This document shows positions 1 to 64,000 of a stretch of 64,000 bases of DNA, piece after piece. The notes beneath the pieces were generated by a model. The model was not told the DNA's origin and did not search any database. It was given only the letters and a program-made list of their open reading frames with translations. How positions within the stretch are numbered: the stretch's first letter is position 1; each line of letters opens with the position of its first letter. Made by a program: the position numbers and the translations under genes. The stretch is from Caenorhabditis remanei (lineage: Eukaryota > Nematoda > Chromadorea > Rhabditida > Rhabditidae): contig NC_071331.1 of the NCBI RefSeq assembly GCF_010183535.1, positions 11,594,001 to 11,658,000 on the forward strand, in the 5' to 3' direction.

Positions 1-1703
1 TTTCTCATTTGTTGGGTGAGAGATCTAAATAGGGTTTAAGATAGCTCAACAAACTAAACGGTCTTGAAGCTTCACAAGATGATGCCGTGGTTTTCGACAA
101 TAATTTGAAATATGAAAAATGCGCTGTTTGAAGACATTTGGAAAAATTTTAGCGATTCACATTGTTGAAACTCGTTATTTCGACTGTTCAAAACAGAGAA
201 AAATGAACCAATCAGTTGACTAGATCGGAATAAAGAAATTTGTCTTCAAATCCCAACTCTTCTATTCTCAAAGAGAACCTCAAAAACTAATTTTCATTGC
301 TTGTTTGAACTGACTGCTGGAATCTCGTAAAACATGTCTATGTCGCCCTCTGAGATGTTATCTCCTTTCAAACGTCCATTCACTTATCACTTCTATTCAT
401 TACCCCTTCCTTCTCTTGTCATTTTGTCTAGTCGTACAGCTCATCAATAGAAAGAAAAAAGATGATGAGAAGGAAGGAAAAAAACAAATGAACACCAAAG
501 AATTTGAAGGAGAAAAAAGTGTCGTCGAGTCGATTAGTCGAATCGAAAAGAGAGGTGGGATGAAAACGAAAAGGAGAATGAGAGAGGTGATTTTACACAT
601 TTGAAATGAAATTAAATGAATCCGAATGGATCGGAAAAGAGTCGTGGAGTCAAAAGATTGATAGTAGGGAAACGAGGCAAAAGAACAATTGATACAAATC
701 GGTGTGAGAAGTTGGAAAAAAGAGAAAGGAAACGACGGAGGAGACGAACATGTGACCTAGGGGAAATCAAGTGCTGCTCGGACACGGATGAGGAATGAAA
801 TAGGTGTTTTGAGGGATAGAGATGTCTGGAAGAAATTGGTGGTAGGGAGGACAAAACAATTTTCGAATTGGTACTCAGAGATATTAAATCGTCATTGTGA
901 ACAGAGCAATGTCATTTATCTTCGCTTTAAAAAGAAGTGCAAGTATTGAAACATTAAAAACTTTAAAACTATTCTTCACTGAAACCTCATAACTTGATAT
1001 CAGTTGAAATCCTAGCTGATTGTATCGGTGATTCTTCGGTGTCTTGATTCTGACAGAACCAGAAAAATGGGACGCCCGGTTATGGGGCATTTTAAATACG
1101 GTTTTAAGAGAATGTTTGATAACTGTGTGCTCCACAGCGTTTGAGATGAATAGCTTCGGAAATAGAGTAATACGAAGAAAACGGATGATGACTTCATCTT
1201 TTACCACTTTAGAGCTTTTGACACACTGGTGAAAAAGTTTAAAAATACCCGAGACTACTACAAAGATCCAATGGATTTGAGAATGTTTTCCGAGCTTAAG
1301 ACTCTCTCGAAACAGAAAATATTGTAATACTCTGTCGAAACAGTTTGAAAACGCTTTTAGATTGGTAGCCACCTAGTTTTATATGAAAATTCACTACAAT
1401 TTAAATTTTTACCGTTTCGAGTTGCTAATGTTTAACACTACGTAGAACTTCAAATAGTTCGTTGTCTTTGGACACTAAACTATTCTGAAAAGGAAGATTG
1501 TTTTCAGTTTACGACTCTTCGAATAGCCCTGAAGGGATTATAGGGAAATTCAAGAAACTACGGAATTCATTTTTACGGTTTCAAAATTCACACTGCTTTG
1601 GAATGGAAGAAATACCACCACTCGTGAAATTATTTGTTCAAAACCTACAGATTTTTTCTGTTTCAGTTTGGAATCTTCATGATCGATTGGGTCTGGAACT
1701 TGA

Positions 1704-1724
1704 TAATCTTATAAAACAATTTTA
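1704..1724 (+). ncRNA. Predicted 21U-RNA (piRNA) locus
   Basis: Exact core CTGTTTCA at 1658-1665; TGAT (1701-1704) puts the 5' U 39 nt after the core. Intergenic. Confidence 0.6.
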
Positions 1725-2029
1725 AATAACATATTATGTAGATCTTCGATTAGAATAATTTTATTGTGAAAAGAAGAAAGGCTCTATTTGAAAGCCATCT
1801 GTGATTCACGATTCGCTGCTTGAATTAGGGTTACAATTGATCGAAACAAGCCAACAAGCCAGTAATCTCACGAGTTATAGAAAAATGTTCAATACGTCGT
1901 GAAAGGAAATCAGATATGGTGTTTCCTAGTTTTTGAAGTTTTTGTCAGTTAGACTCGGCTCGTTGTCTTCTTTCCCTACTGATGAATTCACTAGCTTCCT
2001 GAAGATTAACATAGAAAAAAGTTTCACAT

Positions 2030-2050
2030 AATCTTGGGATGCGACCAGTA
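2030..2050 (-). ncRNA. Predicted 21U-RNA (piRNA) locus
   Basis: Minus-strand core at 2088-2095; CATT on the minus strand ends at 2050, 38 nt downstream. The predicted RNA is visibly richer in G+C than its surroundings. Confidence 0.65.
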
Positions 2051-3251
2051 ATGGTCCACCTTAGCTTAATGAGTTTCTAAAACTATTTGAAACAGGGGTT
2101 GGTTGTCATGAAAAACCGAATATTTACTTGGTAGTAATGTTTTAGCTTCAAGTTTTTGGATATGTTGTTTCAACTGTTCAAGAACCTTGCAAAATAACAA
2201 CGTGTTACGGGCAACATCAGATTAAAGAAAATTGTCTCGACTGTTATTTTTACAAGTATTGAAACATTATCTTTTTTGACTACTTATGTTTTCAAATCGT
2301 TTCTGGATAATTTGAGAATTGATTGTACACATTTTCTTAAAAATATTTTTTTTTGAGTTTTAAAACCCAAAGCCCGACACTGAATAAGGTGAAGAGCTAT
2401 TTTCATACTTTTTTGAAGCACAAAACTTATTTATCCCAAGAAACTAAAACTTTAAGGACAAAATTTCCAATAGTGTTGTACAGTTCTGCCGGAACCCAGG
2501 CAATAATTCCACGTAAAAATCCATGGTTACTGTCTCATTAATTTATTAAAAGTGTTTATAGAAAAAGTTAAATTTAATCTTTGGCTATTTCCAGATAATT
2601 AGAATACTACTTAAAATCCCTAAAAGAGTCCTCGTTATGAACACTTTTTGAACTATCCCCAAACACTTTTTGCTCTCTCCAAAACAGTGTAATATAATAG
2701 TCGTCTCAATTCCGCACCAACAATAAATTATCTATCAAAACATTATTTTTGAAATGACACTCTCTCTCACTCTTCCATCTGATATTTTTCTCTCTATTTC
2801 ATATATCTTTTTCTGATATCTGGTAGGGAGAGTCTGGGCTCTTTCTTCCCTTTTCATCCCACGCGTTGATCATCATCATCTGAATTCTCAGAGATCACAC
2901 AAATCAGAGAGACGTTAGAGATAGAAGACGGTCACCGGGAGCTCCTCCGCTCGTCCGGGGACGCATCGCGTTTCATGTGGTACCCGCACTTCGTTTTCGA
3001 CATGTCTCACTTCATAAACAACAAATCTTTTTTTCGATAGACGCAGACGTGTTAAGATGAACGATTCGTGCTTATGAGACAAATGAGAGAGAGAAATTGG
3101 AACGGCTGGAACCGAAATAGCCAAATAGGTTCATTTGACAGCGTTTGGGAGATTCATTATTAAAATTTATAAAACACACGTACGGAACTAACTTCATTAG
3201 ATTTAGAGATGAAAGATGAATCTATGGAACTTCAGAAACAGAATACCAGAG

Positions 3252-3818
3252 TTGCAACGGGCCGGGCCGGGCCGGGCCGGGCCGGGCCGAAACCAGAATT
3301 TCTCCGGCCCGGCCCGGCCCGCGGCCCGGCCCGGCCCGGTTCGGCCCGGCCCGGCCCGAGCCCGGCCCGGCCCGGTTCGGCCCGGATTTTCAGTACTAAA
3401 AAAATTCAATGTTTTTTTTCGAAAATTTTTCAAATTTTTTGGCAAAAAATTTTAAAGGGGGACACAACTAGTTCTAAATTGAGGGTTTTTGATATGAATC
3501 GATTCAGAAAGCCAGGAAAAAGATACATTTCTTTTGGTTTCATGTCTGAAAATGCGTCTAATGCGAGTTATGAGACCTCAAAATGTCAAAAATCGATGCG
3601 ATTTTTGGAATTTTGAGGTCTCGTAACTCGCTTAAAACTGATTTTTTATATTCTTGAGAAAAAATTTGGAAAATTTTCAGACAAAAAAATTATTGAAAAA
3701 AAAATTATAGTGAAAAAAAATTCAAAAATTCAAATCCGGCCCGATCCGGGCCGGGCCGGGCCGGGCTGAAACCGGGCCGGGCCGGGCCGGCCCGGCGGGC
3801 CAGCCCGGAATTTTGCAA
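3252..3818. mobile_element. GGGCC-rich inverted-repeat element (most complete copy)
   Basis: The element starts with TTGCAA followed by five GGGCC units (3259-3289), a GAAACC word, and a long run of CCCGG units to about 3384. The right end (about 3737-3818) is the same arrangement inverted and again ends in TTGCAA. The interior is A/T-rich and holds a hairpin at 3563-3631. There is no transposase frame, so this is probably a non-autonomous, MITE-like element. Right-end fragments recur at 48075-48193 and decayed pieces at about 18647-18695 and 21419-21540. Boundaries are inferred from the inverted ends; target-site duplications are not clear. Confidence 0.7.
3563..3631. repeat. Long hairpin inside the GGGCC element
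   Basis: A left arm beginning GCGAGTTATGAGACCTC pairs with a right arm beginning GAGGTCTCGTAACTCGC, with one mismatch over about 22 bp. The intervening bases also pair (AAAAATCG with CGATTTTT), so the stem is nearly continuous around a very short loop. Confidence 0.75.
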
Positions 3819-6532
3819 GTATGCAGAATACAATGTGTTTTTCTCAAAAACTGGACAGCATGAATAATTTTTTTATGAAATGTGTGAAAAATCTGTGAAC
3901 CTCACTCAACCATTTTCTGTGAGACAAAAAAGTGAGATAGTGAGGTGAGAGTGATAAACCATGGCTTAAGGGGTTTTCCAGATTGTACTGTTTCATCAGA
4001 ATGATAAAATAATTAGCCATAATTGAATGACTAGTTGCCCCCAGATGTGTTCAATTGGAAACACAGTTCTAATTTCTATCTTTGATAGATGTCCTTTCGA
4101 AGAAGGTGTATGGAAAACTTCAACCAGGTATAAAAATCTTTGAAACTATTCAGACCCTCATTTAGACACAGTCTGATTCTTGAATAAATTTTCCGTTTCT
4201 CTTGCGAGATAGTTTTGATTGCACAGTTGAAAATTGTTTCTCCTATTTTTTACGTTGAAATTCTACTTTTCAAGAAATTAGTAGAGTCCCGCTGTTTAAA
4301 AACGAGCAATCTATCTTAATGGAATCTTACAGGTCTTGGCTGTATCCTTTCACATAAAATAATATTGTCTAAAAAGGCTTTGAGCAGATTCCAGAAAATG
4401 ATAAATGTTAAAATCCAAAGGCAATTGAATAGTCGTGGAAAATCTATACGAACAATGAAGATTATAAACCCAATAATTATAAGCAGATACCAAATGGTTC
4501 GGAAACTAACAAAATATCACCGTTTCATGGAACCGACGAAATTTGTATTCTCGTTTGTTCTGGAGTGAGAGGAATTTACAATCCCCAATAAGGAAACAAC
4601 GAAATTGCTATAACAAGAAATACTTTTTAAATAATCATATCATAAATATAGAATGGTTTTTTATCGAATAAGAGTTACAATGTTCACCAATTCGTCAAAA
4701 CGCAACGATTGATAGACTACAGTTTTCAGATCAATAAGTTAATTTGCTGTAACAGGAACTTCGTATAAATGTGGGATCATCTGACGAAGTCAGTCCCTTA
4801 CTTATTTCAAACATAGTTGAGAATGGGAACGAAATCATACAGCAACACGAAATTGAATAAAATTCTATTCGAAAAATATATGTGGGGTTGCTGAAACTGC
4901 AGAATTGTGATACAGTTAAAAAGCTTTGAATCCAATGTAATGTCCAGCACAAGTCCATCAACGGATCATCTAAACAAGCAGGCTACAAGTTTATAGAAGT
5001 CATGAAACTGCTTCTTGGAGTTTCAAAGGAAAATAATCAATTTTGACTGTTCTGAAAAGGTTGAGTATTCAATTATTGTTGGTAACGAAAGGAAATGATA
5101 ATCATCTACAAAAGTTATTCAATAGATGCCGAATTTTGTACAAATTTTAGTGGATTACCATCAATAAACCACGTAAAAATTGTTCTAGAAATTTATGAGA
5201 ATGTTGAAACCGTAAGATTAGAATGCAAGTAGGATCAGAACTCCCTAGCAAAGTTCGAAAGAAGTCTTAGAACTGTACTATTCAAAACTGAAAACTGAAG
5301 ATAGCCATCTCTGAAGTTTCTAAATCCCTTGTTGACATGTCAAGTTTCAGATTCGTCAAAACTCATCAAGAACCATCTACGATAGTCCTTAAACCAACTT
5401 TTAAAACCAATTAATCTATCAATTCAACAAAAAGAAAAAGAACAACTAATTGTTGTCTTTAGCACAAAAGACACGATGGATCAATGTCGCAATTACGAAA
5501 AAGCAAAACATTGTTGAAACAAAAAAAGGTTGTGAGAGAGTGTTTGAGACGAAGAGACGCAGACACACTGATGTTATCCGAAGTCTTAACAGTTGGCGTC
5601 TCGAAATGAAGAGCAGAAGAGGAGAAAGAGAGCGATTTGTACGGATCATGGAGAAGAAGGTGGGGGAGAGAAGGAGGAGGAGAAAGGAATAGTTAGGAAG
5701 TGGGTTCATGATGTGAAACCGGGTGAGAAGTGAGTCACTGTCATGGGTATAGTATCCGACTCTGGAACCTATTATCTGGAAATTACCTAGAATAAGTGCA
5801 AACACAGAAACAGAGAATCCATTAATTCTAATTTAGAGAATCCGGTTGATTTCGTGAGATTGACAAATTGAGTTCAGACTTTCTCTTATCACCAGAGCGC
5901 GCTTACGCCGTCTCAAATTTCAAATTATGTTTTACAAAAAGAAAACATCAGTTGAAGCATCAAACAAGATCAACTCGACTCATTTCTATTTCGTTCAGCT
6001 CTTTTTTCTTCGATTCATTTTTCGGAAACAAAACGGATAGAAATCGGAGGATCGGTGAACTTTTCCTAGCTTCCGCACGTCTTTTGCTTCTTTTCTCAAT
6101 TCTTTTTTCGATGATTCGATCTTTGTCTTTTTCGAAAAACAGGGATGCAAAAACTGTCGAATTTACCACTCAAAACCATGCGGCGCTCCAGCGAAAAGTG
6201 GGCGTGGCCTAGTTTTTAAATTCTTTTTCGGATTTTTTTCGCGTTGAAATTCGTAAAAATTACCACGATTTTTCTTTTTTCTTCTTCAAAATCCACGTTT
6301 CTTCCACGTGTAAAAACTGTATTTTGTATTTAAGTACAGCCCGTTTCTCTTGTGTTTTTTCTCGGAATTCTTGCAAATCGGCGACATTTTTGTAACAACA
6401 AGAAAGTAACAAAACTACTATCAATGGTTTATATAAAACTTAATCGAACAAGTTCGTTTTCTCTCAGTTTTTCTTTTAAATCAAGTGTTAAAACATTAAT
6501 TTTCAGCTTTTTTCCTCATCGGCATCGTCTAC
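3819..6532. other. Intergenic DNA upstream of the mannosidase
   Basis: No gene recognised. Two reading frames of 114-119 codons (5446-5805 minus, 5868-6212 plus) lack homology and splice context. There is one exact piRNA-type core at 3988-3995, the last before a 13 kb stretch without any, and a near-match core at 5003-5010 (minus). The last 300 bp are pyrimidine-rich and likely hold the mannosidase promoter and outron; an acceptor-like ATTTTCAG lies about 25 bp before the start codon. Confidence 0.5.
4035..4055 (+). ncRNA. Predicted 21U-RNA (piRNA) locus
   Basis: Core at 3988-3995; TAGT (4032-4035) gives a 40 nt spacing. It is the last exact-core unit before the motif-free gene block. Confidence 0.55.
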
Positions 6533-8336
<1,804 letters not shown>

Positions 8337-8533
8337 CATCACTATCATTTGTTTTGTTACGGGTTTTCATAATTTTTGACGGGTTCGCGTAGCGAAGAAC
8401 GATTAACGAATGAACAATGAATTAACTGGCTAGTGGCTCAAAATCATCAGCTTCTTTCATGAAGTTTATAATAAAAAACAATTTACAAATAGAGCAATGA
8501 ACTAAAAGTAACAAAAAACAAAAACTACACAAT

Positions 8534-10145
8534 CTATCTAGTCATTCTGATAAGTCTTCCATGAATTTCTTCTCTACTTGGCCAATATTTTGTCTCTCCA
8601 ACAACCGCAGATGAGATTTTTCCTTCAAGGAATACACGTTGACAAACTTCACGTAGCTGTTCAATTGTAATCGATTCAATACGAGCAGTCAATTCTGGTG
8701 TAGGTATCCGGCGGCCGTAGCAGAGAAGTTGACGTCCGATATCTTCACAAACTGGAGTAGAACCATCAAGCATCAAGATGAGATTTGTGAGGAGAGATCT
8801 CTTTGCTCGCCGAACTGCTGCTTCGTCAATTGCTGGAAAACGAACATTTCGCAGAATTCTCAAGGAAAACACTTACCACTAGCCAACCATACCCACTGCT
8901 CTAAAACTGAGTTAATGAGATTATCGACTGATTTAGGAGCAGCGACGAAATATGTTCCAACGAGACCCGTCTCTTTGTAGCATGTATTGAATGACTGGAA
9001 ACATTCAATTCCCTCGTCTGTCGACAATTTTTGAGCTAATTTTGTAGGTGTGTTCACTCCAAATCCACGCATTCGATCGTATTCTCCCATTAACTGAAAA
9101 AAATATGAGATTCAGAAATCTATTTCAGAAAGATCTTACGGTATTAGCAACCATCAGAGCCAAATTATCCTCATGAGTCCACGAAACACCTTCTACAACG
9201 ATTGCACCGAAAAGCTGTGGCAGACCTCTGATTTCTCCGCGAACATCACACGGTTTATAGATAGCTGGAATAAAATCTGCCGACGAGTCTCCATGTTTCA
9301 ATCCGCCGAAATATTTCTCTGCCATTTTGACAACTTCATCATGGTTGACACCTCCAGCAGCTGCCAAAACCATTCTTCCGCTTCGATAATAAGAATCAAC
9401 ATAAGATCGGAGATCATTTCGATCGATGGTTTGAACGAGCTCAATCGGTCCAAGAATTGTGTATGAAAGTGGATTTCCCTCGAAGACAAACATGTGAAGG
9501 TTATCGAATACAACTTCTTGGAAATTCTGAGCAACTTCGTCCATTTCACGAATGATAACACTTCTTTCTGCATCGACATCCTTCTTTGTGTAATTACTAT
9601 TGAGAAGAATATCCGAGAGAATATCCACTGACTGATCGAGTTTCTCAGTGAAACATTTGGCATAATACGTCGTGCTTTCTCTGGATGTGTAAGCATTCAA
9701 ATGGGCTCCAATGTTCTCAACTTCGAGTTCTAATCCCATTCTTGTTCGACGAGGTGTTCCCTGTAAAATTATGCTGCTTGATTTGTTAGCAAAAACAGTG
9801 ACCGACTTTGAAAGACATATGCTCCAAAAAATGGGCGGTTCCATTGTTCTTCGCATTCTCGTAACGACTTCCAGCATCAATAAATACTCCGATCTGTAAA
9901 AATTCATTTTTCAGCGACTATTTCTCCTATTATTCTCAATTACCGTTGCTGTGCTTCCGCCAGTATTCTCTGTTGCCACTCTGAATCCGCTAGGTAATGT
10001 CGTTACGATAGTTTCTGGCACAAAAACTGATTTCGCTTGAGCTTGAGCGATTTTTCGCTGGGAAGTCTGAAACTATACAATGAATATTTAGTTTTCGAAC
10101 AGAAAGTGTTGCCTGATATAATCCGGATGCTAGTCTTCTGTACAT
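8534..10145 (-). CDS. mppb-1: Mitochondrial processing peptidase beta subunit
   Basis: Catalytic subunit of the matrix zinc protease (M16 family) that removes presequences from imported proteins, working with the alpha subunit. Six exons, 10145-10113, 10066-9944, 9893-9807, 9760-9140, 9093-8877 and 8832-8534, give 459 residues, the usual size. The first 25 residues are basic, as for a mitochondrial presequence. The zinc site HxxEH is present ([10 protein letters not shown]73, E76, H77) with a distal glutamate near 153 (REMDEVAQN). Beta-type blocks such as [13 protein letters not shown] and [27 protein letters not shown] exclude the alpha subunit, which lacks HxxEH. An acceptor (TTTTCAG) 4 bp before ATG suggests spliced-leader trans-splicing. 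Intron 1 is odd: the best model uses a GC donor (see findings). The gene converges with the mannosidase and lies downstream of the RhoGAP gene on the same strand. Confidence 0.96.
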
Positions 10146-10780
10146 TTCTCTGAAAATAACAAGGTTGATGATGGTTTGGCAATAATGACGATAAGAGTAT
10201 AAATTGTGAAGAAAAAAATCGATAAGATTTCTTTATTGCAAATTTTAAATGATAGATTATAATATTCACATTAGATTTGGAGCAGAATTTCAGAAAATTC
10301 TGAATCACGAATGGTGTAATAATTGTCCCCGTGAAGTTCACGGCAGATGGAAGAGTAGCAGACCTCGGCCAGAAAATTACGAAAAATGCGGTTTTTCAAA
10401 TAAATAAACAAGCAAAATCGTCATTCACATTTTTGATTTTTATTTCGGTTAATTCAGAACTATTTATTTTAATTAATTATTGTGCAATATCGATTGATGG
10501 TAACCGTAGTAACCAAAATAATGGAAATTCAAGAACAACAAGCAAATAGTGTTTATGGTTCACAAAAAGTTGCTCACAAAAGTTGAAGTTCCCTAGCGAA
10601 GAAGAAAAGACATCTACAAAAATATGTATGTTAACACCGAAAATAATTTGAGAAATAGGGGAGGGAAGCGATTAAATGAAAAAGAATACAATATCAGACC
10701 TATAAGAGGACCCGAATAGGGAAGGAGGAGTGAGAAACAAAAATAAATAATGGAGAATGAAACAACAAATAGAGATTCTG
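10146..10780. other. RhoGAP 3' region and mppb-1 upstream region
   Basis: 635 bp between two minus-strand genes. It is A/T-rich, carries TTTATT (AATAAA on the minus strand) at 10439-10444 as a possible RhoGAP polyadenylation signal, and ends at the mppb-1 trans-splice-like acceptor near 10150. An operon is possible but the spacing is longer than usual. Confidence 0.45.
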
Positions 10781-13700
10781 TTAGAGTTTTCCCGAAGACG
10801 AAGTAGTTGTGTCAATGCTTTTGAGAGAAGTCGTCGACACTCCAGATGGACGTCCTCCAGATATTGACATGTCGGTAGACACTCTGCGATTAGAGATACT
10901 AGTTCTTTCTATTGTTTGAAAGTGATTGATTCTTGATTGGACGAGTCCACACGCTGAGCTACGAAGAGCGGTCACAGATGGACGTGCTTCAACGGGTTGG
11001 TGCAAAAGTGGGAATTTCTGAAAATAAAAAGATAGTTGTTGTTTTTATAATTCAGTTGATACCGTATCTTCCGTCGAGTTCTTTATAATTTCATTGAAAT
11101 CTCCAAATCCCAATTCAGTGCTGCTATCTGCAGTCTGCGCAGAAATTCTCGGTGTTCGTGGAGTAGAAGAATGTCGATTAATCGATGAAGAAGTCGAAGT
11201 ATTCTTCTTTCTCTCTTTCGACTCGTGAGATTTCATCGGTGGCAAGAATGGGCATTTGAATGTTTGAGAATCGTCAGTATTATTCGACTGAACCAATGGC
11301 GACAGAGCCAAGTGAGCCTGTTGTCGATATCCAGTCATTATGCATGGAGAGCAACTCGTCATCATCGAAGATGATCTGGTTAACAGGGGTGAAGTAGAAG
11401 TTAGATGATCAGTTGGTTTCATTTTCGGAGACGAGTAGATGAGATTCGATTGCGGAAGACGAGCTGGACGACTCTGAATTCTTCTCTCACGTGGTGGCGT
11501 AGCAAGTGCGGCGTCTGAAATATAACGGTTATTCGATTGACTACATGAACCGAACTCCTACATTCTTGATTGCTGAAAATACGATCTTCTGTCAAATGAG
11601 ACTTTGATCTGAATCCGAAGAATGGAGATGCTCTCCCTTCTGAATTGGTCGGAGTTGCAGTGGATGGTGATCGAAATAGCGGCGAACGTGCCAGAATAGG
11701 TGAAACTTTCTCAGCTTCCTTCGCTTTCTCCACTTGATTTCTTTGAATCGGGGAAGACACGACTGTTTGACTCTTTCCGACCCAAGCATGACCATGCTGG
11801 TGGACCTCAAAAAACAAAGTTTGTGTTCTGGATGAAATCATCAATCTCACCCCAATGCTATCCAACTTTCTTAAAGGAATAGCTGTAAGTGGTTCTTGTT
11901 GAGTAATTTGAACTCGATGCGCCACTGATTCAGATGCAGTCCGTCGACTGAGCATCGGTGTCGCCACTACATCTAACCGTTGCTTCATTTCTCTTTCCAA
12001 TTGTTGACCGATTTTCGATTTCGCAGACGTCATCTAAAATTAGGATAGACGATTGTATATTTTGAAGTCTCTTACAGATTTCACTCTCAATTCCTCTTTT
12101 CCTCTAATCGGTGTTTCGAAGACAGTCGGATATTCTTGCTGACTTTTCGATGGCGATTTCCCAATAATTGGACCTGGAAATCCTTTCTTTCCAATCGTAA
12201 CTTTCATGCTTTGTGGTGTAGGTGGAAGCTTTTCGAATGCTGCCATCGATCCATTCAGAACCATCATACTATCCGATGGTCCCGAGTTCGCGTTAGCTAT
12301 ACGGCGCTGACGTCGCTCTGCGACACCAACTCGTCGCAATCTAGCTTGGCTGTTCATCTGAAATTAATTGGTTTATGTGTCATTAGCTCATTTACCCACC
12401 AGTTCCAAAACAGACTCTTCGTTTTCAAAAGTTCCTTCCATCATACTTTTCTCTTTTGGGTCTTCCTCTTCACTTTGTAGATCATCAATAGTAATAACAC
12501 TTCTTCTATTCTCTTTCTCCTCCGTAATCGTATCGACTCCCCAATATGTTGGTCGACGTGTCGGACGACGGTCCCGATTATGATGATTATGATCTTTACG
12601 TAGACCATCGGCAGTATTCCGTCGAGTCAAAGCAGTGCCTGAACCAGATTTCTTCTTTTTCGGCGGAGTCGCATCGCCACGAGTAAAACTATTCTGATCG
12701 GACTGTGATATGCGGCGAAGAGATCGATTAGTGATCGTTGATGAGGTTGAAGAGATTGATGTTCTCTGAAAATGAAAGACAAATTATTTGGAAATATGCA
12801 TTATGCCACCTTTTCCATTGGATTCGGTGACATTTGGAACGACTTCTGACTGTCCGAATCAAATTGATTTCCCTTCATCGCTGAATTTATGTTTCCTTTC
12901 TTCGTGTGTGTTCGCGATTTCCTCCCAGATGATGTCGAACCATGCTTCTGAATGCTTCGAATCGAGTCTCCGGCTCTTCTGTTATCATCTACGTCACTGT
13001 CAACTCCAGAAGCATGTCTTCTAGCAATCGGAGTCGAGTGATCCGGTGGAAGTGGCGGCGGAGGAAGACTTGCAGAAGACGTCGGATTCATATGTGGTGT
13101 ATCAGCAGAAGTTTGTGGCTTGAAAAGTTGACGGCGTAACTGTAAATTCATTCTTGTTATCCCCCCAAAATTGCTCCTATTGCCATGTCTAAACTTGCAG
13201 AACACGATCATTTGTGCTAATAAAAATTTATACAAGCCATGATTAGGACAAAAATTAAATATAGGTAAATTATTAAGGATTAGCTATCAAAACATGCATT
13301 TCTAGGCGAACGGAAATAAATCAAATCGGGAAATTCTACCTTATCGGGACTCGGACTCTTATTCCTTTTGAGAAACTGATTGGATACTCTGTCACGAAGA
13401 CCACGGAGTGATGGTATTGGCAGGAATGAGGAGGATCTCTACAATTTACAGAATAAAAATAAATTCTTCATTTTAATTTTAAATACTTTTGTTCCTACTG
13501 GCTCTCTCGGTTTCATCGCTTTCATATGAGTCAAATCGGAATCTCGTCTCGTGAGTTGGTTCCTTGAAGTCTTTTGTGAGTCAGAATTCGGATGAATCTG
13601 ATGCATCATTGATGCTTTTGCCATATTGAAAACTTTTGGTGTGTTAGATGATGTGGGTGTTTGTTCATTATCGGAAAGGCTTGTACATCGGACAGTTGGC

Positions 13701-14740
13701 ATTGCTGATGTGCTTCGAACATTCAAATGATGATTGTTCAGATGAAGACGATTGCTAGAAACGTAGTGACCGTGCGGAAGTCCGATAAGGTTAGCCTGTA
13801 ATCATAGAGTTCACTTGGCTGTTGCAATCCTGTCAGATCACATACATTGACTATTAGCAGCTTTACAGCGGCTACTTGCACCCCCATGTCTTCTTTTTTG
13901 GCCATGAGATCCGCTTCGGTGCACTTTTTCACTTGTTGCATCTTCTTCCGTGATTCTGTCCCACCACTTGTCATGAAATCTCCGAAAACGGAGCCAACTA
14001 GCACAACGGCCAGGTTATCCGTTGTCATTTTGTGTGTATCCGAGTGCTTCGCAATCTTAAATTAACGATAGTTTAAAAATATTCACTGAATCGAAACTAC
14101 CCGACTCAGCAATCTCATCACATAGCCTAGTGTTCCGAGATGTGATGGTGACAAATGTCGACCCGTCGATTCAAATATTTCAACCATTTCCAGATGTGAT
14201 AGTTCAAATTCTCCAGTTTCTCGTGCCATCTTTGCCTTTCGAAGTATGTTCATACGGACGTTGTCCGAGTTCAGGAGCGTCGGTTTCAAGTCTTTCAGAA
14301 ACCGCTTCACCATCGTACACACGTCCCAAACAGTGAAATCATCAGGAATCGGTCGCATACCGCGGTAAATTTCGAGGATTTCGGGTTTATTCAGTCGAAC
14401 CGAACTTCCCTCTTTGCGAAAAATTCCATCAACATCGAGTCCTTTAGCCATGACACGATCGAGCGCGTCGACGAGAAACCGTGGAATTTCTCGCAATGTG
14501 ATCCGTGTCCAACCGTTCCCCACGATTACATCGAGATCGATGTTCCATGAGAGTACTTCACCGAGTGAAAACCGATAGCGTGCCATTCCGTTCGTCGCAT
14601 CGAATGCCATCGAGTTCTTCTTGCTCCCGGACGGACATCGCGTCGCTAAAATGCGGAAGTCCGCGTAATCTTCAGGCTCCGACACCTAAAATCGATGATT
14701 TTTGAGTTCTTCTTTCGAAAAAATGCATAAAACATACCAT
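10781..14740 (-). CDS. RhoGAP protein, ARHGAP11A / RGA-3-4 type
   Basis: Predicted GTPase-activating protein for Rho-family G proteins; the ARHGAP11A/RGA-3-4 group limits RhoA activity at the cell cortex in M phase. Eleven exons (14740-14738, 14685-14101, 14055-13846, 13795-13487, 13438-13340, 13139-12810, 12765-12400, 12357-12076, 12033-11562, 11514-11063, 11017-10781) give about 1114 residues. The RhoGAP domain spans roughly residues 60-245, with the arginine finger in VDGIFRKEGSSVR (R91) and the closing helix TTDNLAVVLVGSVFGD, where the usual NP of the family is replaced by VG. The remaining 870 residues are low-complexity and rich in Ser, Thr, Arg and Pro, with a KKKK patch, as expected for a cortical or microtubule-associated tail. 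The first coding exon carries only ATG. In exon 9 a 48-nt segment (GTGAGA to GAG) could be an intron or be retained; both keep frame. The family call is strong, the subgroup inferred from architecture. Confidence 0.85.
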
Positions 14741-15108
14741 AAAACAGCTGGAAATTTGCTGAAAATCGGAAAAAGTTAGAGAGTGTCGATTCGGTTCAAA
14801 ATTGCCGGCAAAATGTGGCAGATGCATTTACGCGTGAGTTGTGGCGCATCTGCGTACAATGCGCATCTCAATTGTCTACCGTAGTAGTTTATTAATTTTA
14901 ATGACATTTTGAACATTTTTTTTTGAAATCGCACAACTGAAGAACTCACAACTGAATTAACAAATTTAAGTCAATTTTAAAACGAATTGCTCGAAAAATT
15001 ATCTGTTCTTTTCAATTTAATCAAACGAACAGTATAAAAATAAAAATTTTATAAGAAAATATGTTATGAAAGAAAAATACTGGAAAAATATGTATTTATG
15101 AAAGCACA
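14741..15108. other. Spacer between nuclear receptor and RhoGAP genes
   Basis: 368 bp containing the 3' end of the nuclear receptor transcript and the promoter and leader of the RhoGAP gene. The RhoGAP leader exon ends exactly at ATG (donor GTATGT at 14737-14732). No repeat or piRNA-type motif seen. Confidence 0.5.
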
Positions 15109-18100
15109 TTAATATTTAAAATTGAGCATCTCATGAAGCATCGCATCACAATTGAGCACATCAAAAAACGTGAGCATCACATATGAAGTTGTCAGTTTTT
15201 GGGTTGATTCCTGTAAATTTGGATTTCGTTTCTGGAACAAAATTGAAAAATTACCATAATATAATTCATACTCATCAGTAGTTCTCCAACACGATTCTCT
15301 CCGTTTGCACCGTGAGAATGACACATTTTAGAGAGGCAGTCGATGATAATGTTCCGTTGATGACGGCACTTCTCACGGCCTGTTTCAGTGAACTTGTAAT
15401 ATGCTGAAAATTTATATTTGAAGTGTTAACTTTGCCTTAGTTTTTGTAAAACTACACATCTAATAATCTAAAAATCACTCACTAACGTGCCAGACTGTAA
15501 GCGCTTTCAGCAGACAAAACTCTTCGAATGACACATTCATCCGTGCAAATGGAAGTACACTCTCCTCCCAAATCGCGATATGCATTGGCATCAAGGCTCT
15601 GAAATTTCAGAAAATGGATATAAGTCATGAGAAACTCTCTGACTCACTTATACTTCGAGAAGTCCTCATCCGACTGGAAATACCCTCGTGCATCCGGTTC
15701 GTTTCCAGTCATTGGGAGGGGATCCATACAAAGGAACTCTCCATTCGTCATTATCATCTGACGGTGGGCTTGACCGAGTCTGGAAAATGAGGTACTTGGA
15801 TAGCTGACCAATTAGTTTTCCCTGTTCTAGCATTTAATTTATTGGCACTTCGAAACAGAAAAAAAAACTCACTTCGCTGAATAATAAGCAGACGATAGTA
15901 TGAAGTCCACTGCTAGAATCAATCGATAGAACATGTTCTGTAACTTTTCGTTTTTTCAAATAATCTTTCAATATCTCCGCTTACTTTTTCATGACTTGTG
16001 AAACTGTAGAAATCTGGGAACCTCGTCGCATAATCAAACAAAATCACAAAATCATGTCGGAGCATTCCTCGAAAGTTCCGGAAATCGTGAGGTCGTAGAT
16101 CACTTACTGTGTAAGGCTGAAATTTCAAGTTTTCCGATGACTTTAGAAATCTGATGCTTACACATTGAAGAGTTGAGTGGCTATCGAGTATATAATCCAT
16201 ATCAGTATTCGTATACATAATCCGCCTTCTTGAGCATAGACCAGTCTCCATTGAATGATAGTATTGAAGGATTGAATTATGGTCAGTTGTGAGGCCAATT
16301 CCAGGTGGGGAGGGATGGATTACGTTGGACGAAGAGGGCAGAGATGAGCAGTAGCCACCGTCGAAAGATGATGTTCGAGAGGATTCTTCTGTCTGAAATA
16401 TCTAGAAGCTCTTTCATACAGTATCTTATTTTCAGAACCAGTCTTTCCCCTACAGTACCCCAAGTTCTCTCATGAAGCATCGCAAAGATCCAATCAACAG
16501 ACAAACAAGGGCAATATCAAAAGATGAGTCTCTCAATAGAAGGGAACGTCTAATTGCATTACTCATCCCTCTCTTCCAATTAGAGGACAAAGTACAATGT
16601 ACACTTCTATCTCCCCGTCTCAGACCACCCATCAACCGATCACTTACCATCATTTGAGAAGTCGTTGGCAATGGTGGATGGGATACTGTAGATGTTGATG
16701 GTTCATCGAATTTCACTGGTTTCTCCTCAAACATTTGGAATGACCAATCGTCTTCTTCGGGACTTGACGATTGTCTCATTGAGGGAGAATTACTGTTTGG
16801 AGCAGCGTCCGAGTTGTTTCGAGAGTCTTTTCGTCGGGTACACGCGAAGTTTTCTCGTCTTGAGCGGACTACTGAAATGAGAAGAAATGTTTAATGCAAG
16901 AGTGGCATATCCAAATTGTTTTAATTCTGTTCAGAACTCTATGAAACTGCAATATCATTTTAGTTGTTACTGTTTCAACTTATACTGTTCTGTCGTAACA
17001 TTTCGCTTTGATTAATATTTCAATTTGACGAAACACAGAAAACTCTCCAATTATTCCCTACGGTTTCAAAAATGTAGTATAACAGAATATACAAAAGTGA
17101 AGTATTGGGTGCCCTGCAAATTGATTCATAAACTCACATTCAGCTCTCATTCCGGCCGAGTAACACTTCCGAAGTCGACATTCTCTGCAGACGAGACGCA
17201 TGCCTGGAAATTCTGAACTTCAAATTAGAATTGTTCGGTTTCGTTGAGAAGAAAAAGTTTATCGAAGAGGTCACTGAGACTATGTAGTAGAAATCTGCAT
17301 AGCCTTAGAAATCGACTATACCTACAGTAATCCTTACTCCCATGGGTATTTTAATTTTCTGAACACTGCTGAAAGAAGTGAAACCTTTATAGCGACAACA
17401 CATTGGATTTGAAAAATAATCTCAATTTCAGAGTTGGATGAATCAGAAATTCAGCACTCGCAACAAGAAGCTGCATTTACTCAACTCAAGTCTTCCAAAA
17501 ATTTTTGATTTCAGTTTCAAATACTTTACAATTATGATGAAAGGAATTCCCAAACATTAAATGTTGAACTCCATTTTTTGTTTCCACAACATCTCAACTA
17601 TCACCTATCTATCATTAGAGCCGTTTCCATTCGTGTTCATTTCTTTCCCTAAACAATGTTCAAAGTTTACTTGTAAACAACTCCACCTGATATCTAATTT
17701 GCATTTTTTTCCAGTAGAACCACCTGTCTGTTGGGCCAATTTTGGAGCAATGTATGATCACCAAACCCCCTAATTTTCACCTGACACTTGCCTACAGTAA
17801 CCCGCAATGCCTTTTTCCGGATGCTTTCTTCTTATCTCTCTTCCGTATTCCGCTTCATTGTACCCACTCTTTGTCCTGTATGCTTCTCATAAAAAACTTC
17901 AGAACAAAGTACGCAAAGTTCCTGATAAGACTAGTTGAACAACGATAAGTTCGTCATAATAATCGTTATCAGTCACGGAAGAAAAAAACATGACTACGTG
18001 TGTCTAGAGAGCATAGAAAGTGAGATTTGTGTGAGAAGGTTAGTGTTTCAGATGAGTTATTTGAAAGAAAAGGATTTGAGCCAAATGGTACAGCTTGGAG

Positions 18101-19056
18101 AAGTTTCGTTTTCACCACTTTATTGTCAAAATAAAATCACTTTTTTTAAAATCACTTTTTTTATTTCGACAATATGTGTTCAGATTTATACACGAAACTT
18201 TCTGTTTCTAGTTTGGTTCAAGCGCAGAGTGATATGTGATATACTTTTCAGTCTCCGCCAAAACAATCATTTGAGAACAACTCCGTGAAGCAGTAAATTA
18301 AAAAAAACATAAATTGAAAACTTACTAAAATGAATTTCACACGGCACATCTGCAGCACATTCATACTTCAGATCGAGTGCGATTGTCCGTCGGAAGAATG
18401 CAGCACAGGCCTAGAAGATGTGAACTTTTGTGGATAAGCAATGGTTGGTCATACACAATTTTTGATACTAATTCTATGTGTGGTAATGAAAGTAGGCGGA
18501 CTGAAATTATTTATTACTGTAAAATATAAGATGAAGTTGAAACAGTTGCCCTATTTTTCATACTTGTCAACCGGGTCACGGACATAGAACTCGTCGAGAT
18601 CTACATTTTGGTATATTTTTCAGCTCATAATATTCATTTTGATGCGAGTTACGCGCCGGCCCGTGTTGGCCCGTTTCGGCCCGGTTTACAAGTATGCTAT
18701 TTTTCATAATGAAAATGTTTTTGTTGCACTTTCAATATTTGCATAAGACAGTAATGAGAGAATGAAGATGTTCAGAACTTTTTCTAAATCCTCTACAGTA
18801 AAGTGCAAATCGATTTTCTCTAACCATAATTATTCTAGAATACGGTATATCTCATTACTCTGAAACCGTTTTATTTGATTGGATAAGAGTTTCATATTAG
18901 ACGAAAATTATTCCAGTTTCAGAATTCTCAAATTATTACGCTATTGGAACTGAAACTACTGCAGCTCCCCGTATCGAGTCTCACCTTACAACACCTCCCT
19001 CCAAAATGTAACGTGAATGCTGTCGGAGATTCACAGACTGCACATAACGGTCCCAT
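15109..19056 (-). CDS. nhr-11: Nuclear hormone receptor
   Basis: Ligand-regulated transcription factor of the nematode nuclear receptor expansion. Eleven exons (19056-18985, 18410-18326, 17203-17138, 16871-16648, 16392-16162, 16116-15985, 15937-15873, 15779-15648, 15598-15483, 15403-15255, 15210-15109) give 457 residues. The DNA-binding domain covers residues 5-80: C5, C8, C23, C26 in the first finger with P-box CKACAAFFRR, and C42, C48, C58, C61 in the second, then the AGMRAELVRSRR extension. A Ser-rich hinge (about 85-180) leads to a ligand-binding domain with DDWSFQMF near its start, ESVLPFARMNVSFEEFCLLKAL, and a C-terminal helix TFFDVLNCDAMLHEML. The upstream introns are long and hold predicted 21U loci (17016-17036, 18480-18500). 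The symbol is a synteny-based guess (I recall nhr-11 beside mppb-1 in C. elegans); the class is certain. The last intron (15254-15211, 44 nt) was chosen over a 23-nt alternative. Confidence 0.9.
17016..17036 (+). ncRNA. Predicted 21U-RNA (piRNA) locus in nhr intron
   Basis: Core at 16970-16977; TAAT (17013-17016) gives 39 nt. A TGAT ending at 17012 (35 nt) is a less likely alternative start. The unit is antisense to the host gene. Confidence 0.6.
18480..18500 (-). ncRNA. Predicted 21U-RNA (piRNA) locus in nhr intron
   Basis: Minus core at 18538-18545; CAGT ends at 18500, 38 nt downstream. Same strand as the host gene, inside its first intron. Confidence 0.65.
18647..18695. repeat. GGGCC-element remnant
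   Basis: Three GGCCCG units followed by a TTACAAGTATGC end resembling the TTGCAAGTATGC right end of the 3.25 kb element. Lies in the first intron of the nuclear receptor. Confidence 0.55.
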
Positions 19057-20751
19057 CTGAAAATAGAAAGAATTGAAAGCATGGGAAACCAAAGGTAAAC
19101 ATCAACATCATTATTCAAAAATAACTGAAGCAACATCAAGAAGAAAATACTAAAGGTTGCAGCTAAAAAGGAAACGGATGAAATGGAAATTCTAAGAAAT
19201 CTGCTGAAAACTTGTCTCCTTTTAAATGCTCATTTTCCGGTGTAAGTTCATCAAATCACACATCACAGATAGGATATAATGTAGCAAGGGGTTTCTGCGC
19301 AGATGAATTAGCTCATTGAGTGGACGTTCTTTGTAGCTTCTTTCTTTTTGATCTACAAGAACTGTCTGCGAGGGGGCGGGGGCAGAGTCCGCCCATTTCT
19401 AGGAGTAGGCGGGGAGGACTGGGGGGTGGTGTTTGGTAGACAAAGTATGGGAGGAAAACGAGGAGAGGGAAGATATAATTGAATGTGAAATTCGTCATTA
19501 GTTCACAGATTTTTGGTAAAATAAGAAAATCTATTGAAACCGAGAAAAGTGTATCTGGTAACAACTCTAGTTTATTGGAATTTCAAAACAATATGCGTTT
19601 TTTTTTTCATTTTTTGATGAAAATAAATCTTCGCAAATTCACAAAAAATAACAATGGCTTCATCCATCTTCCTTTTTTAGAAAGTTGTGCAACGGTATAA
19701 TAAATGAAAACATTAGATTACATATTCGGATATAAAGTACATATTCGAGTAATTCTCGAGAAAAAACATGTAATTCAATGTTAAAACCTCGAGTAAAACA
19801 AATAGAAAGTCCGAACAAATAATGTCTTTCAAAGAGCAACAATACAAATTTCACTTTTTCAAGATCATTATTTGGCAAGATCAGACATAGTAACGGAGTT
19901 CTATGGTTAGACTCAATAACGATTAAACATTGATCAGCTTGAAAATGTTGTCAGATTTCAAAACACGTTTCATAGCTACTTGGACATAAAAAATATGAGA
20001 TGCAGCAAGAAAAATAATAAAAAATAAGTTTAGAAAATAATTTTTGCTGTTTTATAATGTAGATTTACAATCATGCCAAGATAAAGGTAGTAATGGGTGA
20101 CTCTATGCCATAGTGAATTTTATGAAAATTTATTAGGAAGTCATAAAAAACGGCGTTTCTCAGTGAAAACATGAGATGAATCACTTGGAAGCTTGAACCA
20201 TTCAATACGTGATTTCCAGCAGATACAAATAGCAAAACTACTCAGGTAAGGCTAGCTAGTTGAATGAAAATCTAGTGAGTAATGATGATTTTGATTTATT
20301 GAAATATTGGTTCGAGTTATTTAGTTATGGAATTCTTTATTGATTAACAATTAATTAAGGCGTGTCGAATACCCGAACTCATATATGAAAAATACGAAAC
20401 AGTAAATACTATCTCAGTTCGGACAAAGACATAACTAGAAAGAAACTGCTATTCTTCGTTTCTTTTCGTTGAAAATTATTTCATTTAAAAGAAGCTTCCC
20501 CTACCCTCCCATTCCTCGTGTTCTTTAAAAGACGCCCAGGTTCTTGCGCCAAATTCAAAATTCAAAAGATCAACTACCAAAAGATTGGAGATCAACAACT
20601 CAAAAAGAGCAGGGAAATTGGAGATTTTCTAACTAAATGTGTTTCCTTTGTTTCAGGTTTAGCAGAGAATTCCTGTAAAAATGTTTTGAAAGTGATGATC
20701 GAAAATTGGGTTTACAAGATTTGTGATACAACTTTTATTGGTTTAAAACCT

Positions 20752-20772
20752 TATATGCAAAGTTTTCAAATA
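20752..20772 (-). ncRNA. Predicted 21U-RNA (piRNA) locus
   Basis: Minus core at 20811-20818; CAGT ends at 20772, 39 nt downstream. Confidence 0.6.
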
Positions 20773-21418
20773 CTGCTGGAAGTAAAAACTTTAAAAATAT
20801 GAGAAGCTTCTGAAACAGTCAAAAGTGTAGTTATTCTTGGTGAGAATTTCTCAGTTTTACGTCAGTTTTGAATATTTTGAACATTATTTGAGTTATTTCC
20901 GGTGACAGTAGAAATTACATAAAAACAGTCTGTTTGTCAAAAACGAATTGTCTCCGTTTCAGTGATTCTGTTTATTTCTGTATATTTCAATTCAAATAAT
21001 TTTGGGAAGACAATATATTTATAAATATAATTTTAGTAAACTAAACCCCTTTCTACAACTGACTTAAAACTTTCCCCGGTTACATATTTTCTCCAAAATC
21101 TTTCCTAACATCTCACGCCACTTTTTCCATCTATTAAGGTGTTCTTACTCTTTCGAAATTATTACGAAAACAAGCAAACAAACAGTAAGAAAACAATGGT
21201 TTGCTGACGATTGCATCAGCAGTAATATAGAAAAAAAATAAATGGAAGGAAACAGAAGAACTTTGTCCAGGACATAGTTCAAGTCATCGGTTGTTAGTGT
21301 TTTAATGATGGAATGAAACTAGGATCCATGACATCAACGTTCTACTTGAACGAATTAGTTTTCTGTTGGAATACTGTACTTACGCATGTTTCAAAACAGA
21401 AGCTCAGACATGTCAAAA

Positions 21419-21540
21419 ATCGGGCCGGCCTGGATTCAAAAATGTTTTTTTCGAAATTCCAAAAAAATTTTGGTTCAAAACGAAGCGTGCCGGGTCAAAA
21501 ATAATTTTTATTTCGGCCAGGCCCGTGGAAAGTTTGCAGA
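21419..21540. repeat. Decayed GGGCC-type element
   Basis: Starts with CGGGCCGGCC and ends with the inverse GGCCAGGCCCG followed by a TTTGCAG remnant of the terminal TTGCAA. The interior is A/T-rich. Much shorter and more diverged than the 3.25 kb copy. Confidence 0.5.
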
Positions 21541-21781
21541 GAAGTATTTGAAAATCATACTGAATTACAGTAGTTATGGAAACTGAAAAAAAAAGAATCT
21601 GATGCAAAAAAGATACTGCTTTTCTTTCATTTCCAGCTGGTTTTCTCAGAATGTAAACAAAAGAGATTTCAAAACAAACACACGTTGTGATGAACACAAA
21701 ATACAGTTTCATCTTTCTTTGGCTCTTTTTGTGCGCGAGCACAAAATACGGAGATGTATGGGAGTGGTGTTAGATCTTGTA

Positions 21782-21802
21782 GTTTTAGATTGGAAGCATG
21801 TA
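21782..21802 (-). ncRNA. Predicted 21U-RNA (piRNA) locus
   Basis: Minus core at 21840-21847; CATT ends at 21802, 38 nt downstream. The unit lies inside the spurious 152-codon frame at 21602-22060, another reason to doubt that frame. Confidence 0.65.
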
Positions 21803-22179
21803 ATGAAAAGTTATTTAGTATCGAAATATTACTTTCAATTGAAACAGAAGATATATACTGAAGTTGAGCCGAGTTCTATCTCGATACTTGCATCAGTTCG
21901 ACATGGTTTTGAGAACTTTAGTGAGTTCCGGATAACTCGAGTAATTTTTCTGAATCTCTATGTTATTCAAATCTCCATAGAGCAGACTGGTAAAAAATCT
22001 ACAGCTACGATAGAAGCAGAAAACCAGGAAACAAGTTTCAAAACTCGTTCACATATTTAACAAAAATGTTATAGATCATGTTTCAACGGCCGAATGAAAC
22101 TGAATTATGAAGATCTACCTACTACTCATGTAACTGTTTCAAATATATTCATCAAGGATTTATGATCTTATTGAAACAT

Positions 22180-22200
22180 TTTTATGAAACCAACTGAACG
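22180..22200 (+). ncRNA. Predicted 21U-RNA (piRNA) locus, face-to-face pair
   Basis: Core at 22134-22141; CATT (22177-22180) gives 39 nt. The CATT overlaps a minus-strand near-core at 22172-22179, whose own predicted start (22133) abuts this core. Confidence 0.6.
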
Positions 22201-22456
22201 GAAAACATGATCTTGAATAAAACAAACACAAGTTCGAAATTTTTAAAGAAATTGTGAAGTAATTCAAAACCCGATTTTCTAAAGTGAGAAGGAGTTTTGA
22301 GAGCATTTGAAAAATATTACAACATCAGTTTCACAATAATCCGTTTATTAAAATATTTAATTGAAACATTAACTTGAACGCAGAATATCTCGAACATAGT
22401 CGAAGCAGACTTGCCAGAAACATGAATAAAAAATCTTGCAAACAGTTTTCTCAGAA

Positions 22457-22477
22457 AGAATGACAGATAATCTTCCA
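22457..22477 (-). ncRNA. Predicted 21U-RNA (piRNA) locus
   Basis: Minus core at 22516-22523; TGTT ends at 22477, 39 nt downstream. Confidence 0.6.
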
Positions 22478-22976
22478 ACAAATATTCCGAAATAATGGAA
22501 TTCAGAAACATTTAGTGAAACAGAAACAAGTAATTCCCGAAACCTCAAACAAGGTAAAGAATGTTCAAAGACCGAAAAGTATCTCCCTCCTCAAAAGTGT
22601 GTGTCTTTTGTCAACTACGAGTCACAATAACCCACAAAAAATGCTGACAATTTTGTCACCATAAAACGGTAGCAAATAGTGGATGGTGACGCAAAAAAGG
22701 AGATGAAGATTACGAAATGGATGTAGAAAAAAGGGAGATATTGGAAGGTTGTTGCAGGAAAGGAGAGAGATAAACAAGATAACAGATAATTTGGGAGAGG
22801 GATAAGGAGTGAGTAGCTACAATTTGTATCAGGGAAAATTGGTTTTTTAACACAGAAAACGTATCTTGGTCAGTGATTTAAATTTTGGTATATAATTAGT
22901 ATTAATTCAAAGAAACAGAAAAAAAAGGAGCTCCGACTTCCAAAAAAACCTAAAAAGTAAGGAAGCTGAAACAGCA

Positions 22977-22984
22977 TAACCTGG
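22977..22984 (-). promoter_or_regulatory. piRNA-type promoter core without a spaced start
   Basis: Exact CTGTTTCA on the minus strand, but no YRNT places a T 38-41 nt downstream. Either a degenerate unit or chance. Confidence 0.35.
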
Positions 22985-25761
22985 CGAGAAGTATCGTTTT
23001 GAATTTTTCATCATTTAAAAAAGTATTAGTTTACTCAGCTAAGAGACACAACGGGATTTCAGTATGCAAAGTACAGAAAAGAAGAATATAAGTCATTTAA
23101 GCAATTCTGATAACAGGAAAAATGTGAAGGGGAAAAACACAACAAGGATTTAAAATTCGTCACATCGTTTTGCCAGATTTTGCCTATAAGTTTAGTTTTA
23201 AAAATGAAAAAAAAAACTCAATCTCAAAAAATTCAGATAAATTCAAACGTTCTATGCTTATCACAGCAGAAAACCGATTTTATACAATTTCGAAAATGCT
23301 ACATATGCAACAGAAATTATTAATGATATTTCTCGAGCTTTGACATAATTTTGGTATATATCTCAAAAGTGCAAAGAAACTGATATAAAGACACTGATGT
23401 ATTATACACATAATTAGAAAAAAGAAGCCTGAAAAAAGGTGCTCTAAGAGCAACAAGCACTTTTTTTCCATCTGATAACACACCCGAATACTTTGCACCC
23501 ACAGAGAGAGAGAGAGTTCTCGTTCTTTCCTCTCCCTTTTTTCTTCAATTTTATGTTTTGTGATTTGATACGTACAACGTGAGCATCGGAGCAAAAGAGC
23601 AAGGAATCAAGATTTAGTGAAGTGCTATTTTCTAATCCAGTGAAGACTTTCTGCTAAAAATGAAATAAGAAGTTGGAAGGAGGTCTCAAAAATGTTCATT
23701 GCTATCAACTGAATAGAGTCTTTTTGCATTAGGAGCCGGAAAGCAGACAAAAGTTTACACGGAGGGAGGTCATGAAAAAAAGAAGAAGGGGACAACTTAT
23801 TTACAAATACAAACACCAGAGAAACAGTCAAGAGAGGGTTGGAGAACTGGATGGGATTGGGGAAAAAGATAGTATTTCGAAAAGAGAGGAATAGTCGAAA
23901 TGAGAGGGAGAAAGTTTGGAGATGAGTGAGAAAGAGAGATGGGTTGAGTGTTCTGAGGACATGAAATGATTTGCACGTGAAGGGGAGGTAGCATGGATTA
24001 CGGTGGGATCTTGAGAGCCAGAATTGGGAAATTTACTGGATTAGAGTTTCACATGAATCTTACATTTGAAAGATATCTGGAATAGACGATCTATTTTCGA
24101 ATTCCATCTCTATTTGAAACTCAAACTATCCCAGTTTCAGGTGGTTGCTAGAATGAAAAACAATTCGAAACAAACATTTCTCGATTAGCACTACGTTATA
24201 AGCTTGATAGGGGGAAGTTGATTCAGAATTCCAAGAACTGTCTCACTGTTGGATTCGAACCTTTGATTATTCAGACATCGTTGGGAAATAATTAGTTGGG
24301 TCTTCAGTATCATTTCATTTCACCCGTTAATGGTTTGATCAAGGATCTTTTGGCATTCTGACCTCTCTCATTGAAAATGATATCCTTCGATTCTACCATG
24401 AAATACTGCTTCAATTAAGTTTTGAATCAGAAGCAGTTTTTAATTTTCAATGTGCATTTGATGTCACTCAATATAGTCATACACCATATGAGAAAATTGA
24501 GTGTAATACTCTACTTTCTACTTAAATGTAAATTTAATATCAATTTTTCAAGAACTATTAAGAAAAGATTGGAATAAATTAATCTTTTGAACAATCAAAT
24601 TATTTCCTCATTCCAGTTCACAACTTGAACCTTCTACCCCTCCTCTCGCTAAAATCAAAGGCCTAACCCGGGCCGTACAGTAATAAAACAACGGAGGTCT
24701 ATAGATTCGAATCTTCAACGAAAAAGGGCATTCAGAAAGAGAGAAAAGAACAACGCACAGATGATCAGCAGATCAGAATCAGTCTATCGGACAACGCTAC
24801 AATGTATCCTAGGGGGAAGAAGAAGGGAGAAGGAGATGCTGGAAATTTTAATTTTTGAAGGAAGCGGGGAGTGGCGAAGGGGTGTCTAAATAGACTAGGG
24901 TGTGAGTGATGTTGGAAGTATTGGGAAATTTCTGTGTTCAGCTACACGTAATGGAACACGTATAGAGAAACGAGGTACATATGTTGTAGTAAAATTATCT
25001 TGTTGAAATTTCCAGTCATCCCTTTTTTAAAGTTATTTTTATGGAAATATCGAACCGAAAAATGTATCAAACACAAAAAAATTGAGCGAAAACTCTAACA
25101 ATGCCCTTCTAATATGGATTCTGATGGATTCTATGTGCTTTCATTACATTTTTGCCAATAACGAATCTTATTTGTTTCTAAACTTTTATAATTCTTGACG
25201 TCACATGATTCAGAAGTTCCTTTAAAAGTGGATGATTTGAAAAAGAATGCAGATACTTTGATCTCAATTTCAGAATCATTTCCTAGAAATACTGATTACA
25301 TGATTTCTGGGAAAATGTTGAGCGACATTTTATCTAGTTTACTACTTTTTTCCCGTTATTTTTAGAAAATATATATATGGTCGAGATCTTTCTGTAAATG
25401 ATGGACACAAGGGAAGAGATGGATATATCCTTTAAAAAAAACACTCGAAACTGAAATAAAGTATGCGCGCTCAAAATGATGTTTTTGGAAAAATTACGAT
25501 TTTGCTGTGAAATTTTTGCCGCGATCTCTATTACTTACTGCTACATCTTTCTTTAAAAATAATTCGATTAAAACTCATAAATGATGATTACTGAAAAGTA
25601 CTGATGTTTCTGTCTGCGTTCGGTTCAATCGAACGACGATGTTTCATGAGCTGCACAAAAAAGAATTGCAAGAATTGAAACACGTTAAGAACATAGTAAA
25701 GCCTGCAGTGAAGTTACTGTTTCAACTCAATTATAAATGTTGAACGTTGTGAACATTCCGG

Positions 25762-25782
25762 TTACAATAGTTAACTATAATA
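25762..25782 (+). ncRNA. Predicted 21U-RNA (piRNA) locus
   Basis: Core at 25717-25724; CGGT (25759-25762) gives 38 nt. Confidence 0.62.
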
Positions 25783-25922
25783 AGTTTTTCAGCTTATGGA
25801 GACGATTTATTTCACATGATTCAGTATCGTTCAGGAGCTCAGTTTTTGATTATTATTCGGAAACCGACAATAAACGGTAAGGTAGAACCAATGGTCTCAG
25901 CTGCCCCACACAACTGTTTTTA

Positions 25923-25943
25923 TCGATCAATTTGACTTGCGAA
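25923..25943 (-). ncRNA. Predicted 21U-RNA (piRNA) locus
   Basis: Minus core at 25981-25988; CGAT ends at 25943, 38 nt downstream. Confidence 0.65.
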
Positions 25944-26712
25944 TCGAAGGAGTAAGCATCTTTTGTAAATAAAAATACAATGAAACAGAAAAAGTTTCTT
26001 AAACTTTCTTGAAACTCAAAGAAACATAACAAGCATTTATCTCCAAAATTAACTTATTCCCAAACTCCTCCCCCAATAAAAATTCTGATCGAGATCCTTG
26101 GTTGTGTCCTAATTCAAGTCCGCCCAGTCACTCAAATGACGTTATCCCTTCTCTTCCGTTTATGCCCAATCGAATGAGACAGACCGATTCCAAATCACAA
26201 AAATTCAAGTTCACGATCTTTACAAATCTGCACTTGTTCGCTCAATTTCTTGTGGTTTGTGTGTATTGTTCAGAAAAAGAGAGAATTGTAAACAAAAGTG
26301 GGCGGAGTCTGGCCTGATGACGTCTGTCAATAGTTGTATATTTTGAAGGAGGGAGAGAGACTAATTTGGAAGTGAATTCGGGGAATATGTATATATCTGA
26401 AATGGGATTCTGAGAATACGTATGCAAATTGGAAGAAAAAAGGAGTGAGAAAATGTTTTTCGGTGTTTTTGTGACTTGTGACCTACAAAGTTGGGGGTGT
26501 TCAGATGAAATTCGAGAAGCTGGTTTTTATGGACTTTCGGGAGAAAAATCTCGGATTTATAAAGGAAGGATCATTGCTCTCAAAATGTTTCGGATTTATG
26601 TTATGAAATGAGTTCACGGTTTACAGTATACTAATAATTCAAAGACTATAGTTCTGAATGCACTCGTAGTTACTGATATTGCATATTAGATCTGAATAGA
26701 AATTGGTTTCTG

Positions 26713-27048
26713 TCATAGTTGTAAAGGCCCGGCCCGGGCAAATTGGCGCGAAAGTCAAATTTTCAAATTTTTTCAAATTTTTCAAATTTTTTTGATTTTT
26801 TTCGCGAAAAAGTCAAATTTTTCGACTATCAGTCAGAATTAGAAGAAATTCTGAAAAATAGTCAAAAATGGTCACATTTCCGATGAAAAATTGAAAAAAT
26901 TTCGAAAAAAAAATTGGGAAAAAAAGGGTCATTTTTTGAAGCCGGGCCTTCGGGCCGGGCCGGGCCTTGAAAATTTTCTACCGGCCCGGCCCTTCGGGCC
27001 TTGCCGGGCCTTGCCGGGCCGGGCCGGGCCGGGCCTTGACAACTATGA
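26713..27048. mobile_element. GGGCC-family element with TCATAGTTGT termini
   Basis: The two ends are inverted copies: TCATAGTTGTAAAGGCCC on the left and, reversed, TCATAGTTGTCAAGGCCC on the right. Inside are GGCCC and CCTTCGGGCC runs around an A/T-rich centre. No coding capacity, so a 336-bp non-autonomous element. It shares the GGGCC theme with the 3.25 kb element but has different terminal bases, so it may be a separate subfamily. Confidence 0.75.
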
Positions 27049-27160
27049 GTTTCTGTAGATTGCAAGTCATAGAACAACGCCGAAAGGACACCAGTGAAGT
27101 TTCAAATACAGTACTGTTTCAAGAATGAGGGATGTTGTGATAGATATCTAAATGTTCCGA

Positions 27161-27181
27161 TGACTCAATCATTCACTTGTA
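27161..27181 (+). ncRNA. Predicted 21U-RNA (piRNA) locus
   Basis: Core at 27114-27121; CGAT (27158-27161) gives 40 nt. Confidence 0.55.
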
Positions 27182-27334
27182 ACGGAATAAAATCAAACTG
27201 ATGGTAGACTAATTGAATATATGAAGTAATTCTTGAAACTTGATAAACACTATACCATCTTTAAAATTATTCACAAAAATTATACAAAAAGGGAATTGAA
27301 GTGTTACCAAAACAGGTGCATTGAAATCAGTTTT

Positions 27335-27355
27335 CATGGAGAATGTAGCCTTCTA
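27335..27355 (-). ncRNA. Predicted 21U-RNA (piRNA) locus
   Basis: Minus core at 27393-27400; TATT ends at 27355, 38 nt downstream. Confidence 0.65.
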
Positions 27356-28372
27356 ATAGACAAAATAGGGCTTCAGAGTTATACAATGAGTGTGAAACAG
27401 GGAACAGCGAATGAGCAAGATCAAATGTAAATAAATCCAGAATTCCGTTAATAAACTGGAAGAGTGCATAACCAAAATGAAAGCTAGTTGAATCGGAGAA
27501 AAAATTCTGTTGAAAGAGGAACCAATCCAAACACAAAATGTTACAGTAACCAGTACGAAGTTTTAAATTGTAATGCAACTTGAAACATAGAGCATGATGA
27601 CTATACCCGGACACCATACAACCGAAAATCAGGCTCAATAAACATTACGGTTTCCACTATAAGACAACATTTGTTGCGTGCTTTAACTTTACTCCGCTGT
27701 TGAAAATCTTTTTGATTTAAACGATGAACCTCTTCTGAGTTTCACAAAATTCACTTCCTGTCTTCATCTAATTTCCATCTAACACTTCAAAGTTCATTCC
27801 TATTTTTCCGCTACATGACCATGTGTGTCTCTCAGTCTCTCCCCCCATCTTGTCATAAACTGATTCTTGTTCTGAAACATTTTTCACTCTTTCGGTCTCT
27901 CTCTCCGCCTCGTTTTGACGTGTGAGTGTACTATGTACCCCCGAAATAAGCGTAATTCGAATCGAACCACACCACCTTCTGAATATCACTCACACACACA
28001 CAAGTACACATCATCAAAACACACTTTTAAGGAGGGCGAGTGGGGAGAAGAAAAGAGCATAAAAGTCAAAAGGGATTTTCTTGGAAGACGGGGGAACGAA
28101 GAAGGAGAAGAAGAAGAACTAATAAATAAGAGACTGATTGAAATCTAGTGAACGAAAAGGACGCTTTCATTTATCATGTATGCAAGGAAACGACGAATAG
28201 AGGTGTAGTCAATGTAGTCATTGTAGGGATTATAGTCGAGGAGAGAGATGGGACTATCGAAATCTGATAGATCCGGGAAGGCGACCTAGAGGGTGTCAAG
28301 AAAGGAGAACAGTGACAATTAGAGTATCATAAAACAGAAGAAACCGGATTTCGGATGGTGACCAATTTTCAA

Positions 28373-29640
28373 CAATTCAGCTTTATTAGAGGGCAACGTA
28401 CTTTTTGACGTTTTCTATTTGTAAGAGACTACTGGATCGAAATATTCAGATATATTTCCGAACATCTTAAAACATAAACCTAGATTTACAGTTACATGCT
28501 ATCATGAAAGCTTTCAGATGTTTCATTCCAACTAATATTTCATTTGCCAATCGGTTTGAATGCTTTAAAAGAAAACAGAAAAACTGAAATTTCCGAAAAG
28601 TCATTGCTGCTTCTGATACGGGGAAAATGAACAGGCTTCTCAAAATCAGCAGAAAATATTTGAATTTTCCCTATGAAAAGAGTTGCCTAGTCTTTTGATA
28701 CACTTGAAGCCGACGAAGTAATAATCTACAAATATATGAGTTGTTCAATTTCTATTGAAACCGTTTTTGCAATGTTCATTTACTGTAGGTTTGGAAGAGA
28801 TGATAACTTGACGCTGACAGTGAGTTTTAAAATTGAACTATTCCATTCAGACATCTTAAATGATAATTATCCTTGAGATAGATTCTCCACTACTTAAAAT
28901 AAGTAAGAAACTGTAAAAACTGGGATCGGATTCGAAAAATAGAAATAGAGCTAAAATGAGAAAAAGAGCAATTCAATTCAACTTTATTAGAGGGAAACGT
29001 ACTTTTTGAAGTTTTCTATTTTTAAAAGAAAAACAACTACTTCACTGAAATAAAAGACAACAATCAACTAATGAAAATATTCAGATATGTTTCTCAACAA
29101 AACGAAATTTACGGTTACATGCTATCATGAAAGCTCTCAGATTTTTTATTCCAACTAATTTTAAATCTGATAACTACTCTTAAATTTGAATGTTAATTAT
29201 TGAAAAAACAGAAAAACTGCAATATCCAACAAGTCTATCCAGGAATCAGAACAGCTTTTGAGTTTTGCTGACACCTGGATAGTGAATTCGAATTCTCAAT
29301 ATCAGCAGAAAATATTCGAATGTTCCCTATGAAATGAGTTTTCCTAGTTTTTGAAGCATGTCGTGATAACATTTTGAATATCTTGAACCAACCGAAGTAA
29401 TGACCTACAAATTGATGATTTGTTCAATTTCTATTAAAACCGTTATTGCAAAATTTAATAATTTTTGGCTTTGAAGGGAGGATACTAACATGACGCGGAT
29501 AGCGAGTTTTAAAATTGAACTATTCTATTCACGCCGTCTATTCACGCATTATCTTTAAGGCAGTTTCTTGTTGACTTAAAATCGTTATGAGACTGTAAAA
29601 ATTGGATTTGAATTGGAAAAAATGAGAAAATAGAGTAAGA
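28373..29640. repeat. Diverged tandem duplication, unit about 600 bp
   Basis: Copy 1 starts near 28373 and copy 2 near 28974. Both run through the same ordered landmarks: CTTTATTAGAGGG, ACATGCTATCATGAAAGCT, TCAGCAGAAAATATT, TTCAATTTCTATT and AGTTTTAAAATTGAACTATT. The copies differ by many substitutions and small indels, so the duplication is not recent. A near-match piRNA core at 28756-28763 in copy 1 is altered in copy 2. Confidence 0.75.
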
Positions 29641-29656
29641 AAGTTTAGAGAACGCA

Positions 29657-29677
29657 TATTGGTAGGTGCTAGAACGA
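29657..29677 (-). ncRNA. Predicted 21U-RNA (piRNA) locus
   Basis: Minus core at 29716-29723; CGTT ends at 29677, 39 nt downstream. Confidence 0.62.
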
Positions 29678-30244
29678 ACGAGATGAATAAAAGTAAATAT
29701 TGTTTGATTGTGAGATGAAACAGTGAAATTAAAAGTTTTAATTATTGCATGGCTCCTAACTAATTGCCATACCAATCGGCCCCTTTTCAAGAGATGAAAA
29801 ATTATCTTGTTTTGATAGTCACTGAACAACTAAAAGTTTATATGGAAGAGTTTGAAAATCTAAGGTGAAAATGACATCATGAAACGGAAATTCTGTTAAA
29901 CAGAGACAAATATTGGTACTATATAAACTGGAATTCATCCGGAGAAAGTCTGAAATTCTCCTCCCCCTTTCTTCAATTTTCCGAAACAAAAAGAGATTTC
30001 TCTTTGACTACAGACACTGATTGATCCTCAGGCACAAACAACAGATAACACAACGCAATTTTTTCTTGTAGTTTCTGATCATGACTTTTTCGATTTGTGC
30101 CCTTTGAATTCATATCCATTCGACTGAATCCGGAAACCATCGGAACAAGATGTTTCAAAATGATAAGATGAAGAGACTTAGGAAATGGATAATACTTCTT
30201 ATTGTAGCCATTACGTGACAATTGCAAAGTATCAAAAGTTCAAA

Positions 30245-30265
30245 TTAGTCGGATCTATGAAAACA
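30245..30265 (-). ncRNA. Predicted 21U-RNA (piRNA) locus
   Basis: Minus core at 30305-30312; TGGT ends at 30265, 40 nt downstream. Confidence 0.55.
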
Positions 30266-32073
30266 CCAAAAAAATACGTTCGAAGTTGGAGTAAACGGGC
30301 ATTTTGAAACAGAAGAAAGTTAGCGATACCACTTTTGAATGTTGCCGTCTTACATGTAACAAATGTAGTTTGTAGATGGGAACGTTTACACTTTCGGATC
30401 GCACTTCGACGACCAAGAATCACTTTCCATTCTATTTCTAAAATACGATTTTCCTGTTTCGGAATGTTTTTGAAATATGTTTCTCGATATAAATAGAAGA
30501 TATGGATCGAATTTAAGATTCAAAAGAAAACCGAAAAATCATTATAAACTTGGAGAAATGTTGATCTCGTTAGCTTTGTGGTATGTACCACAGCTTTTCG
30601 TCTATTGATAACTTTATTGACATAAATATAAACTTACGATTTTAAATGATTTTAAAATTTGGTTAGTAGCTGTATTGATATCTTGCTAATTGCAGAACAG
30701 TAAACAATGAACCAGGAACAGAAGATTTATGATGATTTCTAGATTTAAGCCAGCCCTCTTCAAATGATTTTCGACGGGTTTACTTCGTCAGCCCACCCAA
30801 TGATCGCCACCCATTCTGATATTTTCTCAAATAGTTTCTTCTTTTGACCACCTCTAGTCGATTGTAGCCAAAGAAAGACAGGATCAAAAGATGAACTGAA
30901 ATAGGAAAAACCTCTTCATTCAAATTGTTCAGAACCGAAACAGCTTGTGATGGGATCTAAGTTTTGAATGCAATCACGTAATCACGGATTTACTACAGGT
31001 CACAATCGGTTGTGTATGTACGGACTCCTTGTAACAGAAAGATTCAAAGCACTGTCCTTCCTTCAAAGCAGAAATTTGCGCCAGGACCCTTACTTGTGTG
31101 TGTATTTGACTATAACTGAATTCGTATGCAACATTTTCTGTGGCAGCAATTGTTGTAAGTTGTTAATATTCCTGAAATTCCCCTCTTGTGTTACCACTGA
31201 ACATAGCAGATCTACCACTGAACCCAACAGATCCAGATGCAACACAGGACTTGATATAAAAAAGCTGAAACTGGAAATTTATGATAAAATTGGTATATGT
31301 ATTTCAGATCAAAACTATCTTTGTCTGCTTTTCTTTTTCCAATATTAGATCAAAGTTCTGAGTTTCATCAGCACATCCGATGAATCTTTCTGATCTCCTC
31401 TCAAATTGTTCCTTTTCTCAATCATCTAGTCGACTGTAGCCAAAGGACAGACAGGAACGGATCACGATCTGATAATTGAAAAGAAGAGAAGAAATGATGA
31501 CAAACAGAAAGAAGGAGGTGAAGATATTGAAAAATTGTAATCGTTCACTACAATACCGACTCGTACACTACAAAATGTGACATGATTTTTCTGGACGGCT
31601 ATCGAAAAATGTCTTCAAAAAACTACTGTTACGACGAAATTTTATGGAATTTGGAGCAGTGTTCGGATTGATTGGATAAGCTTCTACTTATTTTTCAAAG
31701 CCAAGTATAAGAACAATTTCAAATGTTTAAAATATTTTTAAAATGTAATCCTCCAAAACCATCATTTTGGTTCTTCATTCTCAATTTTTTGTTCTGTTCC
31801 GATAGCTTTGTTAATTCAATATTCCGGAATTTTCACTCACTATCAGTCTGCAAACCGCTTCGAACATAGAACACTCAATTCCAGGTAACTAATTGATTAT
31901 GAATTGTGCTCTCAATGATCCCCTGCAATCCAGAATAAACATTCCCATTCTCATATTTCCAAAAAAAAGTTTTGAATTTCCGATTTCTGCAAAAACTGTG
32001 GGGGAAGGAGACATTATGTTTATCAACAATCGTCTCCTTCCGCTATGATCTTTCCCTAAACATTTGAGTGACC

Positions 32074-32080
32074 TATAAAT
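32074..32080 (+). promoter_or_regulatory. TATA-like box of first DOMON gene
   Basis: TATAAAT 30 bp before the start codon at 32110, in the position expected for a short-leader promoter. Confidence 0.5.
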
Positions 32081-32109
32081 TAATAGCATTGATTCATTCG
32101 TTCTCCAAT

Positions 32110-33313
32110 ATGAAAATGTTTCTATTCATCTGTTTTATTCTTTTGTGTTCTACTATTCCATCTGCTTATTCTTCCACTTGTGATGTCAAGAATGAGGAGA
32201 CTACGATGAATTGGCATGTGGAGAATAACCAATTGGAGATTCACTTTGAGCATAATAATCTGACAGAGAATCGATGGACTTCGATTGCATTTGGGAATGG
32301 ACCTGGAATGGTTAATTTTAAATTCAGAATGTTTACCGTTATGAGTTTAGCATAAAATCTAGAATTAGTGCGTTCAGTCAGTGGTTGATTTTTTTTGAAC
32401 TTTCAGAACGGTCTAGAATCCATTATCTTCTCAAGAGGCAATGATAATTCTATCACCACCAACACTGGATTCACTCCAAAGAAGAAGAAAGTTGAAGTGG
32501 ATGACGTGTCATATGTGACTGTGAAGAATGTGGAACTCAACGGAGACAAACTGAAAGTTACAGTAACCCGACCATTGGGACCAGCTGGACCGAGAAATTT
32601 CTCATTGGATCAGTGTGTCAATTGGATTATTGTTCCGGGAGGAAGCGTTAAAGATGGGAAATTTAAGAAGCATCATGGTCGGATTTACTTCATCAAGGTT
32701 AGAAAAAATAAAATTGTGTTTTGATTGTGGCATCGCTACTTCATCGCTACTTTACTTCATTAACTCATCGCTACTTTACTTCATTAACAAACACTATGTG
32801 AAACGGGAGAATTCTTTTTTTCTTTTTGAAAAATGATTTCTCGACTCATTTCTCGACTGGGAGTTACCTGTGAATCATAAACAGCGCCATTTTGCCACTA
32901 TCCTGTTTCAAAACTATTACATTTTTGTCATAGTTTTCTACTCTTGATAGTTTCATCTTGTGCGGGCCAGAAATACTAGAAGCTCTCGCTAAACGATAAA
33001 CCACCGGTATACTGTAGCTCCAATTCTCAAAAAGCTCATAAACATGTTCGTTTCCTCCCCTAACAAGTCCCTCCTCCTCTTATGATCTCTTCCCGCAGGT
33101 TTCTTCTTTCGGCAACTTTTTTCCCAAAACAAATATGTGTTCTCTTGTTTGAGTTTACAACAAAAAAAAAGAGGCTGAGTTGCCAGACTCGTGTTAATTT
33201 GCTCTTGTTTTCTCTCTGACTTGGAAAGGATCGACACGATTTTTCAGAACGTGTGTGCCGCCCAATGCACCAGAGAGAAGAAGTTGAGAGTTATGTCGAA
33301 TCGAATCCAGTGA
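32110..33313 (+). CDS. Secreted DOMON-like protein, tandem copy 1
   Basis: Three exons (32110-32310, 32407-32697, 33248-33313) encode 185 residues. Residues 1-21 are a clear signal peptide (MKMFLFICFILLCSTIPSAY), so the mature protein is probably secreted. The rest is one small beta-rich domain with TCDVKN near its start, WTSIAFGNGPGM at the first exon end and a conserved C-terminal VCAAQC. Exon 1 ends at the same GM residues as in copy 3, and all three copies share splice phase. It resembles the short DOMON-domain proteins of C. elegans (Y73F4A group); DOMON domains elsewhere bind heme or sugar, but no ligand can be assigned here. The long second intron (32698-33247) holds a predicted 21U locus and a 24-bp tandem repeat. 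AATAAA lies at 33363-33368. Confidence 0.85.
32731..32788. repeat. Short tandem repeat, 24-bp unit
   Basis: Two perfect copies (32741-32764, 32765-32788) of a unit starting TCATCGCTAC, preceded by a partial copy. Intronic. Confidence 0.85.
32948..32968 (+). ncRNA. Predicted 21U-RNA (piRNA) locus in DOMON intron
   Basis: Core at 32903-32910; TGAT (32945-32948) gives 38 nt. Sense to the host gene. Confidence 0.65.
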
Positions 33314-33410
33314 TGATTTGATCAGTCCCGTTTTAACCCATTCGAATTCATATGAGAATGTTAATAAACTTTGTGAAATAGAATTTGTTTTCTGAAAACA
33401 CATATTTTAA

Positions 33411-33431
33411 ATCGATGGCGAACAAGTAAAA
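33411..33431 (-). ncRNA. Predicted 21U-RNA (piRNA) locus
   Basis: Minus core at 33472-33479; TAAT ends at 33431, 41 nt downstream, the far end of the observed spacing. Confidence 0.48.
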
Positions 33432-35630
33432 TTAGCCAAACTTTCAGGAAAAACATTATATCCCAACATACTGAAACAGTAAATACTATCATGGAAAACT
33501 CATAGTCAGTGACGAACGGATTTAGAACGTTCAAGGTCGCTAATTTATATTTAAAAGAGTGACATTCGTTTGTTGAAATGAATGGAACCAAGCAATAGCG
33601 TGAGAAAATGAAATATTATTTGATAATGCATAGAAACAGCAAATCAATTATAACATTTTCTAAATGAAAAACCTAAATGTTATTGAAGTATAATAGTGAA
33701 ATAGTACAGAAAAAATCACTAGATTAATACTGAATTTGCACAAAATAATTATGGTGAACAAGTTTTCTAAATTTTTGATGATACGATTCAGAACCACTCC
33801 ATTTAACTTTTCTAGATAGAAAGGCTTTGATTTTATCTCGGTTTCAGTCTCAATTCATCTCATTTGAAAACTGAAATCTATTGATTTATTGTCTAAATAT
33901 GTTGACTTGGAATTTAAGCTAGAGCATTACATTGAGACCATATTCTTCCGATTCAGTGCATGATACATTGGATAACGTATATCACATAAAAACTATTGAT
34001 AGACAAAAAAAGTGACACAGTTTTAGTTTTTGCACAAGTCATGTTTCGGCATCTTTAATTCGATAAAGAGAGTCAGTTGTTCTATCACGTCATTTTATTA
34101 CAATATGCTGAAACGGTGCTAACTATTGTATTTTAAACCGAAGCATGTTCATTGTCCCATCACTATCTTGGAGAATTGTTTTGCTAGTACTCGGTTTGAG
34201 AAGCAGCAAAGTTTGTAAACAAAACACAAAAAAACTAGTCAAGAATTTTGTTTTTGCATGACATCATACGGTGTTGTAAGCTCAATAACCACAGACAAAT
34301 ACAACAGAAATAATGAAAAGATGAGAAGTTCATGAATCCGCTTAAAAAATTCTTCTCCTGAATCGATACAGTAGAATAACCAGACAAAACCATTACTTAC
34401 ATATTTATAGAAAGATCAATAAGAAATCGTAGAATCAGTCGGATAATTTTTTTCTGAAAAACTTAAATTATGGTTGGAACAGTAATAATTTCTGTAATAA
34501 CTCGTTCGAAATTCTATTTATTTCATACGTATAAAATTGCAAAGTTCTTATTTTCAGAGTAAATACTTTGAAGCTATTTCAGATCTACTCACGAATCTGG
34601 TTTGTGAAAGATCTTGGTATATTTGCAGTTTCAGTCTCATAAGTTATTTTTGGGAATTGACTTGTAGGCTGATAGAGAATATGGATCACCTTTGCTGACA
34701 CGGGATTACCGGAATATTTTTTTTATTTACAGTTAGACGTCATAATTTGATTAAAACTCAAAAATCTAAAGAAATGATACTGGAACACGAGATGAAGAGG
34801 GATCGTTGATTTTGATTTTTGCGTTAACCAATATGATGTTCCATCAAATATGATACTTGACAGAACTGAGGAACAGAAAAATAAGGAAAATATCCGTGTT
34901 ATCGAAATTGAATAGGCTTGAATTTCAGAGTTAGTCTTATCATCACAATTGCAAACTCAACTGCATTGGACAGGTTAAATTTCAGTTTCTGTGTGAGATT
35001 ATGTGTTTCTGTAATCGAGTTATCATTTATTAGTCTTCTATATCGTCAGATTTATGAAGTCATCTAGATAACAGTAGTTATAGTTGTAAGTTTATTGAAA
35101 TGCACATTTCGGTTTCTTGATTTCATGAAAATGTAAACTGAGATCTAATAAAGTAATAAACTTAGCTGAAAAATAATTTAGAGTTAAAATAATGAGAATT
35201 GTCAGAGTACGCATTCGATCAACAAAAAGTCCTATGTAGCTTGATCTCTCCCAAAGAATCAAAAAACTATGGCAAACAGAACCCTGACTTCAACTTTGAA
35301 TCTTCAAATCAAAATTTCCATCTAGATGTTCTGATAACAGAACAGAAACGTTTCTGTACTCTTTGACCTAGACACAAAACTGTGTAATTTGTTCATCTAA
35401 TCCCTTTTCACTGCCATTTCGCAATTCCAAACACTTTCCTTTTCTCCTTACTTTCTTTTTTTTCAAAGTAAGTTTACAACCAAAAATATCCGAAGGCAAG
35501 CGCAAGAGTGTAGATACACAAAAACGGGAGCACTTGTCACATTTTTGTTGGACTACAACTCACTTTCGTACCCGCTACATAAACCACGATACGCTCTGGC
35601 AAACAGAAGGTAAAAAGTGAGTTGACCGGG

Positions 35631-35638
35631 TATAAAAG
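35631..35638 (+). promoter_or_regulatory. TATA box of second DOMON gene
   Basis: TATAAAAG 55 bp before the start codon at 35693, a strong match to the TATA consensus. Confidence 0.6.
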
Positions 35639-35692
35639 TGAGGACAAAAGACGCCAGAGGGCACCTTCCATTCGAAACGTCTCGAAACGAAA

Positions 35693-36588
35693 ATGATGAG
35701 TAAAATGGTCGCTTTGCTTTTTGCTCTTTACTTTGCATGTGTTTCCGCTAAGACATGCAAATACGACAGTTCTGGATTCCAATCTCACTGGAGATTTGCG
35801 AATAACTCGATTATGCTTCAATTCATGAATACTGATATTAAGAACAATCACTGGACTGGAATCGGCTTTGGAGATGATAAGGTGAGACATTCTGTTTTTG
35901 TGAATAGTGATTTTCTGGGAATTGTATATGTTCAAGTTTAGCTTTCTAGAATCTGTTGGGATATTGTTGATTCTAAATGATTTAGGGAAAGAAACCTCAC
36001 ACATTAAAAGCCAGTCCTTCCTCATCAAATACATGTTTCTTGAAACAGTACATCTAAAAAAAACTGCAATTTCTAACAAAATTCTCAAAAAAGGTTCTCC
36101 AATGATTACTATGAGAGCTGAATACATTCCAAAGTCTTCTACCTAAACCTCTCCATATTCTTCCAGAACAACCTCGTCGGAGTCTTCTTCATGGTATCCA
36201 ACAACCAAGTCGCCGTCCGTACCGGAGCCACCACTGAGCACGGACCACCAACATTCTCTCAAAACGGAACAAACTCCGCTCCAATCCAGACTCAATCTCT
36301 CCTTTATTTCCCAGAAGATAAGACAATGAGTGCCGTCGTGCAGATTCCAGTTCAATTCCAAGGAAGAAATCTTCAATCCTGCCAGAAGTGGAGGGTAAGC
36401 TTTTGTTTTGCGTATTTACCAAAAAAATTGAAAACGAAAGATAGTAAATTAAATTTGGACTGAATGAAACATGAAATAATTTTATAATATTTCAGTGGAT
36501 CAAATCTGGAAAGATCGAGAACGGACAACTGACCCGAAACGACAAATCTCCAAAGGACAAGAAGGTGTGCCCGATGGAATGCAACTAA
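35693..36588 (+). CDS. Secreted DOMON-like protein, tandem copy 2
   Basis: Three exons (35693-35881, 36167-36394, 36496-36588) encode 169 residues. A signal peptide (MMSKMVALLFALYFACVSA) precedes TCKYDSSGFQSHWRF, then WTGIGFGDD. Exon 2 begins NNLVGVFFMVSNNQVAVRTG and contains YGPPTF-like GPPTF and a Cys-Gln-Lys-Trp (SCQKW) also seen as NCQTW in copy 3. The protein ends VCPMECN. The alignment of CK, CQ-W and C-x3-C with copy 3 suggests two conserved disulfides. A second in-frame ATG two codons on is an alternative start. AATAAA lies at 36683-36688. Intron 1 carries a 21U prediction on the opposite strand. Confidence 0.87.
35983..36003 (-). ncRNA. Predicted 21U-RNA (piRNA) locus in DOMON intron
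   Basis: Minus core at 36041-36048; TAAT ends at 36003, 38 nt downstream. Antisense to the host gene. Confidence 0.65.
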
Positions 36589-38475
36589 ACATTTTTTCTC
36601 CATGAATAATCATTTCGCCATGTAAATAATTGATTCTCCTCTTCTCTTCCCTTTTCTCCGAATCAGAGCGTGAGCTTTGACCAATAAACGGTTCGACTAG
36701 AAAACACAGTGAACGTGAGCATTGTTAACTTTGACTACTGTACATAGTTCCTCCTCTTTCCGAAATCAAATAGAGTGAGAGGTTTGTTATTATTGCCAGC
36801 CGTTGGTTGCGCAAGTATTTTTGAACAAGGAGACACTGTTACAGGTGAAACTCAAAAAATCACAGTTTACAAGATTGACGGATGAGTTGAAACTAGTAAC
36901 TTTTGGTTATGGAAGGGATAATATACGGAAAAGAACACAGTGAGTAAAACAAGAACAGATAGTGAAATGATGAAACATTTCGGAAACAGAAACATCTGTT
37001 CTAGACTCGGGTACAATTGTTGAAATCCGATAAAACAGTTCGGGTGTCCACCGTCTGTGCTTTTGAGAAATCGTTTCCTCAAAATAAAAGTTGGTTGCAC
37101 TAAAACTTTTACTTCGTTGTCTCACAGCTTTCCCAGTGACATTGAACCTGTTTTAATAGCAATAGTCGAATGTTGCTGCTTATTGTTAGGACTGAATTAT
37201 TATTTTCAACTTATGATAAACTTTGGGAAATTTCTGAAATCCGCCGAAAAAATTGTGAAGTTTTCACTGAATATTGCAGAAAAAAAATGCGGAGAATTTT
37301 TCTTTTATGGGGTTATTCACATCCGGAAAAAACTTTTTCTAAAATTTCCGGGTGACATTCATTCTTTTAAAACTTCCATTACGAATCTGATCTCAATAGT
37401 CCTGAAAACGTTGTTCTGAAACATGAAAAAAAAAGTTTATCTAATTACTTAAGAGTTTGTATTTAAGGCTTCCAAAGATTGTTCAACTAAAAACTCTATA
37501 ACGATATAAGACACAATCTCAAAATCGAGCAAACCTATTTAATGAGAATTGCGATTTTGAAGTCCACTAACAGCTGGAAATAAGTTCAAGATAGAGAATG
37601 ACTTATAGCAAAAAACGTGCAATGACATCCGAAGTACTAGTAGTTTAGTAAAAGTTATTAATATTAAAAGTTTCCAGAAACAGAAAAGTTTTCAGCCTAG
37701 ACTAATTTTTTCAAGTGCTTCGTTGCAACTCTTAAAATTTTTATCTGTTAGAAAAGTCTTAAAAACACGATGCACTCAAAAACTATCATTGTTCACGGAT
37801 TCCACAAGAGAATATAGTGGGAAATGCCATAAGTACGGTATTCAATGATGTGTCCGTCAATTATCACATTTTTGTTTTAATGAAGTTTTCTAAGAATCTC
37901 TAAACACTGTAAATTCAAAAAGCTGAGAAAGAAAGTTGCAGCCAGTAGTTTTTAAATGCTGAACATAACAGAAAAGATTATACTGTTTCAGAACATTTTT
38001 TTTTTCATTTTTTGAGATCTGTAAAGATTCGCCCTTAATTCCTTCGAATTCTTCGAATTCTTTGAAAAGTACCCAGACACCTCATCAAGAATCAGTTTTT
38101 TGGTGACATTGTGTACTAAATCATACGTAATGGGGCTATTCCCCCATAACGTGCAAAATTGTTTTCCAGACACACTCATCCCCTCCGTCCCATTCATTCC
38201 GTTGATATAGTCGATGCTCTCTGTGGTTTACCGATTTGAGCAAAATGTGGGCAACAATCAAATATTTGCCACAATTTCTCTCTTCCATCGTCTCCACTTA
38301 TTCCTCTTTTCTTCATCAACTGTTTACCAGTCGTCACCTCAAAAACTTCTGTTTTCCATCCGAAATGATGATTCGACACCCACCTAAATAACTCGAAGAG
38401 TCAATACAGTAGACGGGGTTTAAATGCGGGTTTTCGACGAGTAGAAATTCAAAATTTGAGAGTGAAAAAATAGAA
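36589..38475. other. Intergenic between DOMON copies 2 and 3
   Basis: 3' UTR of copy 2, then no recognisable gene. It holds one unpaired exact core (37983-37990) and near-match minus cores at 36971-36978 and 37417-37424. A TATGGGGTTATTCA word at 37308 matches the end of the 59.36 kb element and may be a solo remnant. Confidence 0.5.
37983..37990 (+). promoter_or_regulatory. piRNA-type promoter core without a spaced start
   Basis: Exact CTGTTTCA, followed by a T-run; no YRNT with a T at 38-41 nt. Confidence 0.35.
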
Positions 38476-39486
38476 ATGATCGTTCAAATTTCAATTCTTC
38501 TATTGGCTACAATTGGAGTCGTCAGTTCCCAGACATGCAAATTCTCAAAGAATGCTGTGAAGGCGAACTGGAAGATTCAGAATGGTGCACTGCAAATCCA
38601 ATATCAGAATAATCGAATCACTAATAATCAATGGACAGCCATCGGATTCGGACCTGGAATGGTGAGTGAGAAAACCGAAAAGTACTGTTTCAGATAAGTG
38701 ACAGAGAGAGACGACTTGGTTGTTTTTTGTTTGGTTTCCATTAAACGTTTGATAAGATTGAAACATTTGCGATCTCAGTAAAGAGATTTTTGGTGAAACA
38801 CTAATTTAAAGTTGAAAGTTTTGAAACTGCAGTAATTGAGAAAAGCCTCATCATGTTTATATGTACTTGAGCGACACCGTTCTTACAACTTCGCTCTAAT
38901 GAACCCGAAAAAACTGTGAATGAGATATAGTGAGGAAAAGCTAATATTCAAACTGCGTTGAAATCATACAAAATTATGGAGCAAAATCAATACTTAACTT
39001 GATAACTTTATGAAACACAATCTTATTTACGGTTGAAAAACATTAAAAAATACAGATGGCGCATTTTTAAGTCAGTTCAAGACAGATTTTTCGCTAGGGG
39101 CTCATTATACTTATTCCATTATTTCCAGTCCAACCTAAACGTGATCGTCTTCATGGTTCAAAATGGACAAGTCACCACTCGCACCGGTAGAGCAACTGGA
39201 TACGGTCCACCAACTTTCGATAACCAGAATAATGTGAATGTTCAAATGGCGAATCACTCTGGATCAACACTCAATGCTCTCGTCTCTGTCCCATTGAATT
39301 TCAACGGAATGAATGTTCAGAATTGTCAGACTTGGAATGTAAGTTTGGATTTGACTAGGGAAAACTCAGAATTTAATTGAAATCTTTCAGTTTGTCCAAA
39401 GCGGACCAATCAACAATGGACAAATGGGAGTTCATACTTCGAGACCAGATCAAGTCAATAATGTTTGTGCTTCACAGTGCAGATAA
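38476..39486 (+). CDS. Secreted DOMON-like protein, tandem copy 3
   Basis: Three exons (38476-38661, 39129-39338, 39391-39486) encode 163 residues. Signal peptide MIVQISILLLATIGVVSS, then QTCKFSKNAVKANWKIQNG and WTAIGFGPGM. Exon 2 has VIVFMVQNGQVTTRTGRATG and YGPPTF, parallel to copy 2, and NCQTW. The C-terminus is NNVCASQCR. Intron positions and phases (all phase 0) match copies 1 and 2, which supports origin by tandem duplication. AATAAA lies at 39557-39562. Intron 1 includes a sense-strand 21U prediction starting only 24 bp after the splice donor region. Confidence 0.88.
38731..38751 (+). ncRNA. Predicted 21U-RNA (piRNA) locus in DOMON intron
   Basis: Core at 38685-38692; TGTT (38728-38731) gives 39 nt. 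Confidence 0.58.
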
Positions 39487-39663
39487 TTCCGATGATACCG
39501 ATTTGGAAGTACTAAAGTAAATGCTATTCATCCCATGTATATAACCGAATTGAAACAATAAAAGTTTTTCGAAAAACTGTGTTAATGGTTTTCGAAGCTT
39601 CATAATTCATAATATCGCTGACTCAACTTGGTCGTGCTCGTTTCATGTTTTGGGCTCTGAACT

Positions 39664-39671
39664 CTGTTTCA
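39664..39671 (+). promoter_or_regulatory. piRNA-type promoter core without a spaced start
   Basis: Exact CTGTTTCA just after DOMON copy 3; no YRNT in the 38-41 nt window. Confidence 0.35.
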
Positions 39672-40788
39672 TAAAACTCGATACGGACAATGTCAATGGA
39701 AAACTTTCAGGACTCACCTTTTACAGACTAAGTAAATCAGTTTTTTTCTGAAAATCAGTGTTTATTTGAATGTTCCCCATTCCGTCACACCCTTCAAAAA
39801 CCCAAATCATGCTAATTATCTGCTTCTCTGTGGATTATCGTCAATATACCATCTAATTACCCTCGTTTTATTTTTCCTACGGCGACATGAGTATTCATAA
39901 GAAAACACACAAGAAAAGGTTCTTGCTTGCAAATATTTTTCTCAGTTTCATTGGATCTATTTCAAGGAATTTGCCTCTTGAGAACTGATTCCAAGCCTAA
40001 AAACATTGCTATCACTTTTTTAAAGCTGAAGCTGTCTTATGAATTATAGCAAAGTTAAAAGTTCATTTCCTCAGAAAAAAACAAGCCTCCCCAATTATTC
40101 AGATTCTGTTCATCAACAATGAAGTTCATCAGAAATTATTTCCCGAATTGTGAAATGCTTCGTTGTTCTAGATTCTCAAAAAAACGGAACATTCGAGTTG
40201 AGGTTTTCCTTTTCATTTTCCCTATAAAGTAACCGTGCTAATACAGAGTTTTGAAGATTCTGATATTATAATCTTCGAAATTATTGATCAGTGGACAATC
40301 AGTAAAACTATTTTCGCATAAGAAGTAGCTGTTCGAATATCCGAAATGAACCAGAATCTGCACCGTCACAAATTACCCGTTACGAAATAATGCGTGCTTA
40401 AATTTTTTTGAAGACCACAATTATTCACAGTTTCATCGTTTTATAATCTGTGGGAGTATTATCTTTCTGTTATTAGTAAGCAAATATTTCCTGTTATGCT
40501 TGCCCAAGTTAATTTTTTTATATGAAAGTTATAGCTGATTCCTCTCCGCACCTCACATTAACACAGGTTAGCTTTCTCAACTTTGTTCATAAGAAAGTAT
40601 TGTAATCATTTTTTGATTAAAATATTGTATCCCATATTTTTCAAAGTACCAGATAGATAATCGAGCAGGAATCGTTCAAGGCTCGCCTTCCATTTTCGGA
40701 TAAAATCATCGCGGTATTAAAACCAACGAATCATCAACACAAAATGATGTAATTTCTAATAAATCAAATACTCTTACAAAACATTTTC

Positions 40789-40809
40789 GCATTAAATGTT
40801 AGCCTATGA
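40789..40809 (-). ncRNA. Predicted 21U-RNA (piRNA) locus
   Basis: Minus core at 40848-40855; TAAT ends at 40809, 39 nt downstream. Confidence 0.6.
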
Positions 40810-41846
40810 TTACTCAATTTCCATTTTTCAAAATGTTAATGATAACTTGAAACAGTGTCTTCGATCAAAAAAAGGGAAACGGTCAACTGACCAGTAGAAA
40901 ACAAAGAAGAACTTGTGTCCGTTTGGAATGTTATTCTCTCTGTAACGTCTTCTCTTTATTTGAAGAACCCCAAAAAATGATGATCACTTCTTCTTCTTCT
41001 CTCTTCAATTGACTGGTATGTCATTTTTCTTCTTTAACCTATCTTCTTGTCGTCTTCTTTATTCAGAATCAGTTCATTCTTTCACCCTTTTTCATCACTA
41101 ACAAACAATTCCTTTTCTATCAATTTGCCTTCTCTCTTCTCCATTTTCTTCTCCATTTTTCTTCTTCCTTTATTGTCTTGTTTTTCACTGATTTTTGATT
41201 TCTTCTCCCACCATTCTTTCAACGAACTACTGATATCTCACTTCTTTTTTTCTAATCGAAGTTTCCTTTTTCTCGACTAAAAAGTGTTCCCACGATTCTT
41301 CAGTCACGCCTTCTTGTCTCATTTCATTTTAGTTCTTCTTTCTCTATTTTTCATCCGAGACATTTCAAATTTCAGAAAATCTTGTGTGTTATTTGCTTGT
41401 ACATAGATTTCCGTTGAGACTCAAGTTGAGAAGAAATAATTGAGAAATGAATCATAAAAGAAAAGATGAAATTGTCATAAACATCCTCACGGAACTTTTG
41501 GTTTCTCGAGTGAGCATTGAGTTGGCTCACTCAAATTTCAGACTTAATTTTGAGTCTCTAAAAATGTTTTCCGTTTCTTTTTCTTCATTTGACAAACCAA
41601 GACTTCAGTCTTGTTAATAAATTGCCTTGCTATCGTAACACCCAAACATTTTAGATTTGGATCAGTTGGCTGTGGACCCTCGAACTTCACAGCTAATCTT
41701 GCTCAAACTATGTCGCATTTTTGAAACGGGAACTTTTGAGAATCAACTTGAATCTCTGGGTTTTTCAGATGTCGTTACCAAACTTATTTGAATCAAATCT
41801 GTTTCACATCAAATCCGAAACCTAAAAACGTTTGTTTCCTTTCCGT

Positions 41847-41867
41847 TTTAGAACCTTAAAAATAGAA
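41847..41867 (+). ncRNA. Predicted 21U-RNA (piRNA) locus
   Basis: Core at 41799-41806; CGTT (41844-41847) gives 41 nt. Confidence 0.48.
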
Positions 41868-42335
41868 GATTTATGAACCATTAAATTCTTGTTTTTCCAA
41901 GTTAATTGCTAGTTACAGTGTCACGCGACATCGTGACAAGAAATGACAAGTCCATTTCATTCTATAGAGACCTTCTATCTTGGATTGCTGATTGTGAGGT
42001 TGTTTATTATAAACTCATGAGTTATAGATTCATATTCAGGATTTGATTCATGTTAAAAACTGAAAATTCCATACAATTATTGGAGAAAAGAGTTTCAATA
42101 AACCGAAATATTTTTTCAATTGTAGAAATAGTTTTTTTGTTTTCTTCAGCAGTAGGATGATGAATTGACCAATACCTTATTGGTTCCCATAATCTCTAAT
42201 ACGTTTAATCATGGCATAACTGTCAGTGGCCGCAATCATTATTACCTTGTCTCTTATTTTCATGTTCAATCTAATCTTCCACTTTTCTCTGTTTCATGTT
42301 TTCCGTATATCTTTCCGCTTATTCAAAACCATCAG

Positions 42336-42356
42336 TTGGATCCAAGAAAAGGTCAC
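42336..42356 (+). ncRNA. Predicted 21U-RNA (piRNA) locus upstream of galectin
   Basis: Core at 42289-42296; CAGT (42333-42336) gives 40 nt. The RNA ends 13 bp before the galectin start codon and overlaps its presumed leader or outron. Confidence 0.5.
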
Positions 42357-42369
42357 CCTATATTTCAGA

Positions 42370-44755
42370 ATGGCGTCAATTTTCCGTCGTCTTCTAAGTA
42401 TCCGAAAACCGAAGAAAGTGTTGACTCGAAAGGATTCCATCACTGGTCGTAATCACACATTCGTCAGTTTTCTCTTTTCTCGCTCAGTTGCCAATCATTC
42501 CTAATTTGATAAAAGAAACGGAAAATAATTTCCGATTTCATTTTTTGCATGCCTTACTATTAGTGAAGAGGGGAACAAAACAAGACCAATCAAGTGTAAA
42601 CATCACAATTTCTTTGTTAAAAAGTATATCTTATGAGAGTGATATCGAACATCAAAAATAGTTCGTTTTGTTGAAACTGATTTGAAACAGTACAAATTAT
42701 AAAAATGTAACAAATGTTTTGTAGGAAGTGCCGTACTTGTCTCGACTCGACGGAAACCAATTACAAACGGGACAATCGTTGATTGCCAGAGGATACATTA
42801 CAGGTAATTTGATAAGAGGAAACAAGAATGAAAATGAAGAAGAATTTGAAAATTGGAATGTTGAAAATAGAGGAGAGAGAAAGATGATGGTTGAGAAGTT
42901 GAATGAAAGGGAATCCCATACTATCACAGAAGATCTTGAATAATAAAACACTGTTTTGAGAAACAGTGAATGATGTAAATGTTGATGAATGATGTAAATG
43001 TTGATTACAATTAGCTGAGGAATAACTTTATTGAGGAAAAATCCACAATTTTATTGAAATTTCCGCGGGGAATTTGTTTAGCTAAAAGGATCACAGGGAT
43101 TCTGAACTCGTTTCGAAACGGTTCGAGTCTCAAAATAAATCTAGCAACTCAGTTTCTGTCTGAAAATATGAAATGGAGTTACAATAGCTACTGGAAAATG
43201 ACTAAATCCGATGTCACAAGGACTTTCAGCATATTTTGGTCGGTAGTCAGAATTTAAAAATCTTGCAACCTCGTTTTCTAAGAGTACAAATGTTGCTAAT
43301 TATTAGAAACTGTAATTAATATTTCTCCAACGATTCGTATTAAAACTTTCGATTCGATATACTTGTAAGAGATGGTCTGCTGATATATTTATAACGTTAT
43401 AAAATGCAACAATTAGAAACAAATGCATTTTTAGATCTTCAATTACATTAATTCTTCACAAAAACTCTGTTCCAATAAGACATTCAGTCCCCTCTATAAC
43501 ACAACCCTATTGGTAGTTACGTGCTGAACTATTCAAAAATCTATTTCGCTCAAAAACACGTTATCCAAAAAGGGGTTTTCTTAAACCTGTTATCACTATT
43601 GGGAGCTGAAATATGTACATTTTGCCTACTTTTGATTTTTCACATGTAAAATGTTGGAGTTCATGTCAGCTTACATTGAGAACCTCCATAGGCAGACGAT
43701 TCCATTTTTGCTGTTTCAAATTCATTTCATTCTCCGAACAACTTCACCATAACTCGATATTTCTTTAGTCATTCAATGATTGAAAGACTTCTTTTTTCAG
43801 GAAGCGAAGGATTCATTGTCAATCTGACATCTGGTCCAAGCGTTGAACTAGATGACAATGGAACCGGACAACTCGATGATCGACTCCTAGCTCTCCGAGT
43901 CGATCTTTCAAAAGGAAAAGTGTTTCTCAATGCATGCATCAATGGACAGTGGGGAAAGTATGTGGTCATTACGCTTTATCGACAAAATGATTGATAATTT
44001 TCAGAGAAGCATTCGTAAAGCAATCCTACAAGGAGGGAGACGAGTTTGACATCCGAATTCGATGCTTCGAACAGCATTTCGAGATTTACGTAGAGCATAA
44101 ATTGATTGCCAACTTCAAACATTATGTTCCAATGAGCAATATCTCTCATATCTATGTCACTGGAGATGTTCGACTCTACGCGGTTTCGTGGGAAGGAAAA
44201 CTTTATGTAAGTTTAAATTTTTTAATGTTTCAGCTGTTTGTGAAATATTAAAATTAGTTTTCACAAACCATTCCATAATGCTCAAAAAATCCAAACTTCC
44301 AGAACATGCCGTACACTGCTGACATCCCAGGGAATTTCTATGTCGGTAGAAAACTGTTCGTCTCTGCAATTGCTGACAAGAAACCAAAAGATTTATCGAT
44401 TGATTTCTTCGCTGGAGAAGATGTTCCATTCCGATTGAATGCCTCGTTTATTCAAAAGAAAATTCAAAGAAGCAGCGAGATTTCTGGCACCAAATCGACT
44501 CCAGAAACCACGTTCGAGGGGAAGAATAAGTTTCCGTTGAAAGCGAAACGATCCTTCGATATTTTGATCTACGCTTCTGATGATAAGTTTTTGGTGAGCC
44601 ATCTTTCATTCTTGAGAGCAAAACTGGAATTATTATTCCAGGTTTTCATCAACGACGTTCTCTATTGCACATTCGATCACCGTATGCCTGCTGCTAAAAT
44701 CGAACGTCTACAAATCAATGGAGACATCCAGCTCATCGGAGTTCATATAAAGTAG
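42370..44755 (+). CDS. Tandem-repeat galectin with altered sugar sites
   Basis: Six exons (42370-42462, 42725-42803, 43801-43957, 44005-44206, 44303-44593, 44642-44755) encode 311 residues with two galectin folds. Domain 1 runs from about residue 32 (EVPYLSRLDGNQLQTGQSLIARG) to KLY; domain 2 from NMPYTADIPGNFYVGRKLFV to the end (INGDIQLIGVHIK). The beta-strand pattern is intact in both. The canonical carbohydrate residues (H-x-N-x-R ... WGxE-x-R) are mostly lost: domain 1 keeps only WGKEA, and domain 2 keeps none in the expected place. Galectins are leaderless lectins; this one has a basic 31-residue N-terminus (FRRLLSIRKPKK). The first exon is the least certain part: it was chosen because ATG follows an acceptor-like ATATTTCAG and a phase-0 donor GTCAGT is available. 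AATAAA lies at 44832-44837. Confidence 0.85.
42624..42644 (-). ncRNA. Predicted 21U-RNA (piRNA) locus in galectin intron
   Basis: Minus core at 42683-42690; CGAT ends at 42644, 39 nt downstream. Antisense to the host, in intron 1. Confidence 0.6.
42968..43005. repeat. Short tandem repeat, 19-bp unit
   Basis: Two perfect adjacent copies of a unit starting GAATGATGTAAATG, in galectin intron 2. Confidence 0.85.
43757..43777 (+). ncRNA. Predicted 21U-RNA (piRNA) locus in galectin intron
   Basis: Core at 43711-43718; CGAT (43754-43757) gives 39 nt. Sense to the host, ending 24 bp before exon 3. Confidence 0.62.
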
Positions 44756-44964
44756 ATTCACGTACAATAGTTTTCATTTGATATTGAATTCCTTTTCCAT
44801 TATTCCAACAATTTTCATTTTGAATTCATTTAATAAAAACATTGTATCACTGGGATCGTATCAAAAGAATCTACCTAACATCAGACATTCAGCCAAAAAT
44901 CCTGATAACAAGATCTTGAAACTGATATCTCTCAAACAATCATTCAAATAATAAAAAAGTATTT

Positions 44965-45036
44965 AGGGGGCACCCGGAGTTGAACCAGGGACCTCTCGAT
45001 CTGCAGTCGAATGCTCTGCCACTGAGCTATACCCCC
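44965..45036 (-). tRNA. tRNA-Cys (anticodon GCA)
   Basis: 72 nt including the discriminator U. The acceptor stem GGGGGUA pairs with UGCCCCC with one G-U pair. The D region has TAGCTCAGTGGCAGAGC (A box), the anticodon loop is CUGCAGA with GCA in the centre, and GGTTCAACTCC is a good B box. No intron and no encoded CCA, as expected for a eukaryotic gene. There is no long T-run directly downstream on the minus strand. Confidence 0.97.
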
Positions 45037-45860
45037 ACAAGAATCATAAGATTCTGACCGCGTACGGTTTATCGTGGAGAATCAGCGTTTAGCGTTATTC
45101 GGAGAAGTAGAGAGAACGAGAAGCGTGGAGACGCAGAGAAGCGGGAGTGTTGGTTAGAGGAATCGGGAAAACGAACAGAGGGAAACTTATGTTCAGAAAT
45201 GGAAGGAGGGTTTGTGATCTGCTGGTTTTTTGGGGGTTAAGAGGGAAATTGGAGAATTGTGAGAGAGTGATGTGATAGGGATCTTTTTGGATTCTTAACT
45301 TTCAAACTGAAAATAATTGAAAAATGGAGAGAGACTTTACGAAATAGTTGGAATCTACATTTTGGGAAAGGAAAAAAATTTGAAAACACGGTTGGTCCAT
45401 TTCAAAAATGTGACATTTGAGTGAGTAGACTCCGGGATATTTTTTGGTTTCAAGAGCATGTCAATGGATTCTTGATAATGCTGAGAATTGTTCTTTGGGT
45501 TGAAAATTTTAAAAGTGACACGTAAGAATTGTTAATGGAGAAATTCCGCACAACTCTGATGCAAATAAGAACATATGTGTGTGTGAGATTGAATGAACAG
45601 AAAGTTCAGGAGTTAAAGAGAACTTATCGAAACAGAAAAATTATTTTTATACTCATTCAAAAACTCTTTTCTTTTCTGTTTCTACGATTTTATAGAAAAT
45701 GTAGATTTTCGGATATCATTAGCTCTCTTGACTCTCTTGAATAAACTATATGTTCCATTATCATAGAAATTTTGTTTATCCATTGAATTTGCTAAACAGT
45801 TCACTATTGTCGGACAATTCGTGACTCTATATTGCAGGACACTTATAAATCTCTATTTCA

Positions 45861-46310
45861 TTATTGATGCACGTATGTGTGTGAGATTGAATGAGCAGAA
45901 AAGTCAGTAGTTGAAATGAACTCGTAGGAACAGAAAAAATTTTGTAAACGAATCTTAAAATTGCGGGTGTCCAAGAATACGGGAGCCCATGAAGACACGA
46001 TACTGCAACGATAACCTATGCAAACACGCTGGTCCGCATTACATGGCGGTGAACATTAGAAACATTTTCATGCAGCAATTTTTAGGAGACGTGACAATAT
46101 AAATTTTTCCACGTTTTTTTTCATTAGAGCGTGTTCGCATAGGTTCACCTTGAAATATCGTGATGAAGAAGCAGTCCTCTTATCACAACTAACAGACTAA
46201 CCAATTTTGAGATTCTTTTACAAAAAATTTCTGTTCCGATGAGTTCATATTGATTCCAGACTTTTCTGCTTATTCAATCTCACACATATACGTATACGTA
46301 CATCAATAAT
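45861..46310. mobile_element. Nested inverted-repeat (foldback) element
   Basis: The outer arms, about 105 bp each, start TTATTGATG and carry GTGTGAGATTGAAT, AGCAGAAAAGTC and a GGAACAGAAA word in inverse order at each end. Inside them is a second inverted repeat: ACCTATGCAAACACGCT near 46014 against its reverse near 46130. No coding capacity. A third, direct copy of the outer arm lies at about 45565-45650, so the family has been active or duplicated locally. Confidence 0.72.
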
Positions 46311-46550
46311 AAAATCTAGTTTTTTTCTTCATAACTTGATTTCCTGACACGATAAAAATGAAAACGATAAAAATTGACGTGCTAACCTCCCTTTTCTTTT
46401 TTGCTCTAAAAAACTCTGCACTTTCTAAAATTTATCAACTCAAAATCAGTTCTCAATTTTCTTCTCAATTACAATAGTTAAAGGTAACCTCTCCCTCTCC
46501 CCTTCAAAACCTTCACTTCAATTTCAGACAATTAAAAAGTGTCAATAATA

Positions 46551-47186
46551 ATGGCTGATGATGGATACGAAATGATGGGGCCACCAGGAGTCGAAGCCAA
46601 ACCAGAAGCTCCTCCACCTCCTCCTGCAGCACCTGCCAAAGCAACAGCAGCAGCAATTCCAGAATTTCCAGTTTCTGCTAGTGGGCCTGATAAGCCATCT
46701 GCCACTGCTTCTGCCTCATCAGCTTCTTTTGTTTCTACGGCAACAGCTTCAGCTTCTGTTGCTTCAACTGCCTCTTCTATTCCACAATTTCCATCAACTG
46801 TTCTCACTTCTTCTGCGGTGGACTCTGACGAGGCATCGACCGAATCTCTATATGATGCACTTACTTATTCAGACTCGGAGGAAAAAAAACCGAGGAAACC
46901 GTTATATGACATGGTTGATGGATGGTTTGAAAGTGACGATGATGATGATGATGAGGAGAAAGAAAAGAAGCTTACACCAGATGTGGACGATGAAAAGGAG
47001 AAGAAAGAAAAGATGCTTAAACCATATGCGGACGATGAAGACCCCAACGATTACGACGTCATCAATTTTGTTCTTCTCGTTTTCTTTCTGATCTTTATTC
47101 TCTCTGTTTCTATTCCCGTACTTTTGGCGGCTTCTGGAGTTTGGCACGTGGATTTGATTATGGAACATTTGAAATACGGAATGTGA
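46551..47186 (+). CDS. Unrecognised acidic protein with C-terminal membrane anchor
   Basis: One exon of 211 residues. Residues 15-40 are Pro/Ala-rich (EAPPPPPAAPAKATAAA), 45-90 Ser/Ala/Thr-rich, and 95-165 strongly charged with an acidic run (SDDDDDDEEKEKK) and a repeated DVDDEKEKKEK / YADDEDP theme. One membrane segment follows near 175-197 (NFVLLVFFLIFILSVSIPVLL), with a short lumenal or extracellular tail ending HLKYGM. No signal peptide. I do not recognise a family. ATG at 46551 is preceded by an ATTTCAG acceptor at 46521-46527, so the message is probably trans-spliced or has an upstream leader exon, and AATAAA follows at 47196-47201, 10 bp after the stop. These flanks support a real gene although composition alone would be weak evidence. 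Confidence 0.75.
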   Translation: MADDGYEMMGPPGVEAKPEAPPPPPAAPAKATAAAIPEFPVSASGPDKPSATASASSASFVSTATASASVASTASSIPQFPSTVLTSSAVDSDEASTESLYDALTYSDSEEKKPRKPLYDMVDGWFESDDDDDDEEKEKKLTPDVDDEKEKKEKMLKPYADDEDPNDYDVINFVLLVFFLIFILSVSIPVLLAASGVWHVDLIMEHLKYGM

Positions 47187-47257
47187 TTGACTTTGAATAA
47201 ATGGTTTTCTGTCTGTTTCAGCTTGTCTCAATATAGTTTTGTTTCGTTTAAAACTAA

Positions 47258-47278
47258 TAATACAGTTTATGACGAAGA
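47258..47278 (+). ncRNA. Predicted 21U-RNA (piRNA) locus
   Basis: Core at 47213-47220; TAAT (47255-47258) gives 38 nt. The core sits 12 bp after the polyadenylation signal of the 46.6 kb gene. A near-core on the other strand (47298-47305) predicts a start at 47259, back to back with this one. Confidence 0.62.
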
Positions 47279-47966
47279 ACACATTTTTAACCTCAAGTGA
47301 AACTGTGAACGTTTTGGAATTATACATCAGGAAATAAGAAATTTATCAGATTCAATGAAAATTCCGGAAAATATCAGGTCCCGATGTACTTGAACTTATC
47401 TTTTATTTGACAAGTGTCGATTTATTTTGGTCGAGATATTGAAAGATACAAATTATAACTTCTGATGCTGGAAATAATTTTCAGCGACTCTAGCCATCTT
47501 ATTTTGGGAATAACCAAAAGTGCGCTTTCTAAAACAGTAAATTTTTTAAATTTGAATATCTTCGAATTTCTAAGTTTTTAGGAGAAACATAGACAACTGA
47601 TGGTTACCAATGAACAGAATGAAAGAAATAAAAGAAAAATGATATCTACTGTTGTCGACTAGATATGTAACCAAACAGAACAATAACAACGCTTTCCGGA
47701 AACAGGCGTATTTTTTCAGCTGCTTTTTATCTCCAGTTCTAATGATTACATTTTCCAGTTCTGTTGAACTTTCTGAAATTGCTGTAATCTCGATACAGGT
47801 TTTTTCTTCAAATTTTAGGTTTCATTTTCAGATTTTTTCTGTAATATTTCAATTACGTAATGTCCTTGAGGTATCAAAAACACTGAATACAATTCCAATT
47901 TGCATGCAGTAATAGAAAAACCACGATACAAAAAATACGAGCAGTGAATGAAAATATTCATGGTAT

Positions 47967-47987
47967 CTTGTCGAGATCGGTTGTCAA
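47967..47987 (-). ncRNA. Predicted 21U-RNA (piRNA) locus
   Basis: Minus core at 48026-48033; TGAT ends at 47987, 39 nt downstream. Confidence 0.62.
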
Positions 47988-48074
47988 TCAAGATAACTCG
48001 AAATTTTAGTTTTTTGTGAGCAACGTGAAACAGATTATTATCACAAGACTGCTTTGTGCAGGTTTCAATTTTTG

Positions 48075-48193
48075 AGGAAGATACTTGAGAAAAAGAGCAA
48101 AGTTTTCAGAAAAATATTATTGCAAAAAAAATTCTTGTTAAAAAATTTTAAAAATTCAAATCCGGCCCGCTGGCCCGAAGTTTTGCAAGTTGT
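48075..48193. repeat. Right-end fragment of the GGGCC element
   Basis: Matches about 3640-3818 of the 3.25 kb element: CTTGAGAAAAA, TTTTCAGA, ATTCAAATCCGGCCCG and the terminal TTTTGCAAGT, but with most GGGCC units lost. Confidence 0.7.
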
Positions 48194-49052
48194 ATTATTA
48201 TGATGTATTGCAAAAAGAGTTCCACGACATTTCGGAACTACGACGTTTTGCAACTGTGACGTTTCGCAACCACATCGCATTTGCATATTTGGGTCAGTTG
48301 AAAATGTTGAGCGTACCAAAGGACCTAACATATTTGAAAACATTTAAATAGAAAAAGATGTTAACCGACCCGTTTTTTAACAAAATTTCAGAACCGTAAT
48401 GAGCTATACTAGAATTTTTGCCATTTTCTTTTTTACTGTTTAACTGTATTGAGAATTGAATTTTCGGAAACTTATTTTGTTTATAGGCATGTTTTTAGAG
48501 GCTCTTTATTCTCAGAATAACAAACCTCAAAACACTAACTACACTCTAACTCATTCATCTGAATCTTTAAAATTTCAACAAACAAAACATCACTTTTCCT
48601 TCCAAATCTCCTTCTTCATTCCATATCATCTGAAGCATGAAAATTTATGATCTACACGTGTTCAGACCGCCCTTCTTATTCTTTCCTTTATTCTTATCGG
48701 ATGATTCAACCTTAAATCCCTAATTCTTTTATTCTCCGTTCGTAACGGAACTCTTATCCCAATGAACTCTTCTATTATTCTGGATTTCCTTATAAGCAAA
48801 TAAGAGTCATAGGGTTTTGTGCCATTTCCCTTTTTTCCTCGTTTTTTTCCATTAAGGTTTAACTCATGATAAGATTAATAACTAAGTTTTGTTTTCTCTT
48901 CAAGTACAAAAAGTGCTCATCTTGAACATTCTCTGAACCCAAAGATCTTACTCAGAACTCTTCCGATTAGTCACGTTAGAAAAGTAATGGACTTTGATTT
49001 GAATCCCCAGAAAACAATAGAAAAGAGGGCGGAGTGTGTGCGTGTCTGAGGA

Positions 49053-49059
49053 TATAAAT
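49053..49059 (+). promoter_or_regulatory. TATA-like box of srx gene
   Basis: TATAAAT 47 bp before the start codon at 49106. Confidence 0.5.
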
Positions 49060-49105
49060 TTGCTCGTGGATTCTCTTTAAAAATAAGAATTGTACTCAGT
49101 TTCAG

Positions 49106-51183
49106 ATGACTCTATTCCATGTAAGTACTCCATTCGTTTACGACACAACTACTCTCATGACGGCGACTACTTTGATGGTTTCGGTGAGTTGAATGAATTC
49201 TTTTCGAAAAGATTCCAGAAAGTATCAAATTGGCGTTTCGAGTAAAAGGGAATACTTATCGTGCGTTTGATACAGTACTTTACTGTTACATAAGTGCGAC
49301 CAAAAGTCGTATGGTAGAGTGAAAATGATACGACCGGTAGTAACTTTGGAAAAATTATATTGCTCTCAATTAGGACATCTGAAACCAACCAAACGTTGAA
49401 TTGTTGATGAGTTTCGGAATAATCTAGTTCAAAAGTGTATGTAACATCATGGTTGGTGTGTTCTGTTGATTGAGAGACAATGATTTTTTGTATAAATGAA
49501 GTTGTAAGATTAACTTCATTGTCAGTTAAATTATATATAATCTCAACAAATTTTCCTTCCCATATTTTCGTCTGTTTCATGAATGCATTTTTTGAAAAAT
49601 GGATTATTCAGAATGTTCGAACGACGGGTATGAAAGGTTTCTCACTGCCTACATGTTCTAATTCTGGCAGAGTTCTGCAACCATTTCGTGCGTGTTTGGA
49701 AAAGTTTGGTCACGCAACTACCGAAAGGCTTTATTCTTTCAGTACTTCATCCTATCCTATTGAAAAACTTTGATTCGTGATCAGATCAGACCTATCGATA
49801 TTAAAATGACAGCAATTAGAGGTCGGATTATTAAAAATCTTCCCCAGCTAAAAAAAACTTATAAAAATCATGAAACATGAAACAACCCAACACCTCTTCC
49901 AGGTTGGATCCATCGGCCTGATCTCCAACTTCATTGCAATGTTCGTTATCTACCGTAACCCTCTCCTCCATAACACATTCGGTCTTTTATGTTTCTCTCA
50001 CTTGGTTTCAAACGTTGGAATGTTATTCTGTTTCACAACATGGCCAGTTGCAATGATATTGAAGTGGGTTTACTATATATCCATATATAGGAAGCAATTA
50101 AATTTCAGTCAAGATAACGACTTGGCACACAGTTTGGCTGGAAAACGGTTCGGTCAATTCACTATAATCTTCTGGTGGAGTTGTATAATAGCTCATCTTG
50201 CTATTTCGATCAATAGATATGTTTCGATTGTGTTTCCGATCAAGGTAGGCATAGAGAATAATCTATTTCGCAGTTTCGAAACTTCCTAATATTACTTACA
50301 GTATATTTCCAACTCATTAATTCACATTTTTTCAGTCTTACATCTGGTTCACCGTTCCCAACACAAAATATGCCATCTTTTGTATCTGGCTCGTCGGCTT
50401 CTTGGTCACTATTCCTTATTTTTGGCGTACGTCATCAGTTGTAGTTTGTAGTGGTTATTCCTGTGATTTGTGTCTGTGTATTCGTAAGAAACCAAATTAT
50501 AATTTCCAGACGAAACATGCTACGTGGCATTCAACGCGCATACTTTTCAATGGACTTACGCTGAAAATCCATGTGGACAGTTTCTATCTTTGTGAGTTAT
50601 TACTGTTTCAGATGAATGGGTTCAGGATAAGAATTCTATTCTTTTTTGATATCAAGGTTTTGGTTTTTTCAGATTCGATTTCATCGGTGGTGTGATTCTC
50701 TGCTCGTTCGCTTTCACTATCGACATGCTTACTCTATTCCGTCTTCGAGAAGCAAATAATGTAATAATTCAATCGATTTCTCCAAACATAACTCAATCTC
50801 AGATGATGGGATTGAGTACTCAAACTGCTGTGGAAGCTGCGAAACGAAGGAAAACTGAAATCCGTTTCTTCACTCAAGCCTTCACTCAATGCATTGTTTT
50901 CTGCATTTGTCTTCTCTCTTTTCATATTTTCACTCTTTTATCTGACAGCATTTGGTGGCAATTCGCTATGGTCACAATGATTTGGATCCTCGCTCATTCA
51001 TCAGACGGGTAAGCTTTCGTTTTCTCAGAAAATAAATATATTTTTGATTTAATTTTTAGCCTAATCGTTGTCCTCTTCCATTTCCGTTTCTCTCTATGCA
51101 AAAATAAACGTCTGACGTCTACAATGATGCTAAATTCGTCAACAAACCGAGTGGAAACCACGCATGCACCGGCTAAATTCTGA
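49106..51183 (+). CDS. Serpentine chemoreceptor, srx family
   Basis: Predicted seven-transmembrane receptor of the kind expressed in sensory neurons. Seven exons (49106-49183, 49903-50063, 50109-50244, 50336-50426, 50510-50591, 50673-51008, 51060-51183) give 335 residues, typical of srx. TM1 VGSIGLISNFIAMFVIY is followed by the family signature NPLLHNTFGLLCFSHLVSN and MLFCFTTWPVAMIL; then WWSCIIAHLAISINRYVSI (TM3 with NRY in place of DRY), YAIFCIWLVGFLVTIPYFW, a Cys-rich extracellular loop (HETCYVAFNAH, NPCGQ), TM5 FIGGVILCSFAFTIDML, the RRKTEIRFF start of TM6 and a final WILAHSSDG-LIVVLFHF TM7. All phases close with no stop or frameshift, so the gene looks intact. A second ATG in exon 1 (49158) is a possible start. 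Two introns host 21U predictions. Confidence 0.9.
49617..49637 (+). ncRNA. Predicted 21U-RNA (piRNA) locus in srx intron
   Basis: Core at 49572-49579; TGTT (49614-49617) gives 38 nt. Sense to the host, in its long first intron. Confidence 0.63.
50650..50670 (+). ncRNA. Predicted 21U-RNA (piRNA) locus in srx intron
   Basis: Core at 50603-50610; TGAT (50647-50650) gives 40 nt. The predicted RNA would end two bases before exon 6 and overlap the polypyrimidine acceptor tract. Confidence 0.45.
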
Positions 51184-51683
51184 TCAATTGTGTGCGAAGT
51201 GTCGTAAAGTGTGGCGAATCGTCGTCCCGGTGTTTGCGGACTTGACAAATTTTATGCATTTTTCTTCTGTTTTTCAGCAATAAAACGTCTTAAAATGCAC
51301 TTTTAAATTGATAAAGTTGCAAAAATACATAAAAACACAGCTTCTGAATGTACATTAAAGGGTTTTCTGCTGTAGAAAAGTTTAAAAAGCGGTTTACAAT
51401 AACAACATAAGTTTTTGATATGGGAAAATGTTTCTATAATAAATTCCCGGCTAACAAAACACATAAATTCATCTATTCTTCTCAGAAACATTCTGATGTC
51501 TCATGACAACCCTTTCATTATAATTTCACGCCATCATGCTCGCGCTTTCACTCTTTTTCTTCTCACCTCACTATTTTCCCTTCTCTGTTTTCTCTCTTCC
51601 ATTGATACTCACACTTTTCAATTTACTCTTGTTTACTCATTCCAACCTCAAAACGTTTCAATTTTCCATTATTTTCAGACAAA
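51184..51683. other. Spacer between srx and TXNDC15-like genes
   Basis: 500 bp, no feature recognised beyond an acceptor (ATTTTCAG at 51671-51678) 5 bp before the next start codon, which looks like a trans-splice site. Confidence 0.5.
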
Positions 51684-53200
51684 ATGCTCGCCCAAGTGCT
51701 TCTGACGTTAACAATAACGTTGAACACAATACAAACAGTGATGGAACGGGAAAAAGCGCTTTTCGATGTGAATAAATTTTATGTGAATCCAGATGATTTA
51801 ACGTCGGATCATTGTACAATTCAAGATTCATTGAGGAGAGCAGAGTGAGTTTTTAAGCCAGCGAAATATTGAAATAAAATTTTCATTTGATTTCCAGACA
51901 TTACTTCCTCGAAACGTGTCCGACAACGTACGATCCAGTATGCAACGATCCAATATTTAATAAAAATCACGAATTCGAATTTCGATGTCGTTTTCCGAGT
52001 GAGATTTGGCTCCAAAATGACAAATTAATATTTTTCCCAATTTTCAGTGAGAACGAACAGAGTGTTATCAATGAACTCAACGAGTTTTCTCGATTTAATG
52101 AAAATGAGAGATCCGTACGCAAGAGATTGGTGTATGATTGTGTAAGTACTGAAAAAACGAAATTTCAACGAATTTTTGTTTTTCAGGCTATTCCACTCGC
52201 CCAGCTGCCCATTTTCCGCTCGTTTAGCGCCACATTTCAACCAGATTCCCGGCAAATTCGAGAATATTCTGCCGGTTGCTGTCGATGCTTCTGATTTCTC
52301 AAAGTATGATTCAACATCCCAAATTTTTTATTCAAATGATAATTTTCCAGATCGCATCGGCTCAATTTCCGTTACGGAGTATCCGGAACTCCAACAGTTC
52401 TGTTGTGGGTTAATGGTCAAGGTGTCGGCAGAATGGGAAATAAAGATTTGGATTTGGAGAACATTAAGAAATTGATCACAACTCACACTGATCTGATTGA
52501 AGTAAAGGAAAAAGTTGAGAAGGAAAACATTATTCCGGAGAAATTCATAGAGTTTGGTGCAGAGTTAAAGGGTGAGTTGCAAATAATTTAATTAATATTC
52601 AGCTGCTTTAGAAGAGTTTTCTGATATGTATTTATATAAATACTATAAATGTTCTGCTGTTTTCAGATCTGTCAGGTGAAATGATCGAAAATCAATTGTC
52701 AAATATATTGACCTTCTTGTTTTCTGTTTTCGTCTGTGCTACCAGTGAGTTTTCTTTCAAAGTATATCTGGAAACAATTGATTTATGCAATATTCGATGC
52801 TTGTCAACCAGTATTTGATTCAGAAAATCGTTGTTCCGGTTTCTTTTTCGAAAAATTTCAACATCAAATGGGAAAAATCCTATATCGAAAATTACAGTTT
52901 TCAAATCAAATGTTCTTTTTTTTTCAAACCGCTCTATTTCCAGCCTTCATCTACCACGTCCGCGAACGAATTCTCCTCAGTGCCCCAGTTCTCCAATGGT
53001 TTCAATCGAGATGCGGTGGTCCACTCTGTGAGGATATCTACTTTCTCTTCTATGTAGTGGCTCCCCGTAATCGTGCTCCTCGTCCAGCAACTACAGCTCC
53101 AGCAGCAGCAGCTCCTGCGGCTCCAGAAGAAGTTCCAGAAGCTGCTCCAGAAGTTGCTCAAAATGACGATGAGTTGGCACCTCTCGTCATTGAAGATTAG
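51684..53200 (+). CDS. Thioredoxin-fold membrane protein, TXNDC15-like
   Basis: Seven exons (51684-51844, 51898-51998, 52048-52141, 52187-52303, 52351-52571, 52667-52744, 52944-53200) encode 342 residues. A short hydrophobic N-terminus precedes a Cys-containing linker (HYFLETCPTTYDPVC). The thioredoxin-like domain (about 113-220) has WCMIVLFHSPSCPFSARLAPHFNQIP and the cis-proline loop GVSGTPTVLLWVNG. The usual CxxC is CPFS, so the second cysteine is absent, as in human TXNDC15 (CRFS); the protein is then unlikely to be a standard dithiol oxidoreductase. A membrane segment follows (ILTFLFSVFVCATTFIYHV). The C-terminus is unusual: an Ala/Pro/Glu-rich tail (PATTAPAAAAPAAPEEVPEA) absent from the human protein. 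TXNDC15 in vertebrates is linked to cilia; that role is not inferred here. No gene symbol assigned. Confidence 0.88.
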
Positions 53201-53384
53201 TTTAATTTCCCCGAGTTTTCCCCCCAGATCTCTTGTCATTCTTTCATATCTTTTCCACCAATTATATTGTAGTCAAAACGTCTTGCTTCTTGTAAAACGG
53301 GTCTAATTGTGTTACTTGATAAAACGCCATAGTTTTTTTTTGAGTCCAAAGAAAAGTGTACAAATTCAAATTTAAAAATTGAAA

Positions 53385-56300
53385 CTATCCGTCGACTCGA
53401 TTAATCATATTCTCCCGAATGATCTCCTTCCGGTGAATGTAATAGAACCAGTAGATGATCTGAAACTCAAAACTGTTAGATTTTCCGAAACTGAATACTG
53501 AACTCACATTAAAAACAAAGAAAGTCAATGGAAACATGACACTGGATATCGAATCGATACGTTCCGGTGTCCAACAGCCAGTTCCACACGAATTGAGAGA
53601 TTTCGTGGAGTCAGAGCACCCGGGAGGAAACATGAAACGACGTTCCGATATGATTCCATGTGGGGATTCTTCGCGGGATGGCTGGAAATGAAATGATTTG
53701 AGCGCATCTTCAACTACTTTGGCTGGCTGATAAAGGTGCGGCTGAGTAGCTCAGTCGGTTACGATTTTGTTCAATTCTTACTTACATTTCCCGAAATTTT
53801 CTTCTGCTGCTTCTTCTTTGCCACCGTCTCATCTCGAACCATGAATCCGACAATGGCCAATTCAAGAAGGGAACAGAAGATAAATGTCATCGATACCAAC
53901 ATCCAGACGTCTGAAAGCAAAATGATATGAGGTTGAGAGGGAAATGCGCTCTATTGATAAAAAGTGATTGCATGTTTCGGTACAGCGCATTAACAGAATT
54001 GGTACCTCGGTTCTAGATTTTTTTCTGTTTCAGGTTTGCTATGAGATTGGGCGATTCTTGAGATGAGCGTTGCGTGTAATTACGGCGTTACTGGTTTTGC
54101 TATTCTTTTTTGTATCAAACAGCTACTAACCAATGTTTCTATTTCTAGTTGTGTCTGAGGCAATTTTTTTCTGTTTCTGAAAGTTGTCATGGCTTGAAGT
54201 TCAGTTTCCATTCTGTTCTGATACGGTCTTGCGATTTTCATTTGTTTTCAATTCTGTTGTGATATTCGGGAGCAACTCTATCCATTACTCACCAATCCCT
54301 TTGATATAAGAAACTCTTGGCAGATTCCTCATAATATTTCCGAATTGGAAGACGATTGCCAAAAGACTGTTGACACCGAGCATTGTTCGAGCGGGGATTG
54401 CACGGGAACCGAGAGCGAATGATACCCAACTGGAAGACAACTTTTTCTTTACTGTTTCAATAAATTTTCAAGATTAGGAAGTTATTTAGAGATCAGTCAG
54501 TTCTAAATTTTCATATCTAGCTACTATGTCAGACTAATTGTAAATAAAATGTTCCGTTCCAGCCTCATCATTTTATTTTTATCAAAATAAGAATGTCCCA
54601 GCCAGCTCTCAAAGTTAGTTTACCTTATAAAAATAGTCAAATAAGTCGGTAGATATGCTTGCATGAAATACCAAATGAATCGTCTCTCGAATATGATTGT
54701 CACGTGAAGTTCATCCCACATTCCTGCTGGATAGGGCTGGAAATCGCTTGGATTAGCTAAAAGTGTCTGTTATTGATTGTGGATGAATGGGGTTTTGTGA
54801 AGCTTTCTGGCTTAGTTAGTAAAATTATTCCGTCGAAACTGCAGAGCAAACTTTAACAAATTTTTCTAGAAAGATTAACTTAAAATAACCGATAGAAATA
54901 GGTTTTTTTGGAACTATGGTGTTTCATATTCTCATATTTGCTAGTAACTAGAATACAATGTTCAAAACTAAACCATCCAAAATCGGCTTTCCGAAGACTT
55001 GGCTCGACACGATTAAGAGTTTTCCACCATTTTCCTAATTTGTGAATGAAAAATGACATTATAACGAAATTATCTAATTTACAACCCAACTTGTGTCATG
55101 AATTCAATGACAAACATGTTTCAAAGAGCCATGAAGAATTCACAATAGTTGTGCCGTTATTCCGTTATTTCTATCGACACAACAGTGTTCAAAACTACAA
55201 GCAGATAGCTCAAAGTTTATTTATTCCAAAGTATTCCACTCACTTCTTGTTTCCTCGCCGTCTGAATCGCGAACAAGTCGAAATCGGGAAGCACAATCTT
55301 CGACAAATTAAACACTGGAAACTCTGCATCTGACCACTTCATCTCAACTTCTTGTCTGTTGTAATTAAAACTGAAACCATTCGAATTAAAGATGAGAAGA
55401 TCGAAACCAAATCAAACCTTTCATAGATCAAACTACACTTCTGAAGATCCAATGGGAAGTTAGAGAGGTCTAGGCTGCATGGTCCTTTCACTCGGACACG
55501 ATAGTTGACCATGACGGTTCCATTGGGAAACAACATCAAAAAGACACTTCTGGAATAGGTAAATTTTGATAAATGAAGATGAAAACACAACGATTAGATC
55601 AAATCTAGGTCATCAATGAGGAACCAGCGAAACATGGAACATTTTTAGAATACAATTTTAGAAAAGAGGAAATTTACAGAGGACACTTGTCATTTTCCAA
55701 GAATTGTAATTCCAGATTCATTGAATCACAACTTTTTTACTGCAGATGGAAAGAACCATGTACAGTAGCGAGCATAGGTGAGGGCAGATTCATACTTTCA
55801 TGTGTAACTCAGCTGAATCGTGTCCGTTTTGAATAAACTTTTTTTTGAAAGATTGCTGAAATATCCAGTAACAAGAAAATAAGTTTTTTGTAAAAGTTTC
55901 AGTTCTGATTTTTTTCAATAATTGATTTTTCCTGATCGTGATTTGAAAATTCGAAAAAAAACTTTTTATTTTTCTCTTGGAGTTATTTAGTTTTTAATGT
56001 CAAAATGATGGAAAATGCTCAGATAAACAAAAAATAATGTGGAACTGATTTCTGAAACCTTGAGCATCGTGCCAGAGCTCTAGAAGTCAAATGTAGTGTA
56101 CTCGGGAAAATCATCATAACTCATCAAAAAATGTTCCAAATTAGCCAAAACATGTACCAAAAGACGTGTTTTGAGTTCTTCTACAGACCAACATCAAAAA
56201 ATCAAGATTTTAGAAAAAATAATTTTTCAAATTTTTTTCACCCAAAAATTTTTCATTCCAATTTTTTCCTGGATTTCCGATATTTTCTGGCTATAAAACG

Positions 56301-58168
56301 AACAAAAAACACAAACATGTGTTTTAATATTTGTGATAAAGCACTTTGCATGCAGTATTTGAAACGTATGTTCGTTTTATTGCCAAAAAATATCGGAAAT
56401 CCAGGAAAAAATTGGAATAAAGGAATTCTTGAGTGAAAAAAATTTGAAAAATTATTTTTTCTAAAATTAAAATTTTTTGATGTTGGTCTGTAGAAAAACT
56501 CAAAACACATCTTTTGGTACATGTTTTGGTTGATTTGGAGCATTTTTTGATGAGTTATGATGATTTTTCCGAGGACGCCACTTTTGACTTCTGGAGCTCT
56601 GGCACGATGCTCAAGGTTTCAGAAATCAGTTCAACATTATTTTTTGTTTATCTGAGCATTTTCCATCATTTTGACATCAAAAACTAAATAACACTAAGAG
56701 AAAAATAAAAAGTTTTTTTTCGAATTTTCAAATCACGATCAGGAAAAATCAATTATTGAAAAAAATCAGAACTGAAACTTTTACAAAAAACTTATTTTCT
56801 TGTTACTGAATATTTCAGCAATCTTACAAAAAAAAGTTTATTCAAAACGGACACGATTCAGCTGAGTTACACATGAAAGTATGAATCTGCCCTCACCCAT
56901 GCTCGCTACTGTAGGTGTTAAATTATTAACAATACTCTTTTCTGTTTCAGTTCCCGCTTATCGAGTTTGAATCACTTCGAAATTGATACTGCTCGCGCAA
57001 GTGGTAAAAAAACCATACCTAAACGGCGAATTATGAATCTGTGCCACTTTACTGTTGATAAAACAACTGTTTGGTGTCCAGAGTCGGTCTAGAACTTGAT
57101 GATTCAATGAAAGGTTTCCTGAAATCAAGTAGGGCTTTGAAACTTGTTCACAATCCTTTTCTTACCTTTACACGGACTCATATGCTGAAAATTGAGTGCC
57201 GGATCCAGCCAAGTTTCAGTTATATAAATATCCATATCAAAATCATTAGTTAACTCGTCAATCGATGTGATAGCTTGAATCCAAATCTCCACCACTACAG
57301 TCATTCCTTCTTCTTCTGAAAATTCTTTTAACTCGAGTCAATATTCTTCTGATCCTGTTGAACTTACGTGGTATCCGAAACTTGTTGTATCCTGTTCCAT
57401 TGAGCAATCGGTCTATGATATCGGTGTCTCGAGTGCAATTTCTTTTTCGAGAATTGAAAGATTTTTGATGGAGATGGGAGGATGATGAGGATACTGAAAA
57501 AGTTCTTTTTATAATCATTCTCGAATTTGAATGAGTTATCGAAACAAATATTTCAATTTCAAAACTATCTGCCACAGAGAATTTATATTTTTTATTTGAC
57601 ATTTTGTGGAGTACGTTATTGTAGGATCAACACTATAATATAGGAGAGCGTTTTGTCTGCAGCAATAATACAGACCCGACAGAAATTCTGTTAATTCATC
57701 TATATAATCAAGTTCGTTGAATCGTAATGAATATTTTTCAAGGTGTGTGAAAATGAAAGGAAGAAGAAGTAAGGAGTTGGGCTCGGATAAAATATGACAT
57801 TTGTCTGAAACATTTTTTCTTTTTGTTGATTGAAACAGTTGATTAACAAGGAAAATATTAGGAATTTTTGAAAACCACAGTGAAATATTTGAGAAACTAC
57901 ATTTTCAGTTGCTGTTGAGCGTCTTTGTAAAAAATCATTCCACATGTTTTTCAACAAGATAAATCAGCGTCGTACGAACACTACCTGGTAATGTAATGAG
58001 TCAGAAACAGTGGAAATATCTCAACTTCCGGTTGACCCAGAACTCTAGATTCTTTCCCCGATATTTCGATCCGTACTCACCCAACTCAGCCGAATGAACC
58101 AACTCGGAGTAATCAAGTTCTGATGTGATGATGAGGACGGGTAATGTGGATAATAGGGTGAATATCAT
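53385..58168 (-). CDS. Cys-loop ligand-gated anion channel subunit (lgc family)
   Basis: Pentameric channel subunit. Eleven exons (58168-58081, 57493-57368, 57315-57166, 57088-57019, 55549-55418, 55370-55244, 54736-54624, 54429-54293, 53910-53786, 53681-53508, 53459-53385) give 438 residues. A signal peptide ([16 protein letters not shown]) is followed by the ligand domain with [29 protein letters not shown], and the Cys-loop [15 protein letters not shown] (13 residues between cysteines). TM1 is [20 protein letters not shown]2 starts [15 protein letters not shown], where the PAR motif predicts anion selectivity; TM3 is [22 protein letters not shown]; a Lys-rich loop and [16 protein letters not shown] precede TM4 ([18 protein letters not shown]). 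The ligand cannot be read from sequence. The exon at 54736 was chosen over an acceptor at 54757 because only it keeps phase with the preceding GTGAGT donor. Intron 57018-55550 is enlarged by a 1.15 kb palindromic element. Confidence 0.9.
54071..54091 (+). ncRNA. Predicted 21U-RNA (piRNA) locus in channel intron
   Basis: Core at 54025-54032; CGTT (54068-54071) gives 39 nt. Antisense to the host. Confidence 0.62.
54497..54517 (+). ncRNA. Predicted 21U-RNA (piRNA) locus in channel intron
   Basis: Core at 54452-54459; CAGT (54494-54497) gives 38 nt. Antisense to the host. Confidence 0.64.
55761..56913. mobile_element. Palindromic DNA element with TA flanks
   Basis: Two inverted arms of about 550 bp, roughly 93% identical by eye, start TACAGTAGCGAGCAT on each strand and meet around 56310-56364, a non-palindromic centre. 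The outer TA at both ends (55761-55762, 56912-56913) is the Tc1/mariner-type target duplication. There is no transposase, and short frames on the two strands are mirror copies of each other. It is a foldback or MITE-like element inserted in intron 4 of the channel gene. High arm identity suggests a fairly recent insertion or arm homogenisation. Confidence 0.9.
56987..57007 (+). ncRNA. Predicted 21U-RNA (piRNA) locus in channel intron
   Basis: Core at 56942-56949, only 29 bp beyond the palindrome; TGAT (56984-56987) gives 38 nt. Antisense to the host, ending 12 bp before its exon 4. Confidence 0.64.
57771..57791 (-). ncRNA. Predicted 21U-RNA (piRNA) locus in channel intron
   Basis: Minus core at 57831-57838; TATT ends at 57791, 40 nt downstream. 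Sense to the host, in intron 1. Confidence 0.53.
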
Positions 58169-58381
58169 CTGAAAAGAGATGTGGAATGGCTTCGAATAAG
58201 ACTGGAGAGTGAGAGCAAGAAGTGTTCTTTAACTGAAAAAAGACAAAATGTCAAACTGTCAATTCAGTACGAAACTAATGAAAAAAAGATAGAGAGATAG
58301 AGAGAGGTAGTTGTTGAAATATCAGAATACGAATAATCTGATGAAGAAAACTTTTAACTTTATTGGAACAGCAAGTTCAAT

Positions 58382-58402
58382 ACTGAAAATAGAAGTATTC
58401 TA
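58382..58402 (-). ncRNA. Predicted 21U-RNA (piRNA) locus, face-to-face pair
   Basis: Minus core at 58441-58448; CGAT ends at 58402, 39 nt downstream. A plus-strand near-core CGGTTTCA at 58404-58411 predicts a start at 58449, directly beyond this core. Confidence 0.62.
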
Positions 58403-59358
58403 TCGGTTTCAATGGGTTCATTTTGGATTTACAACGTTACTGAAACAGTGATAGAGACACAAAATTATGACGGTGAAGACTTTGAAAATAAAAACTTATT
58501 TCCAAGAACACCTCTCTCTCTCCAAAAAAAAAGCATTTCACATCATAGTATAGGTCATCGGAAGTGGATGAATGAGGTCATGATTTGAAAAGGAAGAGGA
58601 CAAGGAATTCTGGATAGATCAAAGGACTCGGACATCATTCGAGGAGTTATTTTCCAACTTTTTCTAAGTTTCAGGAGCTTTTTATCTTTTTTCTGGTTTC
58701 TTAATTTCGTTAGTTATCACAATTATCATACTAAATAAAACATGGGAAATTGTATCTTTTGTCAATGATGAAGGCGGTGAAAACGTATTTCATGAAGTCT
58801 GTTCCTCTTTCCAGATGTTTACGATTCAAACTAATAATACTTTTTTCATTATCAAAGTAAATCTCAATCATCCAATTTCATGGTTAATCATCCTGTTCTT
58901 AACATACATAATGAATAAGTATTTAAAAAATCATGATTATTAAACCGAAAATCAATGTTCTCATTGAGATATTTTCACTTTTCAAGTAGAACACCGAAAA
59001 CTGCATTTTCGAGAAGATACAGGAACACTCGAAAAAACTTAATCCGCATTTCCTGTTTTCCAAAAATATTTTTTTCAGACAAACTGGTGATAGAGGTGAG
59101 ACGGAACGGTGGCTGAACGAAGCATGGTTAAAAAAAAACAAGAAAAACGAATAATTTGAAACCGATCTTCCTTTATAATTGAAAAAGAAGCCAGAAGTAT
59201 GATAACGACATTACACTAACGTGGCTATGATATTAAAATTTACCGAAACAGGAAAAAATTCTTTGTACATTCTTTTAAAAATTATCAGTTTCAAACAGTA
59301 GGTCAATTCTACGTCAGAATTGAACCGTGTTAAAGTTTGTTTTGTTACAATTAGTTTT

Positions 59359-59631
59359 ATGGGGTTATTCAGGTAATGTAAAAATGTATTTTAATACATG
59401 TTTTAACTTATTCACGAACGGTAAAAAATGTATTTTTCACATGTTTTTTTCTAATTTTCTCCCCAATTTTTTGATAGTTTTTCTACATTCGCATGTCGAA
59501 AAATGCAAAAAGGGGGAAAAACGTTGTTCGAGCAACGGTAAACTGAGATTTGTAAAAAATAGTTTCTCGACACTCGTGAATAAGGAAAAAATGTATTAAA
59601 ATACACTTTTACATGACCTGAATAACCCCAT
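59359..59631. mobile_element. Inverted-repeat element, ATGGGGTTATTCAGGT ends
   Basis: Left and right ends are inverted copies over about 40 bp (ATGGGGTTATTCAGGT, then ATGTAAAA and TGTATTTTAATACAT), with one or two differences. The A/T-rich inside carries further partial symmetry and no real frame. A non-autonomous DNA element is the simplest reading. Confidence 0.75.
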
Positions 59632-59750
59632 TAAAAAAAAGATAAATCAGAGTCTATGTTTCGAAAAAGAAGCAAAAAACCAGAGCAATATGAACACTCA
59701 AAACAAATTGTTAGCACGAAAAATATAGTAAAATTTCGGAAGGAAAACTT

Positions 59751-59771
59751 AGTTTAAGATTAGAGCACGGA
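59751..59771 (-). ncRNA. Predicted 21U-RNA (piRNA) locus
   Basis: Minus core at 59810-59817; TAGT ends at 59771, 39 nt downstream. Confidence 0.62.
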
Positions 59772-60078
59772 CTAAAACAATATAATCAAATGTTTCTAAA
59801 TAACTTCGGTGAAACAGTATAGCTTTCACTGAATTAAAAGACCCATCGAAGAAATTGCTATTTTGTTTTTTTCAGTTTCAGTACGAAAATAGTTTCCTCT
59901 GAATTCTTTACAGTTCGTTCATTTCAATGTAATAAGAAACAAATAAGTAAATAATTACCAGAGCAAAGGAACCTAGTAGATCAAACAAAAATCAGAGCAA
60001 AGAGAATATAAAAGTAAGGCGGAATGAAAAACATACGGGATTCCTTTTTGCGAGTGAATGATTAATTGATGAGTATAT

Positions 60079-60112
60079 CTTCGTCGTCTTTTTCTTGAAG
60101 AAAAAGACGAAG
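60079..60112. repeat. Short hairpin, about 16-bp stem
   Basis: CTTCGTCGTCTTTTTCTT pairs with GAAGAAAAAGACGAAG across almost no loop. Too tight for a microRNA precursor; possibly cruciform or chance in a purine/pyrimidine-skewed tract. Confidence 0.6.
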
Positions 60113-62311
60113 TCACCGTCCAACCTCATCCGTTTTTTTCATCCCCCCCCTCCGCCGTCCTCATCTATCCAAATAATGAGAGACGGAAAAAGGAGTCACT
60201 CACATTTTCAGAGAGACTCTCATTCTCTTCAGTGAAGAAGAGCCGACGTCTTCCTTTTCCTATTCTACGGCACAATTACACATAGGGCAATTATGTGTCG
60301 TCGAAAAGGATAAAGTTTATAGAGAGGGAAGGTGTATTGTTATGTGAAAATGGGGAGGAAAGAAGATGAGAATATTCAGAGTCGGAAGGTGTCCATGACG
60401 TGGCAATGGGGTTGAAGAGAGAAAAGATATAACATATGGGACATGAGCACTTTTTTATGAGCTCCAGGGACTTCTTTTTGGGAAGAGGGCAAGGAAAAAG
60501 GAACGGATAGAAAAATGATATTCACTTTTGAGTAGGAGGAGAATGGGAAGGGAAAGAACAAGAATATAGACAAGGAACATGAGAGAATGACGTTTTTCTC
60601 TGGAGCAAGAAACGTAAACTTTGGAATTTGTTGGCATGGAATGTTTGTATTCGTTAAACTTTTGAATTTTTATTATTAAGAAGAGGGGAGAGAGGAAGAT
60701 AGATCAAGATCGAAATGTTGTTTTTTGGGTGAATATGTTATTTATTTTGGTAATGAAGTGAATCAAAAAGAAACGGTACTTTTGAAATGAGAGCCATTAT
60801 CATGGAACTATCGAAACCGAAATTTTTAAGACATGAAAGTGAAGAAAGCTTCGAAATCTGACAATTGTGAGATTCATTCCACCAACAAATTTATGACAAT
60901 GGTGAGATAGGGTGCCCATTATGAAAACATCCAACAACAATTTTGAAGTCTTCACAGATTCTTCATAAAAAAACCATAAAGCTAAATAATCCACCCATAA
61001 ATTTATGATACTGATGAAACTGTACGAATTGTAATTACTCCCAGAATAACTTCGAAAATGTTCCAGAACTTTTAAAAAACTGTCTCGCTGCAACTAGAAT
61101 GAAACCTATACTTCTTGAAATATGTAGTGTAAGTGTAATCAAGATAATTCATGAACGTCTTAATCTGGGTGGGTGTTCATCAGCAACTCAACTAAAGCCG
61201 TTTAACAATAATCTTATGACAGGGAGTTTTTTTTTGCTAATTTTTTTCCAGTTTCAAAATAATTTGAAGTCATCGAGATGGTTTCAGTTTTTGTTATGTG
61301 AACATCACATCTAATTTTTCATGGAAATAACTTTTCCGAGAAAGTTTAGTACAGTCAGAAAAATAGCAGTCTTTCTAAAAGATGTTGTCCGAAATTAATA
61401 AATCGACGAAGCAGGAGAAATTGAATAAGGTAAACGTGGAATTTTACTCACACAATACAGAATTCTAACTAACTTAAATCACAAAATTTAAATCACAAAA
61501 TGATGGAAATCTGGCCAAATGAAATTGCTTCCATAAAGAGAATCGTGTGAAACCCACATTTTGAAACTGGCTTCCAGTTTTTAGACATATCTCTTAGAAC
61601 ATATATTCCAAAATTTTAAGAACATATATCCCAAAAGCTGAAGTAGAAGAATTGTATAATTGCTCGCAACTGACTTGCAAGCGGTACTTTTTTCGAAATA
61701 TTCTGAAAACCAAAAAAGGAAAATAAAAATATTCTCTCTCGATCCCAACTTTAATCCGATTCGACCCATTAGCGGTTTATTCATTGCTGTCTTGAGTTTT
61801 CTTTTAGAATTTCGAGTAGAATAAGGACAAACTGGTTTCAGATGAAGGTACGTACTATATCATCATTGTTGGTGGGAGTTTTATAATATATTTAGATCTA
61901 GTTGGACTTTTCGCGAGTCTAGCTGAGAGAGATGATCAAAGTTCCCAGAAAAAAGAAGTATCTAAAAAGATTCAATCGGTAGGTTTGTGAAAGATATTAA
62001 TTTCAAAATATTCTGTTACAGTATATTTATTTATAGAAGAACATCCGGTTTTCATCATTATTTCGAAGAGTCTGTACTTTGAAGTGCAAACATTATATTC
62101 TGACGTTTCTCATCTCCAGAAATTTCAAAGTGAGATAAAAATAAACAGCTGCGTTTCATCTCATCTTCTAATTAGAAAACTCATAAGAATAAATCAAAAT
62201 TATTATTCTCATTTTAACTACCACTGTTCTAATGGCAAATAATCTGAATAACTCATTAACTAGTAAGATCTTCAGATTTGTTCGAAACGTATTCAAGTCA
62301 GCAGATGACAA

Positions 62312-62332
62312 TCTTCTCTTGTCGTAATCAAA
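62312..62332 (-). ncRNA. Predicted 21U-RNA (piRNA) locus
   Basis: Minus core at 62371-62378; TAGT ends at 62332, 39 nt downstream. Confidence 0.62.
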
Positions 62333-63604
62333 CTACCTTCTGAACTACAGAGTTTGGTTTGAAAACTTGTTGAAACAGTCAAAGTTTTTGTTCAAAAAAT
62401 TTCTCAAAAATGTCTCTTTCTTTCTCATACAATGCTTTACAGTACACACACAGCAAATTATCAAACTTCTGTATGATTTCAAATTCATCGTCATTTCGAG
62501 ACACAAAAATTTTTCAAAAAAGCAACCAAAAACAACCGAACTTTGACGCCTCCTATCCACGAAAAAGTTGTGAACCTGAAGTGAGAATGTTGCTCTTTTT
62601 CCCGTTTACCCCATGAGTTTCCGGACCTTCAGAAGAAGAAGGTGAAAAAAATAGAGCAGGGGGGAAAAGTTGGGTTGAGAGCATGTCACTTACAATTACG
62701 TCGATTTGGACATTCCTCTACTAACGGAAGCGAAAGAGGAAAAGGGAAATTTCGGGTATTGAGAGGGAGAAGATGTAGGAATGGGAGGAGATGATGGAGA
62801 ATATTGTGTTGAACTTCTTCTTCTTTTTCAGGTGAGTTGATGATGATGTGAGAGTGGGCGGAGCTAATGGGGGAGGAGATCAGAAATGAAGACGTTCGGG
62901 AAGGCGCAATGGAATATTGGACAATGAACTGTGAATCGAGTTTCCAGTTATACTAAACGGTGATCATCATTTTTGAAAAAAAAGTGTTTCAGAAAAGAAG
63001 TACCAGAACTCTTGATTACTGGATTAGTAGTTTCAAATGCACTTTTTTGTTTATCATGATGCATGAAGCTACTTTAAAGTTTAAATCCATTTAATGGTAT
63101 TGTAGAAAGAACAAATTGCTCCTCGATTCCTGAAAGACTCTCCAAGCACTGTGTGACCTGTCTGTAATTCTTTTGAAATAAAAGAACTGACTTCGTATTC
63201 AAGTTTCCCCATAAAAAATATCCCCCGTTATTGTTTTTATGACTTTGCACCTTATTTGTCCTCTTTTTTTTAATAAATAAATAAATATCCAGGAACCCAA
63301 GTTGTTCAGTCAGCATTTACAACTATTTCTTAATGTTCCTTTGTTTGGTGATTTTCAAAAATTATTCGCAATGTAGGGGTTGTAAATTGAACCGAACATT
63401 TCCATATTCTCACTTGGGCAATTAGAACATTTTCATAGAAAACCAGAAAAAATTCTTTAAAAAAAACATTAAAAACAAAAAACAAAAAAATTATTTACAG
63501 TTTATGGAGATCAATATCACCGGAAGAATACATTCATTTCAAATGAGTTAAAGGTGGACTAAACTCAACTCTGATTTTTTCATATGTAGAATAATGTATG
63601 AGTA

Positions 63605-64000
63605 CCTGTGAGTTCATTTTCATATCGAAAAAATTTTAAAAATCGTTCTGAAACCCGCTGAAAACGATCGCCGGTCAGTTTGGGCATTTCTCTGGCCGGT
63701 GAAAATCGGCGTTATGACCCAGAAATTTGACTTCGGTCGTATGTTAATTTCTTCATTTCCTTGAGTTCATTCTCATACCGAAAGAATTTTTTGATTCCGT
63801 AAAAACCCCGCTGAGAACGAGCGGCGAAATAGTTTGGACATTTCAGTGGCCGTGGAACTTCGAAAACATTGTTTTCTTCAGGTTTTCGTCGCCAAAATTT
63901 GAAAAAAAATCAACATGGTCGAAGTCGAATTTCTAGGCCACCGATATGCCCAAACTCACCTTCGATCGCTCTCAGACCGAATAAAAATTCTTTCGATATG
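63605..64000. repeat. Diverged repeat units, cut by the window edge
   Basis: A block starting GAGTTCATTTTCATATCGAA and running to TTTGGGCATTTCTCTGGCCG recurs at about 63764-63862, and again inverted at about 63921-64000. G+C is higher than in neighbouring DNA. The element continues past the window. Confidence 0.65.

Follow-up and report, generated by a model that had tools for sequence, protein, structure and literature searches.

We find that the window, meaning the whole 64-kb stretch of DNA analysed here (11.594-11.658 Mb on chromosome IV, C4, 25,790,997 bases, of C. remanei PX506), very probably contains 37 promoter-plus-start units that represent separate type I 21U-RNA (piRNA) genes, or about 100 by estimate with variant cores. 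It is a piRNA cluster of a known kind, here located and counted, and the window probably belongs to an extensive field of very small piRNA genes, which are predicted to act as germ-line guards. In C. elegans, the octamer CTGTTTCA is the core of the type I 21U-RNA promoter (Ruby motif), with a YRNT start about 40 nt downstream. Exact octamers were identified at 40 sites in the window, 21 on the plus and 19 on the minus strand, as compared to 4.81 expected (sd 2.44, maximum 12) from 100 dinucleotide shuffles of the window, and to three occurrences of the reversed octamer. The original prediction had listed 38 octamers with 19 on each strand, of which the minus-strand number was retained in the recount; its chance estimate of 2-3 was slightly low, while the excess itself was reproduced, as was the span 1658..62378, from the first octamer to the end of the last. 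A core was scored as in register if the T of a YRNT word was located at base 38, 39, 40 or 41 after the core. All sites below contain an exact CTGTTTCA core and an in-register YRNT unless stated, and "cassette" refers to a 21U-RNA cassette predicted from the DNA.

1658..1724, plus: cassette, core 1658-1665, 5' U 1704; core followed by G, splice-site-like
2030..2095, minus: cassette, core 2088-2095, 5' U 2050
3988..4055, plus: cassette, core 3988-3995, 5' U 4035
15380..15447, plus: cassette, 5' U 15427
16970..17036, plus: cassette, 5' U 17016
18480..18545, minus: cassette, 5' U 18500
20752..20818, minus: cassette, 5' U 20772
21782..21847, minus: cassette, 5' U 21802
22134..22200, plus: cassette, 5' U 22180
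22457..22523, minus: cassette, 5' U 22477
22967..22974, minus: octamer lacking an in-register YRNT, probably background or a decayed site
25717..25782, plus: cassette, 5' U 25762
25923..25988, minus: cassette, 5' U 25943
27114..27181, plus: cassette, 5' U 27161
27335..27400, minus: cassette, 5' U 27355
29657..29723, minus: cassette, 5' U 29677
30245..30312, minus: cassette, 5' U 30265
32903..32968, plus: cassette, 5' U 32948; second YRNT 3 nt further
33411..33479, minus: cassette, 5' U 33431
35983..36048, minus: cassette, 5' U 36003
37983..37990, plus: exact octamer without in-register YRNT
38685..38751, plus: cassette, 5' U 38731; begins where a DOMON-like open frame ends, probably within the next intron
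39664..39671, plus: exact octamer without in-register YRNT
40789..40855, minus: cassette, 5' U 40809
41799..41867, plus: cassette, 5' U 41847
42289..42356, plus: cassette, 5' U 42336
42624..42690, minus: cassette, 5' U 42644
43711..43778, plus: cassette, 5' U 43758; within the open frame of a galectin, upstream of its Pfam-matching part
47213..47278, plus: cassette, 5' U 47258
47967..48033, minus: cassette, 5' U 47987
49572..49637, plus: cassette, 5' U 49617
50028..50094, plus: octamer with in-register YRNT, within the coding frame of an Srx chemoreceptor; of the 37, the least certain
50603..50670, plus: cassette, 5' U 50650
54025..54091, plus: cassette, 5' U 54071; pyrimidine tract and CAG, also splice-acceptor-like
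54452..54517, plus: cassette, 5' U 54497
56942..57007, plus: cassette, 5' U 56987
57771..57838, minus: cassette, 5' U 57791
58382..58448, minus: cassette, 5' U 58402
59751..59817, minus: cassette, 5' U 59771
62312..62378, minus: cassette, 5' U 62332

An in-register YRNT was recovered for 37 of the 40 exact cores, with a chance level of 27.6% (binomial p 7.7e-18), in agreement with the earlier figure of about 28%; the exceptions were the cores at 22967 (minus), 37983 (plus) and 39664 (plus). The T was located at 38, 39, 40 and 41 nt in 12, 15, 8 and 6 sites when every distance was counted separately, and in 12, 15, 8 and 2 sites when one choice was made per site in the order 39, 38, 40, 41. The register had previously been reported for 35 of 38 cores (12, 15, 6 and 2) and was upheld with these new figures. 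For the same 40 sites, 13 other 4-nt bins had a YRNT T in 5 to 16 cases. The resulting spacer of 37-40 nt falls within the 35-42 nt of type I promoters, in which the core is located about 40 nt upstream of the start. The YRNT peak, with its T two bases past R, agrees with a YR initiator and a U as the third transcript base, and YRT words without the N gave no peak at 38-41 nt after the window cores. The A+T content of the spacer, 0.696 versus 0.641 in the window, is a modest difference in the direction of the A/T-rich type I spacer. Type II 21U-RNA genes are recognized by having no upstream Ruby motif, which is present here.

The GTTTC centre of the type I core was also found in register in several variants, with ATGTTTCA in 15 of 21 cases (control-bin mean 6.4), CAGTTTCA in 18 of 26 (9.1), CGGTTTCA in 8 of 13 (3.1), CTGTTTCG in 6 of 8 (2.5) and CTGTTTCT in 7 of 12 (3.5), while GTGTTTCA (3/6) and TTGTTTCA (2/6), also GTTTC-centred, were not clearly above the control bins in the window. 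In total, 186 of the 385 GTTTC words in the window were in register, as compared to 113 +/- 7 expected. No excess was seen for the control words CTTTG (27/144, expected 41.8), GTTTG (30/158, 41.3) and TTTTC (189/719, 205.8). With variant cores included, the window may by estimate hold about 100 loci, approximately 2.5 times the number of exact octamers.

The exact octamers were not evenly distributed. The original prediction that the cluster overlies the whole gene-poor part of the window is fair, except for a hole at 4.0-15.3 kb and for several genes located in the motif-rich part. The following features were identified in this region.

4001..15300 (11.3 kb), no strand: octamer-free gap; GTTTC 4.34/kb, 17 in register versus 15.5 expected
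7505-8161, plus: GH47 exon
9128-9910, minus: M16/MPP-beta-like exon
14086-14685, minus: RhoGAP exon

The gap has a P of 2e-4, for a single case that was chosen after the positions had been seen. The GH47 and MPP-beta-like genes may be microsyntenic with the C. elegans cosmid ZC410 on chromosome IV, which a search did not confirm. In the remainder of the window, we identified DOMON-like, galectin, chemoreceptor and ion-channel genes. We predict that the sub-cluster is located in repressed ("regulated") chromatin and is interrupted at 4.0-15.3 kb by housekeeping-type genes. A PATC signature (10-bp A/T periodicity) was rejected for the window, since the power ratio of 0.82-1.42 (8 bins) was no higher than the 0.95-9.61 measured in nine sparse stretches.

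A former piRNA cluster that has lost its transcription while its motifs are intact, and which is now largely silent, would present a similar picture in a window known from DNA alone, and motif use in C. elegans depends on chromatin, with 21U-RNAs detectable for less than 2% of the motifs in active chromatin and for 74% in regulated chromatin according to a section of PMC6436959. However, neutral decay would blur the register, which is kept in 37 of the 40 exact cores, and the genes identified outside the gap appear to be tissue-specific; we consider a silent cluster very improbable. C. remanei expresses 21U-RNAs according to a statement in a review (PMC6468775), and we infer that the window cluster is expressed in this species.

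A G directly after the core, as in a 3' splice site, was observed at 12 of the 40 sites, 10 of which are in register, and because the octamer plus G resembles such a site, some exact cores may be background. A rival explanation, in which most octamers serve as 3' splice sites (TTTCAG) or as sites for forkhead-like proteins with no connection to piRNAs, is also in line with the 247 matches to CTGTTTCAGATT versus 14 to its reverse, which were scattered over C1-C3 among the 100 matches listed. Yet neither splice sites nor the sites of generic factors would be expected to have a YRNT at a constant distance of 38-41 nt, whereas 27 of the 28 cores that are not followed by G are in register. With a fixed register at most sites and 28 of 40 cores lacking the G, the splice-site-only explanation was rejected, and we regard the broader one as very improbable. 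As mapping words, CTGTTTCAGATT and GAACTGTTTCA gave mostly background among the 100 places listed.

The units in the window are independent of each other. The 37 predicted 21-mers are all distinct, and a comparison with the window and 25 other stretches recovered no second site within two mismatches for any of them. A dispersed repeat or transposon that carried the YRNT register along is the least credible explanation, even with 19,000 octamers genome-wide and some duplicated segments in the right-arm blocks, since none of the 780 window cassette pairs align downstream of the core and matches were short (14-24 nt), mostly on the core and found in 11 pairs versus 7 among random pieces. The cassettes are unrelated outside the core and therefore do not constitute a repeat; such an origin was ruled out for the window by the absence of common flanks.

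By analogy with C. elegans, the core of each predicted piRNA gene would be bound by the USTC factors (PRDE-1, SNPC-4, TOFU-4/5), and transcription by RNA polymerase II would begin at the R of YRNT and yield a precursor of about 28 nt, capped type I precursors being about 26-28 nt long. PUCH, a Schlafen-type nuclease that requires U at position three as described in a part of PMC10567574, would remove the cap and the first two bases. After trimming of the 3' end, the 21-nt RNA would be loaded into the Piwi protein PRG-1 and scan germ-line transcripts. A Piwi protein is encoded in the genome, as indicated by a single exon (C1:628061-628363) with E-values of 1.7e-34 to Piwi-like protein 1 and 1.6e-15 to Argonaute-2. 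A genome search with the Schlafen domain model recovered one short exon (E 9.5e-7).

In a genome-wide search, 87 of the 99 matches to GTTTACTGTTTCA were located on C4. Where mapped, the motif is concentrated on this chromosome in a left-centre domain at about 1.5-13 Mb, which includes the window, and in right-arm blocks near 19.1-20.4 and 23.1-24.2 Mb (sampled in part), with a peak density of 77 octamers per 10 kb. The type I interpretation of the original prediction is thus supported by the core, the spacing, the YR plus T, the A/T-rich spacer, the unrelated flanks, the use of both strands, the concentration on chromosome IV and the Piwi-clade gene. Its suggestion of an orthologous kind of cluster holds for the kind of cluster, but not for single loci or this position, which could not be aligned to C. 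elegans.

The core CTGTTTCA, the A/T-rich spacer of about 35-42 nt, the YR start plus T, the location on chromosome IV and the small independent units are shared with the C. elegans type I genes, which cluster at 4.75-7.5 and 13.5-17.5 Mb on chromosome IV (quoted in PMC9683057). In contrast, C. remanei has a left/centre field of about 11 Mb on a longer chromosome, plus right-arm blocks. The modal spacer by count is 38 nt in the window and the C. elegans peak by abundance is 39 nt (PMC3597512), two different measures. In C. elegans, cores with a 5' C are biased towards the male germ line (PMC3597512), and by that rule CTGTTTCA units are predicted to show a male bias and ATGTTTCA units a smaller one. 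In C. briggsae, a section of PMC9683057 places the clusters at IV 0.02-7.1, IV 13.0-15.0 and I 9.8-12.0 Mb; the broad left and the right cluster on chromosome IV are similar to those of C. remanei, whereas a cluster on chromosome I was not indicated (2 of the 99 GTTTACTGTTTCA matches on C1). According to the same section, the Ruby motif is surrounded by strong A/T-rich motifs in the C. briggsae right cluster, as we also observed in two right-arm stretches of C. remanei, L021 and L022. Pristionchus loci likewise have a Ruby-type motif and a transcription start located two bases before the U, as described in a section of PMC6436959, which also reports them to be dispersed over autosomes in introns of germline-expressed genes; the C. 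remanei motif is instead concentrated on one chromosome and missing from the gap with its housekeeping-type genes. For a species with males and females, the window provides exact predicted 5' ends of 37 chromosomally placed piRNA genes. Comparison of the broad left field, the A/T-extended right blocks and the lack of a chromosome I sign with C. briggsae and C. elegans makes cluster birth, loss and movement testable.

The origin of new piRNA genes is named as an open question in a part of PMC9683057, and one concrete place to seek it is in the right-arm blocks, which are very dense and contain a few duplicated cassettes. Cassette pairs aligned beyond the core in 0 of 1091 cases in L021, 2 of 2756 in L022 and 3 of 134 in L023, which opposes local duplication as the main source of right-arm cassettes. 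We raise as a doubtful proposal that chromosome IV has two piRNA gene architectures, one with solitary units in a broad field, as in the window, and one with compact blocks on the right arm (at most 7.7 cores/kb), where promoters are back to back, in many cases at a distance of two or three helical turns, giving a piRNA each way, with some local duplication and serving as a birthplace of new piRNA genes. Among the 24 head-to-head core pairs 16-46 bp apart in L021 and L022, 15 were separated by 19-24 bp, 8 by 31-38 bp and the remaining one by 42 bp, and 11 had both sides in register. When the distances were predicted before L024 and L025 were inspected, one of the four new pairs there (23, 40, 28 and 28 bp) fell in the predicted bins. 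Several L022 pairs are similar to each other (family D1), and with the failed prediction this indicates that the phasing is local at best. In L025, we also observed two tail-to-tail core pairs, separated by 16 and 22 bp.

The octamer CTGTTTCA, the core of the type I 21U-RNA promoter in C. elegans, was identified 40 times in the window (21 copies on the plus strand, 19 on the minus strand), as compared to 4.81 +/- 2.44 copies after dinucleotide shuffling (100 shuffles). The reversed octamer occurs 3 times in the window. The excess stated in the original prediction was thus recovered, with the count of 38 corrected to 40. For 37 of the 40 octamers, the T of a YRNT word was located at base 38, 39, 40 or 41 after the core (in register), which bears out the predicted core-to-YRNT spacing, given a chance of 27.6% at a random position (binomial p 7.7e-18). 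In thirteen other distance bins of 4 nt, 5 to 16 of the 40 sites had such a T, and no peak at the register distances was observed in the window for YRT, from which the N is left out.

Repeat copying as the origin of the window cassettes (core, spacer and predicted 21-mer) was ruled out, since none of the 780 cassette pairs in the window aligned beyond the core at a score of 60 or 50, and the 37 predicted 21-mers are all distinct. No second site with up to 2 mismatches was found for them on either strand of the window and 25 other stretches. Short matches among the 40 cassettes (11, of 14-24 nt, mostly on the core) compare with 7 among 40 random pieces. Because the flanks are unrelated and the 21-mers all different, the cassettes do not owe their shared register to descent from a single copy.

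The core is broader than the exact octamer. Among 24 single-letter variants, each tested for register against its own control bins, ATGTTTCA (15/21 in register), CAGTTTCA (18/26), CGGTTTCA (8/13), CTGTTTCG (6/8) and CTGTTTCT (7/12) were well over these bins, while CTATTTCA (0/9) and CTTTTTCA (2/10) were not; the remaining variants mostly had too few sites for a register verdict. All GTTTC words in the window (n = 385) included 186 in register, as compared to 113.3 +/- 7.0 in ten control bins, and the control words CTTTG, GTTTG and TTTTC displayed no in-register excess in the window. Solved from the GTTTC excess, the number of predicted loci in the window is estimated at 100-115, give or take about 15.

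No octamers were found at 4.0-15.3 kb of the window (P 2e-4 given the octamer density in the remainder of the window, a post hoc test). GTTTC drops to 4.34 per kb in this gap (3.91 in sparse stretches) and is in register at chance level (17 vs 15.5 expected), with 156 vs 90.4 at 15.3-64 kb and 13 vs 7.4 at 1-4.0 kb. The genes and other features are as follows.

4.0-15.3 kb (gap): genes for a GH47 mannosidase, an M16 peptidase nearest to MPP-beta and a RhoGAP
Motif-rich part: genes for three DOMON-like proteins, a galectin, an Srx chemoreceptor and a ligand-gated channel
3258-3808 and 26995-27035: G+C-rich repeats of the pentamers CCGGG/CGGGC, in part an inverted repeat, in an otherwise A/T-rich window
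28476-29531: local duplication, copies about 0.6-0.7 kb apart, pieces 76-86% identical
32068-39377, plus strand: the three DOMON-like genes in tandem; 2 of 4 open frames pass the Pfam cut-off
44965-45036, minus strand: tRNA-Cys gene (GCA) amid the motif-rich zone
55761-56913: foldback element with arms of 507 nt (94% complementary) around a loop of 139 nt

Of 20 open frames, 14 gave matches at E 0.001, with one of these matches quite unconvincing. A total of 3 of 18 open frames (13 of the 18 Pfam-matched) overlap a core, and the core at 50028 is the sole one clearly within a coding frame. The gene content of the gap and of the motif-rich part would fit the clustered, regulated-chromatin mode described in PMC6436959. 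The foldback element is probably intronic because it is flanked by two ligand-gated channel exons.

The window, probably a further case of a known piRNA cluster type, is solidly placed on chromosome IV, at C4:11594001-11658000. It is located in the low-recombination centre of this chromosome, 8.64-17.11 Mb in C. remanei PX506 according to Table 1 of PMC10461856. Genome-wide (130,466,896 bases), the octamer occurs 19,000 times vs 6,781 for the reversed word, and its density is 0.63 per kb in the window vs 0.15 per kb genome-wide. Bare-octamer counts outside chromosome IV may overstate piRNA promoters, since CTGTTTCAG also resembles the consensus 3' splice-site word. Sampling for density was confined to chromosome IV, where 20 grid stretches, each 10 kb long, contained 62 octamers in the ten from 1.5 to 12.3 Mb, 10 in the one at 23.1 Mb and 11 in the remaining nine; the dense group (11 stretches) had 57/72 in register vs 2/11 for the sparse group (9 stretches), both groups being named post hoc. 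The word GTTTACTGTTTCA has 99 matches genome-wide, all listed (11 for the reverse word), of which 87 are on chromosome IV (25 between 2.0 and 12.95 Mb, a single one at 17.4 Mb, 27 between 19.1 and 20.4 Mb and 34 between 23.2 and 24.2 Mb), the other 12 being near background. The distribution of TTTTACTGTTTCAAA (240 matches vs 19 for its reverse; 99 of the first 100 on chromosome IV) is consistent with this map among the matches listed. Both words prefer A/T-extended motifs, and the right arm is thereby over-weighted. Matches to CTGTTTCAGATT were bunched at C3:14.60-14.80 Mb and C4:0.43-1.28 Mb (10 and 19 of the 100 matches listed), and may be either splice sites of a gene family or small clusters of piRNA loci. 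The stretch C4:21900001-21910000 has an AA/TT 10-bp power ratio of 9.6 vs 0.8-2.4 elsewhere, and is perhaps a satellite.

Five right-arm stretches, L021 to L025, were picked for extended-motif matches, and contained 49, 77, 18, at least 28 and at least 23 octamers per 10 kb, respectively; L021 is C4:19484001-19494000 and L022 is C4:23645001-23655000. Omitting cores close to stretch ends, those in register numbered 34/48 vs 12.9 expected, 48/76 vs 23.0, 18/18 vs 5.5, 20/28 vs 8.7 and 17/23 vs 7.7. The right-arm blocks are patchy, with 2 octamers in the grid sample at 19.50 Mb and 1 in that at 20.70 Mb. Head-to-head core pairs 16-46 bp apart, none of which were found in the window, numbered 24 in L021 and L022, of which 15 were spaced by 19-24 bp and 8 by 31-38 bp, with both cores in register in 11. 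This spacing preference, predicted beforehand for L024 and L025, held in 1 of 4 pairs; the right-arm architecture described here is that of the stretches sampled, and the promoter phasing was not replicated. Extended-motif spacing repeats itself at about 23.634-23.654 Mb (about 13.5 kb apart) and 20.120-20.132 Mb (about 8.3 kb) of chromosome IV, suggesting that segments carrying piRNA cassettes were duplicated, and three cassettes in L023 were found again 8.3 kb away (score 156).

That C. remanei makes 21U-RNAs is stated in the review PMC6468775. A chromosome map of these loci was not found in the titles and abstract openings searched, a coverage mostly outside subscription journals. The primary paper behind C. 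remanei 21U-RNAs is reportedly that of Shi et al. 2013. Like C. remanei, C. briggsae carries two clusters on chromosome IV, a broad one on the left and one on the right with A/T-rich motif extensions, but as described in PMC9683057 it has a further cluster on chromosome I, of which we saw no sign in C. remanei among the 99 GTTTACTGTTTCA matches.

In C. elegans, USTC acts at the motif (PMC6468775), transcription starts two bases 5' of the U (PMC6436959) and PUCH cleaves ahead of the U at position three (PMC10567574), as described in these sources; the product is set by the core-to-T distance, and a 5' C of the core favours the male germ line (PMC3597512). By analogy, USTC would bind at the motif of the window loci, transcription would start two bases before the U and PUCH would cut before it. 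The Schlafen-domain search of the genome returned one short exon. Of 67 Piwi-domain matches in the genome, five were compared with solved structures; four were nearer to Argonautes, and C1:628061-628363, with E 1.7e-34 to Piwi-like protein 1 vs 1.6e-15 to Argonaute-2, belongs by similarity to the Piwi clade.
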